Shown here: positions 1 to 64,000 of the stretch, one piece after another | How the letters are laid out: every line of letters begins with the position of its first letter | How positions within the stretch are numbered: position 1 is the stretch's first letter | NCBI GenBank assembly: GCA_016931455.1 | Contig: JAFGES010000042.1 | Location: 1-64,000 of the forward strand | Origin: Desulfobacterales bacterium | GTDB lineage: Bacteria; Desulfobacterota; Desulfobacteria; Desulfobacterales; JAHDSC01 | DNA length: 64,000 nucleotides | Direction of reading: 5' to 3' | Program-made: the position numbers and the translations under genes | Notes under the pieces: model-generated | The model's input: the letters and a program-made list of their open reading frames with translations, nothing else | What the model was told of the DNA's origin: nothing | Database searches by the model: none

Positions 1-3000
1 CAAGCAGGGCATTTGTAATTTCTTTTTGATCCGTATGTGCCGACGGGAATTTTTTAGGTGATTCGGTTTTTGTGTCTGCTGGCTGAAGATTCGATGGTTG
101 ATCGGCAGCATCGATAAGGTATTGGGTAATTTGTTCGAGAGTTTTCAGACCGCCCATGACATCGGGGGCGATATTGGGTAGATTGGGCAATTTTTCTTCC
201 AGTGTTGAAAGAATTTCGACTCGTTTAATGGAATCGATGCCGAGGTCGGCCTCGATATCCATATCTAGGGCGAGCATTTGAACCGGGTAGCCGGTGAGTT
301 CGCTGACGACGTCAAGCAGACAATCCTTAATTTCCTGTTGATTCAGATTGTCAGGTTCGGCGGTGTCTGAAATCTTGGGCATCGGCTTTTCAATTTGCGA
401 CGTATTTGATAGGTCGATCGGTTTAATCGGTTCAGATTTTTTTGTCGATTGTATACGGTTTGAGCTGCTCGACGTTGTTGTCGTGAAATTATTCAAACCG
501 GCATCCTGCGCAGTTAGCCAAGCATGAGAATCATCAGGGGATTGGCAAAAGGATTGAATGGAAGTTTGAGCCAGCCTTTGGGTACTGGCCATCATTTCCT
601 GCAGCGTGCGGCTGGCTTCGGTTTGGGCCTCCAAAAATTTTTTATGGGTTTCGGCAGTTTGCATCTGGAGGGCCTGCATTGATTTCAAACCTTCCTGAAC
701 AACCTTTAATGCATCTAAGATAAAATTCGAATGTTTCTGTTTTTTTTCCGTATCTATTTTATCCATCATGTTTTTTTTTCCGGAACTCGATGATGTTTGC
801 AAAGTTTCTTTAGACCGATTCAGACTGCTTGTTTCGTTAAATGTCACTTTTAAATTTGATGATGCGAGCGGTGTTACATGTGCCGAAGTTTCTTGTTTTT
901 TCGGTGGATGCTCGGTTGTTTGATTTACAGGAGGTCGTTGGGTCGGGGATACGGACCCTATTTTGGGTTTTGGATTTGCCCCGGCTACGGGTATATGCAT
1001 GCGTTGTTTTTGTGCTTCCTGTACCGGATGTTCCCAACGTTCCAATTGAACCGGATGGCCGATTGAGGCAAGATGGCAGAGGGTTCCGGCTATATCTGCC
1101 ATTGCGAACCGTTTTCCGGCTGAACTGTCAAGGGCAATTGCATGAATATCTCGGTCTTTTAAAATTGACTTGACTAGACCGGTTAGAATGGATTTCGGCC
1201 CGATTTCCAGAAAGGTTCGGACTCCTAATCGGTAAATTTCTTCGATTTCACTGACAAAATCGACCGGGCGTAAGATCTGTTCGCCCAAGAGCTTTTTGGC
1301 GGCATCTGAGTTTTTAGGATAGGCCTTGCCGGTTGTATTGGAAAAAACAGGGGTATCTGAAGGAATCATCTGAATGCTTTGTAGAATTTGCATAAACGGT
1401 TCTTGGGCATCTTTAACCATGCTGCTGTGAAACGCAGCCGATACCGGCAGGGGGATGGTTCGCAGTCCCCGCTGTTTACATATTTTATCGGCCTGTGCGA
1501 TGGACTTCACCGGGCCGGATAAGACACCCTGGTTTGGGCTGTTTCGATTGGCAATCACAACATCGGTAGCCATAGTGGCGATAAGATCGGTCAGTTCATC
1601 CAAGGGAGCATTGACTGCGAGCATAGCACCATTGTTTTCAGTTGAATTTTTGCCGCTTGCGGCCATAAATTTGCCGCGAGCAATTGATAAGTGAAAAAAT
1701 GTCTCTAGGTCAATCCAGTCTGCTGCCAGCAGGGCTGAAAGTTCACCGTAGCTATGTCCGCAGGTTGCATCCGATCGTATCCCAAAAGCACGCAAAATGT
1801 TCAGCATTGCCAGACTCACGGCCCCGATGGCCGGCTGAGCAATATCGGTGCTTCTTAAGGCTGATTCCTGGGTTTGCTTTTCTTCCGGAGTTTGGGCCGG
1901 ATACGGGTAAATATAATCGGTAAGCCGATGAGGGCCTTTATATTTTTTATTAATGCTTTCGAGAATCTGAAATGCTTCAGGAAAACAGCAGATAAGATCA
2001 CGGCCCATTCCAACATATTGACTTCCCTGCCCGGGAAAGACAAATGCAATTTTGCCCGGCTTTTCAGGACCGCCATAATAAAGATTGCCTATATTCCATC
2101 CATTCGAATGTTTGTTTGCTTCCAGCGATTCAAGCGCTCGTTTGAAATCGGTGTTTGGATCAAAAGGTCTTTCCAGTACCAATAAAAGCCGATAAGGATT
2201 TTGAATTGTAAAATCTTTTCTGGATTGAGATGCAATTCGGGCGAGTGTTGAGTCTGTTGAATCGGAAAATAATTTGGTTTTAAAGTTTTTAAGACAGCTG
2301 ATCAGCTCTTGTTGGGATGCAGCCGAAAGGGCAATAATTTCGACGGATCCATCCCAGGAAATTTCTGTTTTTGTTTCTTGGTATTCTTCAAGGACAGCAT
2401 GAAAATTGCTTCCTCCAAATCCAAATGCACTGACTCCGGAGCGACGCGGATGACCGTTTTTCGAAAACCAGGGGCGAATCTCCCTGCACAAGTAAAACGG
2501 ACTTTTGCTGATGCCGAGTTTAGGATCCGGTTTGTCGGCTTTTAAGGTGGGCAGTAGAGTTTTATTGTAAAGAGCGAGGGCGGCTTTGATAATTCCAGCT
2601 GCGCCGGCAGCTGCTTTGGTATGCCCGATCATGGATTTAACCGAACCTAATGCACACCGGTTTCCGTTTTTGTTAAATTCAGTAAATATTTTTTTTAATG
2701 CTTGAAATTCGACCCTATCTCCAACCGGAGTACCCGTGCCGTGGGCCTCGATTAGTTCAACGGTTGCCGGGTCTACGTTTGCATATCGATATGCCGCGCG
2801 TAGCGCTTGTTCCTGGCCTTCTGCACGGGGTGCATAGATACCCTGTGATTTGCCGTCGCTGCTGGAACCTAAGGCTTTTATCACTGCATAAATTCGATCT
2901 CCATCTTTTTGGGCATCCGCCAGCCGTTTCAAAACAAGAATGCCGACACCTTCGCCCAGAACAGTACCATCTGCATCTTCTGAGAACGGTTTTGCATCTC

Positions 3001-3784
3001 CGTTCGGTGAGAGAACCGAGGTCTTGGCAAAGCACATATGCATGAAGATGTCGTTGAGGGTGTCGACTCCGCCGGTGAGCACCATGTCACTGCGACCCGA
3101 CAGCAACTCGATGATCGCAAAATGTATAGCGCCCAATGAGCTGCCGCAGGCGGCGTCAACAACACAGTTCGTGCCTTTTAGGTCAAGACGATTGCATATT
3201 CTGCCGGCTACAACATTGCCTAACAGACCCGGAAATGAATTTTCATGCCACGGAAGATATGAGTCGGATATCCTTTGAATGACTTCTTCGGCCGTATCAG
3301 ACGCTACTCCCGAATCTTGGAGCGCCTTACGCCACTTGGGATGTCCGAGTCGACTGCTTAAAGGTATGACAAGCTCCTGAGTTCCGGTAACTCCCAGGAT
3401 GACGCTCGTTTTATCTCGGTTAAAGCTTTTTTCTACACCATAGCCGGCATCTTCAAGCGCTGTTTTAGCGGTAATTAGCCCGAGTATTTGAGATGTATCG
3501 GTTGATTCGAGCGAATTTGGTGGAATACCGAATTCGGAAGGATCAAATAAAACCGGCGAAAGAAATCCACCACGTTTACAATAAATATGATCGGGTTTTT
3601 TGGGATCTTTGTCATAATAATCTTCTGCAGACCAATGTGTTTCAGGAATGTCTGTGATTGCATCTTCGCCATGAAATAACAGATGCCAATATTTTTTCAA
3701 TCCCGAAGATTTAGGGAAATAGCATCCCATCCCGATAATTGCTACAGCCATATTTTGGTCGGTTTTTTTTTCAATTTCTTTCAA
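1..3784 (-). CDS. PfaA-like polyketide/PUFA synthase, KS-AT-ACP (3' end outside window)
   Basis: Iterative type I synthase that would condense malonyl units into a long acyl chain. Reading from the 5' end: ketosynthase at about residues 12-430 with the catalytic Cys in DAACGSSLGA (residue 213), the His in EAHGTGT and the GHTKAAAG motif; acyltransferase at about 560-870 with FPGQGSQYVGMG and the nucleophile Ser in GHSYGE (residue 678); a helical Gln/Glu-rich linker; then an ACP with the phosphopantetheine Ser in LGIDSIKRVEIL (residue 1185), the signature of PUFA-synthase ACPs. The frame is still open at base 1, so KR or DH domains may follow. I chose a TTG start because AGGGA lies about 8 bases upstream; an ATG at 3751 is the alternative. 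It lies 115 bases downstream of the PfaD-type reductase on the same strand, so the two probably work together. The product (polyunsaturated fatty acid, hydrocarbon or glycolipid chain) cannot be read from the sequence. Confidence 0.93.
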   Translation of the reverse strand, partial: MKEIEKKTDQNMAVAIIGMGCYFPKSSGLKKYWHLLFHGEDAITDIPETHWSAEDYYDKDPKKPDHIYCKRGGFLSPVLFDPSEFGIPPNSLESTDTSQILGLITAKTALEDAGYGVEKSFNRDKTSVILGVTGTQELVIPLSSRLGHPKWRKALQDSGVASDTAEEVIQRISDSYLPWHENSFPGLLGNVVAGRICNRLDLKGTNCVVDAACGSSLGAIHFAIIELLSGRSDMVLTGGVDTLNDIFMHMCFAKTSVLSPNGDAKPFSEDADGTVLGEGVGILVLKRLADAQKDGDRIYAVIKALGSSSDGKSQGIYAPRAEGQEQALRAAYRYANVDPATVELIEAHGTGTPVGDRVEFQALKKIFTEFNKNGNRCALGSVKSMIGHTKAAAGAAGIIKAALALYNKTLLPTLKADKPDPKLGISKSPFYLCREIRPWFSKNGHPRRSGVSAFGFGGSNFHAVLEEYQETKTEISWDGSVEIIALSAASQQELISCLKNFKTKLFSDSTDSTLARIASQSRKDFTIQNPYRLLLVLERPFDPNTDFKRALESLEANKHSNGWNIGNLYYGGPEKPGKIAFVFPGQGSQYVGMGRDLICCFPEAFQILESINKKYKGPHRLTDYIYPYPAQTPEEKQTQESALRSTDIAQPAIGAVSLAMLNILRAFGIRSDATCGHSYGELSALLAADWIDLETFFHLSIARGKFMAASGKNSTENNGAMLAVNAPLDELTDLIATMATDVVIANRNSPNQGVLSGPVKSIAQADKICKQRGLRTIPLPVSAAFHSSMVKDAQEPFMQILQSIQMIPSDTPVFSNTTGKAYPKNSDAAKKLLGEQILRPVDFVSEIEEIYRLGVRTFLEIGPKSILTGLVKSILKDRDIHAIALDSSAGKRFAMADIAGTLCHLASIGHPVQLERWEHPVQEAQKQRMHIPVAGANPKPKIGSVSPTQRPPVNQTTEHPPKKQETSAHVTPLASSNLKVTFNETSSLNRSKETLQTSSSSGKKNMMDKIDTEKKQKHSNFILDALKVVQEGLKSMQALQMQTAETHKKFLEAQTEASRTLQEMMASTQRLAQTSIQSFCQSPDDSHAWLTAQDAGLNNFTTTTSSSSNRIQSTKKSEPIKPIDLSNTSQIEKPMPKISDTAEPDNLNQQEIKDCLLDVVSELTGYPVQMLALDMDIEADLGIDSIKRVEILSTLEEKLPNLPNIAPDVMGGLKTLEQITQYLIDAADQPSNLQPADTKTESPKKFPSAHTDQKEITNALL

Positions 3785-3899
3785 TTGTAATCCCTATTTC
3801 ATCTCAGCTTCAGCTTGTCTTGGTGTGTGAGATTTATCAGATTTCCGTTCTTAAATAGTTATGATTTATTTGGAAATGGAGTAAAACAGTAAATTTTAT

Positions 3900-5558
3900 T
3901 TAATTATTCAGCAATGTTATTATATTTGAAAGTTCCATGGGAGAAAATTGGTTAAAACTAATCGGCAGCTCGATGCCTTGGTTGCGCAGATAAATTGTTC
4001 GTGTTTGCACTGCAGCTCCGAAAAGCAGATTCATTGCAACGGTCGTAACCTTACGATTTTCCGGTTTTTCCAAAAATGAACCTCTCACCCACTCATTAAA
4101 AGCGCCGATTGCCGGGCCGCACCAGATCTGGTAATCGATTTTTCTCGAAGGATCTCCTGTTTTTGCCCAGGTGGAAGAACGGCCGAGATAAGAACGAAAA
4201 ACAAGAGCCATTCTATGTTTTGGATCCTTTTCAGCCTGGCTGATTTGTTTTGGATCCCGTTTGGCAAAAAAGTCAATGATTCGTTTCCATTCCTGTTCTA
4301 GACTGCAGCGAAAGAAATCACGTTCTAAGATGGTGCGTTGGTTATCAGGTAAATCTTCAAGCCGGTTATATCTATTATAAAGTTCGTAGAGCTTTGCGGC
4401 ACGCAGCGGAAACATGGTGCTCCGTTTTAATACCTGAACCTTGACTCCCATTTCAAACATGTCGGCAGCAGGTGCCATGGTCACATCTGCCTGAGTAGCC
4501 TCAGCAAGCATTTGTCGAACCGCTTCGGAGATGCCGGCTTCCACACAAGCTTGATTGATGGAGCCGGTAACGAGGTAGTCGGCACCCATGGCAAAGGCAG
4601 CGGCTGCGGAATAAGGGGTCGCAATTCCACCCCCCAGACCGACGGAAAGCGGCTTTTTGTATTTATAAGTTGAAACCATCCGGTCGCGTAGTGCCAGCAT
4701 GGTCGGCAGTAAAGAAATAGCCGGCCGGTTGTCCGTATGGCCTCCGGAATCGGCTTCAGCGGTTAGATCATCGGCCAAAGGAATAAATTTTGCGAGATCG
4801 GCTTCTTGTCTCGTGATTAATTTTTGATTAACAAGTTGTACTAGTATTTTTTCCGGCGGAGGGGAAAAGAATTTTTTTGCAACCTCAATTCTTGAAACTT
4901 TCGCAATAATTTTGTTGGGGCAAATGATGTTGCCATTGTTGTCGGAATAAATTCCCTTCACACGGTAGTATACCAGCGGAAGTGTATAATCGAGATAGGC
5001 TGAGGCACTGATCAGTCGGATGCCTTTTCTTAAATAAAGATCTACCACGGCGGCTTCTAATTCAGGATCATTCGGACTATAGATCAGATTGAATCCAAAT
5101 GGAAGATGGCCCATTTCTCGCTGCAATCGCATAATTGCGGCTTCGATTTCTTCAATCGGTAACCCTGCGGCGCCGAAAAAACCGATCATTCCCGCATGTC
5201 CCATTTCCGAGACCATCTTGATGGAGGTAATTCCATTGGCCATGGCACCTGCAATATAAGCGTAACGAAGATGGTGCATCTTCTTGAAATATGCAGAACC
5301 TAAATTTTCAGGATGAAGTGGTGGGCAATAACCCCAAAGTGGAATTCCTTCCGGAGTCAATGACAATTTGTCTCCGATAGTAATGGTTCCTCCGCTGCCG
5401 ACAGCAATTTGATCATTTAGATTCAACAGCAATACTGGATGCGCAACGCGAAGAATCGATTTTCCAACAGCCTGATATCCCAGTTCAGGTTTTGTATCTC
5501 CTTGGTTCCACCAGCCTAAGCTTCTTCTGTTATTAACGTTAAATGATGATTGCATCAT
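3900..5558 (-). CDS. pfaD: PfaD-family enoyl reductase (nitronate monooxygenase fold)
   Basis: Stand-alone FMN-dependent TIM-barrel enoyl reductase that acts in trans on acyl chains carried by PUFA-type synthases. The 552-residue length fits PfaD proteins. Visible features are an N-terminal extension with GWWNQGD, the family's GMIGFFGAAGLP segment, the flavin-site segment GLGGGIATPYSAAAAFAMGA followed by DYLVTGSINQAC, and the PfaD-typical MAPAADMFEMGVKVQVLKR. It is the first gene of a two-gene minus-strand unit with the PfaA-like synthase. Two consecutive ATG codons open the gene (5558 and 5555); no strong Shine-Dalgarno is visible. Assignment to the family is secure; the lipid made is unknown. 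Ordinary nitronate monooxygenases are much shorter and lack the C-terminal region. Confidence 0.93.
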   Translation of the reverse strand: MMQSSFNVNNRRSLGWWNQGDTKPELGYQAVGKSILRVAHPVLLLNLNDQIAVGSGGTITIGDKLSLTPEGIPLWGYCPPLHPENLGSAYFKKMHHLRYAYIAGAMANGITSIKMVSEMGHAGMIGFFGAAGLPIEEIEAAIMRLQREMGHLPFGFNLIYSPNDPELEAAVVDLYLRKGIRLISASAYLDYTLPLVYYRVKGIYSDNNGNIICPNKIIAKVSRIEVAKKFFSPPPEKILVQLVNQKLITRQEADLAKFIPLADDLTAEADSGGHTDNRPAISLLPTMLALRDRMVSTYKYKKPLSVGLGGGIATPYSAAAAFAMGADYLVTGSINQACVEAGISEAVRQMLAEATQADVTMAPAADMFEMGVKVQVLKRSTMFPLRAAKLYELYNRYNRLEDLPDNQRTILERDFFRCSLEQEWKRIIDFFAKRDPKQISQAEKDPKHRMALVFRSYLGRSSTWAKTGDPSRKIDYQIWCGPAIGAFNEWVRGSFLEKPENRKVTTVAMNLLFGAAVQTRTIYLRNQGIELPISFNQFSPMELSNIITLLNN

Positions 5559-5773
5559 TTGCTATTCTACCCATCTTCTGATGCTCAGCTTTTAATAATC
5601 TTCAGGAACGTAAAATGCAGTTTGTTAATCTTTTAAATTATATAATGATTTCAAGCCAATAAGATGTTTAGGATACATATGGCTTAAAATCTGCATAATT
5701 TAAACAAAATTCCGTTCCGTGTCAAGAAAGATAAGTACCTTCAAGGATTAAGCCAGCTGAATTTCCATGCTTC

Positions 5774-6685
5774 TTAACCTCTGGGATGAAATTTTTTATG
5801 GGCTTTTTGAAGATGCTGCCTGGCCACATGTGTGTAAATCTGAGTTGTTGAGATATCAACGTGACCCAACATTTCTTGAACGGCTCGCAAATCAGCACCT
5901 CCCTCTAATAAATGGGTTGCAAAAGAGTGTCTCAAACCATGAGGAGTGATATTTTTTTTTATTCCTGCTTCTTGGGCATATTTTTTTAACAGTTTCCAGA
6001 AGCCCTGACGAGTTAGAGGTTTCCCGGCTCCGGCGACAAATAGGTATGGGCTGACATGGTTTTTCAAAAGCAGCGGTCGGCCGGTTTTCAAGTAATCATC
6101 GAGCTTTTTTTGGGCATATTGTCCAATCGGCACTACTCTTTCTCTTGATCCTTTACCATAAATTCTAACAAACCCGCCTTCCAAATTTATAGCCTGGAGC
6201 TTTAAATTTACAAGTTCCGATACTCTGAGGCCGGCCGCATAAAGCAATTCGATCATGGCTGTATCCCTGATTCCGATCGGTTTTTTTATGTCAGGAGTAA
6301 TTAAAAGCTGTTTGACTTCTTCAACCGATAGAACTTCCGGAAGTTTCAAACCGATTTTGGGAAGATCGACAAATCTCATGGGATCGTATTCAATTAATTT
6401 TTCATTTAAGAGGAATTTGTAAAATCCCCTCAATGTAACTATATGCCTGGCTCTTGATTCGGCAACCAGCCCCGCATCTCTAAGCGCTGTTAGATATTTC
6501 AGTATTATGGATGTGTCTGCTACGGAAATATCGCTGATCCCCTTTTTTTTCAGAAAATTAAAATAGCGGATGATATCGCGGCTGTAGGCTTCAATGGTTT
6601 TTTTTGAAAGACCTTTTTCTACCAGAAGATAATTTAGATATTGATCTGCTGATTGATCGAATGGGGATGAATTCGAGGGGAACAT
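5774..6685 (-). CDS. xerD: Tyrosine recombinase XerD
   Basis: Site-specific recombinase that with XerC resolves chromosome dimers at dif. The N-terminal SAM-like DNA-binding domain (about residues 10-95, LVEKGLSKKTIEAYSRDI) is followed by the catalytic domain with all active residues: Arg in AAGLRVSEL, Lys in GKGSRERVVP, the His-Arg pair in HGLRHSFATH, His in MLGHVDISTT and the Tyr nucleophile in IYTHV. I took the ATG at 6685, preceded by GGAG at about 8 bases; an upstream ATG at 6715 would overlap the peptidase gene by 26 bases. About 303 residues, normal for XerC/XerD. It directly follows the Xaa-Pro peptidase gene and is probably co-transcribed with it. XerD rather than XerC is a judgement from overall resemblance. 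No flanking direct repeats or phage genes suggest an element integrase. Confidence 0.9.
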   Translation of the reverse strand: MFPSNSSPFDQSADQYLNYLLVEKGLSKKTIEAYSRDIIRYFNFLKKKGISDISVADTSIILKYLTALRDAGLVAESRARHIVTLRGFYKFLLNEKLIEYDPMRFVDLPKIGLKLPEVLSVEEVKQLLITPDIKKPIGIRDTAMIELLYAAGLRVSELVNLKLQAINLEGGFVRIYGKGSRERVVPIGQYAQKKLDDYLKTGRPLLLKNHVSPYLFVAGAGKPLTRQGFWKLLKKYAQEAGIKKNITPHGLRHSFATHLLEGGADLRAVQEMLGHVDISTTQIYTHVARQHLQKAHKKFHPRG

Positions 6686-6689
6686 TGGG

Positions 6690-7808
6690 TTAGGCTCCAA
6701 GGGCAATATTTTCATTACTGAGTTTGTTCAAAACTTCGACACCGTCTTCTCTGACAACCACCATATTTTCTATTCGTACGCCACCCCAATCCGGCAAATA
6801 AATTCCCGGTTCAACCGTCACAACCATTCCCGCTTCAAGTTTTGTCTCACTTAAAGAACTCAACCGGGGAGCTTCATGTACTGAGAGTCCAACGCCATGA
6901 CCGAGACCATGAATGAATTTGTCTTTAAAACCTGCCTCCTCAATGTATTTGCGTGCGACATGGTCGACCCATTTTGCATCGATTCCGGGTCGAATTGCTT
7001 CAATTGCCTTGTGCTGAGCGATACGCACGGTTTCAAAAACTTTTTGAAATATATCATCCGGTCGACCGAGCAATAGAGTTCTGGAAATATCGGAGCAGTA
7101 GCCATTGAATTTTGCGCCCCAATCTAAAAGAATCGGTTCGCCGATTTGCACTTTCCGACTTCCGGGGATTGCATGGGGCAAGGCGCTATTTGGACCGAAA
7201 GCGGCAATGGTCGGAAAAGAAAGCGCGTCAGCGCCGGCTTCACGCATCTGTTTCTCCATAGCCCAGGAAAGTTCTTTTTCCGATATTTCCGGCTGGATAC
7301 TATGGATAAAATTTTTAAAACCGGATTCGGCAATCATAAGGGCTTTTTTGATAACATCGATTTCAGTTTCGTCTTTTTTGACCCTTATATTTTCAACAAT
7401 GTCAATAGACTCAACAAGTTCAACATTTAGATGTTCATCCTTAAGATTTTGAATTATTTGCTGATATTGTCGATAGGATAGGCGAACACTTTCAAAACCG
7501 AGCTTTTTTGTTTCAAGTGTACGCAATATTTGTGGGAGTTCACGGGTTAGCCCCTTTTGATAACATATCGTCTCATATAATGGTGCCTCGATTTTGGCCT
7601 GTAATTCAAAACGGGCATCCGTGGCAAGGCATAGTTTGGTTTCAGTTATAAATAGAGCGCCTGCGGATTCGTCAAATTGTGTATCCTCGCCGGTAAAGCC
7701 GCTAAGGTAACGGCGATTTTCCGCTACAAGCACCATGAACGTGTCGATTTTTTTTTCGAAAAGCGATTTTCGAAATTGCTGTAGTCGATTTTGAATTATT
7801 GTTATCAA
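6690..7808 (-). CDS. M24 family Xaa-Pro aminopeptidase/dipeptidase
   Basis: Cytoplasmic dinuclear-metal peptidase removing residues next to proline. The N-terminal creatinase-like domain (about residues 1-130) is followed by the pita-bread catalytic domain. The five metal ligands are visible: Asp in LLDWGAKF, Asp in CSDISRT, His in GHGVGLSVHE, Glu in VTVEPGIYLP and Glu in RIENMVVV. At 372 residues it is the short PepP/PepQ-like type common in bacteria. It heads a two-gene minus-strand unit with xerD. Whether it acts as an aminopeptidase or a prolidase cannot be told from sequence alone. Confidence 0.92.
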   Translation of the reverse strand: MITIIQNRLQQFRKSLFEKKIDTFMVLVAENRRYLSGFTGEDTQFDESAGALFITETKLCLATDARFELQAKIEAPLYETICYQKGLTRELPQILRTLETKKLGFESVRLSYRQYQQIIQNLKDEHLNVELVESIDIVENIRVKKDETEIDVIKKALMIAESGFKNFIHSIQPEISEKELSWAMEKQMREAGADALSFPTIAAFGPNSALPHAIPGSRKVQIGEPILLDWGAKFNGYCSDISRTLLLGRPDDIFQKVFETVRIAQHKAIEAIRPGIDAKWVDHVARKYIEEAGFKDKFIHGLGHGVGLSVHEAPRLSSLSETKLEAGMVVTVEPGIYLPDWGGVRIENMVVVREDGVEVLNKLSNENIALGA

Positions 7809-8054
7809 AGTTATCTCCTAACGAGAGTTGATGAACGTACTTCAAAAATAATAGAATACATTTTATAAATAAACATGAAAATAGAATCAAGGCCAAACCT
7901 TGGGTGAGTGTAATTCGGAAACGCCCATTATCTAAATTTTTAAAGTAATGAAGCTAAATGACCGAAAATAATTTTCAGTAAAGTGTTAAGGTTTTGGCTT
8001 TTGAAAATGCGATTTTACTCTGAAAAACGTTAAAATTTTTAAGCAACGATTGAA

Positions 8055-9206
8055 ATGATCAATCTAAAACATATGAGTGTTCTGATCGTAGATGATATTG
8101 AAGGTATGTGTAAATCTATTCGGGGAATGCTCAAAGTTTTGAAATATGGGGAGAAATTTCGTTTTGCATACAACGGGCGTGAGGCCTTGAAAATCCTCAA
8201 AAATGAAACGATTGATATAGTAATTGCCGACTGGAATATGCCCCTTATGACCGGTTTGGAACTGCTGGTGTATATCAGAAAGGATAAACAACTAAGAGAT
8301 CTGCCTGTTGTTATGGTGACGGCTGAAGCAAGCCGTGATATCGTGGCCGAAGCAGCTGAATCAGATGTCGATGCTTACATCCTTAAGCCACTTACCGTAA
8401 AATCATTGGGTGATAAGATTTCATCCGTAATTAAAAAAATCAAAAATCCACCGCCGATGTTTTATCATCTTAAAAGAGCTAGAAACTTTAAAGAGGTGGG
8501 CCATCTGAATGCCGCTATTGAAGAAATACATTTAGCGATCAAAGCCGATCCATTATCTTCGAAACCGTTGCGTGAGTTAGGTTATCTTTTTTTCAGCGAA
8601 AATGAAGGGGGACAAGCTGAAAAATATTTTTTGAAGGCTGCGAACATAAACCCTTATGACGTATTTGCCTTGCATTATTTAGGGAAACTTTATTTAAACC
8701 GGAATCAGATTGAGAAAGCGGAAATATATTTTGATAAAGCCATGCTTATCAGCCCACGGAACATACCCCGTTGTATCGATTATGGCAAGATCCTTCTAGA
8801 GAGAGGTATGATCCAAAAAGCCAGGAAAGTTTTTAATAAAGTGTTGAGTTATGCAGATAATCCTTTATCTTTATCGGAAGAGATCGCCGAAGTACTCATG
8901 GAAAAAGGAATCTATGCCGATGCCATCAAGCTTATAAATACGGTTCTTAAGAGTGTGCCCGCACGATACGATTTAATATTTAAGTTGGGAATTGCTTATG
9001 AAAATCTTGGCCGACACGAGAAGGCCCTAAACTTTTTCATTCAATATGGAAATAAAGATCAAGACAACCTCGTAGCAAAGATTCATATTGCTAAAAATTA
9101 TTTTGATCTGAACCAGACCCAAAAAGCGAAGCAGATATTAAGATTCGTGCTACGTATAGATCCTAATAATTCGGATGCAAAAGAGCTTTTAGGCCGTTTT
9201 AATTAA
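8055..9206 (+). CDS. Response regulator with TPR output (REC-TPR)
   Basis: Single-domain CheY-like receiver fused to tetratricopeptide repeats, with no DNA-binding domain. The receiver (about 8-128) has the acidic pair Asp13-Asp14, the phosphoacceptor Asp59 in IADWNMP, Thr89 and Lys111 in ILKPL. From about residue 140 to the end there are helical TPR-type repeats (for example ALHYLGKLYLNRNQIEKAE and LIFKLGIAYENLGRHEKA). It probably works through protein-protein contacts. The histidine kinase gene starts 27 bases downstream and is the obvious partner. The next in-frame ATG (residue 7) is an alternative start because no clear ribosome binding site precedes either. Confidence 0.9.
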   Translation: MINLKHMSVLIVDDIEGMCKSIRGMLKVLKYGEKFRFAYNGREALKILKNETIDIVIADWNMPLMTGLELLVYIRKDKQLRDLPVVMVTAEASRDIVAEAAESDVDAYILKPLTVKSLGDKISSVIKKIKNPPPMFYHLKRARNFKEVGHLNAAIEEIHLAIKADPLSSKPLRELGYLFFSENEGGQAEKYFLKAANINPYDVFALHYLGKLYLNRNQIEKAEIYFDKAMLISPRNIPRCIDYGKILLERGMIQKARKVFNKVLSYADNPLSLSEEIAEVLMEKGIYADAIKLINTVLKSVPARYDLIFKLGIAYENLGRHEKALNFFIQYGNKDQDNLVAKIHIAKNYFDLNQTQKAKQILRFVLRIDPNNSDAKELLGRFN

Positions 9207-9233
9207 TTATTTTTTTGTGCTTCAACATTAATT

Positions 9234-10478
9234 ATGGGACAAACAAAAATTTTTGAAGCCTTGATGACCATCACGCGGGTATGCAAGGATACAAAACTAT
9301 CTTTCAAAGCTAAACTTCATCTCATTCTCACGGAGGTTGTCAGGTGTATGAACACCGAAAAAGGATCTATAATGATCCTAAAAGGTCGAAAATACCTTGA
9401 GGTGATGGCATCAACCCATCCCGAGCTAATCGGCCTTAGACAACCTATCGACATGAAATCCCCTTCTTCCTGGGTTGTAAAAAATAATAAGGTACTTTTG
9501 ATAAACCGTATGGCCGATAAAGCGATCTTTGGAAACGATTTTCACCATTACGCCAAAGAAGCCTTTCTACTGGCACCAATCCAGAGCAATAACCGGGTTG
9601 TTGGGGTCTTGAGTGTGACTGAAAAAATGGGTGAGGATAAATTCTCTCAATCCGAACAGGAAGTATTTTTAAGCATTGCCGGTCAGGTGATTAGTGCGCT
9701 TGAAAATCACCGTCTGACCGAGTCTTTAAAAAAAAGTCGATCCTTGCTGAATAAAAAGAATATTGAGCTAAAAAGGATAGAAAAAATTCGAACTGAACTT
9801 TTTAATATGTTAATCCATGACTTAAAAGGCCCTCTATCTGATATTCTGGCCAATATCGATATTCTTTCTTATACGATTAATGATAATAATCTTGATTATG
9901 TGAAGGCTGCTCAGGCAGGTTGTGATACTCTCTATCGTATGATATCCGATCTTCTTGATATCGCAAGACTGGAAGAAGGAAATCTGAAGCTGGTATTTGA
10001 AGAGATTGAACCGGAAGATCTGATGAACGAGGCTATATCGCGATTACATACACTTGCGAAGATAAGGGAGATTAAATTCATTAAAAAGTTTCAACCATCC
10101 GAACGGAAAAATAAAATGTATGGAGATCGAGGGCTTTTACTCCGAGTTATTCAAAATTTGCTGACCAATGCGATGTGTTTTTCCGATCAAAGGGAAGCCG
10201 TTGAGGTAGGCTTTGAATTTCGAGATTCCGACAAGATTATTTTTTTTATAAGAGACAACGGGCCGGGGGTTCCCTTGGAATTTCAAGACGCCATTTTCAA
10301 TAAATTCGTTCAACTAAGTAAGAAAAAGGATGGAAGAAAATATTCAACAGGACTTGGGCTTACATTTTGCAAACTGGCTGTTGAAGCCCATGATGGAAAT
10401 ATCTTAGTTGAAAGTGATGGAATAAAGGGGAGTTGTTTTAAATTTATATTACCCATAATAAACAGAGAGATTTTATGA
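9234..10478 (+). CDS. GAF-domain sensor histidine kinase
   Basis: Soluble sensor kinase of 414 residues without transmembrane segments. A GAF sensor domain (about 15-160) is followed by a short coiled coil (about 160-188), a HisKA dimerisation domain with the phosphorylated His195 in NMLIHDLKGP, and a HATPase_c domain with the N box (VIQNLLTNAM), G1 box (IRDNGPGVP) and G2 box (STGLGLTFCK). It sits between the REC-TPR regulator and a hotdog-fold gene whose start overlaps its stop (ATGA), so all three are probably one operon. The GAF ligand is not predictable. The domain order is typical of cytoplasmic redox or small-molecule sensing kinases. Confidence 0.92.
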   Translation: MGQTKIFEALMTITRVCKDTKLSFKAKLHLILTEVVRCMNTEKGSIMILKGRKYLEVMASTHPELIGLRQPIDMKSPSSWVVKNNKVLLINRMADKAIFGNDFHHYAKEAFLLAPIQSNNRVVGVLSVTEKMGEDKFSQSEQEVFLSIAGQVISALENHRLTESLKKSRSLLNKKNIELKRIEKIRTELFNMLIHDLKGPLSDILANIDILSYTINDNNLDYVKAAQAGCDTLYRMISDLLDIARLEEGNLKLVFEEIEPEDLMNEAISRLHTLAKIREIKFIKKFQPSERKNKMYGDRGLLLRVIQNLLTNAMCFSDQREAVEVGFEFRDSDKIIFFIRDNGPGVPLEFQDAIFNKFVQLSKKKDGRKYSTGLGLTFCKLAVEAHDGNILVESDGIKGSCFKFILPIINREIL

Positions 10479-10876
10479 ATATATTTACACATCAAAAAAC
10501 GAATAAGGAATTATGTGGAAACCCCTTGCTTGTTAAAGAGGACTTTAGCCGGGTTGAACTGGTAACTAATGCGAAGATGGCGGTTGATGAATCCGGTCTG
10601 ATCCATGGCGGATTTATTTTCGGTCTTGCCGATTACGCTGCCATGATAGCCGTTAATCACCCCAACGTGGTTTTGGGTTCTGCAAATGTAAAATTTTTAA
10701 TGCCGGTTAGAATTGATGAGCGGGTTGTCGCCGAAGCCCAGGTTGATCTTAAAGAGGGGAAAAAACGAAAAGTTTCCGTAATTGTTAAAAGAGGTGATGT
10801 GAAAATTTTTGAGGGAGAATTTGCCTGTTTTGTACTTCCTGAGCACGTTTTGAGCCAGGGATTGCAAAAAAAATAA
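10475..10876 (+). CDS. Hotdog-fold protein (thioesterase/FapR-like)
   Basis: Small 133-residue hotdog-fold protein. The helix segment ESGLIHGGFIFGLADYAAM is the typical hotdog core with its HGG motif, followed by the beta strands LGSANVKFLMPVRIDERV. The family includes PaaI-like acyl-CoA thioesterases and the malonyl-CoA-binding domain of FapR. There is no helix-turn-helix, so it is not a complete FapR. The start codon overlaps the kinase stop by four bases (ATGA), a sign of translational coupling. The pairing with a two-component system suggests acyl-CoA sensing or turnover, but this is inference. Confidence 0.82.
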   Translation: MNIFTHQKTNKELCGNPLLVKEDFSRVELVTNAKMAVDESGLIHGGFIFGLADYAAMIAVNHPNVVLGSANVKFLMPVRIDERVVAEAQVDLKEGKKRKVSVIVKRGDVKIFEGEFACFVLPEHVLSQGLQKK

Positions 10877-10913
10877 AGGCCACCATTTTGTTTGTTTTTA
10901 TGCTATACAGCCG

Positions 10914-12485
10914 CTATGATTTTCGGTGAATCAGCCTTTTTTTTACAAATTTTCTGTGTTTTTTCGATGATTTTACCAATGCCTTTCTAAAGGACTGAAT
11001 TTCCATAGCCGAATTCGTCCGGCTTTCTTGCCCGGGGCTGTCCAGATTTTCCTGATAATAGGAACATGTCGCCCGCGGACATTTGAGCCCTAAGTGGTTT
11101 TTTCCATATTTAAATTCAATCAAAAATGGATTGGCGCACAAAGGACACTTGAAATGATAAGGTTTACCCCAGGTTATCAAACTGCAGCTTTGGTTGGAAC
11201 AAGCATAGTAAAATTTTTCTTTTTCAGTCTCATGACGCAGAATTTTTCCTTTTCCGCAGATGGGACAAAACTTCGTCAATTCTTCTTCAAAGGCTTCAAT
11301 TAGTTTTTCAACAGTATGTTCCGAGGTAACCGGTTTTTTTTCGATAGATGCGGTTTTAGGCAAGAGGCTGATTTTTTTTTCGGTTTGCTCGTCAGAACCT
11401 CGTATTTCAGGTTGATGATTCAGTTTGGAAAAATTTTGCTCCGTTATCAACGGAAATGGTTTTGAAGCCGTCTGTATCGTTTCAAGTTTTTGTTTTTCAA
11501 CGATTTGATTTTTTGAAAGATTATCACGCTGTGATTTTAAATTTGTTTTTTGGGTTGGCTCGGCAGGATCCGGCCGGACTTTCTCGGTTGAACTCTCATC
11601 TTTTTTTGTTGGCTTTTGTGAGCCCGATTGCATGATGTGAGAATCAGAAAAAGTTTCAGCGCTGGTCTTGGAATTTTTTAATAACCGCTCAGAGCTGTTT
11701 TGGGATAATGCAGCTCCAAAAAAGGGGGGGGGTAAGGGTGATTTTGGAAAAATTTCTTTGATGACGACTTTGTCAGTATAATCGCTTTGAATCAGTATAG
11801 CTGGTTCGGAGGATTTTGGAGGGACTCTCGACCGAATTTTCAAAAGTCTGTCACGGCGTATGCGCTTTAAATCTTCGGCCCAGTCTTTTGATTCTATCTT
11901 TATTTGTGTCTGCGAAGCGTAATTTACATTCGGCTTTTTCGTATCATCCGGTATCTTTTGTTCCGATGAAGATCCACTCCTGGAGAACAAAGCTTGGTCA
12001 AAATTGTCTAACGCCTGCTTTAAGTCCTTACGTCCTGACACGACTTCTTCAATGGTTTGCAGTGCAAAGGCGATAAGTCCTAGGCCCGACATGCCACTGA
12101 ATACATTGTCATAGGTTGCTGCCAGTGTAATAGCGGATCGGTCGGCATAATAGTTGCCATCAGAATCAAGAACAAGATATCCGTATTGTGCCAACCCCTG
12201 AATAGCAACCATGAGATCATCATCGACCAATAGACCGATATCGATAATATCGTCAAGGAATGTCTCGCGAGTATAGCGATCGGGAGGCGATTCGGGAAAA
12301 TTTTTTATTTCGTTTTCGCGTTCAACAAGTAAAAGCAAACAAGAAATTTTCAACAGATCAACCGGTATTGAAACGGGGCCCGATCTTATCTTTTTTAGCC
12401 GACTAAGATGTTTGACGATAATCCTGTCAAATTTTGTCCTCACCTCTGAATTTGAGGACATGTGATTTGTCGGGTGATTTGCCAT
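10914..12485 (-). CDS. Uncharacterised protein with C-terminal topoisomerase-type zinc ribbons
   Basis: Not a named family that I recognise. The 523-residue protein has a helical N-terminal region (about 15-160), a long polar low-complexity middle rich in Ser, Lys, Gln and Pro (about 170-400), and two C4 zinc ribbons near the C-terminus (CPIC to CSNQSC at about 407-434; CPLC to CPRATC at about 447-474) like those ending bacterial topoisomerase I. The tail is strongly basic (KKHRKFVKKR). This suggests DNA or RNA contact. It is the last gene of a minus-strand set led by the ParA-like ATPase, so a role in DNA segregation or positioning is possible but unproven. It converges on the hotdog gene with a 37-base gap. 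Confidence 0.75.
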   Translation of the reverse strand: MANHPTNHMSSNSEVRTKFDRIIVKHLSRLKKIRSGPVSIPVDLLKISCLLLLVERENEIKNFPESPPDRYTRETFLDDIIDIGLLVDDDLMVAIQGLAQYGYLVLDSDGNYYADRSAITLAATYDNVFSGMSGLGLIAFALQTIEEVVSGRKDLKQALDNFDQALFSRSGSSSEQKIPDDTKKPNVNYASQTQIKIESKDWAEDLKRIRRDRLLKIRSRVPPKSSEPAILIQSDYTDKVVIKEIFPKSPLPPPFFGAALSQNSSERLLKNSKTSAETFSDSHIMQSGSQKPTKKDESSTEKVRPDPAEPTQKTNLKSQRDNLSKNQIVEKQKLETIQTASKPFPLITEQNFSKLNHQPEIRGSDEQTEKKISLLPKTASIEKKPVTSEHTVEKLIEAFEEELTKFCPICGKGKILRHETEKEKFYYACSNQSCSLITWGKPYHFKCPLCANPFLIEFKYGKNHLGLKCPRATCSYYQENLDSPGQESRTNSAMEIQSFRKALVKSSKKHRKFVKKRLIHRKS

Positions 12486-12518
12486 TTCCCGCAGTAAAAT
12501 GCTATTCTTGAAAGTCTA

Positions 12519-12995
12519 TTATTCTCTATTTATTTCTGAAATCATTTGCGCCACTTCAGACGCCATTTGAGAAATGTTTTCCGCCGGGCCTTTTTCAGGG
12601 TCCGAAAAAGATGCTTGATCGGATTTTTCTTCTGAGATGGATTCAAAAAGGTCTATGGGTTCCAGATCGTCGTCTATTTCCGGTTCTGAGATGTCGGCCG
12701 TCGTTGTCGGACGATGTGTCTCGGAAGAATCGATAGGTGTTTTAATCGTCAGGAAATTCCCCATCCTGTCAATCAGAACTGAAATCGGCACTTTTACATC
12801 AAAATTAAGCTTATAAGCTACTTGATTATCGTAAACAACAAGATCGCCTTCTTTGTATTCAATATCGTCATGAATACTTAGATGATGCTTCTCTTTGAAA
12901 CTATTTTCGATTTTTTTCCAGTCAAGATCGCCGGTTATGGTATCAATCAGCTCCTTTTCCCCGTTTTTAATGATTTCGGAATTTGTAATTTTCAC
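12519..12995 (-). CDS. Uncharacterised acidic protein between ParA-like and zinc-ribbon genes
   Basis: No recognised family. The 158-residue protein begins MKITNSEIIKNGEKELID, has a beta-rich core to about residue 85 (EGDLVVYDNQVAYKLNFDV), then a very acidic, probably disordered stretch (SEPEIDDDLEPIDLFE) and a C-terminal amphipathic helix (AENISQMASEVAQMISEI). The shape resembles an adaptor. It sits 106 bases after the ParA-like gene and 33 bases before the zinc-ribbon gene, all on the minus strand, so the three are probably co-expressed. A ParB-type CTPase motif is absent, so it is not an ordinary ParB. Confidence 0.7.
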   Translation of the reverse strand: MKITNSEIIKNGEKELIDTITGDLDWKKIENSFKEKHHLSIHDDIEYKEGDLVVYDNQVAYKLNFDVKVPISVLIDRMGNFLTIKTPIDSSETHRPTTTADISEPEIDDDLEPIDLFESISEEKSDQASFSDPEKGPAENISQMASEVAQMISEINRE

Positions 12996-13101
12996 TTTGA
13001 TCCCCCATTCTTAAGTTTAAGCTTGTGTTCGGTTTTTACCCGGATAATTGTTTTTGTATTTCAAGTGAAGTGTTCCTGCCATGCGATACAATTGTCGATC
13101 A

Positions 13102-13896
13102 TTATTTGGTAAAAATCTTTTTCCCATCAAATTCAAGCATGTTCATTATTTCGATCGCTAGATCCAAATAAGCTTTGGCACCCTTGGATTTTATATCATA
13201 CAGTACTATCGGTTTTACGAAATCGGAAGAAGCACGCAAAATCCCGTCATAAGGAATAGTTGTAGTAAAAATATTATTTTTTAAGTTTGATGAATTAGTT
13301 TTAATGCTTTGAGCCAAAAGGTGCTCCACATTTTCATCACACATAGTAAATAGTATTCCGCCGATTTTTAAATTCGCATTCAATGTCTTTCGAACCTGTT
13401 GAACCCTATTTAAAAGACGGCCAAGGCCCTCAAGAGCGTAAATCTGATATTGCAAAGGAATCAGCAACCATTCGGAAGCGGCCAAGGCAGCCATACTCAG
13501 CGCCCCTGGAGCGGGTGAAGTGTCAATAATAATATATTCAAATTGATCTACAACTCCATGAACCAGATTTTGCAAGCTTTTTTGTATATTTACTCCTCCG
13601 GACGGATTTGTCTCAAAATGAAGTGGCCCGTATTTAGACGGTATGGCCTTCAAGAATTTAAGATCGGTGTCTGAAAGAATATCTTGAGAAGATACTTTAT
13701 GGGTAAGAAAGCTGTAAAGATCGTTTGAGAGTTTTTTCTTGTTGATGCCCAATCCTGTCGTTGCATTGCCCTGAGGATCGCAATCAATGACCAAAGTTTT
13801 TTTTTCAAATACGGCCAACGAGGCAGCAAGATTAACTGCTGTTGTCGTCTTCCCCGTTCCACCTTTCTGACTGATGATGCAAATTATATGACCCAT
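13102..13896 (-). CDS. ParA/Soj-family ATPase
   Basis: Deviant Walker-type ATPase of 264 residues. The Walker A motif KGGTGKTT lies near residues 11-18, Walker A' is DCDPQGNATTGLG and Walker B is YIIIDTSPAPGALSM. There is no N-terminal HTH, so this is a short ParA/Soj or MinD-like protein. Such ATPases form dimers on nucleoid DNA or membrane and position chromosomes, plasmids or protein complexes. No parB lies in the window; the downstream genes encode unknown proteins, so this may be an orphan positioning system. It is divergent from the SUMF1-fold gene across an AT-rich region. Confidence 0.88.
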   Translation of the reverse strand: MGHIICIISQKGGTGKTTTAVNLAASLAVFEKKTLVIDCDPQGNATTGLGINKKKLSNDLYSFLTHKVSSQDILSDTDLKFLKAIPSKYGPLHFETNPSGGVNIQKSLQNLVHGVVDQFEYIIIDTSPAPGALSMAALAASEWLLIPLQYQIYALEGLGRLLNRVQQVRKTLNANLKIGGILFTMCDENVEHLLAQSIKTNSSNLKNNIFTTTIPYDGILRASSDFVKPIVLYDIKSKGAKAYLDLAIEIMNMLEFDGKKIFTK

Positions 13897-14169
13897 TTTA
13901 AAGCCCGTTTAATAGAAAGGATGATTGAAAAGAAAAAGATTTATTTACTATAATTAAAAATATTGATAATAACTATAATCTATTGATAATAAAATAAATT
14001 AATTATATAATAATTAAATATAGTACATAAAATATATAAAGAATAAAAAAAGTTATACACAATTATCAGAAATTTTTCAAATTTTCAACATGAATAATTT
14101 TTAGTGAAAAGCATTTCAGTTGGTTTTTATTTCTGTTTATAAATAGGAAATTTACTCAAAGAGACAACT
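13897..14169. promoter_or_regulatory. AT-rich divergent intergenic region with a 12-bp direct repeat
   Basis: This 273-base spacer between divergent genes is extremely AT-rich. It holds two copies of TATTGATAATAA at 13961-13972 and 13981-13992, exactly 20 bases apart (about two helical turns), and TTATACACA at 14053-14061, one mismatch from the DnaA box. It must contain promoters for both genes, but the composition makes individual boxes unreliable. Confidence 0.5.
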
Positions 14170-15909
14170 TTGACGACTATATCATTTGAAGGCATCGACC
14201 AGGCAATATCAGCGCTGAATTATCGGACTGCTTCTTCTTTAAAATATAGACTGGTGAAGGCCGTCAGAAGTTTCTACGACACAGTCGAAGCACCGGATAA
14301 ACTCAAAGCCATCGATTCCGATCAATTAATTAAAATGGTATGGCAAACCGGTGAAGACCTTGATTTAATAAAATCAAAACAAAAAAATTTAAATATTACT
14401 AAATCTTCCGTTAATTCCGATCTAATCAAACTTTTCGAAGATAAAAAAAATCCTGAAGGTATTATTATCGGATATTTCAACACGTTTGAGATGTCCGGCC
14501 AAGCAAAAGATCAGCTTCTACGTTCATTCACAAACGCCGTAAAAACCGATCATAATATTCCTTTAAACAAAATTGCTGAAGTTTTAAATATTATCGGTGA
14601 ATTTCTGCCTGATCTAAAGCTGATTCCTGATGAAAAATTCAGGGATGAATTAGCGGAGATAAAAAAAATTATTAAGACGATGTCCGGAAATTTGGGTTTG
14701 GGGGAAAAAAGTGAAATTGTTGAAGTGATGGAAGACGGCACCGCAGATGAGTTTGAAGAGTTAAATGATAAGCGGGTTGAAGAAGTAGAGGATTATGATT
14801 GGTTGGAGGCGATTGAAGAAGATGAGATAGAGGAATTGTCCGGTCCGGCGGAGGGTCAAGGCAATGATGCTGAATACAAAGATGAAAGCGAAACGGAAGG
14901 AGATGAAATTGTTGAGGTACTTGATGAGAATGCTGCGGATGAATTCGAGTTGTTAGGTGATGAAAAGATAGAGGATTTTGGTGAGGAGGGGGCTGAATCT
15001 GATCTTGAGCAGGTTGGCTTGCCGTTTGACAACCTCAATGGAGAAGAATTTAATATTGATTGTACCGAGTTCGAGAACGAGAAAAATATCCTGGCTGAAC
15101 GATTTGACGGTTATCTTGGGGCGATGGACAGATATTATAACCAGTATATATTTGTTCCAAGAGGAGATTATATTGTCGGAACCGAAAAGCCTAAACGAGA
15201 TGAACTGAAAGCACAAAAATTGGTTCTGCCCGATTTTTATTTTGGGAAATATCCGGTTACAAATTCGATTTTTGAAGTCTTCATTGATCGAACCGGTTAT
15301 AAAACGACGGCAGAGGAACGGGGATATGGAATTGTCTATAGTGGACGTTTTCAGAAATGTGTTGATCCTAATACCGGATTGCGGAAATCCGTTTGGAATG
15401 TGACTTGCGACAGTAGGAAAGTTGAGGGTGCCTGCTGGTATCAGCCTTTCGGACCGGGTAGCAATCTACATAAAAAGAGGAGCCATCCGGTGGTTCAAGT
15501 CAGCCTGAAAGATGCATCGGCGTTTGCTGCCTGGATAGGAAAAAGACTTCCGACTGAATTTGAATGGGAGGCTGCGGCAAGGACAAGCAAAGGCAACATT
15601 TTTCCCTGGGGTAATGAATGGCAGCCCAATTTGTGTAATATTGAAAATGCGGGGGTCTCTGATACAACACCTGTCGATATGTACCCGAATGCGGCAAATG
15701 AAACCGGTATTACCGATACCTTGGGAAATATCATGGAATGGACATCTGATGAATGCAACTCTCCGCATAGTGGTAGTAAAAAGGTAATATATCATATTGC
15801 CAAAGGAGGGAGTTGGATCTCAGACAGCAAAATAAGGTTGTATTCGCGATTTAAAGTAAAAAGAGATTTCACCGCCAACATCATTGGTTTCAGATGTATC
15901 GTAGACTGA
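14170..15909 (+). CDS. SUMF1/FGE-fold domain protein with acidic linker
   Basis: The protein has 579 residues in three parts: a helical N-terminal region (1-185), a very acidic linker (about 185-295, runs of Glu and Asp), and a C-terminal SUMF1 (formylglycine-generating enzyme-like) domain (about 320-578) with RLPTEFEWEAAAR, GNIMEWTSDE and KGGSWISDSKIRLYSRFKV. In true aerobic formylglycine-generating enzymes a Cys pair lies in the last of these segments; here neither Cys is present, so sulfatase maturation by that chemistry is unlikely. Many SUMF1-fold domains are binding or effector modules. No sulfatase is nearby. The start is TTG with AGAG a few bases upstream; no signal peptide is seen, so it is probably cytoplasmic. 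Confidence 0.85.
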   Translation: MTTISFEGIDQAISALNYRTASSLKYRLVKAVRSFYDTVEAPDKLKAIDSDQLIKMVWQTGEDLDLIKSKQKNLNITKSSVNSDLIKLFEDKKNPEGIIIGYFNTFEMSGQAKDQLLRSFTNAVKTDHNIPLNKIAEVLNIIGEFLPDLKLIPDEKFRDELAEIKKIIKTMSGNLGLGEKSEIVEVMEDGTADEFEELNDKRVEEVEDYDWLEAIEEDEIEELSGPAEGQGNDAEYKDESETEGDEIVEVLDENAADEFELLGDEKIEDFGEEGAESDLEQVGLPFDNLNGEEFNIDCTEFENEKNILAERFDGYLGAMDRYYNQYIFVPRGDYIVGTEKPKRDELKAQKLVLPDFYFGKYPVTNSIFEVFIDRTGYKTTAEERGYGIVYSGRFQKCVDPNTGLRKSVWNVTCDSRKVEGACWYQPFGPGSNLHKKRSHPVVQVSLKDASAFAAWIGKRLPTEFEWEAAARTSKGNIFPWGNEWQPNLCNIENAGVSDTTPVDMYPNAANETGITDTLGNIMEWTSDECNSPHSGSKKVIYHIAKGGSWISDSKIRLYSRFKVKRDFTANIIGFRCIVD

Positions 15910-15933
15910 TAAATGCATAAAGCTTTTTTGCGA

Positions 15934-17373
15934 CTATTTCTGGACTCTTTTTTTGATCACATACTCCACATTGACTTTATCTCTCGATCCGGGGGCGATT
16001 TGAACAAATGCCGGATCAAGAGATAGGTTCACAGTTATTTTTCCTGTTTTTTCGATTTGATCGAGAGAAATTTTCTGGGTGTAAATTGTTGATATATTTT
16101 CAAGTACTTTTTTACTACCCATGACCTGAATTTTATTAGGATCAAGTCGTACTTTTTCGAGAACTAAATGCTCAGGCAACTTGCCGACCCAGTCAACTTG
16201 GACCGGTATTTTTTTTATTATCGGAACATAAAGTTCCACCTCAACAACCGACGGTTTGACGCTTTTTAAAACAATGCCCGGCGGCAAATTAATATTCTTA
16301 TCTGAAATCATAAAGGTATTTAATCCCTCAATAGCTGTATCAAGGTTTATTCTCGCCTTGACCTGTTCCGGACGAATCGATTTGATAAGAGTTGCAGATC
16401 CTGCTAATTGAAGTCGAACCGCACCGGTTGTAGTATCTAAAATTTCCATACCTGGGTCAAGACTCGTATATTCTATTGGAATTTCTACAGCCATTTGAGA
16501 TTCCAGCCCCTTTGAAAAACTGAACCAAACACCGATGACAAAAAATACGGAAGCCAGGGCGACAATACCGATTTTCAGTTTTTCTTTTTTAATGTCCTTC
16601 TTTTGGGCTGTTGCAAGTCCCAAGTGTTCCTGTAAGATTTTCGCAAGGTCATCCTTTTGAGGTATCAGTTTGACTTGGGAACCTTTTACCACAAGAACAT
16701 ATTTTCTTTCCTCAGATACCAAAACCACCAAAGCATCGGTTGCCTCGGCCAATCCTACCGCCGCTCGATGACGGGTTCCGTAATAGGAAGGCAGATCCTT
16801 GCGGTGGGATAGTGGGAGAATTACACCTACCTCAGTGATTTGATTACCTTTAATGATCACCGCACCATCATGAACTGGATTATCGTGCCAGAATATGCTC
16901 AATATCATTTCTTTGGAGACTAGGCCTTGCCAGGAAATTCCATTTTGGACGACATGTCCTAAATCATCTTTAGCGGGAAAAACGATTAATGCTCCGGTTT
17001 GTCTTCGAGCCAGTTCAAAAACACTGTCGGTGATGATTTCAAGGGGTGTGTCGGCAGGTTTGAAAGAAAAACCCCACAGGATTGCCCTTAAATTTTTAGC
17101 CTGAAGAACACTACGAATTTCATTGCGGAAAACAACGACGATAATCAGAGCGGCAACCGCCGTAATACCTTGGATCACCCAACTGGTCACAATTAATTCT
17201 AGGGAGACTGAAATTCTCTGAAAGAACCATAATAGGGCTATTCCGATCAGCACCCGAAAAGCATTGGTTTCTCTAAAAATAACAAACAAACGAAAGAGGA
17301 TATAGCTATTTAATGTGATATCAACGACATCCTGCCAGCGAATACTTGATAAAAATGCGAAAAGGGTATCCAT
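15934..17373 (-). CDS. cdaA: Diadenylate cyclase CdaA fused to YbbR domains
   Basis: Membrane enzyme making cyclic di-AMP from two ATP. Residues 1-90 hold three hydrophobic segments as in CdaA, followed by the DAC domain (about 95-250) with both signatures, DGA in NPVHDGAVII and RHR in GTRHRAAVGLAE. A further membrane segment (about 262-285) leads to periplasmic YbbR-type repeats to residue 479. In Firmicutes the cyclase and its YbbR regulator (CdaR) are two adjacent genes; here they form one polypeptide. It is the last gene of a minus-strand set containing the Mla lipid transport genes and a DUF2914 protein, suggesting a link to envelope homeostasis. Confidence 0.92.
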   Translation of the reverse strand: MDTLFAFLSSIRWQDVVDITLNSYILFRLFVIFRETNAFRVLIGIALLWFFQRISVSLELIVTSWVIQGITAVAALIIVVVFRNEIRSVLQAKNLRAILWGFSFKPADTPLEIITDSVFELARRQTGALIVFPAKDDLGHVVQNGISWQGLVSKEMILSIFWHDNPVHDGAVIIKGNQITEVGVILPLSHRKDLPSYYGTRHRAAVGLAEATDALVVLVSEERKYVLVVKGSQVKLIPQKDDLAKILQEHLGLATAQKKDIKKEKLKIGIVALASVFFVIGVWFSFSKGLESQMAVEIPIEYTSLDPGMEILDTTTGAVRLQLAGSATLIKSIRPEQVKARINLDTAIEGLNTFMISDKNINLPPGIVLKSVKPSVVEVELYVPIIKKIPVQVDWVGKLPEHLVLEKVRLDPNKIQVMGSKKVLENISTIYTQKISLDQIEKTGKITVNLSLDPAFVQIAPGSRDKVNVEYVIKKRVQK

Positions 17374-17379
17374 AGCCGA

Positions 17380-17829
17380 TTAATCCGTAATACTAAATCT
17401 TGATATATGGAGAATATTACCTTGTTGATCAATGATTTCAACTCGCCAAGGTCCTTTATCCGTTTCGCGCAGTTGAACGGTGCTAAAAGTCGACCATCGT
17501 GGCGGCTGCAAGAGTAGTTTGATCTTCGTGCTGAGGTTATCTCTGTGATACCAATTATGATAAATAAACATTTTTTCAGGTACGGGATCAAAAAAAGTAA
17601 AGCAGATAACTTTTTCAATTGAGATGGAAAAAGCAACGGCTTCGTTTTCAGGATTTAATTCTTTAATCTTTTCACACATTACCACTTGAGTTAATTTAAG
17701 CTTTTTGCTTATGGGAGTAGCAACCGGAGTTGATGTCGTATTTGCATTTTGTTGCGGGAATGCCCGGCCTAAAAGCAGAAAAGAAGTGCTCACCCAAAAA
17801 AAACAAAATATTGTTAATTTAATTTTCAT
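17380..17829 (-). CDS. Secreted DUF2914 domain protein
   Basis: Small exported protein of 149 residues. An N-terminal signal peptide (MKIKLTIFCFFWVSTSFLLL) is followed by a beta-rich domain ending in DKGPWRVEIIDQQGNIL, which matches DUF2914. Function is unknown for the family. I chose ATG at 17829, nine bases after TTGAGG; a TTG five codons upstream is also in frame. It ends seven bases before the CdaA-YbbR gene, suggesting co-translation; as an exported protein it could touch the periplasmic YbbR repeats (inference). Confidence 0.75.
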   Translation of the reverse strand: MKIKLTIFCFFWVSTSFLLLGRAFPQQNANTTSTPVATPISKKLKLTQVVMCEKIKELNPENEAVAFSISIEKVICFTFFDPVPEKMFIYHNWYHRDNLSTKIKLLLQPPRWSTFSTVQLRETDKGPWRVEIIDQQGNILHISRFSITD

Positions 17830-17874
17830 TTTTGAAAACCTCAACGCCTCAAAGGATGATTCACTGCAAAAAAA

Positions 17875-18522
17875 TTAACGCAAATGGTTATAAATATCCA
17901 TAATAAGTATTTCGGATAAATGGAGCATTGCTTGGCTCATTGCCGCTGCGACTGCGCTCGGGTTCTTTTGATCGCACGGTTCCGTTATATGGTACTGTTT
18001 CTGAAAAAGGATGCTTTTGCCGATATCGGCTTCATTCTCCTTGAGCAACGTTACCGTGGCCGTGAGGACAGCCTTTTGCAAGTTTTTTTTATCTTCTTCC
18101 AAGAAATCGTCAATTCGACCTTCAAGTCTATGGGTCGATGGAAGCAGCAAACCTTCGGCAGTAAATACGGCCTTGAAAAGAGTGGATTGTCGCATATCCC
18201 GTGCCAGAAAATAAGTAATAAGATCACCTGGATTGACCCGCCATTGGTGATAATGATAAGCATCGCTCTTAAAAGCTTTTTCCTTATAAATAATTTTATT
18301 TGAATCATATAAAGGAGCACCCTGAAACCGGCTGACGTGAATGACATAAGGAAGCGGTTTTAAATTAGGAAACGCCGGTGGTTCATATTCCAACGTATAG
18401 TATTCTATATTCCGGCGCACCGGTGTTGGGCTCAAACACCCATTTAGGATTGATAGGCTGATTAGTAATATAAGGTGAAAAAACGAAAAGCTGTTTTTTC
18501 TAATATTTGACATGGATGACAT
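17875..18522 (-). CDS. ABC-type transport auxiliary lipoprotein (PqiC/MlaC-like position)
   Basis: Lipoprotein of about 215 residues with the lipobox ILNGC near residue 29. The remainder resembles the ABC_trans_aux family (PqiC-like): YYTLEYEPP near the start of the mature protein, VIHVSRFQGAPLYDSNKIIY, and a C-terminal segment with repeated Ala and Leu (AAAMSQAMLHLSEILI). These proteins couple MCE-type substrate-binding proteins to the outer membrane in lipid transport. It follows the MCE protein by 17 bases in the Mla operon. No classical MlaC gene is present, so this lipoprotein may be the outer-membrane-facing component. Confidence 0.85.
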   Translation of the reverse strand: MSSMSNIRKNSFSFFHLILLISLSILNGCLSPTPVRRNIEYYTLEYEPPAFPNLKPLPYVIHVSRFQGAPLYDSNKIIYKEKAFKSDAYHYHQWRVNPGDLITYFLARDMRQSTLFKAVFTAEGLLLPSTHRLEGRIDDFLEEDKKNLQKAVLTATVTLLKENEADIGKSILFQKQYHITEPCDQKNPSAVAAAMSQAMLHLSEILIMDIYNHLR

Positions 18523-18539
18523 GTGGGCTCCGGCATTTT

Positions 18540-19538
18540 TTATTGATTTAAAGGAACATCGACTTCGTCGATAGGTTCTATTGTCCTCGGAGGAGGCGGT
18601 TTTCCAAAAAGAATTTGAGACGGCTGATCGGCAAGCAATTCTATTAATCGGTTTAGGTTTTGAGCGTTTTTTTCAAGGCTTTGAATCGTATAAATGAGAT
18701 GATTGCTGAGCGTGAAAAGCATGTCATCCGTGTTTGTTATCAAGTTTGTGCCTTTTTTTATAAAAACGTCGGTGTCGGCAAAAATCCTTTCAAGGGTTTC
18801 AATACGCTTATTCAAAAGCGAAATCGTATGGTTGCTATTTTTTAAAAGCGCATGGGCGGATGTTCCTGCGTTTGCAAATAAATCGATGATTTTCTTGTTT
18901 TCAACGTCACCTAAAATATTTTGGGTTTGCTTAAGTACTAATCGGATATCAGATGATATCGCTTCGAGTTTCCCTGTTCCAACAGCTTGATTTACTCTAT
19001 CCAGCGTCGATTTCAGTTTATTTGAGATTTCAGCAAAATCCAATTTATTTATTTGCTGGATAACTTCATCTACCCCTTTGATGATTTTTTTGATTTCAGA
19101 TGGTTTGGTGGCAATAACGGGATATTTTGTCGGAAACGTGATTCGAGGTGAAAGCTCCGGTTCACCGGCTTTCTTGCGGTCGATTTCAATAAACATGATT
19201 CCGGTGATCCCAACCGACTTTAGTTGAGCGACTACATCTTCTATTTGATTTTCCCTATCTTCATCGGCCTTCAGTCTTGATTCGATTTTTAAGATGACTT
19301 CGATTAGGATTGCGTCAGGGGCAACCCGAATACTCTCGACTCGTCCGATAGATACTCCTCGGTATTTTACGGGCGAATCCTTATCAAGTCCCTGTACGGA
19401 TTCGTCAAAGTAGGCAACGAAAAGTTTTCCTTCCTCAAAATAGTGAGACATACCCAGCCATATGATTGAAACAATGGCAATTAAAAGTCCGATAAGAACA
19501 AATAGGCCGACGGTAATTTTGGTTTTAGTGGAAGCCAT
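18540..19538 (-). CDS. mlaD: MlaD/MCE-family lipid-binding protein
   Basis: Membrane-anchored MCE protein of 332 residues. One N-terminal transmembrane helix (about 8-29, VGLFVLIGLLIAIVSIIWLG) is followed by a single MCE domain (about 38-145) with SPVKYRGVSIGRVESIRV, then long helical segments and a Pro-rich tail (FGKPPPPRTIEP). MCE proteins form hexameric rings that carry phospholipid across the periplasm. The long helical tail is unlike short E. coli MlaD (about 180 residues) and more like PqiB- or YebT-type or actinobacterial MCE proteins that form tubes. It starts three bases after the ATPase gene. Confidence 0.9.
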   Translation of the reverse strand: MASTKTKITVGLFVLIGLLIAIVSIIWLGMSHYFEEGKLFVAYFDESVQGLDKDSPVKYRGVSIGRVESIRVAPDAILIEVILKIESRLKADEDRENQIEDVVAQLKSVGITGIMFIEIDRKKAGEPELSPRITFPTKYPVIATKPSEIKKIIKGVDEVIQQINKLDFAEISNKLKSTLDRVNQAVGTGKLEAISSDIRLVLKQTQNILGDVENKKIIDLFANAGTSAHALLKNSNHTISLLNKRIETLERIFADTDVFIKKGTNLITNTDDMLFTLSNHLIYTIQSLEKNAQNLNRLIELLADQPSQILFGKPPPPRTIEPIDEVDVPLNQ

Positions 19539-19541
19539 TTT

Positions 19542-20315
19542 TTATGCCTGCGCCTTAAGGGGCTTGGCCTGCCGATTGAAAAACTGAATAACAAATGGGT
19601 CGGGACTATGATTTTTCAGATCAATGGGGTTGCCGTCAGCGATGATCCCTTGCTTTTCTTTATCAAGCATGATAACCCGTTGTGCCACCCGAAAGATGCT
19701 ATCCAGTTCATGGGTTACGATAACGATCGTGGTTCCAAGATACTGATTGATATGCAGGATCATTTCATCAATCTCTGCCGAAATAATGGGATCCAGCCCA
19801 GCGGAAGGTTCATCTAGAAAAAGAATTTTTGGGTTCAGCGCCAATGCCCGTGCCAGTCCCGCCCTTTTTTTCATACCGCCGCTGATTTCAGACGGAAGAT
19901 AATTTTCATATCCTTCCAAATTAAGCAAGCACAGTTTCATTCGGACAATACCGGTGATAACCTTTTTCGGTAGACCGGTAGACTTTGCGATGGGAAGGCT
20001 TAGATTTTCTCCAATGCTCATGGAACCTAAAAGGGCACTGCCCTGAAATAAAACTCCGATTTTCCGTAAAGCTCTCTGAAATTCGGTATCGTTGTTTGAG
20101 GTGATGTCGTCGCCATCAATCATTATCCGGCCTGAATAAGGTTTGTTGAGTCCGATCATATGTCGCATTAATGTAGTTTTACCGCATCCGCTGGCACCTA
20201 AAACGGCAAGAATTTCTCCTCTAAAAACATCAAAGTTGATATGATCGAGGACCATTTTTTCTCCATATTTTGCAACTAGATTTTTAACCGTTATGATTGC
20301 TTCTTTTACTGGCAT
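19542..20315 (-). CDS. mlaF: Mla-type lipid ABC transporter ATP-binding protein
   Basis: ATPase subunit with the complete nucleotide-binding set: Walker A GASGCGKTT, Q loop VLFQGSALL, ABC signature ISGGMKKRAGLARA (the MlaF-type ISGGM form), Walker B ILFLDEPSAGLDP and switch His in VTHELDS. About 257 residues from the ATG at 20315. An upstream ATG at 20366 is in frame but overlaps mlaE; the inner start fits the usual family N-terminus (ITVKNLVAKYGEK) better. It powers extraction or delivery of phospholipids with MlaE and the MCE protein. Confidence 0.92.
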   Translation of the reverse strand: MPVKEAIITVKNLVAKYGEKMVLDHINFDVFRGEILAVLGASGCGKTTLMRHMIGLNKPYSGRIMIDGDDITSNNDTEFQRALRKIGVLFQGSALLGSMSIGENLSLPIAKSTGLPKKVITGIVRMKLCLLNLEGYENYLPSEISGGMKKRAGLARALALNPKILFLDEPSAGLDPIISAEIDEMILHINQYLGTTIVIVTHELDSIFRVAQRVIMLDKEKQGIIADGNPIDLKNHSPDPFVIQFFNRQAKPLKAQA

Positions 20316-20325
20316 TTGCTGCTGT

Positions 20326-21492
20326 TTAACCCCAATAACTGCGGATGACTGCAAAAATTGAATCAAAGAGAATGATTAAAAAGATGCTGCTGACAACTGC
20401 CGAAGTTGCGGCATTTCCCACAGCCGCCGGGCCACCTTTGACTTGAAGTCCTCTAAAACAGGCAATCCAGGCAATTAGAGCGGCAAAGACGGCGCTTTTG
20501 ACAAAACCCCAGCTGATTTCAAATAGGGTGATGGTTTGGATGGTCTGCCCCATGTAGGAACTTGGAGTCAAACCCAGCATGAGGACACCGATCGTCAGAC
20601 CTCCTGCGATTGCAAACAAATTTGAAAACAGCGTCAAAAGTGGTACAACGAGAACCGTTGCAATAATGCGTGGAACTGCCAAAAACAGGGTGATATCAAA
20701 TCCCATGATAAAGAGAGCATCGATTTCTTCTGAGATTTTCATGGTTCCCAGCTCGGCAGCAAAAGCGGAACCGGATCTTCCGGCAACAACAATAGCCGTC
20801 ATGATCGGACCTAGTTCTGAAACCATTGCCAACGCAACGAGCGAAGCAACATAGATGTTGGCTCCGAACTGCTGGAGCTGTAGTGATGACATAAAAGCCA
20901 TGATCAGTCCGAGAAGATAACTGATAATTGCAACAATGGGAAGAGCTTCAACCCCTGCTTTTTCCATACATGCGATGGTATCATCAATGCGCAATGATTT
21001 AGGATGGAAACAAACATGAATCAAAGCAATGACGACGGAACCAAGAAATGCGATCAGAAATCTAAAATTTAATAGGCCGTTGATGGCGGATTCACCCAGA
21101 TGAACGATAATTCCGGCTGATTTCTTTCTTTTGAGAGGCGTACATTTTTCATAATCATCAAATTTAAACTGGGAAAGAATGGCTTGGGTTTCATCTTTAA
21201 TATTGATAAGTTCGAAAGCACCACCGCGGGAGATCATCAGGTGTTTTAATTCGAGTAGGACAAGGGCCCCGAATTCATCTATTGATGAAACGTTATCGAG
21301 ATCTATAAATAAGCGACGTGGCCGATTTTTATTGATTACAAGCCGAAGTTTGTTCAGAAGACAATTTGCATTTTCAATATAAATGTGACCTTTTAAAAAA
21401 ATGAACGTTTCCTGTTCGCCTTTTTTTAAGATTTTGTAATAACCGGATGCGGGTTCTTTTGATTTCGTTATATTTTTAAGAGGCCGAAACAT
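20326..21492 (-). CDS. mlaE: MlaE-family permease with N-terminal STAS-like domain
   Basis: Permease subunit of the lipid ABC transporter, 388 residues. Residues about 20-115 form a STAS-like domain (RRLFIDLDNVSSIDEFGAL), and the remaining 250 residues are the MlaE permease with five or six hydrophobic segments and family motifs such as SELGPIMTAIVVAGRSGSA and AAELGTMKISEEIDALFIMG. In E. coli the STAS protein MlaB is separate; a fused arrangement is common in other phyla. First gene of the Mla operon after a small Cys-rich protein gene, followed by mlaF. Confidence 0.93.
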   Translation of the reverse strand: MFRPLKNITKSKEPASGYYKILKKGEQETFIFLKGHIYIENANCLLNKLRLVINKNRPRRLFIDLDNVSSIDEFGALVLLELKHLMISRGGAFELINIKDETQAILSQFKFDDYEKCTPLKRKKSAGIIVHLGESAINGLLNFRFLIAFLGSVVIALIHVCFHPKSLRIDDTIACMEKAGVEALPIVAIISYLLGLIMAFMSSLQLQQFGANIYVASLVALAMVSELGPIMTAIVVAGRSGSAFAAELGTMKISEEIDALFIMGFDITLFLAVPRIIATVLVVPLLTLFSNLFAIAGGLTIGVLMLGLTPSSYMGQTIQTITLFEISWGFVKSAVFAALIAWIACFRGLQVKGGPAAVGNAATSAVVSSIFLIILFDSIFAVIRSYWG

Positions 21493-21508
21493 ACATTTAT
21501 TTCAGGAT

Positions 21509-21730
21509 TTATTTTATATCCCGATAAGAAATCGTAAAAGATTCACTTGCTGAAAAATTTCTTGTACAAGACACTCCTTGGGCCAGAAAGGTCTGAATTT
21601 TATTCAGCATTTCGCATTCATCGGCACATTTAGGAAAGTTTTTTCTTCGGCTGCATTCTTTACAAGGGCTCTTGATGAGATAGCCGATTTCAAAATCAAA
21701 TTTATGTTTGTAAAATTTATTTTTAGCCAT
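21509..21730 (-). CDS. Small Cys-rich protein
   Basis: A 73-residue protein with CKECSRRKNFPKCADECEML, giving four Cys in a 14-residue span plus one further Cys near residue 54, which could bind metal or a cluster. It ends 17 bases before mlaE on the same strand, so it may be the promoter-proximal gene of the Mla operon. I do not recognise the family. A small protein with similar Cys content is found at 55601-55789 but the sequences are not obviously homologous. Confidence 0.6.
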   Translation of the reverse strand: MAKNKFYKHKFDFEIGYLIKSPCKECSRRKNFPKCADECEMLNKIQTFLAQGVSCTRNFSASESFTISYRDIK

Positions 21731-21872
21731 TTGTTTAAACGGTTCCCGTGAGGTTGATGACTTGTACTATTGATGATTAATGATTATCATAACTTTTTAT
21801 CACTAACAATGTAAAATGCGAATTCAAATAAATAGCCAATCATCGAAGTATGATAGAAGTTTTAGATGATTC

Positions 21873-21901
21873 TTGACAGTTCTGATTTAAAAATCTAATG
21901 T
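21873..21901 (+). promoter_or_regulatory. Possible sigma-70 promoter for the DUF2760-Hsp70 operon
   Basis: TTGACA at 21873-21878 is a perfect -35, followed after 17 bases by TAATGT at 21896-21901, a weak -10. It lies about 40 bases before the DUF2760 start codon, a plausible leader length. Confidence 0.4.
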
Positions 21902-21939
21902 TTTGTCTTTTTAAATAAAAATATTGGGAGATTTAAATT

Positions 21940-22701
21940 ATGGATATGATCAAGGCCTTTTCGCGTCGTTCGATTTTCATAACAATTTTTTTTATGCTGG
22001 TTTTGTCAATCGTAGTTGATGGGATTTTTTATCTTTGTTTGAATTTTTTGTCGGAAAAGGTGACGGCTTTGACCCAATCAAGTCCGGAAATTACGGCATT
22101 AAATGAATTTTTGAACTGGGTTGTTATGATTCAAGATATGTTTATATTCTATTTTTTGCCGATTTCAACTTGCGTTTTCATTTTTTTTGGATTGTTGTTA
22201 TGGCTTTTTTCTCGTCTTTCTTTGGCAAGAGTTATTAGAAAATCCGATTATGCCGAGGTAAAGAATCAAAAAGGTTTAGTCGATGTGACACCTCTTAAGA
22301 AAAAAGAACGGGAAAATAATGACAGACGCCTGTTTTTGCATCTGTTATCTGTTTTTCAACGCGAAGGCCGTCTGCTGGATTTTTTTTCAGAGGATCTTTC
22401 GCCATATGAAGATTCACAAATCGGAGCTGCGGTTCGCAATATTCATGAAAGCTGCAAGAAGGTCGTGTCTAAGTACCTTGCACCACAGCCCATTACAGAC
22501 GAAAATGAAGGCGAACAAATAGCCGTTGAAGGGGATTTTGATCCTAATTTAATCAAATTGACCGGTAATGTGACCGGTAACCCCCCTTTTAAAGGGATCG
22601 TGCGCCATAGAGGCTGGAAAATTAAAAGATTTGATTTGCCCACCTTATCCAGCAGTCAGGATGCAAGTATTATTGCCCCTGCTGAAATTGAGATTGTCTA
22701 A
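21940..22701 (+). CDS. DUF2760 membrane protein
   Basis: A 253-residue protein with two N-terminal membrane segments (about 12-35 and 68-92) and a cytoplasmic DUF2760 domain (about 125-253) containing LHLLSVFQREGRLLDFF and SPYEDSQIGAAVRNIHESC. The biochemical role is unknown. In known genomes this domain is a regular neighbour of Hsp70-like genes, and here two such genes follow on the same strand. Anchoring the Hsp70-like proteins at the membrane is a reasonable guess. Confidence 0.85.
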   Translation: MDMIKAFSRRSIFITIFFMLVLSIVVDGIFYLCLNFLSEKVTALTQSSPEITALNEFLNWVVMIQDMFIFYFLPISTCVFIFFGLLLWLFSRLSLARVIRKSDYAEVKNQKGLVDVTPLKKKERENNDRRLFLHLLSVFQREGRLLDFFSEDLSPYEDSQIGAAVRNIHESCKKVVSKYLAPQPITDENEGEQIAVEGDFDPNLIKLTGNVTGNPPFKGIVRHRGWKIKRFDLPTLSSSQDASIIAPAEIEIV

Positions 22702-22816
22702 ACAACAATTAAACGACACGCAGCATAAGGATTATCAATAAGAGCGGTCTTTTTTTTTGACGGCTTCTATGTGACGGATATAAACAATTACTTGGCTAAA
22801 ATAAGGAAATCGTATC

Positions 22817-24646
22817 GTGTCAGACCCTGTATACATCATTGGTATCGATTTAGGTACAACAAACAGTGTAGTTTCATATACCGAATCCAAGCTTGAGAAA
22901 GGTGCCGAACCAAATATTCGTGTGTTTGAAGTTGATCAACTCGTTGAGGCCGGTACAATTGAAAAAAGAGAAGTTTTGCCTTCTTTCATTCTTGTTCCCG
23001 GAAAACACGATGTTGGAGAAAATTCTTTATCTTTACCCTGGGATCAAAACAGCCGAATTGCAGTGGGTGAGTTTGCACGAGAGCGAGGTGCGGAAATACC
23101 TCAGCGTCTTATTTCATCATCCAAATCATGGCTTTGTCATACCTTGGTCGATAGAAATAAGCCGATATTACCATGGGAAGGTTCGGGAGAAATAGCCAAG
23201 CTGTCGCCGGTAGAAGCTTCGGCAACAATTTTGCGACATATTCGAGATGCATGGAATCATACCATCGCCTATACGTCGACCGGATATGATGAACAGTTGA
23301 TGATGGAGAATCAGGATATTTTGTTGACGGTACCGGCTTCATTTGATGCTGTTGCAAGGGATCTTACCGTCAAGGCGGCAGCTATGGCCGGTCTAAACCA
23401 TGTGACATTACTTGAAGAACCACAAGCGGCTTTTTATGCTTGGATTGAGCATTCAGGTGATCAATGGAGGGAAAATATAGGCGTAGGAGATCTTGTTCTT
23501 GTATGTGATGTGGGTGGTGGGACGAGCGACTTCAGCCTGATCCGGGTTTTGGAAGAAGATGGGGAACTTGTGCTCGATCGAATTGCAGTGGGTGATCATC
23601 TGCTTGTGGGTGGAGATAATATGGACTTGGCCCTTGCTTATAGCGTTTCCAGACAATTGGCGCAAAAAGGTATCCGTCTGGATTCCTGGCAGATGCGCGG
23701 GTTATGGTATAGCTGCCGCAAAGCCAAAGAATCTATTCTTTCTGATCCTGATCGTAGTGAATATCCTGTGACGATACTGGGAAGGGGCAGCAGCTTGATT
23801 GGTGGTACGATCAAAGCTGAACTACATCGCAATCAAGTTGAAGAGGTTATTTTGAAAGGCTTTTTCCCGGAATGTGAAAGTACGGCCAGACCTCTTGAAA
23901 GCCAAAAGGTCGGCATCAAAGAACTTGGGCTTTCATACCAGTCCGATCCGGCGGTTACACACCATCTTGCTGATTTTCTAAGTCATCAGGGAAGGTTACC
24001 GGACAAATTCAAAGTGCCGACGGCTGTTCTTTTTAACGGCGGGGTCATGAAGGCCGAGCCCGTCAGAAAGCAAATTTTGGAGATCCTCTCTTCATGGGCG
24101 GAACCGGAAAGCCCATCATCTATTCGTGAAATTGCAACAGAAGATTTTGATCTTGGGGTTGCCAGAGGGGCTGCTTATTATGGCTTGGTTAGGAGAGGTG
24201 AGGGAATTCGGATACGGGGCGGTCTCGGAAAATCTTATTACATCGGGGTGGCGGCTGCAATGCCGGCGGTTCCCGGTATGCCTGCACCCATAAAAGCGTT
24301 GTGTGTCGCTCCATTTGGAATGGAAGAGGGAACTGACGCCGTTCTTGCGGGTCAGGAATTTGTGCTGGTTGTCGGTGAACCGGTTAAATTCGATTTTTTC
24401 GGTTCATCGTCGCGTCAGGAAGATACTATCGGCACAGTGATAGAAGACTGGGAAGGTGAGCTTGAAGAGCTTACTACCATTGAAACCATCCTAGACGGTG
24501 AGTACGGCAGCGCTATTCCGGTAACGATCGAAATAAAAATCACCGAAATCGGAACGCTTGAATTTTGGTGTGTCTCCACAACAGAAGGACGCAGGTGGAA
24601 ACTTGAATTCAACGTTAGGGAGAAAGAAAGCTTTGGATCTTCTTGA
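22817..24646 (+). CDS. Hsp70-family protein (first of pair)
   Basis: DnaK-like ATPase of 609 residues. The actin-like nucleotide-binding domain shows phosphate-1 IIGIDLGTTNSVVSY, LEEPQAAFYAW, phosphate-2 LVCDVGGGTSDFS and the VGGDNMDLALA motif. A short beta-type substrate-binding region (about 500-600) follows; the alpha-helical lid of DnaK is missing. Start is GTG with AAGGAAA about eight bases upstream. The second Hsp70-like gene begins within its last codons, and DUF2760 lies 115 bases upstream. It is distinct from housekeeping DnaK, since no grpE or dnaJ is nearby. Confidence 0.92.
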   Translation: MSDPVYIIGIDLGTTNSVVSYTESKLEKGAEPNIRVFEVDQLVEAGTIEKREVLPSFILVPGKHDVGENSLSLPWDQNSRIAVGEFARERGAEIPQRLISSSKSWLCHTLVDRNKPILPWEGSGEIAKLSPVEASATILRHIRDAWNHTIAYTSTGYDEQLMMENQDILLTVPASFDAVARDLTVKAAAMAGLNHVTLLEEPQAAFYAWIEHSGDQWRENIGVGDLVLVCDVGGGTSDFSLIRVLEEDGELVLDRIAVGDHLLVGGDNMDLALAYSVSRQLAQKGIRLDSWQMRGLWYSCRKAKESILSDPDRSEYPVTILGRGSSLIGGTIKAELHRNQVEEVILKGFFPECESTARPLESQKVGIKELGLSYQSDPAVTHHLADFLSHQGRLPDKFKVPTAVLFNGGVMKAEPVRKQILEILSSWAEPESPSSIREIATEDFDLGVARGAAYYGLVRRGEGIRIRGGLGKSYYIGVAAAMPAVPGMPAPIKALCVAPFGMEEGTDAVLAGQEFVLVVGEPVKFDFFGSSSRQEDTIGTVIEDWEGELEELTTIETILDGEYGSAIPVTIEIKITEIGTLEFWCVSTTEGRRWKLEFNVREKESFGSS

Positions 24647-27452
24647 ACAAAGATATATTATTGGAATCGATCTCGGTACGACCAATTCGGCGGTGGCCTA
24701 TGTGGATCTTCAGATCGACCCCAATCATAAGCCTCGGATTCAATTATTTAAAGTACCCCAACTAACCGGTCCGGGTGAATTTGCAAGGCTACCGGTTTTG
24801 CCCTCTTTCCTATATATCCCCGGTACCTATGATATTTCAAAAGAGGTTATTACAGTCCCCTGGAAAAGCGGAAATCAAAATTTTGTCGGTGCATTTGCCC
24901 GTGACCATGGGGCCGAAGTGCCGGCCCGATTGGTCTCCTCAGCAAAAAGCTGGCTTTGTCACTCCAATGTAGACAGAAAAGCCCGAATCCTTCCTTGGGG
25001 GGCGGGTGATGAGGTTTTGAAGGTATCCCCGGTTCAAGCGACTGCTGCTTATCTGGAGCATATCAAAAGAGCCTGGAACCATACAAAAGGAGATGAGGAG
25101 GAGCTGTATTTAGAGAATCAAATGATTATCGTAACAGTTCCGGCATCTTTTGATGAAGTTGCGCGTGAATTGACTTCGGAGGCTGCAGCCCTTGCCGGGC
25201 TGACTCATGTGACCTTGCTGGAAGAACCGCTGGCGGCATTTTACAGCTGGCTCATGCAGCATGAAAATAACTGGAACCAATTCGTCAGTCCGAATGAGCT
25301 TATTCTCGTCTGTGATGTCGGTGGCGGAACAACCGATTTCACCTTAATAACTTTAAGAGAAATAGACGGAAACCCTCGCTTTGAAAGAATTGCCGTGGGG
25401 GATCATCTCCTCCTTGGCGGTGATAATATTGATCTTGCATTGGCACGGCGCGTTGAGATGCGGTTTAATAAGGCGAAGTCATCTTTAAGCGGCGACCGCT
25501 GGAAAGCGCTTTGTCATCAATGTCGACAGGCTAAGGAAATTTTACTGGAGGGAAAGGCGCAATCCCAAAAAATAACTTTAATGGGCACAGGAAGCAAACT
25601 GATTGCCGGAACACTTACTACGGAACTGCAGCGCAGTGAAGTGGAAGAAACAGTCATCAAAGGTTTTTTCCCGCATGTTGATGCCGCAGCCGCCATGGAA
25701 AAGAATATCCGTAAAGGAATAACCGAATTCGGGCTTCCTTATGAGCCGGAGCCATCTATTACTCGTCATCTCGGTTGGTTTTTGGATCGACATAAAGCGG
25801 ATGTAAAAAAAATTTTAAATCGCGATTGCCATGCACCGGATCTAATTCTTTTCAATGGCGGTTCATTAATACCGCCGATTATTCAGGAAAGAATCCGCAG
25901 TGCCATTCGTTATTGGTTTAAAGAAAAAGATAACAGTCTCCCAAGAGTTCTTGAAAATCCGACTCCTCATCTTACCGTTGCCCTGGGCGCCTCTTATTAC
26001 GGTCTGGTTAAGATCGGAAAAGGTGTCCGCGTTGGAAGTGGAAGCGCACGGGCATACTATCTTGGAATTGAGAAAGCCACCGAAGAAAAACTTAAAAAAG
26101 AGAAAAATTTTGCCATCTGCTTAGTCGAGCGGGGTTTGGAGGAGGGCAGCCATATTGAGCTGAAAGACAAAAGTTTTGAAGTCCTGGCCAATCAACCGGT
26201 TAGTTTTGATATTTATAGTTCTAGTTTTCGTTCGGGGGACAGATGCGGCGATTTAGTTCAAATTGATGATTCTTTGACCATCCTTCCCCCAATGCAGACC
26301 ATCGTCCAATTCGGTAAAAAAGGCCGCAAGACAAAGGTGCCTGTGCGCATTGAGGCGAGCTACACGGAAATGGGAACCTTATCGCTGTGGTGCCATTCTC
26401 TTGTAAGCAATCATCGCTGGCAGCTGCAGTTTCAGTTGCGCGATCGATCGCCAATGGCCGAAATTTCAGATAAAGAAGTTTTTGACGAATCTATGGTCGA
26501 AAATGTTCGCTCAACCGTACGCAATGCCTTTTCAGATCAATCCGACGGTAATGCCCTCGAGGCGATAGTTAAAGAAATCGGAAATATTATTGAAAGGCCG
26601 CGCGACAAATGGCCACTCGGCCTCATCCGTAGTATTTCAGATGTGCTTCTGAATCTTGAAAAAGTTCGAAAATTATCGCCGAATCACGAAAGTAGATGGT
26701 TGAATTTGACGGGATTTTGTTTGCGGCCCGGATTTGGAGACGGTTTTGATACTCACCGCATAAAGGCATTGTGGAAAATCCAGCGACAAGGTCCGATTCA
26801 CTTAAAAAATCCGCAGGTCTGTTCCGAGTGGTGGATTTTATGGCGTAGAGCCGGAGGAGGACTTACATCCGGTCAGCAAAGGCAGTTTAGCCAGGAACTT
26901 AGTGCTGTTCTTGATCCCAAAAAAGGAATAAAATCCAGGATTGCGCCTCAGGAGCGGTTGGAAATCTGGATGACTATTGCCAATATGGAAAGGCTGATGG
27001 TTAAAGATAAAATGAATTGGGGGCGCTTGCTTCTTTCGGAGATACGGCCTAAAAAATGCAGACCGCAGCATTTTTGGGCGCTTTCCCGATTGGGTGCCAG
27101 GGAGCTTCTCTATGGTCCGATTGACAAAGTGATACCGGCTCAGGAAGTTTCCTCCTGGATTGATACCATCTTGGCTCAGAACTGGCGCAATCCGAAACCG
27201 GTTGGGGCTGCGATTGCACAAATGGCGCGTAAAACCGGTGACCGTGCCAGAGATTTGAGCCCCGAAAGTATTAATCACATTATTAGTTGGATGTCGCAAT
27301 ACGAGTTTTGCGAGCAGTATTTAAAATTTCTCAAGTCCGTCATCCCAATAGCAAAACAGGAAGAAAATGCCCTCTTCGGAGAATCATTACCTTCCGGAAT
27401 TGTGCTGCATTCTTCGCCCTCAGAGCGGGATGGTCGCTCCGCTGAGGTATAG
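24633..27452 (+). CDS. Hsp70-family protein with long C-terminal extension (DUF3731-like)
   Basis: Second Hsp70-like protein, about 939 residues from the TTG at 24633, which has AGGGAG ten bases upstream and overlaps the preceding gene by 14 bases. The ATPase domain shows IIGIDLGTTNSAVAYVD, VCDVGGGTTDFTLI and LLLGGDNIDLALA. Beyond a beta domain (about 520-640) is an extra 300-residue region, helical and Trp/Arg-rich (for example WWILWRRAGGGLTSGQQRQ), consistent with the DUF3731 Hsp70-associated region. The pair probably arose by duplication and works as a unit with DUF2760. Its 3' end overlaps the convergent small gene by 33 bases. Confidence 0.9.
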   Translation: MDLLEQRYIIGIDLGTTNSAVAYVDLQIDPNHKPRIQLFKVPQLTGPGEFARLPVLPSFLYIPGTYDISKEVITVPWKSGNQNFVGAFARDHGAEVPARLVSSAKSWLCHSNVDRKARILPWGAGDEVLKVSPVQATAAYLEHIKRAWNHTKGDEEELYLENQMIIVTVPASFDEVARELTSEAAALAGLTHVTLLEEPLAAFYSWLMQHENNWNQFVSPNELILVCDVGGGTTDFTLITLREIDGNPRFERIAVGDHLLLGGDNIDLALARRVEMRFNKAKSSLSGDRWKALCHQCRQAKEILLEGKAQSQKITLMGTGSKLIAGTLTTELQRSEVEETVIKGFFPHVDAAAAMEKNIRKGITEFGLPYEPEPSITRHLGWFLDRHKADVKKILNRDCHAPDLILFNGGSLIPPIIQERIRSAIRYWFKEKDNSLPRVLENPTPHLTVALGASYYGLVKIGKGVRVGSGSARAYYLGIEKATEEKLKKEKNFAICLVERGLEEGSHIELKDKSFEVLANQPVSFDIYSSSFRSGDRCGDLVQIDDSLTILPPMQTIVQFGKKGRKTKVPVRIEASYTEMGTLSLWCHSLVSNHRWQLQFQLRDRSPMAEISDKEVFDESMVENVRSTVRNAFSDQSDGNALEAIVKEIGNIIERPRDKWPLGLIRSISDVLLNLEKVRKLSPNHESRWLNLTGFCLRPGFGDGFDTHRIKALWKIQRQGPIHLKNPQVCSEWWILWRRAGGGLTSGQQRQFSQELSAVLDPKKGIKSRIAPQERLEIWMTIANMERLMVKDKMNWGRLLLSEIRPKKCRPQHFWALSRLGARELLYGPIDKVIPAQEVSSWIDTILAQNWRNPKPVGAAIAQMARKTGDRARDLSPESINHIISWMSQYEFCEQYLKFLKSVIPIAKQEENALFGESLPSGIVLHSSPSERDGRSAEV

Positions 27453-27725
27453 ACGTTTCAATTTCCAAAATCCTTCGGTGGTAAGCCGTAAAGGACCCAC
27501 GATTTTAATTTGGCGGGAAATATAAATGCGGATGTTTTCCACCTCCGTATAGTAATATCGATCGACATTTTCGGCTGCCCTGTAAGCAGGTTCGATTTCT
27601 TTAACGATACCCAAACTACACCCCGCCGGCTCTAAGATTTCCAAATCAAAGGTAATATCGGTAATACCTCTTTTCATGATAAAATTTTTTGCCGAAGAAC
27701 TTATGGAAATATTTATTGCCTGCAT
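27420..27725 (-). CDS. Small protein resembling the CC/Se-motif family
   Basis: A protein of about 101 residues from the ATG at 27725, which has AAGG seven bases upstream; longer in-frame starts exist but add a repeat-derived IGYWLL stretch. The layout (N-terminal SSAKNFIMKRGITDITFDLE, a central EPAGCSLG, C-terminal GFWKLKRLYLSGA) resembles CC/Se-motif small proteins, in which a Cys-Cys or selenocysteine-Cys pair occupies the centre. Here only one Cys is present and no in-frame TGA is seen. Its end overlaps the Hsp70-like gene tail by 33 bases. Family assignment is from memory and tentative; that the gene is real is more certain. Confidence 0.6.
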   Translation of the reverse strand: MQAINISISSSAKNFIMKRGITDITFDLEILEPAGCSLGIVKEIEPAYRAAENVDRYYYTEVENIRIYISRQIKIVGPLRLTTEGFWKLKRLYLSGATIPL

Positions 27726-28165
27726 CCGGTTGCCTTCAATGAGATCATCCAATAACCAATAACCAATAATCAAAATCTTATTAGAAAGGAAAATAAATAT
27801 CAAGGCCGAATTAAAACACTTATTTTTCCTGTTATTTAAGTTGACACTCCGATTCTCCAATGATATTTTTTTTCTTATTTTCAAGGAACTTATACATTTT
27901 TGTAGAGATTTTGATTTTTAATAAATAAAAAGGTGGTGATTGAAATTGAATGTGCTATGACAAAATTATTCGGTAAAATGTGTTTGTAGCGGCCGATTTA
28001 CCGCAGAGAACGCGGAGATCACAGCCAAGATAAGGTCATTTGGGGATGTAGCTGAGATTTCGGCGTACTATACGGTAGGTATTGTTGAACGGTCAAAATG
28101 AAGGTTCATAGTCTCACAGCAGAAACCTATATTTTTCCGTATAAACGTACGAAAGGGGTATCCTT

Positions 28166-29899
28166 ATGAATTCATTGGTTATTGCCGGGCTTATGATGGT
28201 GGGATACATTGTGTCTTATCATACCTATGGAAAATTTTTAGCCCGCAAGATATTTAAATTGAACCCGGAGGCGGTCTGCCCGAGCACCGCACTTCAGGAC
28301 GATCATGATTTTGTACCGACGAACAAACATATCCTGTTTGGCCATCATTTTACTTCGATTTCGGGCTTGGGTCCGATTGTCGGGCCGGCCATCGCAATTA
28401 TTTGGGGTTGGGTACCGGCGGTTATCTGGGTTTTTTTCGGCTCTATATTTTTTGGAGCGGTCCACGACTTTGGTGCACTTGTAGTTTCCCTCAGGGCCAG
28501 AGGACGGTCCATCGGCGATTTAGCCGCTGATATCGTGAATAAAAGGGTACAGATACTTTTTCTTTTGATTATTTTTTTTGAACTTTGGATTGTCATCTCT
28601 GTATTTGCGCTTATCATCGCCATTTTATTTACAATGTATCCCATCGCTGTTTTTCCGGTTTGGTTCGAGCTGCCCATTGCCTTTTATTTAGGCCATATCG
28701 TCTATAAAAGGGGTAAGGATGCATTGATTCCCAGTCTTTATGCGGTTGCGGTAATGTATATTACTGTCGTTATCGGGGCTTATTTTCCTATCGACTTCAC
28801 CGTTTTGTTTGGAATGAGTGCAAAGTCGGCCCTGATTACCTGGGTTGTGCTTGTCCTTGTATTTGACGCATGGCTGGCATCGAGTCTTCCGGTTCAGACC
28901 TTGCTGCAACCTAGGGATTTTATCAATTCACATCAACTTATGATCGCAATGGCTATGTTGGCATTAGGGGTAATCGTAGCTCATCCGACCATGGTGGCCC
29001 CGCCGGTCAATTTTTCCGCCCAGGGTGCACCACCGGTGTGGCCTTTTATTTTTGTCGTGATCGCCTGTGGCGCGATTTCGGGTTTTCATAGCTTGGTCAG
29101 TTCAGGGACTTCTTCAAAACAATGCGATACCGAATCTAGTTCACTCTTTATCGGGTTCGGTAGTATGCTGATGGAAGGCGCACTTTCTACGCTGGTTATT
29201 GTTGCGGTTGCCGCGGGTATCGGTTTAGGGTTGACTGCAAAAGGCGGCGAGATTTTTACGGGAGTAGCGGCTTTTAACCATCATTATGCCAGTTGGGGGG
29301 CCGCTGCCGGTTTGGGTTCTAAATTAGGGGCATTTATTCAGGGCTCGGCCAACATGATTCAAAGCTATGGTGTTCCGATGAAAATAGCCCTTGCCGTAAT
29401 GGCCGTTTTTATTGTCTCATTTGCAGCCACGACGGTCGATACGGCTACTCGTATTCAGCGCTATGTTGTTGTGGAATTGGCGCATGCTTTCAAATTCAGA
29501 CCGCTTCAGAACCGGCAGGCGGGAACCCTCTTTGCGGTTATCACCGCATTTTTGCTTGCATTTTATGATGGTAGCGGTAAAGGTGCTTTGAAGCTTTGGC
29601 CATTGTTCGGCTCGGTGAATCAGCTCCTTGCAGGCCTTGCCTTGCTGGTGACCACCATTTATCTTGCACGGCGCAGGGCACGGATTATATATACCGCACT
29701 GCCGATGGTTTTTATGATTATCATGACAACCTGGGCGATGTTACTCAATATCCAAGAATATTTTGTTAAATCCAATTGGCTCCTTTTCAGCATCGGTTTG
29801 GCTGTATTTGTACTTCAAATCTGGATGATTATCGAAAGCGTAATGGTGCTGAAAACGGTTTATGCGAATGAGGAGGGGCTGCCGGAAGCGGTAAATTAA
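28166..29899 (+). CDS. cstA: CstA-family carbon starvation transporter
   Basis: Integral membrane protein of 577 residues with about fifteen hydrophobic segments. CstA hallmarks are FGHHFTSISGLGPIVGPAIA, GAVHDFGALVVSLRARG and SGFHSLVSSGTSSKQ. CstA proteins import peptides or pyruvate; in E. coli the protein is about 700 residues and starvation-induced. The shorter form here is common in anaerobes. Which substrate this one uses is not evident. A 18-bp hairpin terminator follows, so it is probably monocistronic. Confidence 0.93.
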   Translation: MNSLVIAGLMMVGYIVSYHTYGKFLARKIFKLNPEAVCPSTALQDDHDFVPTNKHILFGHHFTSISGLGPIVGPAIAIIWGWVPAVIWVFFGSIFFGAVHDFGALVVSLRARGRSIGDLAADIVNKRVQILFLLIIFFELWIVISVFALIIAILFTMYPIAVFPVWFELPIAFYLGHIVYKRGKDALIPSLYAVAVMYITVVIGAYFPIDFTVLFGMSAKSALITWVVLVLVFDAWLASSLPVQTLLQPRDFINSHQLMIAMAMLALGVIVAHPTMVAPPVNFSAQGAPPVWPFIFVVIACGAISGFHSLVSSGTSSKQCDTESSSLFIGFGSMLMEGALSTLVIVAVAAGIGLGLTAKGGEIFTGVAAFNHHYASWGAAAGLGSKLGAFIQGSANMIQSYGVPMKIALAVMAVFIVSFAATTVDTATRIQRYVVVELAHAFKFRPLQNRQAGTLFAVITAFLLAFYDGSGKGALKLWPLFGSVNQLLAGLALLVTTIYLARRRARIIYTALPMVFMIIMTTWAMLLNIQEYFVKSNWLLFSIGLAVFVLQIWMIIESVMVLKTVYANEEGLPEAVN

Positions 29900-29951
29900 A
29901 TTCAAAATACGAAAATATTGGATTTTACCCTATAGATATTTTGCTATGAAT

Positions 29952-29991
29952 CCGATACACGAGGCGGTAATACTACCGCCTCGTGTATCGG
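29952..29991 (+). terminator. Perfect 18-bp hairpin after cstA
   Basis: CCGATACACGAGGCGGTA at 29952-29969 pairs perfectly with 29974-29991 around the loop ATAC, and a T-rich run (GTTTGTTTTA) follows. It lies 53 bases after the cstA stop. It also separates cstA from the cytochrome genes. Confidence 0.85.
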
Positions 29992-30123
29992 TGTTTGTTT
30001 TAGAGTCATTGATTTTTAAGCATAAAAATTTTTATTGTAATACAAAAAATATATATTATTCATTGCATGTATTAAAGTAACTACCCTAAAATAATGTTAA
30101 ATTCTATTTTAAAAGAATTTATC

Positions 30124-30151
30124 TTGACAATTAAATTTGCATATGTATAAA
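30124..30151 (+). promoter_or_regulatory. Sigma-70-type promoter of first OmcS-like cytochrome gene
   Basis: TTGACA (30124-30129) and TATAAA (30146-30151) are 16 bases apart, a near-consensus promoter. The leader is about 80 bases and contains AAAGCATA twice before the ribosome binding site GAGGT, seven bases from the ATG at 30242. Confidence 0.65.
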
Positions 30152-30241
30152 GCCGAAAAAGAAAATAAAGCATAGTTTTATGCTGTATGCTATGTGGTAA
30201 AGCATAATAAACGAGGGGCACAAGAAAAATGAGGTATAAAA

Positions 30242-31396
30242 ATGCTTAAAAAATCATGTATTCCAGTAACCCTGTCTATGCACCGAAAACGTCTTTCAAT
30301 ATCGATGGCACTTTACGCAGTGATAATGTTGACGCTTTTATTCGCTCCATCTCTTCCCGTATCGGTTTTTGCAAGTGTCAGCGGGCCCTGTTCCGAATGT
30401 CATACAATGCATTACAGCCAAAACGGCAGTCCGCTTACTGGCGAAGATGTTGGTGCCGATGGGCCTTATAAAACGCTGTTGAAAAATGATTGTTTGGGCT
30501 GTCATACAGGGACCAATGACGGCACTAACATTGTTCCTTATGTAAATTCGGGAACTGAACCTACATTCGGGACAAATACACTTGCAGGGGGGAATTTCTA
30601 CTGGGTACAAACCGAAGATACCAAGGGACATAATGTATTTTTTGACAACCCGGATGACAATCTGGTTGAAGCTCCCGGAGACGTTGGCTTTGATAGTTGC
30701 GGAACGAATGCGTGTCATGCCAATTTGCATGCAGTTTCTTCCGGAGTCGCTGGGCTTGAAAACCGGCAAGGGTGCGAAAAATGTCACCTTAATGTAAAAC
30801 ATCATGCCGGCGATGGTACTGGGACAAAATATGTTAACTCTGCCGAGCAGGGGTGGTACCGTTTTCTATCAGGGCATTTAACCGGAGCAGGTAAAGGGGT
30901 TGAAGGTATTGAACATGAGAAGTGGAATTATGATGCCGATGCGAGTTCTCATAATGAATACTTAGGTGCGATCTATAGCGGTGATTACGGATTTGATCTC
31001 GGCAATACCACAACTGCTTATTGTACCGGTTGCCATGGCAAATACCATGAAGACCAGGTTTTCGGAGAAGAGGATAGTGGAAATCCTTGGGTACGACACC
31101 CTTCTGATGCAATAATTCCGAATGAAGGGGAATACGCCGATGCATTTGGCGCCGCGGGTACCGGAACAGGCACTTATGATCCCGGCGTACCGGTCGCCCG
31201 CCCGGCCGGATTTGCATGGGCGGCAGCAACTCCTAGTAGCGCCGTCACAATTGGAACAGACTTGGTTATGTGTCTTTCCTGTCATGTAGCGCATGGAAGT
31301 CCTTATGATGATTTGCTGCGATGGGATTATTCAGAAATGATTGCCAGCAGTGGTAATACCGGTGGATGTTTTCAGTGTCACACCTTGAAAGATTGA
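30242..31396 (+). CDS. OmcS-like multiheme cytochrome c (six CXXCH plus one CX4CH)
   Basis: Exported c-type cytochrome of 384 residues. After a long signal peptide (cleavage near residue 43, SVFASVSG) come CSECHTMHYSQNG, CLGCHTG, CGTNACH (residues 153-159, a C-X4-CH spacing), CEKCH, CTGCHGKYH, CLSCHVAHGSP and CFQCH. The order of landmarks (TMH after heme 1, GGNFYWV, GHN, YRFL, RHPS, CLSCH-AHGSP before the last heme) matches what I recall of Geobacter OmcS, the filament-forming hexaheme cytochrome. Two paralogues lie at 46496 and 50451; this one has one extra heme site. It has its own promoter and terminator. Filament formation is inference. Confidence 0.88.
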   Translation: MLKKSCIPVTLSMHRKRLSISMALYAVIMLTLLFAPSLPVSVFASVSGPCSECHTMHYSQNGSPLTGEDVGADGPYKTLLKNDCLGCHTGTNDGTNIVPYVNSGTEPTFGTNTLAGGNFYWVQTEDTKGHNVFFDNPDDNLVEAPGDVGFDSCGTNACHANLHAVSSGVAGLENRQGCEKCHLNVKHHAGDGTGTKYVNSAEQGWYRFLSGHLTGAGKGVEGIEHEKWNYDADASSHNEYLGAIYSGDYGFDLGNTTTAYCTGCHGKYHEDQVFGEEDSGNPWVRHPSDAIIPNEGEYADAFGAAGTGTGTYDPGVPVARPAGFAWAAATPSSAVTIGTDLVMCLSCHVAHGSPYDDLLRWDYSEMIASSGNTGGCFQCHTLKD

Positions 31397-31447
31397 AAAT
31401 TTCAATAGAAAATCATCATCCGGTAAAACAATACCAAACAAATAATG

Positions 31448-31491
31448 AACTGAGCGCAGGCCAAAGCAGCATCTGCGCTCAGTTGTTTTTT
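31448..31491 (+). terminator. Hairpin terminator after first OmcS-like gene
   Basis: AACTGAGCGCAG (31448-31459) pairs with CTGCGCTCAGTT (31473-31484), a perfect 12-bp stem with a 13-base loop, directly followed by a run of T. It lies about 50 bases after the stop codon. Confidence 0.88.
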
Positions 31492-31685
31492 TATCATACT
31501 TTAAAATAAGCTTTCCACTTATATAATTTTCTCAATTTATTTATCGTTCCAACCTTATGGATTTTTAATATTCCTAATCATTGATTTTTTAAGACCGAAA
31601 ACCTTCAGTGAATCAATTGTATTCCGATTTTAATATCTGTCGGATTACCGACCATTATAATATAAAGAAAGCTGTTTTTTTTATT

Positions 31686-31743
31686 TTGTTGAATTGATAA
31701 ATAAGATCTATTATAGAAAGGTACAATTTAATTGTTTTGTACC
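31686..31743 (+). promoter_or_regulatory. Possible promoter overlapping an inverted repeat
   Basis: TTGTTG (31686-31691), a 17-base spacer and TATTAT (31709-31714) form a plausible promoter. The expected start point lies in the palindrome GGTACAA (31720-31726) / TTGTACC (31737-31743), which could be an operator. The rest of the 367-base gap between the cytochrome and the lipoprotein gene is AT-rich with no other support for a gene. Confidence 0.4.
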
Positions 31744-31764
31744 ATATTTTTTGGAGAAAGATTT

Positions 31765-32526
31765 ATGAAAAAAATTTATATTTTAATTTTATCCGGCTTT
31801 ATGGCAATTGCTTTTACTGTCGGATGTAAAAATGAATCCCCTAAAACAGCAAAACTACCGGAAGGACATCCTCCAATAACTGATATGCCCCAAACTCAGG
31901 CCAAGGGTTTTAGCGGAAAAGTTGTCGAAACGATGAATGCTAGTCGGTATACATATATCCGGATCGACACGGGTGAAAAAAAAGTATGGGTTGCGGCACC
32001 CCAGTTTTCTGTTGAGACGGGGGATTCTGTGGTGGTTCCCCAGGGACAAGCGATGACAAATCACCACAGCAAAACGCTCAATAGAAATTTCGAAGAAATC
32101 TATTTTGTTTCCTATGTGATGGTGGGCGGTGAGAATAAAGAAATAAAAAGTAATAGCCGATTGGTAAAAAGTCACCCCGGTAAAATGGGGCAAAAAAAAG
32201 ATGTGAAAGTTGTAGTTTCCGGTATTGATAAAGTTGAAGGGGGGCAAACGATCAGTGAGTTATACGCTGAGAAAGATAAATTTGCCGGAAAAGAAGTTAA
32301 GGTTAGGGGTAAAGTCGTGAAATACCTTACCCAGATTATGAAGAAAAATTGGCTGCATATTCAAGACGGCAGCAGTACTGATAAAGATATCGATTTAGTT
32401 GTGACGACGAGTGGCGCAGCCAAAGTGGGCGATACGGTTATTGTTAGTGGAATTTTGGGAATAAACAAGGAATTTGGATATCATTATGAAGTGATCATAG
32501 AAAATGCTCAACTGATTATTGAATAG
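31765..32526 (+). CDS. Lipoprotein with OB-fold domain (NrfJ-like)
   Basis: A 253-residue lipoprotein with the lipobox TVGC near residue 20 of the form starting at the ATG at 31765, which has GGAGAAAG nine bases before it. Two domains follow: about 50-130 (GFSGKVVETMNASRYTYIRI) and a C-terminal OB-fold-like domain (about 155-253) with GKEVKVRGKVVKYLTQIM and NWLHIQDGSS. This layout resembles NrfJ-type proteins found near multiheme cytochrome genes in Geobacter-like bacteria. It is the only non-cytochrome gene between the first OmcS-like gene and the conduit genes. Function is unknown; a heme protein assembly or binding role is guesswork. Confidence 0.72.
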   Translation: MKKIYILILSGFMAIAFTVGCKNESPKTAKLPEGHPPITDMPQTQAKGFSGKVVETMNASRYTYIRIDTGEKKVWVAAPQFSVETGDSVVVPQGQAMTNHHSKTLNRNFEEIYFVSYVMVGGENKEIKSNSRLVKSHPGKMGQKKDVKVVVSGIDKVEGGQTISELYAEKDKFAGKEVKVRGKVVKYLTQIMKKNWLHIQDGSSTDKDIDLVVTTSGAAKVGDTVIVSGILGINKEFGYHYEVIIENAQLIIE

Positions 32527-32667
32527 CGCATCACATGGTCGAGTGATCGAGTCCAAATCGGAAAGTAAAAATGTTTTTACTTAGAAGAAGAAATCAGCTA
32601 AAGAAATATGGTAAAGGAAAAAAACTCAACCGCAATATCCTACATCCTTGACATTAATTTTTCCCTA
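32527..32667. other. Gap before the conduit operon
   Basis: No gene is apparent. A TTGACA at 32648 has no convincing -10 partner at normal spacing; a sigma-54 site begins at 32668. Confidence 0.5.
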
Positions 32668-32683
32668 TGGTAGGCAATTTGCT
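32668..32683 (+). promoter_or_regulatory. Sigma-54 (RpoN) promoter upstream of the conduit operon
   Basis: TGGTAGGCAATTTGCT fits the -24/-12 consensus TGG(C/T)A(C/T)G-N4-TTGC(A/T) closely: GG and GC elements are exactly 10 bases apart and TTGCT is intact. A start point near 32695 would give a leader of about 140 bases before the beta-propeller gene. No enhancer-binding protein gene is in the window. Confidence 0.65.
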
Positions 32684-32833
32684 GTTATATTAAAGAATAA
32701 ATATATAGAATTTTATTAAGGATAAATCATTTTCGGGATCTAAATGGAGAAAATTTACTAATCTCCTATCTCCAAATCTTCGAAATATGTTTCAAGTTTG
32801 CTAATATTTTGATATCTTCGAGCTGACGAAGAA

Positions 32834-33838
32834 ATGAAACAAATAAATAAACTAATTCATCCTATTTTATATTTCCTCCTGGTTTTTTTTGCGTTTACCC
32901 CCTTTTCCCCTTCAACCCTTAGGGGCGCCGAGACCGCTGAATCGTCGGTTCGTTGTATCGATGTTATTACGATGGATCACTTAGGCGTAGGTCTTGCGTA
33001 TCCTTCAACGGTTTTTTATGATGCTTTGGGAGATGAGATTTACGTTACCGATTCAGCAAAAGGGCAGTTGGTCATTTACACTTCCGACTATTTCCCTCAG
33101 GTTAGTCTCGGGGCCGGCCGTGGGCTCAACTCGATTTATAGCTGTTATATCGGCAATGAACGACTTTTTGTCTGTCTTGGAACGAGTAAACAGGATCCTC
33201 GAGGGCATATCGATATATTAAATAACGCTTTTTTGCCTACGGGGAAGATTTACTTTTCAGGCTTTGAACAGTCGGCATCTTTCATTCCCCGCAAGATGGT
33301 GATTGGGAAAAAAGGCCGGCTTTATGTTGTCGGAGTAAATTCTTCTGAAGTTATTGTACTTGATTCGGCTGGAAATTACTTGCATAATATTAAACCTGAA
33401 GATGAAGTTTTGGGTGTTACAGAGCCTGCTTCGATTATTTCCCTAACGATAGGGCGAGATGGACGATTGTATTTTTTAAGTGAGGCAAGAGGGAGAGTTT
33501 TCGTATATGATCAAGACGAGCAGTTCCTTTACAAGTTTGGTCAAAAAGGGGGTGACAGGGGAAAGTTGGCAAGGCCGAGGGGCATTGCCGTCGATGATCA
33601 AGGGAAACAAGTTTATATTGTGGATTATCTGCGCCATTCGGTGTCGGTTTATTCAATAAAAGGAAATTTTCTCTATGAATTTGGAGGAAAGGGATACGGT
33701 CGCGGTTGGTTTCTTTATCCTACCGATATTTGTATTGACGGGTGGAGAAGATTATTGATAACCGATACATTTAATCATAGGGTTCAGGTTTTTGAGGTGG
33801 ATAATAAAAAAGAATCAGATGAGGATGGAATGCGATAA
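32834..33838 (+). CDS. Secreted NHL-repeat beta-propeller protein
   Basis: Exported protein of 334 residues with a signal peptide (about residues 1-31, ILYFLLVFFAFTPFSPST). The body is made of NHL-type blades such as GDEIYVTDSAKGQLVIYT, GRLYVVGVNSSEVIVLD, KQVYIVDYLRHSVSVYS and RRLLITDTFNHRVQVFE, giving about six blades. It has no CXXCH. NHL proteins are regular partners of multiheme cytochromes in extracellular electron transfer loci; they may scaffold cytochromes or bind cell-surface partners. It is the first gene after the sigma-54 site. Two other propeller proteins occur in the locus (45577 and 48895). Confidence 0.87.
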   Translation: MKQINKLIHPILYFLLVFFAFTPFSPSTLRGAETAESSVRCIDVITMDHLGVGLAYPSTVFYDALGDEIYVTDSAKGQLVIYTSDYFPQVSLGAGRGLNSIYSCYIGNERLFVCLGTSKQDPRGHIDILNNAFLPTGKIYFSGFEQSASFIPRKMVIGKKGRLYVVGVNSSEVIVLDSAGNYLHNIKPEDEVLGVTEPASIISLTIGRDGRLYFLSEARGRVFVYDQDEQFLYKFGQKGGDRGKLARPRGIAVDDQGKQVYIVDYLRHSVSVYSIKGNFLYEFGGKGYGRGWFLYPTDICIDGWRRLLITDTFNHRVQVFEVDNKKESDEDGMR

Positions 33839-33955
33839 TTTTTAGAACCGATGATTAAGCAGAAGAAGTCAGTTGGAAATTATCTTTTCAGAGTGAGGTA
33901 GGAGGGGAGCATATCTGCTTATCCCGATAAATTTGACGAAAAGGAGACGAGGAGG

Positions 33956-34744
33956 ATGAAAAAGAAGCTTTTTGCAGGGATCGTTGGTTGTGCCTTGATA
34001 ATGATCTTATGCGTTGGGGTCGGTGCAGAGCTCGCTCCGGTTCCCTTGGCCAATAGCGACTGTATAAAATGCCACTTGAAAGTAGCAAGGGATATTGATA
34101 ATCGGGGAGCGATGCATAAGACCGAGGTGGGTTGCCTTGACTGCCACCTGGAACATCCCCCGGAAGGGAAAAACGTAATTCCGGATTGCGCTATGTGTCA
34201 TGCACCCACAGTAAAGTCCCATTATAATCTTGAAAACTGTGGAGTATGCCATTACCCACATTATCCCTTGGAAATGGATTTTAGTAAGATTGATGGGGTT
34301 AAATCGGTGTGCTGTACTTGCCATCCAAAACAATGTAACCAAATGGACAGTTATAAGAGTAAACACACTGAACTTGATTGCAAAGAATGCCATCTTGAGC
34401 ATCGCCAATATCTCAAGTGCATGGAATGCCATGAAGCCCACACTCCGGAGATGACCTATGAGGATTGTTTACGTTGCCATGAACCTCATATGGCAAGTGT
34501 CGTGAAGTATAAAAATGATATCCCAAATTCCTACTGCTCGGGTTGCCATGGAGATATTAACGATATTTTAGAGAAAAATACAACCAAGCATCATCAGCTC
34601 CTTTGTGTTTATTGTCATAAGGACCAACATAAATTAGTACCGAAGTGTGAAACATGCCACGGACGTCCGCATACATCCGATATACATTCTAGATATTCGG
34701 ATTGTCTTGAATGTCATCAAGACCCGCATGGACTGGTGAAGTAA
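33956..34744 (+). CDS. Secreted 12-heme cytochrome c (periplasmic partner of the porin)
   Basis: A 262-residue protein with a cleavable signal peptide (LFAGIVGCALIMILCVGVGA) and twelve CXXCH motifs, about one heme per 20 residues of mature protein: CIKCH, CLDCH, CAMCH, CGVCH, CCTCH, CKECH, CMECH, CLRCH, CSGCH, CVYCH, CETCH and CLECH. There is no lipobox Cys at the cleavage region, so it should be soluble. The C-terminal third aligns well with the lipoprotein 12-heme protein encoded next (CSGCHGDI/CAGCHGEI, CETCHGRPH/CQKCHSAPH). The two flank, with the porin, a trans-outer-membrane arrangement; this one is the likely inner partner. GGAGG lies just upstream of the ATG. Confidence 0.9.
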   Translation: MKKKLFAGIVGCALIMILCVGVGAELAPVPLANSDCIKCHLKVARDIDNRGAMHKTEVGCLDCHLEHPPEGKNVIPDCAMCHAPTVKSHYNLENCGVCHYPHYPLEMDFSKIDGVKSVCCTCHPKQCNQMDSYKSKHTELDCKECHLEHRQYLKCMECHEAHTPEMTYEDCLRCHEPHMASVVKYKNDIPNSYCSGCHGDINDILEKNTTKHHQLLCVYCHKDQHKLVPKCETCHGRPHTSDIHSRYSDCLECHQDPHGLVK

Positions 34745-34805
34745 TGATAAACTTTAAAGATGTCTTGAACTTATAAGCGCATATATTAAGCATTAAGGGG
34801 GACCT

Positions 34806-35720
34806 ATGAAAGAGTGGAAAAATTGGATTGTTTGCTTGCTGCTTATTGGACTGACGGCTTTTTTATGGAGTTGCGTAGCTGTACGGGAGGAAGGTGTTTC
34901 ATCGATTACACCGGTCACATCTGAAGAGGCCGTACGAGCGGAGAAAGCTGCCGGCGTGGCGGTAGGCAAGGCGGAAAATGTTTACAAATTAGATATTAAA
35001 GCGCTGGATACAGTTGATTGTGCCCGTTGCCATTACTCCGTTTTTACTGACATAAAAGACAACGGTGGTAAGCATCAACTGGAATGTCGAAAATGTCATG
35101 AGAGATTTCATACTTATAAACCGGGAACGCCATGGGAGGATGTTGTGCCAAAATGTACAACCTGTCATGGTGAGATTCATGGGAAAGATTTTTTAGATTG
35201 TATGGCTTGCCACACCGATGCCCATATGCCGATTTCGACAATGATAAATATCGAGGCATTGTCTAAAGATTGTGCCGGTTGTCATGTTGATCAGGCAACA
35301 GAGGTAGTCAAGTTTCCTAGTGCACATACCGATACAGCTTGTAGCGAATGTCATCATTCCAGCCACGGATATATCCCGGCATGTACGGAATGTCATCCTG
35401 AGCCGCATACGCCATATCAGAATAATACGGTTTGTGAAGGCTGTCATCCGGTGCATTCGCCTTTGCAAATTGCCTATGGTGAGGAGATCGACAACGGACT
35501 TTGTGCAGGATGCCATGGTGAGATAACTAAGACATTGCTGGAAAGTCCTAAAAAACACTCTACCGTTAAATGTGTTGATTGCCATGCACAGAAGCATCGT
35601 TTTATTCCCAAGTGCCAGAAATGTCATAGCGCACCGCATAGTGAAAGCTTGCTTCAAAAGTTTGGTAGCTGCGCAGATTGTCATGGTGATCCGCATGCCT
35701 TGGCATTAATGGAAAAATAA
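34806..35720 (+). CDS. 12-heme cytochrome c lipoprotein (outer-membrane partner of the porin)
   Basis: A 304-residue lipoprotein (lipobox FLWSC near residue 23) with twelve CXXCH motifs: CARCH, CRKCH, CTTCH, CMACH, CAGCH, CSECH, CTECH, CEGCH, CAGCH, CVDCH, CQKCH and CADCH. An approximately 40-residue linker precedes the first heme. It is a paralogue of the 12-heme protein just upstream and precedes the porin by 104 bases. In porin-cytochrome conduits a lipoprotein cytochrome caps the porin from outside while a soluble one enters from the periplasm; the same layout is seen here. Which face each occupies is inference. Confidence 0.9.
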   Translation: MKEWKNWIVCLLLIGLTAFLWSCVAVREEGVSSITPVTSEEAVRAEKAAGVAVGKAENVYKLDIKALDTVDCARCHYSVFTDIKDNGGKHQLECRKCHERFHTYKPGTPWEDVVPKCTTCHGEIHGKDFLDCMACHTDAHMPISTMINIEALSKDCAGCHVDQATEVVKFPSAHTDTACSECHHSSHGYIPACTECHPEPHTPYQNNTVCEGCHPVHSPLQIAYGEEIDNGLCAGCHGEITKTLLESPKKHSTVKCVDCHAQKHRFIPKCQKCHSAPHSESLLQKFGSCADCHGDPHALALMEK

Positions 35721-35824
35721 AACTTTCCAGTTGGACCGGCTTTCTTTTTATTCTGAATAAGTTCGGTAAAGAGAACAGTGGAAATTTAAAGATTATATAT
35801 AGGAAGTAGGTTAGTTATATACTG

Positions 35825-37855
35825 ATGATTGATCCGTATAAAAAATTAACTTTCTGGGTGGTGCTCTTGGTATTATTGCACCACCCGTTCCTATTAATTG
35901 CCGGCCCACTGGGTCTTACAGGAATTTGGCGGTATTCGGAAAGCGGCGGGGATACGGAAGATAGATGGTCTTTCAATCAGTCTTATGATGTAAACTTCGG
36001 CAAAGAACTTAGCGCAGGAATTAATTTTACGGGTGATCTACGTTATAGTGATACGAAAGATTCTGAGGAAAACGATAGAAGTCTGATAAGTCCCTCGGCG
36101 GCGATTGATTTTCGAAGTGATTGGTTTGCATTCAACCTCAGCGGGACGGGAGTGCGACGAGAAACTTCAGATCAACCTGAATTCACTGAAAAGGCCTGGA
36201 ATGCAAGTTGGTTCAGTCTTTTGGAAAAGTGGCCCCAACTTCGGCTAAACTATGGCCAAAGTTACCAGTACGACGACCAAAACCCTCACAGTCAAAATGA
36301 TCAATCAACCTATTTTTCTGCTAGTATGGATTATACTTGGTCGGTTCTAAGATTTTTTTATGACTTTCGGACAGACTTAAATAAGGATCGGGTGACGGAT
36401 ACGGCCACTGATACCGATAGGCATTTCGCCAATATTCAACTGACCAAGGATTTTTTAAATCATAAACTCAATTTCAGTGCTTCACAGCAATATTCTTTTT
36501 ATGAAACCGAAGTTGAAGGAGATGGTGGAGAATTTTATTTATCCAATCAAATATCTGATCCTAACAACACTTCTCTGCTTCCTGTATCCGGTCTCTTGAA
36601 ATTACAACCACCGGTTGAAATCGGTAAAAACTTAGATGCACAAGAGATAATTATTCATGTTTTTCAACCCGTGGATCGAATTAGAGCTTATTTAAATCGT
36701 GATGTAAGCGATAAAATAAGTGTTGAGAATTTTTTTATTTGGGAAGTTTATAGAAGCAAAAATGGTATTACATGGGAACCTATTGAAAAATTACCTTTCA
36801 TTGAATCCGAAGTAAAGGATGAGATATCTGTAGTAAACATTGTTATGCGATCTAAGCTTGAAGAAGGGTTTTTGAAAATTAGAGTTAGACCGAGTAGTAT
36901 TATAACCACTCTCAGAGATGTATCGATAGAATCTCTGGAAGCCCAAAGGCGAATTGAAGCTGAAACCGATATTTCAAAATTTAATAGTCAACAATCGCGT
37001 TTGAGTTTTAACTATCGACCATTGACAAACTGGTCTCTGGCCTATAATCTTACGCATACTCGCAATAAGCCGGACCCGGGATTGGACAATACTCAACTGA
37101 ATCATTCTTTAAATAGTTCCTATATTCTTAATCGGTATTTTTCAACTTCGATCGGGGTGAATGAGTATCGAGATAAAACGGAAGATCAGGAAAAGCAAAT
37201 CAGCAGGGTTTACTCTGTTTCTATGAGTTCATCACCGTTAACAACATTGGATCTGTCAGCAGGGTATACCCGATCAGATTGTTATGATGGCGGAACACAC
37301 ATGACTTCAACAGATTCTTTAAATGGATACTTGTCAGCTTTAATTTTTCCGGATCTTTCGGCTGGTTTGACCGGCAACTGGTCGAAGAGCTGGAATTACA
37401 TTACTGAAAATGATTCGACGGTATTCGGCTGGCGTATTTATAGTACCGCTCGGATTGATCCCAAGGTAAACCTTGACGTATATTATGAATCCGTCAGCAA
37501 CGAAGGAGATTCCAACCTGTATGGAATATCATCTGCATCCTCAGATTCAAATAGATATGGTATCGGTTTAAGTTATCGGCCATCAGATATTTTTTTAGTA
37601 TACTCTAATTTAGATCGTGATGAGGAAGATAATAATACGACTTTTTCCGGTAATATTTCCTGGAAATGGACTCCTAAAATTCTGATCAGTGGGCGGTTCG
37701 CCTTAGACATCAGTCAAGGAGATACGGAAAGTTATGATGCATCGCTGAATTGGTCTATTAGCCGCCATTTATCTTTAAGAAGCTCGTTTGATTATCAAAG
37801 CGCCGATGATCTGGATTCCTGGAATCTTTTAAATACTTTAAATGTTAATTTTTAA
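35825..37855 (+). CDS. Outer-membrane beta-barrel porin of the cytochrome conduit
   Basis: A 676-residue exported protein (signal segment FWVVLLVLLHHPFLLIAGPL) with alternating polar/aromatic strands throughout, for example WFAFNLSGTGVRR, YFSASMDYTWSVLRFFYDF and LSAGYTRSDCYDG, and ends in Phe (NTLNVNF), the classic C-terminal signal for beta-barrel assembly. About 20 or more strands are plausible but were not counted rigorously. A globular insert (about residues 245-390) interrupts the barrel pattern. The adjacent 12-heme pair makes it the probable sheath of an outer-membrane electron conduit, analogous to MtrB/OmbB but not evidently of the same sequence family. Confidence 0.83.
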   Translation: MIDPYKKLTFWVVLLVLLHHPFLLIAGPLGLTGIWRYSESGGDTEDRWSFNQSYDVNFGKELSAGINFTGDLRYSDTKDSEENDRSLISPSAAIDFRSDWFAFNLSGTGVRRETSDQPEFTEKAWNASWFSLLEKWPQLRLNYGQSYQYDDQNPHSQNDQSTYFSASMDYTWSVLRFFYDFRTDLNKDRVTDTATDTDRHFANIQLTKDFLNHKLNFSASQQYSFYETEVEGDGGEFYLSNQISDPNNTSLLPVSGLLKLQPPVEIGKNLDAQEIIIHVFQPVDRIRAYLNRDVSDKISVENFFIWEVYRSKNGITWEPIEKLPFIESEVKDEISVVNIVMRSKLEEGFLKIRVRPSSIITTLRDVSIESLEAQRRIEAETDISKFNSQQSRLSFNYRPLTNWSLAYNLTHTRNKPDPGLDNTQLNHSLNSSYILNRYFSTSIGVNEYRDKTEDQEKQISRVYSVSMSSSPLTTLDLSAGYTRSDCYDGGTHMTSTDSLNGYLSALIFPDLSAGLTGNWSKSWNYITENDSTVFGWRIYSTARIDPKVNLDVYYESVSNEGDSNLYGISSASSDSNRYGIGLSYRPSDIFLVYSNLDRDEEDNNTTFSGNISWKWTPKILISGRFALDISQGDTESYDASLNWSISRHLSLRSSFDYQSADDLDSWNLLNTLNVNF

Positions 37856-38005
37856 ATAATTTTAAAAATATCAATAAATAAAAAATATTGATGGAATAAG
37901 ACTTTAAATTTATAAGTTATTATAGATTGAAAATCAAAAAATGAAAGTAACAATGCAGGGTTTAATTAACCGTTATTGATTTCTTTAGTGAAAGAGGTGA
38001 AAAGT

Positions 38006-38584
38006 GTGCAAAAAATTGGATTGTTATTTATATTAACGATTGTAATGGTTGCCTTATTGGGTTGTGCCGGTGCACCCCTGCACTATGCCGATGAGACAAT
38101 AAGGCTGGGATATGTGAAACGTATTGCAATTTTGCCGTTCGAGAATCATACCCAAACGAAATATGCGGAAGAGCGATTACGCGATATTATTTCCACGGAA
38201 ATACTGAGTCGAGGTTTCTTTGAAGTAATTGAAAAAGGGGATTTGTCGCGCTTTCTCCAAGAAGAGTTGGTTAATCGAAAACAAGAAACAATCGATCTTC
38301 CAACCGCACAGAGATTAGCCCGTGACCTTGAGGTGGATGCTTATTTAGCAGGTTCGGTCGATGATTTTTCCGAAATTAGGAGCGGTTCATATGCTTATTC
38401 CGTCGTCGCTGCAACATTTCGACTTGTAGATGTAAAAACAGGAAAAATTATCTGGAAAACTAGTGGTACTGAAAGCGGGTATAGCACTTGGAGCCGAATT
38501 TTCGGTTTTGCCGGTGAGGATATCAATGAGGTCAGCTTTAAATTGGTGCGTAAGTTACTCGATACCATTCAAATAACGGAGTGA
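38006..38584 (+). CDS. TolB/CsgG-like lipoprotein
   Basis: A 193-residue lipoprotein from the GTG at 38006, placed eight bases after GAGG; starts further upstream give a poorer signal peptide. The lipobox LLGC follows a hydrophobic segment (GLLFILTIVMVA). The mature domain starts RIAILPFENHTQ and has VDAYLAGSVDDFSE and GKIIWKTSGTESGY, a TolB N-terminal/CsgG-like fold. CsgG-like proteins form or line outer-membrane secretion channels; others are assembly lipoproteins. It is the first of three genes with a related ILPF motif (with 38589 and 40145). Confidence 0.78.
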   Translation: MQKIGLLFILTIVMVALLGCAGAPLHYADETIRLGYVKRIAILPFENHTQTKYAEERLRDIISTEILSRGFFEVIEKGDLSRFLQEELVNRKQETIDLPTAQRLARDLEVDAYLAGSVDDFSEIRSGSYAYSVVAATFRLVDVKTGKIIWKTSGTESGYSTWSRIFGFAGEDINEVSFKLVRKLLDTIQITE

Positions 38585-38588
38585 ATTA

Positions 38589-40145
38589 ATGGAGTTTTTA
38601 CGGGTAGCAAAAGTATTTAATCTGTTGCCCCGAGTTCTGATTTTAATACTAGTTACCTGGTTGGTAGGGGTATCCGTACCCTGTGCTGAAAGGATTGTCG
38701 TGTTGCCTCTTGCTGATGTCTCTCAAGGGGACAACGGGGTTAATATGGCATTTACTCATGAGATCAGAGAAATGCTTCAGGGCCAGGAAGATCTTGATAT
38801 TTTAGATGAAAATCAAGTCGTGCAGTTTATGGTTAAGAACCGGATTCGTTTTTCAGGATATATTGATTCTTTTATGGCCCGAAAAATTGGAAGGGATCTT
38901 GGTTGTGATTTGGTACTTTTAGGAACGATAACTGAAATGGGAGGTATCAAAGATCCTGCTGTCGGATTAACGCTTTCAGTCATGGATACCAATGAAGGTA
39001 TTCCCGTATGGGCGGGAACAAGAGCAATGAGCTTGAGTGAAACGGTTCGAGCCATGGGTATTGGACAACCGCAAACTTTAAATGATCTGAAAAAGATATT
39101 GTTGGAAGACCTATTCGAGGAGTTAAACAGAAAACTCGATAGCCGTATCAGTCGGGCAAAGCGTCCCTATCAGCTTGTCAGCCTTCAATTATCGCCTGAA
39201 TATATTAAGGGTGGAAAATTAGTTGATTGTCGATTGAAAATCAGATTTCTTGAAACCCCGCCCGAAAGGATTGCGGTGGAAACTGAGGCGGGTAAAATGT
39301 ATCTATATCCCGATGAAAGATCCAGTGGGTATAGGGGATATTTAGCAAGCCGATCGGATGAGGGTTGCTACCCGGTTTCATTGATTCTTGAATGGAAAGA
39401 TCGGCCGACCGAACGGATTCCGAAAATTGCTGCCTACAATGTGATTAATGAAGCTCCTCGACTGGTAATGGATGTTAAAAAAGGTTTGCAGTTAGGAGAT
39501 TTAATTGCTTTTCGAGACTATCTGATATTTTTTCCAAAATTAGAAGAACCCAGACCTTTGACTAGATGGGCGGTTGAAATAAATAATGAAAAAGGGGATA
39601 CGATTATTCGCGAAGAGAAAGAAGGAAATTTACCTAGCCGGTTGGTTTGGGAAGGAAGGGACGCGCATAAGAGAAAACTCGATGATGGATTTTATTCATT
39701 TTGCCTTAATGTCTGGGATGCTGCCGGAAATCATGCGGCGGTAACAAAAGAATTGGCACTTCAATCAACGGTTCCTCCAGTAAATATCGCTGCCTCTTAT
39801 CGACAGGGAAAAACCTATTTGGAAATAATTTCTGAAGAAGGTCATAGTGATGTGCCATTAGGATCCTGGACGTTAAATGTTGCTTCAGCCGAAGGACAAG
39901 CATTAATTAGTAAAGAAGGTCATCAATTACCCGCTTTGATAGATTTACAACAAGGCTTAAAACCTGATATAAATCAAATGATTAAAAGTGTGGCAAATAG
40001 TTCGGGATCGATTTATTGTGATATTGAAGTGAAGGATAGACTCGGGAATCGATTTCGTATACGAAAAAAAGAAATTCAACTAAAGAGTCAAAAAGCTGTG
40101 AAGGAGCTTGAAAAAAATACTTCGAGTTGGACAGAGGATTTCTAA
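38589..40145 (+). CDS. TolB-like domain protein with C-terminal FlgD-type Ig domain
   Basis: A 518-residue exported protein (signal peptide ending near VPCAE). The N-terminal domain (about 34-170) has ERIVVLPLADVSQGDNG and GCDLVLLGTITEMG, like CsgG/TolB-N modules; the C-terminal half includes DAHKRKLDDGFYSFCLNVWD, typical of a FlgD-like Ig repeat. It starts four bases after the preceding gene and its stop overlaps the next start by one base (TAATG). The family is not one I can name. Its position between conduit and giant cytochromes suggests an assembly or secretion role. Confidence 0.75.
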   Translation: MEFLRVAKVFNLLPRVLILILVTWLVGVSVPCAERIVVLPLADVSQGDNGVNMAFTHEIREMLQGQEDLDILDENQVVQFMVKNRIRFSGYIDSFMARKIGRDLGCDLVLLGTITEMGGIKDPAVGLTLSVMDTNEGIPVWAGTRAMSLSETVRAMGIGQPQTLNDLKKILLEDLFEELNRKLDSRISRAKRPYQLVSLQLSPEYIKGGKLVDCRLKIRFLETPPERIAVETEAGKMYLYPDERSSGYRGYLASRSDEGCYPVSLILEWKDRPTERIPKIAAYNVINEAPRLVMDVKKGLQLGDLIAFRDYLIFFPKLEEPRPLTRWAVEINNEKGDTIIREEKEGNLPSRLVWEGRDAHKRKLDDGFYSFCLNVWDAAGNHAAVTKELALQSTVPPVNIAASYRQGKTYLEIISEEGHSDVPLGSWTLNVASAEGQALISKEGHQLPALIDLQQGLKPDINQMIKSVANSSGSIYCDIEVKDRLGNRFRIRKKEIQLKSQKAVKELEKNTSSWTEDF

Positions 40146-40750
40146 TGAATTTCAAAAGGCTCCAAAATAGTTTGTTGGTGTTTTTTTTAATAACTTTTTG
40201 TTGCTCTTGTTCGATGAAAGTTGCACCGGAAACGGGCGGTAGATTTACAAAAGAAAGACCGAGTATTTGTAGAATTGCAATCCTACCTTTTGTTAATGAA
40301 AGTCGGAAACCGGAAGCCTCGTTGCAGGTCTATCGTATTTTTCTAAATGAGTTGGTCGCATCCGGTCAATATATAGTTGAACCGGAAGGTGAAGTTCGGC
40401 TGTTTTTGACTCGAAATAGACTATTTCCCCAAAAACTGATGGATGCTTCTATCTATGCTGAGTTTGCCAGGCAGCTTCAAGTTGATGCAGTCATTCGGGG
40501 GAAAGTTATAGATTACGACATGAAAGAAATTCAAGGATCTGAAATAATACCTCATTTGACACTTCAGATTGAAATCTTCGAAGCTCGTAGCGGCCGAATG
40601 CTTCTGAATACTTTTCATCGTAGAAACGGTAATGATTATCAAACGACGTTGCATTTCGGTACGGTTAAAACAATGAGCGGTTTAGTGGCCAGGGTGACAA
40701 AAGAAATTTACGAGGATTGGCTGGAAAAAGAGATAGGCGGATGTCGCTAA
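40145..40750 (+). CDS. TolB-like lipoprotein
   Basis: A 201-residue lipoprotein (hydrophobic LLVFFLITFCCSC, Cys about residue 21) whose mature domain carries RIAILPFVNESRKPEASLQV and LQVDAVIRGKVIDYD. It is the third TolB/CsgG-like protein in a row. The ATG at 40145 overlaps the stop of the preceding gene (TAATG), implying translational coupling. It likely belongs to the same outer-membrane assembly as its two neighbours; whether it makes a pore or a scaffold cannot be told. Confidence 0.75.
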   Translation: MNFKRLQNSLLVFFLITFCCSCSMKVAPETGGRFTKERPSICRIAILPFVNESRKPEASLQVYRIFLNELVASGQYIVEPEGEVRLFLTRNRLFPQKLMDASIYAEFARQLQVDAVIRGKVIDYDMKEIQGSEIIPHLTLQIEIFEARSGRMLLNTFHRRNGNDYQTTLHFGTVKTMSGLVARVTKEIYEDWLEKEIGGCR

Positions 40751-42396
40751 AAAAAAATAAACTTTTCATCATATTTACATTTATTCTTTGTATTCAATTT
40801 GCAATCTTATCAGAGACCAAGGCGTTTTGGCAACGTGGTCCAAAAGCTTTGATTATAATTGACGGAATTAAATATACACGGGACGATTACATACACTGGT
40901 GGCATGAGTGGCGTGAACCAGGTGCGACAATAAAAGATGATCCTGAGGACTTTATTGAATGGATGCTACTTTTTAGGGAGGCTGAGCGTATGCAACTGTT
41001 TAAAAACCCAGCCTACCAAAGAAAAGTAAATGTATTTTTAAAAGTCCGATCTCTGCTGCTATTGAAACAAGAAGAAGTGGATCAACATATTAATCCACCC
41101 AGCTCAGAGGATCTGTGGGATTTTTATCAAAGTGAATACGCCCCGGTTTTAAAAATGAAATTGGTGCAAGCTAAAACACGGGAAGAGGCTCTCAAAATCA
41201 AAGAGAAAGCGGATACCGGAATATCGATCGAAGAGGCGGCCGAGATTTCCGGGCTTAACGACATCAAAAACCGTCTAATGATGATTGGGCCCATCAGGCC
41301 ATTAAACATACCTGAGCCGATACGAAAATCAGTTTATGATCTACCGGCACAGCAGACCGGTGGTCCGGTATTGTGGCAAGATTCATGGTGTGTTTATGAA
41401 ATCATAGAAAATAAAGAAGGAACCGAAGAGGATTTCGAAAGTTTAAGAAAAGAACTGATCCGAAAAAAAGTAAGGTCGGAAGAAAACCGATTAACCCAGG
41501 CATTAATTGAACGGTTGAAAAAAAAGTATGCACTAAACGTTAATGAGAAGGTTTTAGCGGCTATTGGATCGGAAGGAGTCAATCCGGAAAAAGAAAAAGA
41601 AATTGTCATTTCCTTCAAAGGTGGAAATGTCACTGCGGACATGCTTTTTAAGGCCATCCGGAAAGAAAGTCATTTGCGTAGCGGCAATCGCCGGGGTGGA
41701 ATGGATTTTGAAAAAATACGGGACCGGGTTGTGGCCGATATGATCGCTCAGACGCTGACAAGCCGTGAGGCCCTTGAGAGACATTATGAACGAAAAATGC
41801 CGTTTAAGCATACTTTTGAGTTCTATAGTCAAAGACGGATGATAAAAGAATTTGAAAAAGTGGTCATCGAGTCAAATACTCAAATTAGTACTGACGAAGT
41901 CAGTCAATTCTACGATAAAAATAAGGAGCGATATGCTCGTATCGGATCGGTTGATATGGCCTTGGTAAAAACTCAAGAAAAAGAGTTAGCGGACAGTCTT
42001 GCGGTGCGACTAAAAACCGGAGAGGATTTTTTTTCTGTAATGCAGGTGCTTGCTCCTGCAGGAATTCAAGTAAAAAGAATATCATTTGATAAGCTAAGCG
42101 CATCTCAGTGGGATGTTGTCTCAAAATTGGAGCCCGGTCAGGTGAGTGGGTCGTTTCAAGATAAAAACGATATTTGTTTTGTAAAGCTTATTCGGCGTGA
42201 AGAGAAGACTTATATTCCATTAAAAGAGGTGACCGAGCAGATTCGTGAAGAATTAAAACGAATGAAATTTACGGAAACTCGGAAGGAAATCATACATAAA
42301 CTCAAAGAACGATCTGAAATTCAAACAGATTCCAACGAATGGGGAAAATTAAGGGACCAATTATTGAGTGAAGAACATGCTGCCACAAACAAATAG
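40741..42396 (+). CDS. SurA/PpiC-like periplasmic foldase
   Basis: A 551-residue exported protein (signal LFIIFTFILCIQFAILSETKA) with an N-terminal SurA-like helical chaperone region (about 45-150), a parvulin-like segment (about 150-220), a helical middle and a second parvulin-like segment (about 400-500, KLEPGQVSGSFQDKNDICF). Proteins of this type fold outer-membrane beta-barrels, and a dedicated copy beside a porin suggests a private chaperone. The parvulin domains are divergent, so prolyl isomerase activity is uncertain. The ATG at 40741 overlaps the previous gene by 10 bases and is preceded by AGGCGG. Confidence 0.8.
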   Translation: MSLKKNKLFIIFTFILCIQFAILSETKAFWQRGPKALIIIDGIKYTRDDYIHWWHEWREPGATIKDDPEDFIEWMLLFREAERMQLFKNPAYQRKVNVFLKVRSLLLLKQEEVDQHINPPSSEDLWDFYQSEYAPVLKMKLVQAKTREEALKIKEKADTGISIEEAAEISGLNDIKNRLMMIGPIRPLNIPEPIRKSVYDLPAQQTGGPVLWQDSWCVYEIIENKEGTEEDFESLRKELIRKKVRSEENRLTQALIERLKKKYALNVNEKVLAAIGSEGVNPEKEKEIVISFKGGNVTADMLFKAIRKESHLRSGNRRGGMDFEKIRDRVVADMIAQTLTSREALERHYERKMPFKHTFEFYSQRRMIKEFEKVVIESNTQISTDEVSQFYDKNKERYARIGSVDMALVKTQEKELADSLAVRLKTGEDFFSVMQVLAPAGIQVKRISFDKLSASQWDVVSKLEPGQVSGSFQDKNDICFVKLIRREEKTYIPLKEVTEQIREELKRMKFTETRKEIIHKLKERSEIQTDSNEWGKLRDQLLSEEHAATNK

Positions 42397-44359
42397 TGCA
42401 AAATATATTTCGGTAGCTTTTTTAGCAATGGGTCTTGCTTTATATGTTTTTAGTATCGGTTGTGTAATGAAACAGCCGAAAAGAATACATAAAACCTGCT
42501 TAGATTGTCATTCCGAACTCAAAGATCGGTATCGAGAGGGTAATGTCCATCAGCCGGTTAAGGAACAAAATTGCGAAAGCTGCCACCGGCCACATGGTCT
42601 AATTGGTGGAGTCTATCTGGATCGATCGTTGCCGGTTCTTTGTTATAAATGCCATAAAGAAACAGCTGAATCACTGAAAAAATTTAAAACAGGCCACACA
42701 CCGGTATCAAAAGGAAAATGTGACCTTTGCCATGATCCGCATAATTCGCCCAATCCGAACCTTCTCAAGCTGCAAGAAGATGAACTCTGTTTTAATTGCC
42801 ATGCGCGTGAATCGTTTCAAAAAAAAATTATTCATGAACCGGTAAATAAAGGTTGTAAAACTTGTCATGTTGCTCATGGCTCTAATTTTCCTGAATTGCT
42901 CAATGAAGAAGCAAATACGCTTTGTCAAAAATGTCACAAAATTAGCGATGAAAGATTTAAAGCCAAGCATGGAGGATATCCGGTAAACAAAATTTGCATA
43001 GACTGCCACAGTGTGCATTCCGCCGATAATTCAGCATTGCTGAAGGTGGTCATACATGATCCGGTTGCTGATATGCAATGCCAAAAATGCCATAATAAAT
43101 CTACGGATCCAAATCCTTTTGAATTGAATGCTTTAGAAATAAAACTTTGTTATGGCTGTCATGACAAAGAAAAAGCAAATTTTAAAATGACAAACGCGCA
43201 TCAACCGGTCAAAGAGGATCGATGTTTTGAATGTCACCGACCCCATGCAAGCGATTTCAATGGGATGCTGGAAAGTAGTCCTGAAAAGCTTTGTTTTAAG
43301 TGCCATACATTCAATTTCATCGGACCGCAAGCAAAAGAAATCGGAGCTGGAAGTGCGCATCCGGTTTCGGCCCGCGGCGAATGTTTAAAGTGCCATCGAC
43401 CGCATATACCCGCAGTCGGTGAATCACATTTATTGGCTGAGGCTGGGGAAAAACTTTGTAAAAATTGTCACAGTCAATTTTTTGTCAGCCAGACGGTTAA
43501 CCATCCGCCGGCTCAAAAGGGTGATTGTTTAAATTGCCATCAACCCCATGAGTGCCCGGCACCCAATTTGCTGGTAAAAGCTGAAAAAGATTTATGTGCC
43601 GAGTGTCACCAGTCGGTTGTGATGGATATGGGCAAACGAAGCCTACACCGTCCTTTCGCAGTTGGAAACTGTTCAGGTTGTCATCAACCTCACGGGGCAA
43701 AGAAAAAGAATCTTCTTTTGGAATCGGAGAATGATCTGTGCGTCAAGTGTCACGCAAAATTAGATGCTCAAAGAAAAGAAATCGGCCGCCATCAGCCGTT
43801 TAAGGAAGCTCAATGCAATACCTGTCATCAATCGCATGCAGGGGATTATAGCTTTATTTTGGACAAGCCGGTTGGAGAACTCTGTTTAGACTGTCACGCA
43901 TCTCTTCAAAAAGTATTAACGGCTCCGGTCGCCCATGAGCCCACTATACGGATGAGTTGTACAGTTTGTCATCATGCCCACGGTACTGCGAGGGAAAATT
44001 ATCTGCTGGAGGAGCAACCGGGTCTATGTCTCAATTGCCATCAGGTGAACAAATATTGGGAAACGGGTTTTGGTCATAAACCCGCGGTGGAAGGCCAATG
44101 CACGATTTGTCATGATTCACATTTTTCAACTATTAAAGGTCTTTTGAATAAAAACAGCGGACAGCTGTGTACTCAGTGTCACGAGGTTACTGAAGAGCAT
44201 TTAAAGCAAAGTCATCAAGGGATTGTTCCTTCGATGGAAAGTTGCTCCAACTGCCACGACTCGCACGGAGGTCCCGATTCTTCTCTTACATTTCCGGTTA
44301 AACACAGCCCCTTTGCCGAAGGTCAGTGTAAGCCCTGTCATCCGGGAGAGCGACTATGA
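42368..44359 (+). CDS. 26-heme cytochrome c lipoprotein
   Basis: A 663-residue protein with 26 CXXCH motifs counted by eye, mostly in repeated pairs of form CxxCH-xPH (CESCHRPHG, CDLCHDPHN, CFECHRPHA, CLKCHRPH, CLNCHQPHE, CSGCHQPHG, CTVCHHAHG), the doubled-CXXCH pattern. The N-terminus ends in SIGC (near residue 32), a probable lipobox, so it should be anchored to the outer membrane. Start is GTG at 42368 or ATG at 42377, both inside the end of the foldase gene. A protein of this size could span tens of angstroms as a molecular wire. The next cytochrome gene overlaps it by four bases. Confidence 0.9.
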   Translation: MKNMLPQTNSAKYISVAFLAMGLALYVFSIGCVMKQPKRIHKTCLDCHSELKDRYREGNVHQPVKEQNCESCHRPHGLIGGVYLDRSLPVLCYKCHKETAESLKKFKTGHTPVSKGKCDLCHDPHNSPNPNLLKLQEDELCFNCHARESFQKKIIHEPVNKGCKTCHVAHGSNFPELLNEEANTLCQKCHKISDERFKAKHGGYPVNKICIDCHSVHSADNSALLKVVIHDPVADMQCQKCHNKSTDPNPFELNALEIKLCYGCHDKEKANFKMTNAHQPVKEDRCFECHRPHASDFNGMLESSPEKLCFKCHTFNFIGPQAKEIGAGSAHPVSARGECLKCHRPHIPAVGESHLLAEAGEKLCKNCHSQFFVSQTVNHPPAQKGDCLNCHQPHECPAPNLLVKAEKDLCAECHQSVVMDMGKRSLHRPFAVGNCSGCHQPHGAKKKNLLLESENDLCVKCHAKLDAQRKEIGRHQPFKEAQCNTCHQSHAGDYSFILDKPVGELCLDCHASLQKVLTAPVAHEPTIRMSCTVCHHAHGTARENYLLEEQPGLCLNCHQVNKYWETGFGHKPAVEGQCTICHDSHFSTIKGLLNKNSGQLCTQCHEVTEEHLKQSHQGIVPSMESCSNCHDSHGGPDSSLTFPVKHSPFAEGQCKPCHPGERL

Positions 44360-45549
44360 AAACGCCAAAAGAGAAGATATTGATGCTGACTATTTTTGTC
44401 TTTATTGCCGAATGGTTATTCCTGCAATTAGCTTTAACATATGCATCTGATTGCTTTAAATGCCATCAGACTGAAAATTTTAAAGGCAAAGTCATTCATC
44501 AGCCAGTCAAAGAAAACAAATGTGCTGCATGCCACAGCCCTCACGTCGCCAAACATAAAGGACTGCTAAAAATTGAACAGGCAAAATTATGCTTTCAATG
44601 TCATGAAAGCATCGAAGAAAAAGTCTCCCAGAGTAAATTTTTGCATCAACCGGTTAAAGATGGAAACTGTGTTAAATGTCATGCACCGCATGCGGCTGAA
44701 TATTTAGGGTTAATGGATAAAACTATCGCTGATGAATGTTGGACCTGTCATAAAAAACCCCAAAAAGACTACGCTTACTCTCATCAACCGTATGCGAAAG
44801 GTCAGTGTAATTCTTGCCATGATCCCCATGGTACACCTAACTCTAATTTAATAATAAAAACTGCACCGTCTTTATGTCTTGATTGCCATAAAAAAGAGGG
44901 TGATTTAAAAAAGCGTCATCTTAATAAAGACCTTTTTGAGTTAAACTGCCTGTCTTGTCATAATCCACATGGAAGCAACGAATCGTCACTGGTTCGCTCC
45001 GTGCGCCATGCGCCTTTTGCTAAAGGGGCCTGCAGCGTTTGCCATGAAAAGCCGAATCAAATTCGTGTATGTTTGGATTGCCATCAGGATACTATTTCTT
45101 CATTTTACAAATCACAGTCCCACGTAAAGGGAAATGGTATGGGTAACCCCTGTGCTAATTGTCATACTCCTCATGCGGCGGATCGATCGGGTTTGCTTTA
45201 CGGCGCCGATGGTGAGGCCTGTCGGGCATGTCATGAGGATACATTTAAGCGAAGGGAAAAGACGCTTTATAAACATTCGGAATGGAGCACCTGTACCCAT
45301 TGCCACTCCGTTCATGGGGCCGATCAATTGGCTATGTTAAAAGATGAACCCGATAAGGTTTGTGCGGGGTGTCACGAAAAACATATCAACTTCGTGCATC
45401 CAATCGGGGACAAGGCGATTGACCAGCGTAATGGAAAACCAATGAATTGTATTTCTTGTCATGACCCCTGTACCGGCACGATGTTTAAAGCGCAATTACG
45501 CGGCAGTTCCGGAGGGAGTCTGTGTCGAGAATGTCATATTGGTTACTAG
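44356..45549 (+). CDS. 16-heme cytochrome c, doubled-CXXCH type
   Basis: A 397-residue exported protein (signal about residues 9-31, WLFLQLALTYAS) with 16 CXXCH motifs: among them CFKCH, CAACHSPH, CVKCHAPHA, CNSCHDPHG, CLSCHNPHG, CSVCH, CANCHTPHA, CTHCHSVHG, CISCH and CRECH. Its repeat pattern (QPVKENKC, HQPVKDGNC, HQPYAKGQC) matches the 26-heme protein, from which it may derive by duplication. The ATG overlaps the preceding stop (ATGA), so the two are translationally coupled. No lipobox, hence probably soluble or peripheral. Confidence 0.9.
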   Translation: MKTPKEKILMLTIFVFIAEWLFLQLALTYASDCFKCHQTENFKGKVIHQPVKENKCAACHSPHVAKHKGLLKIEQAKLCFQCHESIEEKVSQSKFLHQPVKDGNCVKCHAPHAAEYLGLMDKTIADECWTCHKKPQKDYAYSHQPYAKGQCNSCHDPHGTPNSNLIIKTAPSLCLDCHKKEGDLKKRHLNKDLFELNCLSCHNPHGSNESSLVRSVRHAPFAKGACSVCHEKPNQIRVCLDCHQDTISSFYKSQSHVKGNGMGNPCANCHTPHAADRSGLLYGADGEACRACHEDTFKRREKTLYKHSEWSTCTHCHSVHGADQLAMLKDEPDKVCAGCHEKHINFVHPIGDKAIDQRNGKPMNCISCHDPCTGTMFKAQLRGSSGGSLCRECHIGY

Positions 45550-45576
45550 TTATATTATAGTGATGGGAGATAGTAA

Positions 45577-46473
45577 ATGAAATTGAGATCATTTATTATC
45601 GGAATTAATTTTATACTGATCATATTGTCCGGGGCTATTGTTGCTTTAGCTGGTAATAGTTCCTGGCAATATTTCGGACAAATTCCGCTTCAAAATTCGG
45701 AAGTAAAACTTAAGCGTCCAATTTTTATCGATATTGATTGGCAACGTCAACGATACTATGTAGTGGAGATTGAGGGGAAACAGCTTGTTTCATTTGATAA
45801 AGAAAGAAAAATGCTCACCGCCTTTAACGCTGATGCTAGCTTAAAAGTACCTATTGCAATGGCTAGGGACAGCCAGGGAAATGTCTGGGTTGTAGAGCGG
45901 GCTGAAAATCAGCTTTTATACATTGATTTCAAAGAAAAAAAGATTGATAAATTTACTTTAACCCACACGGATGGTAGTCTAGTTTTTATTGATCGTCTGG
46001 CAATTGGACCGCAAGATTTTCTATTTGTCCTTGACCGAATGCAAGGCGCTATTCTTAAACTGGATGACAGTTTAAAAGTGATCAAAATATTTTCCAGTTC
46101 CGCTCAAGACTTTTCAGGCTTTCATGATTTTAAAATAAAATCCGATGGACTTTGGGCGCTTGATGGTTTTGCTCGCAAAATTTATCATTTTAACACCCAT
46201 GATGATACGATTGAAGTCATTAACTTCACCTCAACGGATCTTCAGTTTCCCATTGCATTAGAACTCGATGATTCCAAACAAATATATGTTCTGGATCGTC
46301 ATGCTGGCCATATCGGCGTCTACGATCAAAAAGGCCGATTTAAATATAATTTTATAGAAAGAGGTAAACGTAACGGCCGATTATGGTATGCTTCAAATTT
46401 GATATTTGATTGGGAAGGACGGTTGTGTGTGGTTGATGAGGGAAATGGACGTATTGAGATGTTTACACGTTAA
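45577..46473 (+). CDS. Secreted beta-propeller protein
   Basis: A 298-residue exported protein with signal peptide (FIIGINFILIILSGAIVALA) and NHL/YVTN-like blades (YYVVEIEGKQLVSFD, GNVWVVERAENQLLYID, QIYVLDRHAGHIGVYD, GRLCVVDEGNGRIEMFT). About five to six blades. It contains no heme motif. GGGAGA lies seven bases before the ATG, 27 bases after the 16-heme gene. Second of three propeller proteins in the locus and most like the one at 32834. Confidence 0.83.
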   Translation: MKLRSFIIGINFILIILSGAIVALAGNSSWQYFGQIPLQNSEVKLKRPIFIDIDWQRQRYYVVEIEGKQLVSFDKERKMLTAFNADASLKVPIAMARDSQGNVWVVERAENQLLYIDFKEKKIDKFTLTHTDGSLVFIDRLAIGPQDFLFVLDRMQGAILKLDDSLKVIKIFSSSAQDFSGFHDFKIKSDGLWALDGFARKIYHFNTHDDTIEVINFTSTDLQFPIALELDDSKQIYVLDRHAGHIGVYDQKGRFKYNFIERGKRNGRLWYASNLIFDWEGRLCVVDEGNGRIEMFTR

Positions 46474-46495
46474 CATTAGGTGTGGTAAATACATA

Positions 46496-47569
46496 ATGAA
46501 TGATTTAAATCGAGGAAATGTAAACATTGCTTATTTTCTGATTGCTTTCCTATTTTTTTTTATTATTGGAATTGGATTAAATACCCGCCAATTAGGTGCA
46601 AGCGTGCCCCAAATGCCGTGTTCCGCCTGCCACGTAATGCATAAAGCAGAAGATGATTATAGACTAACTTTGTCCGATAGAAAGGCGCTTCTAAATAATA
46701 CTTGTATCGGTTGCCATACCGGAACCAACAATGGCGGTGATACCCCCTATGTATTCTCCTCTATAGAACCGATTTATAATCTGACCGGCACTGAAGCGAA
46801 TACGAATACATTAGCCGGCGGTAACTTTTATTGGGTTAAACAAAGTGGCGGAGATTCGATGGGTCATAATGTTGCTGACCTGCAAAATCCTGACGAAAAT
46901 TTATTAACTCCTCCAGGGTTTGACGGTGGTAGGCCTGCAGCCGATGGAACAATCCCCGGAAATGGGACCTGGCCTGTCGGACAATCGGTTTCATGTGCCG
47001 GGACTTACGGCTGTCATGGTAAGCATGATTCAACATTTGAAACTACAGCGATTAAAGGAAGCCATCACCAAGGCGGCAATGGTGCCATTATCGCGCCGGG
47101 TACGGAACCCGCAGGCGGATACCGGATGTTGGTCGGAATTGCCGGTTATGAAGATCCGGATTGGGAATTTCGTCCGACCTCATCCAAACACAATCAATAT
47201 AAAGGAGCAGATGGTACGGGCGGCAGCGATGATTCAACAATCAGCTACTTATGTGCTGAATGCCATTGGGATTATCATATTGATATTGCACCTTGGATTC
47301 ATCATCCCTCTGATTATGATATGGGAAATACGGCCATCGATTCTGAATATCGAGAATATGGCGGCGTTTCAAATGCTTACGAAATCGTTACACCTGTCGG
47401 CAGTAACGTTGTTTCTGCTGTAAAATCAAACGTAACATTTAATGATGATACCATTGTCACTTGCATATCTTGCCATCGGGCACATGGGACACCCTATGCT
47501 AAAAGTTTCCGCTGGGATTACATGGGTGGAATTGGTGATGGCTGTACCAACTGTCATACATCAAAATGA
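46496..47569 (+). CDS. OmcS-like hexaheme cytochrome c (five CXXCH plus CX5CH)
   Basis: A 357-residue exported cytochrome with the ATG at 46496 and a signal segment (YFLIAFLFFFIIGIGL). Motifs are CSACHVMHKAED, CIGCHTG, CAGTYGCHGKH (Cys167 to Cys173-His174, five intervening residues), CAECHWDYH, CISCHRAHGTP and CTNCH. Conserved landmarks GGNFYWV, GHNV, YRML, HHPSDYD and the late CISCHRAHG place it with the OmcS-like paralogues at 30242 and 50451. The third site replaces the CXXCH seen at the equivalent OmcS position. It is encoded between a propeller gene and a 7-heme cytochrome gene, unlike the other two, which look monocistronic at their 3' ends. Confidence 0.88.
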   Translation: MNDLNRGNVNIAYFLIAFLFFFIIGIGLNTRQLGASVPQMPCSACHVMHKAEDDYRLTLSDRKALLNNTCIGCHTGTNNGGDTPYVFSSIEPIYNLTGTEANTNTLAGGNFYWVKQSGGDSMGHNVADLQNPDENLLTPPGFDGGRPAADGTIPGNGTWPVGQSVSCAGTYGCHGKHDSTFETTAIKGSHHQGGNGAIIAPGTEPAGGYRMLVGIAGYEDPDWEFRPTSSKHNQYKGADGTGGSDDSTISYLCAECHWDYHIDIAPWIHHPSDYDMGNTAIDSEYREYGGVSNAYEIVTPVGSNVVSAVKSNVTFNDDTIVTCISCHRAHGTPYAKSFRWDYMGGIGDGCTNCHTSK

Positions 47570-47610
47570 GGTTGAAAACGTTGCAGTTTTTTTAAGAGGA
47601 AAATCTTTAG

Positions 47611-48819
47611 ATGATAAATTTCTGTGATAACTTGACTCTATCAATGCAAAAAACAATGATATTTAAATCGGCTATATTATTATTGTTGTTTTTATGTTGC
47701 ATTTCAGGAATATCATTTGCCGGGCCTTATTCCATATCCGCGCATGGAAATTCAGCTTATGGCGTTGTTGTTGATTTACTTAATACACCGCCGAATAAAT
47801 ATTCCCGCGGAAACTGCGGGCATTGCCATAGCAACAAGCATAGCGGCGATATGAATTATAAATTTAACGATTTTATAAATTCACAAGCCGATATATTTTG
47901 CTATCGATGCCATCAAAGCCCCGTGAATTCTTCACAGGTTTCTATGCATTATCAATATTCTTATAGTCGAATGGCCGGTGGTGATACAAAGATCAATTGT
48001 CCGGACAATATCAAAGATGCTTTTCAATTTATAGACGTGGCTGGAAATTCACAGATAAACTGCGGCAGTGTGAACGGTTCCTCACATTTTTTAAAAAATA
48101 TCAGCACTTTTATCCAAAATAAATGGGATTTCGGATCAAAAAATATCAATCCGTGTCTTGGTTGCCATAATGTTCATAAAGCTCAGAGAGCTTCATATCC
48201 TATTGGTGATAAGGGTACATCGCCTCTTTCACTGCCCAGCAGCCACAATCAAGGTTGGGATTTGTGGGGTGATGATATCACCGAAAGGATGAATATTTAT
48301 ACCACTAATTACCAAGCCCCATATGCCTCTAATTCCAAAACATTTGAGCCGAATGCAGATGGAACATTCAATGGTTCAAATATGCCTGATTATATAACAT
48401 TTTGTCTGGATTGTCATAAAAAAAATTATGACACGCAAATGGTCAGTGCACAAAGAAATAATTTTACAAATAATTTTGCTGGAAATTTTATCAGAAATCC
48501 GGATTGGGATATTTCACCCCATGGAAAGACCGATGGAGTGATGAATGATAATATAAAGCGAAAGGCGCCGTATACAACCGATAAAAACTATGTCCTATCC
48601 TGTATGGATTGTCATGAAGCCCACGGAAGTCCGAACGGATTGCTTATTAGAAAAACGGTCAATGGAGAAAGTACGGTCGATTTTACCGATTGGACGAGCA
48701 GAGAATCATGGTTGAGCCTTTGCCGGCGTTGTCACGTTATTGATAATGAGCATAATAAAAATGGTGGACAATGTAGCTCTTGCCATTCTCATGAAATAAA
48801 CTCTGAAAGAACTTTTTAA
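47611..48819 (+). CDS. 7-heme cytochrome c
   Basis: A 402-residue exported protein (signal segment SAILLLLFLCCISGISFA) with seven CXXCH motifs: CGHCHSNKH, CYRCH, CLGCHNVH, CLDCHKKN, CMDCHEAHGSP, CRRCH and CSSCH. Long heme-free stretches (about 80 to 120 residues) separate motifs, unlike its heme-dense neighbours. The start was taken at 47611 with AGAGGA about ten bases before. I know no named orthologue. It may be an extracellular cytochrome given the sparse packing and Asn/Ser-rich surface, but this is a guess. Confidence 0.86.
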   Translation: MINFCDNLTLSMQKTMIFKSAILLLLFLCCISGISFAGPYSISAHGNSAYGVVVDLLNTPPNKYSRGNCGHCHSNKHSGDMNYKFNDFINSQADIFCYRCHQSPVNSSQVSMHYQYSYSRMAGGDTKINCPDNIKDAFQFIDVAGNSQINCGSVNGSSHFLKNISTFIQNKWDFGSKNINPCLGCHNVHKAQRASYPIGDKGTSPLSLPSSHNQGWDLWGDDITERMNIYTTNYQAPYASNSKTFEPNADGTFNGSNMPDYITFCLDCHKKNYDTQMVSAQRNNFTNNFAGNFIRNPDWDISPHGKTDGVMNDNIKRKAPYTTDKNYVLSCMDCHEAHGSPNGLLIRKTVNGESTVDFTDWTSRESWLSLCRRCHVIDNEHNKNGGQCSSCHSHEINSERTF

Positions 48820-48894
48820 TCGAATTCTAAAAAATTTTAAAAGCGACTGAGTGCATTGACCAAGTTTACGATGGAAAATTCGAAAGATTAGCCG

Positions 48895-50334
48895 ATGGCT
48901 TTTAAAAATAATTTATATTTAAAAATATTATTTTTTTTGTTTATTCTTTTAATAACTGGTTGTGCAGGAAGCCAAATCGGCCCCCATCAAAAGGCTGCAG
49001 GTCCGGATACGGCCTTGATTACGATTTATTTGGAAACCGTCGGACAATGTTCAGGGTCTGTTTCTTTTGTTTTAGATGAGCTATCTTTACTGGCGGGTGA
49101 GCAGTGGCATGATTTAAATATTCAACCGGTTCTGATCGATTCCAGGGCGGTGGCTGGAAAGCAGCTGCTTGTCGGACTATCGAACATGCCGATCGGCAAC
49201 TATACTCAAATAAGGTTTCGCCTAACGCAGATTAAAATTCACAATAACATTCAAGATAGTTCCGGTGAAGATCGAAGCATACCTCTTTCATACCCTTTGT
49301 CGGTTACGTTGGAAGAGCAAGACTCGACGTGCTTATTTGTTAAATGGAATCTAAACGATTGTTTGGAGGAAAATAGCCGTTTTAACCCGCGCTTTTCTAC
49401 TAGTGGGCAAATTGAATCGTTTACCGGTGATCTGCTTTATGTAGTTTGCGATGATATTAATACATTATATTTGATGCGTACTAATAAAAATAATGTCGTC
49501 GCTTCAATTGGTTTACCCAATCGGCTAGGACAAATTCGATTTGATCCGCATCGACTTCGACTTTATGTGCTCAGTCCCGGAGCACGATGTGTTTATGTTC
49601 TTGACTGTAGCGATAACCGACTTATAGATCGCATCTCTTTACCGCTGACACTTGAACCCCGTTTTATGGATTTATCTTGGAATGGAGATTACTTATTTAT
49701 TACCGATACACCATCAAATCGAGTGTTGAAAATTGATTTGCAAACAGGAATTGTAGACCAACACATTACCTTTGGTTACCGGCCGGAGCGAATCATATAT
49801 TTCGAGTATTTTATCGATAGAGGCGGAAAATGTAAAGGAGATAGATGGTTGGCGGTCAGCGCACCTGATTCGCAACAAGTTTATCTCCTAAATGCCGATA
49901 ATCTGAATGTCTGTAATGCAATTGCCGCCGGTCTGGCACCGGACGGGCTTCTCTTTTTAGATGGTTTGTTATATATTACCGATCGGTTGAGTAACATGGT
50001 GAATGCTTACAATCTTTACGAGAACCGATTGACTGCCCGTATTCGTGTGGGGCTGGAACCCTTATTTTTATTGTCGGACCAAATGGGTAAAATTTATGTA
50101 AGTAATCATGGAGCAGATTCACTTTCGGTTGTCATTCCCGGCCAACAGACAGCATTAAATGAAATACCGATAGGCCGAAGTCCTTTTGCAATGGCCCGTT
50201 CTCAAAGGCGTCAAATTATTTATACGGCTAACCGAGAGTTAAAAAAAATTACAATTATGGATCGAAATGCCGATAAGATTCTATCAATCGCCGAATTGGG
50301 CGGGAAACCTTTTTTTCTTGACATCTGGGAATAA
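48895..50334 (+). CDS. Beta-propeller lipoprotein with DUF4382-like N-terminus
   Basis: A 479-residue lipoprotein (lipobox LITGC at about residue 23). The N-terminal domain (about 40-145, with LLVGLSNMPIGNYTQIRFR) resembles DUF4382; it is followed by a seven-bladed YVTN-type propeller (for example LRLYVLSPGARCVYVLD, GLLYITDRLSNMVNAYN and QIIYTANRELKKITIMD). No CXXCH. It is the third propeller in the locus and the only lipid-anchored one; it precedes the last OmcS-like gene, so it may link cytochrome filaments to the surface (inference). Confidence 0.82.
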   Translation: MAFKNNLYLKILFFLFILLITGCAGSQIGPHQKAAGPDTALITIYLETVGQCSGSVSFVLDELSLLAGEQWHDLNIQPVLIDSRAVAGKQLLVGLSNMPIGNYTQIRFRLTQIKIHNNIQDSSGEDRSIPLSYPLSVTLEEQDSTCLFVKWNLNDCLEENSRFNPRFSTSGQIESFTGDLLYVVCDDINTLYLMRTNKNNVVASIGLPNRLGQIRFDPHRLRLYVLSPGARCVYVLDCSDNRLIDRISLPLTLEPRFMDLSWNGDYLFITDTPSNRVLKIDLQTGIVDQHITFGYRPERIIYFEYFIDRGGKCKGDRWLAVSAPDSQQVYLLNADNLNVCNAIAAGLAPDGLLFLDGLLYITDRLSNMVNAYNLYENRLTARIRVGLEPLFLLSDQMGKIYVSNHGADSLSVVIPGQQTALNEIPIGRSPFAMARSQRRQIIYTANRELKKITIMDRNADKILSIAELGGKPFFLDIWE

Positions 50335-50450
50335 CTTAAGTACAGAATTTAACTTGTCGATCAGATATGGAAAAGCAGCAAATTTTGGAAAAAATTTGAT
50401 ATTGTAAAAATTTATCATGATTAACACTTAGCTTAAGGGAAGGGGAAAAA

Positions 50451-51668
50451 ATGAAAAGCAAAATGCGGAGTATCATAGGTTTTTGTTTCTATGCTTCTCT
50501 GGTAATTGGGTGTATGGTCATTTTGTGCACAGGGCCGGCCTTCGCCAAGGTAGCGGGACCCTGTTCAGACTGCCATACCATGCACAACAGTCAGAATGGT
50601 GTTGTTTGGCCGGGCAATGATGATGGGCCTTTTAGGGCGTTGACGACAGGTGGTTGTGTGGGGTGCCATACCGGAACCAATGATGGCACGATCGATAACA
50701 ACATTCCATTTGTTATGAGCACAGCAGAACCGACTTATGGACCGGATTATGCTGCCAATGGTACCTATAGCAATTCTGGAAATACCTTAGCCGGCGGTAA
50801 TTTCTATTGGGTGGCAAGCGCAGGTGGAGGCACCGATAATCTGGGGCACAATGTCGAAACAGATTCTCTATCGAATGCTGATGCCGCTATCGGGCAGACG
50901 CCGCCCGGCTTTGTTTCCGGTTGGGGAACTTCCGGAATCGGTGCTACATGGGCTAGTAACCAGCTAACCTGCGCCGGTACTTACGGTTGTCACGGCTCTC
51001 ATACCTACGCCGATGATTTTGCCGATATCAGTGGTGCGCATCATGCAGATGATACAGGCGGAATCACGGGAGCAACGGTTGGTTTAAGTTATCGCTTTTT
51101 GTACAAAATTCTTGGTAAAGAGATGAACACCGTTGGAAATGCCTGGGAGTATCAGCCTACTCCGACGGCTCACAATCAGTATAAAGGGTATGACCGCACG
51201 GATGCAACGGCTATTCCTACCCTCGGTTCCACAACCGGTGGTAACACCATCAGTTTCTCCTGTGGTGAATGTCACGGCGATTATCATAGCGGTGCGGATG
51301 TAGCCTATTCAAACCCAATTGCAGCTGATCCATGGCTTAGACATCCCAGTGACTATGATATGGGGAATACTTTGGCCGGGGCTGAATATTACGATTATTA
51401 TGGCACGGATGGAACAACTAGATGGGCGTATAATGTTGTGGCACCGGTAGCTAGTGCAAATGTTGCAAGTGTTATTTCTGCTGTTAATCCAATAACCAAC
51501 GATGATACCGCCATTGTTACCTGTTTGTCCTGTCATCGAGCACATGGTTCACCTTATGCGGATCTCTTGAGATGGGATTACCAGTATATGCAAGCGGGTA
51601 CGCAGACACCTGCAGGCTGGAATAATAAGGGGTGTTTTGCCTGCCATACAACCAAAGATAACGGATAA
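50451..51668 (+). CDS. OmcS-like hexaheme cytochrome c, candidate nanowire subunit
   Basis: A 405-residue exported cytochrome (signal peptide ending near GPAFA, then KVAGPCSDC). Motifs are CSDCHTMHNSQNG, CVGCHTG, CAGTYGCHGSH (Cys174 to Cys180-His181), CGECHGDYH, CLSCHRAHGSP and CFACHTTKD. Order and spacing match OmcS from memory: TMHNS at heme 1, GHN, YRFL, RHPS and an RAHGSP motif followed by LRWDY. A strong ribosome binding site (GGAAGGGG) and a hairpin terminator right after the gene suggest high, independent expression. Of the three paralogues this is the best candidate for a filament subunit; structure was not tested. Confidence 0.9.
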   Translation: MKSKMRSIIGFCFYASLVIGCMVILCTGPAFAKVAGPCSDCHTMHNSQNGVVWPGNDDGPFRALTTGGCVGCHTGTNDGTIDNNIPFVMSTAEPTYGPDYAANGTYSNSGNTLAGGNFYWVASAGGGTDNLGHNVETDSLSNADAAIGQTPPGFVSGWGTSGIGATWASNQLTCAGTYGCHGSHTYADDFADISGAHHADDTGGITGATVGLSYRFLYKILGKEMNTVGNAWEYQPTPTAHNQYKGYDRTDATAIPTLGSTTGGNTISFSCGECHGDYHSGADVAYSNPIAADPWLRHPSDYDMGNTLAGAEYYDYYGTDGTTRWAYNVVAPVASANVASVISAVNPITNDDTAIVTCLSCHRAHGSPYADLLRWDYQYMQAGTQTPAGWNNKGCFACHTTKDNG

Positions 51669-51714
51669 AAATATTTCAAACTACAGCTAAGAAGTTGTAA
51701 GATGAGAATTAAAA

Positions 51715-51764
51715 AAATCCTCCATCGCACGATTCCGTTAAGAGAAAAGAGCGATGGAGGATTT
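51715..51764 (+). terminator. Hairpin terminator ending the cytochrome locus
   Basis: AAATCCTCCATCGC (51715-51728) and GCGATGGAGGATTT (51751-51764) form a perfect 14-bp stem with a 22-base loop, followed by ATATTTTTT. It lies 46 bases after the last OmcS-like gene. Confidence 0.85.
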
Positions 51765-52149
51765 ATATTTTTTACCGTTTATTAACAAGACCACCTATCC
51801 AAATAGGTCTTTAACTCACCGAAATAGTTTTTCATTCTCTATTTATCGAATTAAGCATTTCGCTTTCGGCCGATAAAATTATTCCCGCCTAAAGAACCTA
51901 TATTTATTTTTTATTTTAACCCACTTTTTTTTAGAATGATAACGGCTAAAAAAGTTTTTATTTTTCTTTAAGATAAACTTTTTTTATGATAAAAACTTTT
52001 TGATTTGGAAAGGGCGAGCTAATATAGATAACCCTATGATATTTTCTATATATATGGAAAAAATAAAGAAAGATATATCTTCGGATCCGGTTGCTACATA
52101 GAAAATATGCTATGCATCAAAGGCAAAAAGCATCAAGAAAGGAAAAATA
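51765..52149. other. AT-rich gap before resB
   Basis: No gene is seen. It holds a small hairpin ACCTAT-CCAA-ATAGGT (51793-51808) and a 12-base palindrome AAGATATATCTT (52070-52081) upstream of resB that could be an operator. Promoter elements cannot be picked reliably from the AT-rich background. Confidence 0.4.
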
Positions 52150-53520
52150 ATGAATCAAAAAGAGGTATCAGCCAACTTCCTTAATCGAATATTAAAAGTT
52201 TTTGCGTCTGTAAGACTTACAATTGTTCTTCTGTTATCATTGGCTGTTACATCAATTATCGGAACGCTTATTCCCCAAAATGAAAGCCCGGTTGCATACT
52301 TTCGTGAGTATGGGGAATCTCTTTACCGGATTTTTGATGCTTTACAGATTTTTGATATGTACCACTCCTGGTGGTTTCAATTTTTGCTGCTGATGTTGAC
52401 CATCAATATTTTGGTTTGTTCAATTGATCGACTATCTATGACCTGGAAATCTATCTTTGTCAAAATTCCATCATTTAATCTATCAAGATTCAGAAATGTT
52501 TCAGAAAGAGAAGAATATAATACGAATCATGAGCCTGAATATTTTAGAAAAACTTATGCGCATGAAGTTTCAAAGGGTTTCAGCTATTCAAGAATAGAAG
52601 AAACCGATAAGGGATTTTGTATTTTTGCTGAGAAAGGACGCTGGACCCGACTGGGTGTTTATAGTGTTCATTTTAGTGTTATTTTACTATTGCTTGGCGG
52701 ATTAATCGGATCAATTTTCGGATTCACCGGATCGATCAGTATTCCCGAGGGTGAAAAAACAAATAGTATCCGACTGAAAAATACCGGTAAATTACAAAAA
52801 CTCGATTTTGAAATTCAGTGTGATGACTTTAATGTGACATTTTATGATTCAAAAGCTCCGAAAGAATATCGTTCAAGCTTGACAATTCTTGAAGAAGGTA
52901 AACCCGTTTTAAAAAAAGAAATCATTGTGAATGACCCCCTGCGTTACAAAGGAATCAATATATTCCAAGCTAGCTATGGTATGTCAAAGCCGAAAGAAAT
53001 TACTATCGGTCTAAAAAGTCAAGAAACCGGTATGGAATATGAGGAAAAAATTGCATTTGAACGTGAAATTGATCTTCCGGAAGGGATGGGGAAGTTTATT
53101 ATAAATGATTATAATGAATCGTATCATTTCCGAGGACAACATATCGGTGAAGCATTCATTGGAAAGTTAATAAAAAATGATGGTGATAAAATTGATATCA
53201 TTCTGCCGATTCGCTACCCCAATTTTGATAAAATGCGAAGAGGTAAATTAACTATCACGGTAAAGGATTATGAACGCACCTACTTTACCGGACTTCAAGT
53301 TACTAAAGATCCGGGTGTTTATGTTGTTTATGCCGGATTTATTGTTATGATTATCGGTTGTTATATTACATTTTTCATGTCTCATCAGAGACTTTGTGTT
53401 GAAGTTATGAAAAGCGGCAAAAAAAGTAAAGTCATGGTAGCCGGTACCGCGACTAAGAATAAAATTGGACTGCAAAATAAAATCAAAAAAATTGCAAAAA
53501 GCTTGAAAGCATTGGTTTAA
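52150..53520 (+). CDS. resB: ResB/Ccs1-family cytochrome c biogenesis protein
   Basis: Membrane protein of 456 residues of System II cytochrome c maturation, delivering heme with ResC/CcsA. Hydrophobic segments lie at about 19-40, 76-97, 175-198 and 399-417, with ResB signatures ASVRLTIVLLLSLAVTSIIG, GTLIPQNESP and RWTRLGVYSVHFSVILLLLGG. The large periplasmic domain is between the third and fourth helices. No ccsA/resC gene follows; the next gene is convergent. Placed directly after the cytochrome cluster, it could be a private heme-attachment subunit for the noncanonical sites (inference). Confidence 0.9.
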   Translation: MNQKEVSANFLNRILKVFASVRLTIVLLLSLAVTSIIGTLIPQNESPVAYFREYGESLYRIFDALQIFDMYHSWWFQFLLLMLTINILVCSIDRLSMTWKSIFVKIPSFNLSRFRNVSEREEYNTNHEPEYFRKTYAHEVSKGFSYSRIEETDKGFCIFAEKGRWTRLGVYSVHFSVILLLLGGLIGSIFGFTGSISIPEGEKTNSIRLKNTGKLQKLDFEIQCDDFNVTFYDSKAPKEYRSSLTILEEGKPVLKKEIIVNDPLRYKGINIFQASYGMSKPKEITIGLKSQETGMEYEEKIAFEREIDLPEGMGKFIINDYNESYHFRGQHIGEAFIGKLIKNDGDKIDIILPIRYPNFDKMRRGKLTITVKDYERTYFTGLQVTKDPGVYVVYAGFIVMIIGCYITFFMSHQRLCVEVMKSGKKSKVMVAGTATKNKIGLQNKIKKIAKSLKALV

Positions 53521-53553
53521 GCAATATTTTAAGGACCCATCAATTTTAAAAGA

Positions 53554-54897
53554 TTAATTGACCAATATAATCCGTAGGTCCATCACATTCGTACCCGTAG
53601 GGCCTGTAATAAACAGGTCGCCCAATCGTTGAAAAAAATGATATGAATCGTTATTTAAAAGAAAATCATAAGGATTGAGACCCAAAGATGATGCTCGAAT
53701 GATAGTATACGTATCAGCGATCGCTCCAGCCGCATCTGTTGGACCATCGGTTCCATCCGTACCGGCGCTGAGAATGACTATATTTTTATTTTCAGAGATA
53801 TCGATGGCTGTCGCCAACGCAAATTCCTGATTTCTTCCACCCAAACCGGTCCCATGAATCCTTACTGTGGTTTCTCCGCCGGAAAGAAGGCAGGCCGGAG
53901 AATTAATGGGGTGACCACTCTTTATAATTTCTTTAGCTATTGCCGCATGTATATGAGCCGCTTGACGGGTATCCCCTGCAATCATAGATGACAGTATAAT
54001 TGTATGATAACCCAAGCGTGAGGATTTTTGCTCGGCGGCTGTGATGGCATCAATATTGCTGCCGATAATAAAATTATATGTTTTTTTAAAAGCAGGATCG
54101 GTTTTTCTGGGGGTCTCCGGAATTTTGCCTGAAACACCGGCTTTAATATAACGTATGACGCTTTCGGGCAATTTATTTAAAATTTTATATTTATAAAAGA
54201 TTTCCATACAATCATGATATGTGCTTGAATCCGGAACGGTAGGACCTGAAGCAATCACATCAAGATCATCACCGATAACATCAGATAGGATCAAAGATAC
54301 AAGTGTCGCGGGATAGACTGCCTTTGAAAGTTGACCTCCTTTGATCATTGAAATATGTTTTCGGACTGCATTTATTTCATGAATACTTGCTCCACAAGAC
54401 AAAAGTACTTTTATTGTATTCTGCTTGTCGATTAATGATAAGCTTTTGGCCGGTAAGGGAAGTAGAGCTGATCCGCCACCGGAAAAAAGACCGATAATCA
54501 GGTCATCCAGGCCGGCATGTCGGCTGAGACGTAAGATTGAAGTTGCACCTTGCAATCCATTTTTATCCGGTACCGGATGGCCGGCTTCAAATTGTCTGAT
54601 ATAATTCAGCTTAACGATATGATCATATTTTACATTAATAATGCCGCTAGATATTTTATTTCCTAGCAGATCCTCTATAGCAGCGGCCATAGGAGCCGAT
54701 GCCTTTCCTGCGCCGATTACAAACAGGTTTTTAAATCGTGAAAGATTGTATGTTTTATCTCCAATCATAAATTTATCTTTTTTTAATTTGCAGAATCGCT
54801 TTACTGCAGCATACGGGTCAACCGCTTCGATCCCTTTGTAAAAGATTCGAATAGCGTCATTTCTCATTTTATCAATATTGTTCAGTATGTTATTCAT
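53554..54897 (-). CDS. Glycerate 2-kinase (MOFRL/GckA family)
   Basis: Cytoplasmic kinase making 2-phosphoglycerate from glycerate. The 447-residue protein shows FVIGAGKASAPMA, FEAGHPVPD, GLFSGGGSALLPLP, SDVIGDDLDVIASGPTVPD and the MOFRL domain motifs LLSGGETTVRI, GLGGRNQEFALA and SAGTDGTDGPTDAAGA. I took the ATG at 54897 as start (MNNILNNIDKM); a longer version has a hydrophobic leader and overlaps the divergent gene. It converges on resB with a 33-base gap. Confidence 0.92.
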   Translation of the reverse strand: MNNILNNIDKMRNDAIRIFYKGIEAVDPYAAVKRFCKLKKDKFMIGDKTYNLSRFKNLFVIGAGKASAPMAAAIEDLLGNKISSGIINVKYDHIVKLNYIRQFEAGHPVPDKNGLQGATSILRLSRHAGLDDLIIGLFSGGGSALLPLPAKSLSLIDKQNTIKVLLSCGASIHEINAVRKHISMIKGGQLSKAVYPATLVSLILSDVIGDDLDVIASGPTVPDSSTYHDCMEIFYKYKILNKLPESVIRYIKAGVSGKIPETPRKTDPAFKKTYNFIIGSNIDAITAAEQKSSRLGYHTIILSSMIAGDTRQAAHIHAAIAKEIIKSGHPINSPACLLSGGETTVRIHGTGLGGRNQEFALATAIDISENKNIVILSAGTDGTDGPTDAAGAIADTYTIIRASSLGLNPYDFLLNNDSYHFFQRLGDLFITGPTGTNVMDLRIILVN

Positions 54898-55006
54898 GTT
54901 GGAATTGATGATCGTGGATTTGTATACTTGACAAGACAATGAGACAAAAGTAATAATTATAAACACTTTGGTCGCCCACAAGACTATTTCTTCTATGGAG
55001 AAAATT

Positions 55007-55576
55007 ATGGAGAAAAATCAAAACGGTTTCCTTAAAGGTCATCTTTTGATGGCCATGCCCGGCTTAAATGATCCAAATTTCTGTCAGACGGTCACCTGTA
55101 TTTGCGAGCATACGAGCGCGGGTGCTTTAGGTATTGTTGTGAATCGTATCCATTCGATGCTATCTGCGAAAGACATCTTTGATGAGTTAAAAATTAAATA
55201 TATACCGGAAACAGAGACAATACCGATTCATATTGGCGGACCCGTTCGAAGCAATGAGATTTTTGTGCTTCATGGGCCACCCTTTGGTTGGAATGGATGT
55301 TTTCAGATTACACCGCTTCTTGCCATGAGCAATACTAAAGATATTTTAGAGGAAGTTTCCATGGGCAACGGCCCAAAATCATATATTATTGCTTTGGGTT
55401 GTGCAGGATGGAGCCCACAACAGTTGGAATTTGAAATTAAGGAAAATGCTTGGCTGACGTCCTCTCTTTGCCAAGATATTATCTTTGAAATTCCAATTGA
55501 GAGGCGATGGGAAGAGGCGATGAAAAAAGTAGGCGTGAATCCGGCCTTACTTTCTGATAAACCGGGTCATGCCTGA
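55007..55576 (+). CDS. YqgE/AlgH family protein (UPF0301)
   Basis: A 189-residue protein of the YqgE/AlgH family with LKGHLLMAMPGLNDPNF, CICEHTSAGALGIVVNR, IHIGGPVRSNEIFVLHG and ALGCAGWSPQQLEFEI. The ATG at 55007 has GGAG six bases upstream; in-frame ATG codons 12 and 39 bases earlier are alternatives. The molecular role is unknown across the family. It is divergent from the glycerate kinase gene. Confidence 0.92.
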   Translation: MEKNQNGFLKGHLLMAMPGLNDPNFCQTVTCICEHTSAGALGIVVNRIHSMLSAKDIFDELKIKYIPETETIPIHIGGPVRSNEIFVLHGPPFGWNGCFQITPLLAMSNTKDILEEVSMGNGPKSYIIALGCAGWSPQQLEFEIKENAWLTSSLCQDIIFEIPIERRWEEAMKKVGVNPALLSDKPGHA

Positions 55577-55600
55577 TATTCAAAAATATTTTGCTCAAAA

Positions 55601-55789
55601 TTATCCTCTTCCGGAGCTCATACCTGCACAACTCTTTTCGATAGCAGATTCATCATTTGCTTTTGCCTTTGGTTTTTTCTTTTTAAGGCAGATCTTGTCT
55701 TTCCTCACAAATGCACAAAGCTTAGGATTATAGTACTCCTTGCAATTTAATGGATTGTAAAGAGGGCATTCAGGATGTTTTTGCGACAT
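55601..55789 (-). CDS. Small Cys-rich protein
   Basis: A 62-residue protein, HPECPLYNPLNCKEYYN, followed by KLCAFVRKDKICLKKKKPK, with four Cys in the first 32 residues and a Lys-rich C-terminal half. The Cys spacing could bind zinc or an Fe-S cluster. No family recognised. It lies 25 bases from the convergent yqgE stop. Confidence 0.5.
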   Translation of the reverse strand: MSQKHPECPLYNPLNCKEYYNPKLCAFVRKDKICLKKKKPKAKANDESAIEKSCAGMSSGRG

Positions 55790-56079
55790 AATTCTATTTT
55801 CCCTTCTCGAACTTATTTTTCTCGTTAGTTACAATTTATATCTAAATAACATAAAATCATAAATTTAACAAGGCATTAAGTCTGTCAACGGGAAATAACC
55901 ATAAAAGTAAGAATGCCGGAAAGTAAAAAATCAAATCGTTTTGACAATCTTTTTAATACATTGTAAAAGGAATATTTAAAAATATGACTGAGTAATACTT
56001 TTTATTTTGCCTTGTGAAGATTTTTCAGTATTAGGTTAAATCCTTTCCATTTACTATTATTTTTAGCGGTTTTATTATC

Positions 56080-58332
56080 ATGATAGATACTTATAAATCC
56101 TTTAAAGATGAGCTCTTAAATATCAATCGAGATTTATTGCAGTTGTTTTCAAAAGAAAAATATTTATCGGAAATGTTTAATCCTTATGTTAATAGTTGGG
56201 AAAGGGCATGCAGAGATCTTGAAAAGCAAATGTCGGAAGAAATATTACGTGTGGCTGTTATCGGTGCGATCAAGTCCGGTAAAAGCACCTTTGTCAATTC
56301 GCTTTTCAGGCAAGACTATTTAAAAAGAGGTGCCGGTGTTGTTACATCGATTGTGACAAGGGTACGAAGTGCTAATCGCCTTAAAGCAAAACTATATTTT
56401 AAATCTTGGAAGGAAGTGAATTCGGAAATCGAACAGGCAATGGTCCTATTTCCATCATTGAGTTGGCGATCAGAATCAAAAGAATTTGATATCCGAAAAA
56501 ACAACGATCGGATAGAGCTTCACAATGCCCTTAAATCCTTAGATGCTGAATTATTATTTAATAATGGTACTCGCAATGCCAACAGCGTTTTAATATCTGC
56601 TTATTTAGAAGGATATGAAAAAATAAAAAAATTTATTTCCGATAGTTCTTCAGGATTAATTTTAAAACAATTGGAGGGTGATCTTTTCTCAAAGCACAAA
56701 GATTTTGTTGGTGATAGTAATCTTGCAGTGTATTTAAAAGATATTGTACTGGAAATAAACAATGATGAGATAGCAATCAATGTAGAAATAGCTGATTGCC
56801 AGGGAAGCGATTCTTCCAATCCGTTGCATCTGTCTATGATACAAGATTATCTGCTCTTAACTCATTTCATTGTGTATGTGATCAGCAGCAGAACAGGATT
56901 GCGGCAAGCCGACATTAAGTTTTTATATATCCTTAAAAAGATTGGGATGTTGAAGAACATTTTTTTTATAGTAAACTTTGATTTTAGCGAGCACGATTCG
57001 ATTCATGATTTAAAATATCTTATTGAAAAAATAAGAAAAGAGCTTGAATTAATCATAACTGATCCTAAAGTGTATACGATATCGGCACTTTTTAATTTAT
57101 TCAGAGCGCAGGAAAATAATTTGTCCGAAAAGGATAAATTAAGATTTGCGCAATGGAAAACAGATAAAGAGCTTTCAGCTTTTTCAGATCAGGAGACCAA
57201 ACGATTTGAAGCGTCTTTCCATCATAAGCTTAATAAAGAAAGATATTCTTTATTACTAAAAAATCATATCGAACGTTTGGCTATGATTGGAGCCGGTTTT
57301 AGCCAACAAATTTTTATCAATAAAGATATTATTTTTAGAGATGCAAAAGTAGCCAATGCAATTATTGATAAACTAAAACAGCATCAGTTGCGGGTAGATC
57401 AGATAAAATCTATGATAAAAAGCACCTTTGACGGTGCGGTCCCAAAGTTAAAGGAGGCGGTTAAAGCAGATATTGATCGCTTTTTTGATATCCGATCGGG
57501 TGAGGTGTTAAAAGGTATTATCAAATTTGTTCGAAGCTACAGTTTATCCAATCAAAAATATGAAAAAGAAATCAAATTTTCAGGTTTTTCGAATACACTC
57601 TATAAAGTGTTTCAAGAATTTAAGCATGAGCTTGACACTTTTATGGCCGAAACGGTTAATCCTGAATTGATCCGGTTAATTTGTGAAGAAGAAAAAAAGA
57701 TCGGAAAATACCTTGAATCAGTTGTGGTGACATATGATCCAACAGCAAATGATTTGCTTTCCGAGTATCATGCAACGCTGATGGATTTTGGAATAAATCG
57801 CGCGAAAGCAAGTTCGCAAAGCATACAGCTACCGAGCATTGATTCAGTAAGATTTCGCATGGGATTAACATTTCCAGCGACGGATCTTTCTATGCGCTAT
57901 ACAGCAAAAATGAAGACAGAGGCCGTCATGCATTTTGGTTTTTATAAAATTAAAAGTATTTTTAAAAAGTTATTAAAAAAACCGGTGCTAAATAAAAATG
58001 AAGAAAGTCTACCTGCATTAAAAGATGGCATTTCACGCATGAAGCGTGAAATTGAAAGATCCGTTATTTCCAACTTTGAAGACTATAAAGAAAATATCAA
58101 ATTTCAATACATTTTTAAACTGATTGAAGGCGTATCAAATAGCTTTTGCGAAGCTCTTTATGAAGGCTTTCAACTCTACAATATGGATCTATCAAAGCTT
58201 GTTGAATTAACGGAACAAAAGCGGATCAATAAGCAACAATTATCTGCGCTATTAAAAGAAATGGAGCAGATTACTGCAAATATTCTTGACAGGCTGAACT
58301 TCCTGAGACAAAAAATTGAGCAAACCCTATAA
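56080..58332 (+). CDS. Dynamin-like GTPase
   Basis: A 750-residue large GTPase. The P-loop is GAIKSGKSTF (about residues 64-73, family form GxxxxGKS/T), with a switch Thr region (GVVTSIVTRV), a G3 motif ADCQGSD and a divergent G4 (VNFDFSEHD in place of NKxD/TKxD). After about residue 300 the protein is long, alpha-helical and Lys/Glu-rich with a C-terminal coiled coil, as in bacterial dynamin-like proteins that remodel membranes. A fairly hydrophobic helical hairpin is not obvious. It is alone, with a terminator after it, and no partner dynamin gene is adjacent. Confidence 0.85.
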   Translation: MIDTYKSFKDELLNINRDLLQLFSKEKYLSEMFNPYVNSWERACRDLEKQMSEEILRVAVIGAIKSGKSTFVNSLFRQDYLKRGAGVVTSIVTRVRSANRLKAKLYFKSWKEVNSEIEQAMVLFPSLSWRSESKEFDIRKNNDRIELHNALKSLDAELLFNNGTRNANSVLISAYLEGYEKIKKFISDSSSGLILKQLEGDLFSKHKDFVGDSNLAVYLKDIVLEINNDEIAINVEIADCQGSDSSNPLHLSMIQDYLLLTHFIVYVISSRTGLRQADIKFLYILKKIGMLKNIFFIVNFDFSEHDSIHDLKYLIEKIRKELELIITDPKVYTISALFNLFRAQENNLSEKDKLRFAQWKTDKELSAFSDQETKRFEASFHHKLNKERYSLLLKNHIERLAMIGAGFSQQIFINKDIIFRDAKVANAIIDKLKQHQLRVDQIKSMIKSTFDGAVPKLKEAVKADIDRFFDIRSGEVLKGIIKFVRSYSLSNQKYEKEIKFSGFSNTLYKVFQEFKHELDTFMAETVNPELIRLICEEEKKIGKYLESVVVTYDPTANDLLSEYHATLMDFGINRAKASSQSIQLPSIDSVRFRMGLTFPATDLSMRYTAKMKTEAVMHFGFYKIKSIFKKLLKKPVLNKNEESLPALKDGISRMKREIERSVISNFEDYKENIKFQYIFKLIEGVSNSFCEALYEGFQLYNMDLSKLVELTEQKRINKQQLSALLKEMEQITANILDRLNFLRQKIEQTL

Positions 58333-58398
58333 TTATTAATCTTTTCGGGCTTGATCATACGCGTGTAAAGATTTTGAAATTAAAAGTGATGAAATCAT

Positions 58399-58422
58399 AA
58401 AAAGTCAGAATTGAGACTTTTT
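58399..58422. terminator. Bidirectional hairpin between dynamin-like gene and copA
   Basis: AAAAAGTC (58399-58406) and GACTTTTT (58415-58422) form an 8-bp stem with an 8-base loop, A-rich on the left and T-rich on the right, between convergent genes. Confidence 0.6.
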
Positions 58423-58431
58423 ACGACGCCG

Positions 58432-60888
58432 TCAAAAATGAATATCTATTTTTTTATTATATAAGCGCAAACTGTTTGTAACCACGGAAATGCTACTGAA
58501 AGCCATAGCTAAAGCCGCTAGAATCGGATGAAGCTGCCTGAGAAAGCTTGGAAAAAAGTCAAAAGGATGTAAAATACCCGCTGCAATTGGAATGAGCACA
58601 ATATTGTAAAAGAAAGCCCAGAAAAGATTTTGTCTGACAGTATTCATCGTAGCCCTACTGATTGAAATTGCCGATAATACCCCCTTTAAACTTCCAGCCG
58701 AAAGGATAATATCTGCAGTTTCAATGGCTACATCCGTACCTGTGCCGATCGCCATACCCACGTCTGCCTGCGCGAGTGCAGGGGCATCATTGATGCCGTC
58801 ACCTACCATTGCAACTTTTTGATTGTTTGTCTGAAGTTCTTTGATTTTTGATGATTTTTCTTCCGGACGAACATCTGCAAAAACTTGATCAATATGGACT
58901 TGAAACCCAATTGCCTGAGCTGTTTGTAAGTTGTCTCCCGTCAACATGACAACTTTCAGGTGTTGTTCACGAAGTTTTTGTATTGCTTTTGGCGATTCGG
59001 GTTTTAATGTATCTGCTACTGAAATGATGCCGCACAAATTCTTTTCACGTAAAACGAGCATCACGGTTTTACCTTCTGATTGCAATGAACCTATTCTTTC
59101 TTTAGCCGTATCAATATGGATTCCCATTTCCCGGAACCAACTGGGTTTTCCTATTTTAACCGGATGGCCTTGTACATTCGCCGCAACGCCAAAACCGCCT
59201 GACGCTTTAAAATTATTGATATCCAAGAGCTCAATCTTCCTTTTTTGGGCTTCCTTTACAATCGATTTGCCCAGCGGGTGTTCAGACCCTTTTTCAACTG
59301 AAGCGGCAATTTTTAAAAGTTCATCAGGGTCCTTACAGAATGGCTCGATTGGAATAATGTCAATAACGGCAGGTTTGCCCAAAGTGATCGTTCCGGTTTT
59401 ATCCAGAACGATTGTGTCAAGTTTCGTTGTGGTTTCAAGTGCTGTGCTGTTTTTAAATAAAATTCCCTTCTCAGCGCCTTTCCCTGTTCCCGCCATTATG
59501 GCGGTAGGTGTTGCAAGGCCTAAAGCACACGGACATGCGATGACAAGTACAGCCACCAAACGTATCATAGCGGGGACAAACTCGCCTCCAATGCCCCACC
59601 ATACGGCAAAGGTTAGAAAGGCTATAATAATGACTGTTGGTACAAATATTGCCGCTATCCGATCGGCTATCGCTTGAACCGGCGCTTTACTTCCCTGGGC
59701 CTCCCGGACCAGTCGTATAATTTGGGCTAGAGCGGTTTCTTTGCCCACCCGTGTGGTTTTAAATTTTAACAACCCTTCGCCGTTGATGCTTCCGCCGATA
59801 ACAAGGTCGCCTTGTTTTTTGTCAACCGGCAAGGGCTCTCCACTGAGCATGGATTCATCCACGGCTGATTGACCCTCAAGGACAATACCATCCACCGGAA
59901 CCCGCTCACCGGGTCTGACAATGACGATATCATCCAATTTAACCTGAGTCAGCGGAATTTCTTTTTCAACTTCATTTGCAATTATTGTGGCTGTTTTGGG
60001 TTGAAGTCCGATTAGTTTTCGAATCGCGCCGCCGGTTCTGCCTTTTGTTCGGGATTCAAGCATCTTGCCTAGTTTAATGAGGGTAATGATAACCGCCGAT
60101 GTCTCAAAATAAACATGATCGCCAAGTTGCGGAAAAATAAGAACCGCACAGGAATAGAAATACGCCACGGAAGAGCCCATGGCAACTAGAACGTCCATGT
60201 TCGCACTTTTATTTCTAATGCTTTTTATTCCACCCACATAATAGTCCCATCCCGTATAAAACTGAACCGGTGTCGCCAGGGCTAAAAACAGCCAGTTGAT
60301 CCATGCTTGATGACTCCATATTCCGATAATTCCGAAATCCCTAGCCATACTCAAAAGAAAAAGAGGTAAAGCAAACAAAAGTCCGACCGTAAATTTGCGG
60401 GTCTGATCTTTAATCTCCGCTTTTCCGGCAGCCTCCTGTGCATCTTCCAAATCCATGCCTTCATCCGGAATGACAAGACCGTAACCGGCTTTGCCGATTG
60501 CCCTGCTCATATCGTAAGGACTCAAAATTGAAGGAATGTATTCAACATAAACCCTTTCGGCCGCAAAATTGACGGAAGCATTTACAATACCGGCAACTTT
60601 TTCATTTAAAATCCTTTCAATATTCAAGGCGCAATTGGCGCAGGTCATACCGGTTACCGGGAATTCGACCTTGGCTGTCGCAACTTTATAACCCAAGCTA
60701 TAAATTTTTGCGATTGCATCCTTAAAAGTGAGTTGCTCGGGATCAAAAACAATGTTAGCCGTCTCATCTGCGAAATTGACGGATGCCTCCTTAACCCCTT
60801 GTAGTTTTTTTAAACCGCTTTCAATATTCAAGGCGCAGTTGGTGCAGGTCATTCCGGAAATCGGCAGTTTAATTTTTTCTTCAGCCAT
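58432..60888 (-). CDS. copA: Copper-exporting P1B-type ATPase
   Basis: Inner-membrane ATPase of 818 residues that pumps Cu(I) out. Two N-terminal HMA domains carry [10 protein letters not shown] and [10 protein letters not shown]; eight membrane helices include the metal-gating CPC in [13 protein letters not shown]; the phosphorylation site is DKTGT and the ATP-binding motif HP is [11 protein letters not shown]; hinge [10 protein letters not shown] is intact. It is preceded by a 67-residue HMA chaperone gene, the usual copA-copZ pair. Copper tolerance fits an organism rich in thiol-linked hemes, but the pair is common in many bacteria. Confidence 0.95.
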
Positions 60889-60911
60889 ATGTCCTCATGC
60901 AAAATTTTTTG

Positions 60912-61115
60912 CTATTCAGCCGGGTAATGAATCTTTTTTAAAGTGCTTTTAATTTTTTCGAGGGTGGCTGGTGGTTCCCATTCAACATAAATTTTCTTTT
61001 GTTCCGGGTTGCCTTCTATTTTGCAGACACCTTCCAATTCGTTCAATTCGTTTTCAATAGTCATTACGCAGTGACTGCAGGTGATGTTCGGTATTGTAAA
61101 GGTATGTGTTTCCAT
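60912..61115 (-). CDS. copZ: Copper chaperone (HMA domain)
   Basis: A 67-residue HMA-domain protein; the metal-binding Cys pair is in ITCSHCVMTIENEL (the GMTCxxC motif with Ile-Thr before the first Cys). It ends 24 bases before copA on the same strand and should hand Cu(I) to it. Confidence 0.88.
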   Translation of the reverse strand: METHTFTIPNITCSHCVMTIENELNELEGVCKIEGNPEQKKIYVEWEPPATLEKIKSTLKKIHYPAE

Positions 61116-61284
61116 GATCTTAATTTCCCTTGAAATAATTTCGGTTAATGTTTCAAAATGTTTACAATAACAAAATTCAGTTAAATTATAGAGGCCGGTT
61201 ATTTGATTGTCAAATTTTAATCATTTTGTGTATCTATGGCGTTAGCCGAATGATTAAATGAACAAGAAAGAAATAATTTTTAAA

Positions 61285-61313
61285 TTGACGTGTTAATTTC
61301 AATTTGGTATAAA
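61285..61313 (+). promoter_or_regulatory. Promoter of the tRNA-Ala gene
   Basis: TTGACG (61285-61290), a 17-base spacer and TATAAA (61308-61313) form a near-consensus sigma-70 promoter, placing the start about six bases before the tRNA 5' end. Confidence 0.75.
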
Positions 61314-61325
61314 ACACACACTTGT

Positions 61326-61401
61326 GGGGATGTAGCTCAGTTGGGAGAGCGCGGCGTTCGCAATGCCGAGGCCAGGGGTTCGATTCCCCTCATCTCCACC
61401 A
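61326..61401 (+). tRNA. tRNA-Ala(CGC)
   Basis: Full cloverleaf of 76 bases with encoded CCA. Acceptor GGGGATG pairs with CATCTCC; the D arm is GCTC-AGTTGGGA-GAGC; the anticodon stem has the loop TTCGCAA, giving anticodon CGC for the GCG codon; the T arm is AGGGG-TTCGATT-CCCCT. Confidence 0.95.
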
Positions 61402-61599
61402 CAAGTTTAATTATCCTCAAAACATCGAATCTTAAAAACTTATCTTGCCTAAAATACCCCGCCCAGTAAATCATCGATAATTTTAAAATCAAAAAATTTA
61501 AAAAAAAATTAAAGAAAATATCCCTCGTTTCCGATAGACATCTAACACGGTTTGATCGTTATCGAAACAACCCCCTTTGCTTGAAAGACCGCTGACATC

Positions 61600-62268
61600 A
61601 TGATGAAAATGATAAATCGTATTCATTCTAATTCCAAGCGACCGTATCTGCCATATGTCCTTCCATTTGCCCTTTTCGCATTATGTACCTATTTGACCCC
61701 TTTTGTCGATATCTCAGCACGGATTGTATATCCATTAAAAACAGTTTTGGTTGCAGCGAGTCTAATTTTTTATTGGAAAGCCTATTGCAAGGAAATCAAA
61801 TTTTTATTTGATCGGCTTGCCATAGTTTCCGGAGTTTTTGTTTTTTTAATATGGGTTTTACCCGAAGGCCTTTATCCTCAGATCGGACATTCTTCCGGAT
61901 TCAATCCCTACGAACAAACAAGTGGTTTTGTTATCTATTTATTGATTGCGGTTCGAATGATAGGGGCTGTTTTGGTTGTTCCACTCATGGAGGAATTGTT
62001 TTGGCGGTCTTTTGCATTACGTTTTGTTATCCATTCTGATTTTAAATCTATTCCCCTCGGACAGTTTTCTTGGTTTTCATTTCTCCTCGTTTCTGTGGCT
62101 TTTGGGTTCGAGCATCACCGCTGGCTGGTCGGTATTATTGCAGGGTTGGTATATGCAGGTATTTTGTATCGTAGTAAAAATCTGTTCACTCCCATTTTGT
62201 CACATGCAATAACCAACTTTTTGTTAGGCGTATATGTTCTTACAACCCAGCAGTGGTCTTTCTGGTAA
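61600..62268 (+). CDS. CAAX-type (CPBP) intramembrane protease
   Basis: A 222-residue membrane protein with about six to seven hydrophobic helices and the CPBP/Abi active-site motifs EELFWRSF (Glu-Glu pair about residue 133), FEHHRWLVG and SHAITNFLLG. It resembles CAAX protease-related proteins found with exosortase/PEP-CTERM systems, though no exosortase is in the window. The ATG ATG double start is ambiguous. The downstream protease gene is transcribed from its own riboswitch-bearing leader. Confidence 0.82.
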   Translation: MMKMINRIHSNSKRPYLPYVLPFALFALCTYLTPFVDISARIVYPLKTVLVAASLIFYWKAYCKEIKFLFDRLAIVSGVFVFLIWVLPEGLYPQIGHSSGFNPYEQTSGFVIYLLIAVRMIGAVLVVPLMEELFWRSFALRFVIHSDFKSIPLGQFSWFSFLLVSVAFGFEHHRWLVGIIAGLVYAGILYRSKNLFTPILSHAITNFLLGVYVLTTQQWSFW

Positions 62269-62326
62269 GGCTTTTTAGGGGCAATTTTATTTGAATCCTG
62301 GCAGAAATTAATTGACATATTCTGAA

Positions 62327-62339
62327 TCGTTCTGAACGA
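62327..62339. promoter_or_regulatory. Palindrome upstream of the riboswitch
   Basis: TCGTTC-T-GAACGA is a perfect 6-base inverted repeat, about 50 bases before the aptamer and just after a TTGACA at 62312-62317. A repressor or activator site is possible; it may also be chance. Confidence 0.35.
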
Positions 62340-62387
62340 AATTTATTAATTAGATATTGCTAATATATATTGAGGCAATATAAGTAG

Positions 62388-62472
62388 GTTTCCGAAAAGG
62401 TAAACTCTGGGTAACTAGGGGGCACAAAGCCACGGGTCCGTTTTGAGCGGATAGCCGGGTTGTCGAAGAAAC
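62388..62472 (+). ncRNA. Cyclic-di-GMP-I riboswitch (GEMM-I)
   Basis: The conserved core reads AAGGTAAAC, then GGGGCACAAAGCCACGGGTC, then GGATAGCCGGGTTGTC, closely matching the GEMM-I consensus. P1b is CTCTGG/CTAGGG closed by a GTAA (GNRA) tetraloop; the second helix is TCCG/CGGA; P1 can form from GTTTC-CGA and TCG-AA-GAAAC. The base aligned with position 20 of the Vibrio Vc2 aptamer is G, which favours c-di-GMP over cGAMP; this alignment was done by eye. Possible -10 boxes at 62366-62371 or 62379-62384 would start the transcript close to P1. It controls the subtilisin-like protease at 62533. Confidence 0.92.
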
Positions 62473-62502
62473 AAGATCACCTCCTTTTTTGGTGGCTTGT
62501 TT
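62469..62502 (+). promoter_or_regulatory. Riboswitch expression-platform hairpin with anti-Shine-Dalgarno
   Basis: AAACAAGATCACC (62469-62481) pairs with GGTGGCTTGTTT (62491-62502) apart from a small bulge. The left arm shares AAAC with the 3' strand of aptamer P1, so both helices cannot form at once. CCTCC in the loop region is complementary to GGAGG of the downstream ribosome binding site. It lacks a T run after the stem, so translational control is more likely than termination. Confidence 0.6.
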
Positions 62503-62532
62503 ACAGTTAATAATGAAAAATGGAGGAAGATT

Positions 62533-64000
62533 ATGAAAAATGAGAGCCGGTTTTTTAAAAAGTTTGGATTCATTCTGTCCGTTATGCTTGTATTATGTTT
62601 TGCTATGACCCATTTGGGGTGGGCAGGTAACGGAAAGATTAAATATGTTGCCGGTGAACTGCTTATTCAGCCGCGAAGCGGTGTTTCTGCTGAGAAGATG
62701 AATTCAATGATTCAATTACATGGGGCCAAAAGCGTTTCCGAAATTAATCAATTAAGGATTCACAAAGTAAAAGTTCCCATCAATGCGTTTGAAAAAGTGA
62801 AGACGGCACTTTCCAAAAACCCACATTTTAATTTTGTAGAATACAATTATATCGCCGAGGCTGCTTTTGAGCCGAATGACTCGAAATATCCGTCCCAATG
62901 GCATTTGCCGAAAATATCAGCTCCCGAGGGATGGGATCTATTTTATGGTTCCGAATCATTCCCCATTGCGATTATCGATTCCGGTGTTGATCCAACTCAT
63001 CCGGATCTGGCCGATAAAGTCATTGCCGGATATAATTTTTTAAATAACAATACGGATACACATGATGTTCTTGGACATGGTACAGCTGTATCCGGTACAG
63101 CTGCTGCCATGACAAACAATTATGAGGGCGTTGCAGGAGTTGCCTGGAAAAATCCGATTATGCCTTTAGTGGTATTGGACTCAAGTAATTACGCCAGTTA
63201 TTATAATATCGCGCGGGCAATTACATACGCCGCCGATAGAGGAGTTAGAGTTATAAATATTAGTATTGGTGGCTCAAGTAGTTCTTCAACCTTGCAAAAT
63301 GCAGTAGATTATGCCTGGAAGAAGGGAACTGTTATTTTTGCTTGTGCACATAACTATAATACAAGCACACCTTATTATCCGGCTGCATGTACCAATGTTG
63401 TGGCCGTTTCTGCGACAACTTCCACCGATACGCGAGCTAGTTTTTCAAATTATGGAGATTGGATAGATATTGCCGCTCCCGGTACTTCCATTCTAACGAC
63501 CTGCAGAGGTGGAGGTTATGGTTCTTGGAATGGAACATCCTTTTCTTCACCTATTGCAGCCGGCCTTGCGGCACTTATCATTTCAGCAAATCCATCTTTA
63601 AGTAACGCTCAGGTTGTTGATATGATAACGCAAAATGCGGATGATCTTGGAACTTCCGGTTTTGATATTTATTATGGTTACGGCAGAGTAAATGTATATG
63701 CCAGCCTTATTGCCGCTATGGGGGCAATACCGACACCGACTGCTGATACAAACGGGCCCCGCGTCTTAATTACTTCTCCTGAAGACGAATCAGATATAAG
63801 CGGGTCAATTACTGTAAACGCAACCGCCGAAGATGATCTCGGGGTTGAATACTTAGAATTTTATATCGATGGAGCTTGTTTCGGCATCGTTAATGCATCG
63901 CCCTATAATTTTAATTTAAATACGGAGAGCTACTCCGAAGGAAGTCATGAAATTTGGGCTATCGCCTATGACAATGCAGGTAATGTCGGACAATCGGCTG
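62533..64000 (+). CDS. Secreted subtilisin-like serine protease (S8), 3' end outside window
   Basis: Exported protease, 489 residues within the window. A signal peptide (FGFILSVMLVLCFAMTHLGW), a fervidolysin-like propeptide (about 35-115) and the S8 catalytic domain (about 130-400) are present, with the triad Asp in AIIDSGVDPTHPD, His in LGHGTAVSGTAA and Ser in NGTSFSSPIAAGLAAL. From about residue 410 an Ig-like domain begins (GPRVLITSPEDESDISGSI, with EYLEFYIDGA), still open at the edge. GGAGG lies seven bases before the ATG. It is controlled by the upstream c-di-GMP riboswitch, suggesting a role in surface protein or matrix remodelling. Confidence 0.92.
   Translation, partial: MKNESRFFKKFGFILSVMLVLCFAMTHLGWAGNGKIKYVAGELLIQPRSGVSAEKMNSMIQLHGAKSVSEINQLRIHKVKVPINAFEKVKTALSKNPHFNFVEYNYIAEAAFEPNDSKYPSQWHLPKISAPEGWDLFYGSESFPIAIIDSGVDPTHPDLADKVIAGYNFLNNNTDTHDVLGHGTAVSGTAAAMTNNYEGVAGVAWKNPIMPLVVLDSSNYASYYNIARAITYAADRGVRVINISIGGSSSSSTLQNAVDYAWKKGTVIFACAHNYNTSTPYYPAACTNVVAVSATTSTDTRASFSNYGDWIDIAAPGTSILTTCRGGGYGSWNGTSFSSPIAAGLAALIISANPSLSNAQVVDMITQNADDLGTSGFDIYYGYGRVNVYASLIAAMGAIPTPTADTNGPRVLITSPEDESDISGSITVNATAEDDLGVEYLEFYIDGACFGIVNASPYNFNLNTESYSEGSHEIWAIAYDNAGNVGQSA

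Follow-up and report, generated by a model that had tools for sequence, protein, structure and literature searches.

Three OmcS sister-clade cytochromes flank an osc/Oet-type gene block in a Desulfobacterales genome

A cytochrome cluster around an eight-gene block

The window analyzed here, a stretch of 64,000 nucleotides from a Desulfobacterales bacterium, carries three genes for multiheme cytochromes, which we call A, B, and C, together with the genes that lie between them (Table 1). The three proteins were originally predicted to be exported paralogs, and this held up; in pairwise comparisons C shares 51% identity (226 bits) with B and 43% identity (185 bits) with A, and A, B, and C each have an N-terminal signal-like segment. 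The frame of B opens with a TTG at 46406 and has an ATG at 46496. Searches of A, B, and C against Pfam and NCBIfam returned generic CXXCH families and nothing more specific. The landmarks listed in the original prediction were found for the most part; GHN, YRFL or YRML, and a late C(L/I)SCHxAHG motif occur in all three proteins, and TMH (after heme 1) and RHPS occur in A and C, whereas B has VMH (at the same place) and HHPS instead.

Table 1. Cytochromes A, B, and C and the genes between them
Feature	Coordinates	Strand	Evidence
Cytochrome A; OmcS-like sister clade, heptaheme subgroup	30242..31396	+	6 CXXCH + CX4CH (CGTNACH); TMH, GHN, YRFL, RHPS, CLSCHVAHG
NHL-repeat beta-propeller protein	32834..33838	+	Pfam NHL 7e-16; relatives adjoin OmcS-like genes at other loci
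12-heme exported cytochrome	33956..34744	+	12 CXXCH; 12-heme pair resembling, by description, the OmcX-related pair of PMC5539420
12-heme cytochrome, lipobox-like signal	34806..35720	+	12 CXXCH; partner of 33956..34744
Predicted outer-membrane beta-barrel (OetI-type by description), first of eight-gene block	35825..37855	+	Family profile 5e-33, 1e-32
CsgG/LpoB-like lipoprotein of block	37976..38584	+	Pfam CsgG 7e-7, LpoB 4e-7
Exported block protein, no Pfam family	38589..40145	+	Synteny with other loci
Second small lipoprotein of block	40127..40750	+	Synteny with other loci
PPIC-type peptidyl-prolyl isomerase	40717..42396	+	Pfam Rotamase_2 2e-20
26-heme cytochrome, lipobox-like signal	42368..44359	+	26 CXXCH; GSU2495/OscI counterpart by description
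16-heme cytochrome	44356..45549	+	16 CXXCH; GSU2494/OscJ counterpart by description
NHL beta-propeller, last of eight-gene block	45577..46473	+	Pfam NHL 2e-8
Cytochrome B; OmcS-like sister clade, hexaheme subgroup	46496..47569	+	5 CXXCH + CX5CH
7-heme cytochrome, conserved downstream of B	47611..48819	+	OmcS-clade HMM 10.7 bits, not OmcS-like
Beta-propeller lipoprotein (OscD position by description)	48895..50334	+	Family profile 3e-37, 5e-28 against L095/L093 propellers
Cytochrome C; OmcS-like sister clade, hexaheme subgroup	50451..51668	+	5 CXXCH + CX5CH

The more telling part of the locus, which the original prediction overlooked, is the set of genes between A and C. The eight-gene block between A and B is collinear with the block beside omcS in Geobacter-type genomes, profiles of its genes match two Geobacter-type loci that hold OmcS homologs, and a collinear block is also present at many loci of the OmcS sister clade to which A, B, and C belong. 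This type of block has been tied to OmcS maturation and secretion (PMC12977616); as osc it is described as a nanowire folding and secretion operon (PMC12977616, PMC13194489), and the equivalent block in syntrophic sulfate reducers has been named OetABI (PMC10553843). The gene order of an osc/Oet-type cassette, i.e., barrel, lipoprotein(s), prolyl isomerase, 26-heme cytochrome, 16-heme cytochrome, and propeller beside an OmcS-like gene, was found here, with B located where Geobacter-type genomes have an OmcS paralog after the block. The first gene of the block has no match in Pfam and encodes a putative barrel; its profile matches (Table 1) are the barrel-position genes of two Geobacter-type OmcS loci. 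With regard to the other genes, the prolyl isomerase is of a kind with the OscH-type folding factor described from Geobacter (PMC13194489), the 26-heme cytochrome shares 35% identity with the cytochrome at the equal position beside OmcS homologs, the propeller gene upstream of C is related to the propeller gene that adjoins OmcS homologs, and the 12-heme gene pair is conserved at L024, L026, L028, L036, and L099.

None of dsrA, dsrB, and aprA scored over the cut-off in the host genome (G000, 97% complete); a like search, as a positive control, found dsrA over the cut-off in 33 of 40 genomes. The host is thus not a dissimilatory sulfate reducer as defined by the presence of these three genes, and the "sulfate-reducer-type bacterium" originally proposed was not borne out. 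The genome bin also contains no 16S gene.

Relationship of A, B, and C to OmcS

A family profile (34 homologs) matched OmcS in the PDB at 1.1e-24, with a nitrite reductase as the next match at 1e-3, and an hhalign comparison of the A-C family with OmcS gave 99.6%. With single sequences, C matched OmcS in the PDB (E 3.5e-6), while A and B found no OmcS match there and needed profiles. In the reciprocal comparison, an HMM built from OmcS-clade sequences only scored A, B, and C at 72, 59, and 53 bits, respectively, as compared to at most 10.7 bits for the other multiheme cytochromes in the window and at most 18.5 bits for 600 shuffles in which the heme Cys and His were held in place; CXXCH spacing alone as the source of the OmcS match was ruled out by these motif-keeping shuffles.

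An AF2 model of C, which was of low confidence (pLDDT 60, pTM 0.62), returned OmcS as the sole PDB chain (Z 6.5 over 235 residues, collinear from 37-365 to 8-335); Foldseek with this model returned nothing at E≤10. An AF2 model of A (13 homologs) was discarded, with a pLDDT of 36.

OmcS-likeness as originally predicted is hence supported by the profile match and by the reciprocal HMM with its shuffle control, and a best match to a non-filamentous cytochrome was not seen, as OmcS was far ahead among PDB sequence matches and the model of C returned no PDB chain other than OmcS. By contrast, the choice of C as the best filament candidate was not supported; C alone has a single-sequence OmcS match, yet the OmcS-clade profile scores A above both B and C.

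In the tree, A, B, and C fall into a single clade that is sister to OmcS (branch support 100), and all three lie outside the OmcS clade proper; A belongs to a heptaheme subgroup, as does the Desulfurivibrio homolog L031, that is separate from the hexaheme subgroup of B and C. The three proteins are placed in a broad OmcS family that includes the sister clade, with homology to OmcS exceeding that to any other solved multiheme cytochrome, and outside OmcS proper, which combines all-CXXCH motifs with OmcS-clade placement, heme 3 being CX5CH or CX4CH here. On sequence grounds, A, B, and C are OmcS sister-clade cytochromes that accompany an osc/Oet-type cassette.

Heme sites and candidate inter-subunit ligands

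Six heme sites in the OmcS order, originally predicted for all three proteins, are found in B and C if CX5CH (CAGTYGCH in both) is counted along with the five CXXCH motifs; A has these sites plus one, i.e., seven, with the additional CXXCH preceding an HH pair. The invariant CX5CH site at heme 3 is the main curiosity of the locus. In the alignment, none of the 38 hexaheme sequences deviates at the two Cys or the His, and the spacing is exactly five residues in 37 of them, while spacing at the heme-3 place of the heptaheme group varies among CX2, CX3, and CX4. A non-exhaustive search found no CX5CH in solved structures, and literature searching on the term CX5CH gave no result, although the Desulfurivibrio paper does count CXnCH (n = 2-5) as heme motifs, six of which in DA_402 are aligned with OmcS (PMC12545173). 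Given a spacing that differs from every CXXCH of OmcS, the lack of a CX5CH match in that structure search, and a His that lands in the joint alignment on OmcS His147 and not on the heme-3 proximal His144, B and C might be five-heme proteins in which CAGTYGCH binds no heme and keeps a residual likeness to OmcS heme 3, in which case the heme chain would no longer be continuous; we regard this as improbable, as the invariance of Cys, Cys, and His, the variable spacing in the heptaheme group, and the published use of CX2-5CH as heme motifs all argue against it. We infer, rather, that a covalent heme is bound at CX5CH in B and C.

OmcS His16, which we take to be the residue that donates the inter-subunit heme 5 ligand, is matched in the alignment by a His in each of the three proteins (H57 in A, the His of VMH in B, and H45 in C). 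In the OmcS filament, one ligand of heme 5 is supplied by the neighboring subunit (PMC6584659). The corresponding residue is present in A, B, and C by alignment and could be shared between subunits in the same manner. It is kept in 37 of 38 hexaheme sequences (the exception being a truncated ORF), in 19 of 19 heptaheme sequences, and in 23 of 27 OmcS-clade members; the OmcS paralogs L092:12490, L092:14072, and L095:17768, at the equivalent cassette position, lack it. Neither the sister clade nor the OmcS clade shows any variation at the His aligned with OmcS His110, His257, and His335.

Eight free His are conserved across the sister clade, as compared to six hemes (in C, H45, H133, H197, H198, H241, H279, H298, and H365), so that a monomer could in principle ligate all of its hemes without a neighbor. 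Completion of heme ligation inside a single chain would suit a role of A, B, and C as soluble or surface-bound carriers, monomeric or in short oligomers, that relay electrons from one side to the other between the cell exterior and the 26/16-heme conduit with no filaments, a possibility that we consider rather unlikely. The analogs cited for such carriers, OmcT, OmcJ, and GSU2501, are uncharacterized OmcS homologs, and OmcS is the sole known wire-former among the four homologs of G. sulfurreducens (PMC12977616); by contrast, the TMH histidine is more conserved in the sister clade than in the OmcS clade, and a filament has been predicted for DA_402, which is described as an OmcS sister-clade protein (PMC12545173).

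Candidate electron export and comparison with known systems

As A, B, and C are distant cousins of OmcS and flank a copy of the block that assembles OmcS wires, extracellular electron transfer is probable, i.e., the host probably exports electrons beyond the cell via a previously described type of system. The explanation that best accounts for the locus as a whole, and that we regard as moderately likely, is that A, B, and C together with the cassette provide export, a link to the periplasm, and polymerization of at least one of the three proteins as an OmcS-type heme chain. The cassette would most likely fold and export A, B, and C and connect them to the periplasm; at least one of them would polymerize head to tail outside the cell, with the TMH histidine of one subunit ligating the heme of the next that corresponds to OmcS heme 5, and an external acceptor or a partner cell would receive the electrons. 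Polymerization is plausible for the three proteins, with the evidence not singling out C; the direction of electron flow and a division of labor among them are what we infer. The case against filaments comprises the spare His, the low-confidence model of C with its lack of a Foldseek match, and the discarded model of A, as well as the single known wire-former in G. sulfurreducens (PMC12977616) and the disputed requirement for OmcS filaments (PMC13194489).

A sub-case compatible with the filament proposal, which we consider unlikely, takes B or C as the filament subunit and heptaheme A as an accessory, i.e., a tip, base, branch unit, or terminal reductase. Such a split would fit the distinct subgroup, seventh heme, and other heme-3 spacing of A, the location of its gene apart from the main block and outside the B-C run, and the adjacency of hexaheme and heptaheme genes at L016, L018, and L034; it fits less well with the top score of A with the OmcS-clade profile and with L037, where a lone heptaheme member occupies the cassette position and a heptaheme protein thus seemingly can substitute for a hexaheme one. 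We also assign a low probability to a sister-clade filament unlike OmcS, with a mid-chain CX5CH heme, distal ligands remodeled as HH and HN, and a single filament system in which hexaheme and heptaheme subunits are co-assembled or swapped; its host lineage, lacking the genes for sulfate reduction that are typical of the order, would depend on extracellular electron transfer.

OmcS-like wires and their assembly block have been described mainly from Geobacter and from the partners of methane-oxidizing archaea; the locus described here adds a case from a lineage that lacks the genes for sulfate reduction although its order is otherwise rich in dsrA. The entire sister clade retains the presumed inter-subunit ligand yet uses an unusual CX5CH heme site, and it represents a clean target for filament structure beyond Geobacter.

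Among known systems, sulfate-reducing partners of ANME carry an OetABI cassette with OmcX and with OmcS-like and Apc2a putative nanowires (PMC10553843), and SEEP-SRB1 has an operon with 26-heme, 16-heme, PPIase, and propeller genes (PMC5539420). These sets resemble the A-C locus in kind (26-heme and 16-heme cytochromes, prolyl isomerase, six-bladed propeller, barrel, 12-heme pair, and several six-heme extracellular cytochromes); a difference is that the A-C genome lacks dsrA, dsrB, and aprA. OmcS of Geobacter sulfurreducens (6EF8, 6NEF) shares with A, B, and C the order of six heme sites, the TMH, GHN, YRxL, RHP, and CLSCHRAH landmarks, a C-terminal final heme, and, in its osc operon, the flanking eight-gene block; identity is about 25-30%, however, and heme 3 is CXXCH in OmcS, CX5CH in B and C, and CX4CH in A, which also has an additional heme, while A, B, and C lack the N-terminal FH of OmcS and have clade-specific HH and HN histidines that OmcS lacks. 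DA_402 of Desulfurivibrio alkaliphilus, for which a predicted filament has been published, and also DA_756 and DA_765, are alike by description, i.e., extracellular OmcS sister-clade proteins of Desulfurivibrionaceae with CX2-5CH motifs, multiple paralogs per genome, and predicted polymerization (PMC12545173). While DA_402 comes from another organism and the expression data, an induction of >100-fold (PMC12545173), are on its side, its clade would match that of A, B, and C by the description in that paper.

Three paralogous cytochromes related to OmcS

The genome bin that contains the window (contig G000:C82; 3.38 Mb, 133 contigs, 97% complete) encodes three paralogous exported multiheme cytochromes, here termed A, B, and C, with an electron-transfer gene cassette between them. 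The original prediction had named three such exported paralogues, which is borne out by identities of 51% (C with B) and 43% (C with A), and its OmcS-like landmarks (TMH, GHN, YRxL, RHPS, and CxSCHxAHG) were found in all three, TMH and RHPS being replaced in B by VMH and HHPS. The proposed six heme sites in the same order hold for B and C only if a CX5CH site is counted (five CXXCH plus one CX5CH, CAGTYGCH, in each) and do not hold for A, which has a seventh site (six CXXCH plus one CX4CH, CGTNACH).

Features of the cytochrome locus and its surroundings
Feature	Positions	Strand	Remarks
Whole locus	30242-51668	+	A to C
Cytochrome A	30242-31396	+	heptaheme group
Cytochrome B	46496-47569	+	hexaheme group
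Cytochrome C	50451-51668	+	hexaheme group
CX5CH heme-3 site of C	50970-50993	+	residues 174-181
Cassette	35825-46473		eight genes, barrel to NHL propeller
7-heme cytochrome	47611-48819		just after B; not OmcS-like
ResB-type gene	52150-53520		Pfam ResB 1e-105; immediately downstream of C
Hsp70 superfamily genes	22817-27452		two, adjacent and overlapping; first with Pfam HSP70 8e-19

Scanning of named genomes with an alignment of A, B, and C yielded 27 loci and, with the window added, 34 homologues. The profile of these homologues matched OmcS, the Geobacter sulfurreducens nanowire cytochrome (6EF8/6NEF), at 1.1e-24 in the PDB, with a nitrite reductase second at 1e-3; the HMM comparison suggested with the original prediction thus came out on the side of OmcS. 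An hhalign comparison with OmcS residues 8-348 put the full family at 99.6% and the A subgroup at 99.4%, the latter alignment covering just the first part. An HMM built from 27 OmcS-clade sequences scored A, B, and C at 72.1, 59.1, and 53.0 bits, respectively, as compared to at most 10.7 bits for the remaining cassette genes and a maximum of 18.5 bits for shuffles with heme Cys and His fixed (200 per protein). The tree, built from 83 sequences, separates the OmcS relatives from all members of the sister clade by a branch 1.37 long (support 100). Within the sister clade, 36 CX5CH members and one CX9CH member, including B and C, form a hexaheme group (support 99) and A falls into a seventh-heme group (support 97). 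At the sequence level, A, B, and C are homologous to OmcS. With a low-confidence AF2 model of C (34 rows; pLDDT 60, pTM 0.62), Foldseek returned nothing at E≤10 and the only chain from a second structure comparison was OmcS 6EF8 (Z 6.5, 235 residues, 5.1 Å, collinear); this model hints at OmcS likeness.

Heme sites and candidate ligands

Residues and motifs were counted in a joint alignment of 38 hexaheme, 19 heptaheme, and 27 OmcS-clade members, in which every group has counterparts of OmcS heme motifs 1, 2, and 4-6. At heme 3, the hexaheme CX5CH (CAGxxGCH; present in C, with a matching site in B) retains both cysteines and the histidine in 38/38 members and exactly five residues between the cysteines in 37/38, the exception being L039:9959-11119, from a fetched locus, with CX9CH (CAGDANGQHGCH). 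Fixed spacing and invariance argue for CX5CH as a real heme site; heme motifs were counted as CXnCH, with n = 2-5, in the Desulfurivibrio study (PMC12545173). Heptaheme members carry CX2CH, CX3CH, or CX4CH at this place, followed by an extra CXXCH and an HH pair. Both the CX5CH site and the heptaheme branch deserve a structural biologist's attention.

The TMH histidine, which aligns with OmcS His16, presumably the neighbor-donated ligand of OmcS heme 505, is found in 37 of the 38 hexaheme members (the sole exception is a truncated ORF), all 19 heptaheme members, and 23 of 27 OmcS-clade members. One ligand of heme 505 is supplied by a neighboring molecule (PMC6584659), and the interfacial heme in OmcS has likewise been described as ligated from a neighboring molecule (PMC12954529). 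OmcS-clade paralogues L092:12490-13875, L092:14072-15409, and L095:17768-19201, which adjoin the assembly block in Geobacter-type genomes, have no His16 equivalent (e.g., CEGCHGRPAS) and may lack OmcS-type interfaces; since several OmcS-clade paralogues are without this histidine, the fact that the sister clade keeps it is informative. Histidines aligned with OmcS His110, His257, and His335 do not vary in either clade. The sister clade also conserves H197, H198, and H241 (C numbering), all absent from OmcS, and H279, which only 11 of 27 OmcS-clade members have. With 8 free conserved histidines for 6 hemes in the sister clade, the histidine count is compatible with or without a neighbor's ligand.

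Host and distribution

The host had been taken for a sulfate-reducer-type bacterium; this finds no support, as dsrA, dsrB, and aprA had no match over the cut-off in its 97% complete genome and dsrA was over the cut-off in 33 of 40 genomes searched alike. A host without sulfate-reduction genes is unusual within its order, most of which has dsrA. The one other genome of the family searched (G001) also had no dsrA over the cut-off; OmcS-like genes are absent from it as well. Of 291 genomes in the order, 30 carry homologues of A-C at E≤1e-10. Such a patchy distribution is what acquisition or frequent loss of the cassette would be expected to produce.

The cassette and known systems

The cassette runs from the predicted barrel through a CsgG/LpoB-like lipoprotein, an exported protein, a lipoprotein, a PPIC isomerase, and 26-heme and 16-heme members to the NHL propeller and an OmcS-like gene, an order seen again in many fetched loci. 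In two Geobacter-type genomes with close homologues of OmcS (60-73% identity), the block is collinear and adjoins OmcS-like genes; family profiles confirm its barrel (5e-33), lipoprotein (3e-42), exported protein (6e-28), and isomerase (4e-33) as well as its 26-heme, 16-heme, and propeller members. The place of B after the block is exactly that of the OmcS paralogue in L095.

Among neighboring genes, the ResB-type gene encodes a cytochrome c maturation protein, and a weak ResB relative lies near an OmcS-like gene in locus L023. A 7-heme cytochrome also follows B-type genes in L017, L019, L020, and L037. L017 (JAMOVR010000148.1), labeled a Heimdallarchaeota MAG, bears the same bacterial cassette, closest to Thermodesulfatator, and its label is probably a binning error.

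Homology, export signals, synteny, and motif conservation of the locus are established from sequence. We propose that the block would fold and export A-C and pass electrons through the outer membrane, and that at least one of A-C would polymerize like OmcS. An extracellular electron-transfer role is highly probable; that one or more of A-C form filaments is somewhat favored, with none picked out as main subunit.

The eight-gene block GSU2500-GSU2493 has been tied to OmcS maturation/secretion and always occurs with the OmcS-like gene GSU2501 (PMC12977616); it was named the osc operon, with OscH assigned to folding and OscE-G to secretion (PMC13194489). A gene set of this kind was read as the conduit OetABI, with OmcX, OmcS-like, and Apc2a as putative nanowires (PMC10553843). 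The 26-heme/16-heme/isomerase/propeller core has been described (PMC5539420), as has a nanowire prediction for DA_402, a sister-clade OmcS-like protein of Desulfurivibrio alkaliphilus (PMC12545173). Several sister-clade paralogues in a single genome and the cassette are both already published, and the A-C locus adds another example to this type of system.
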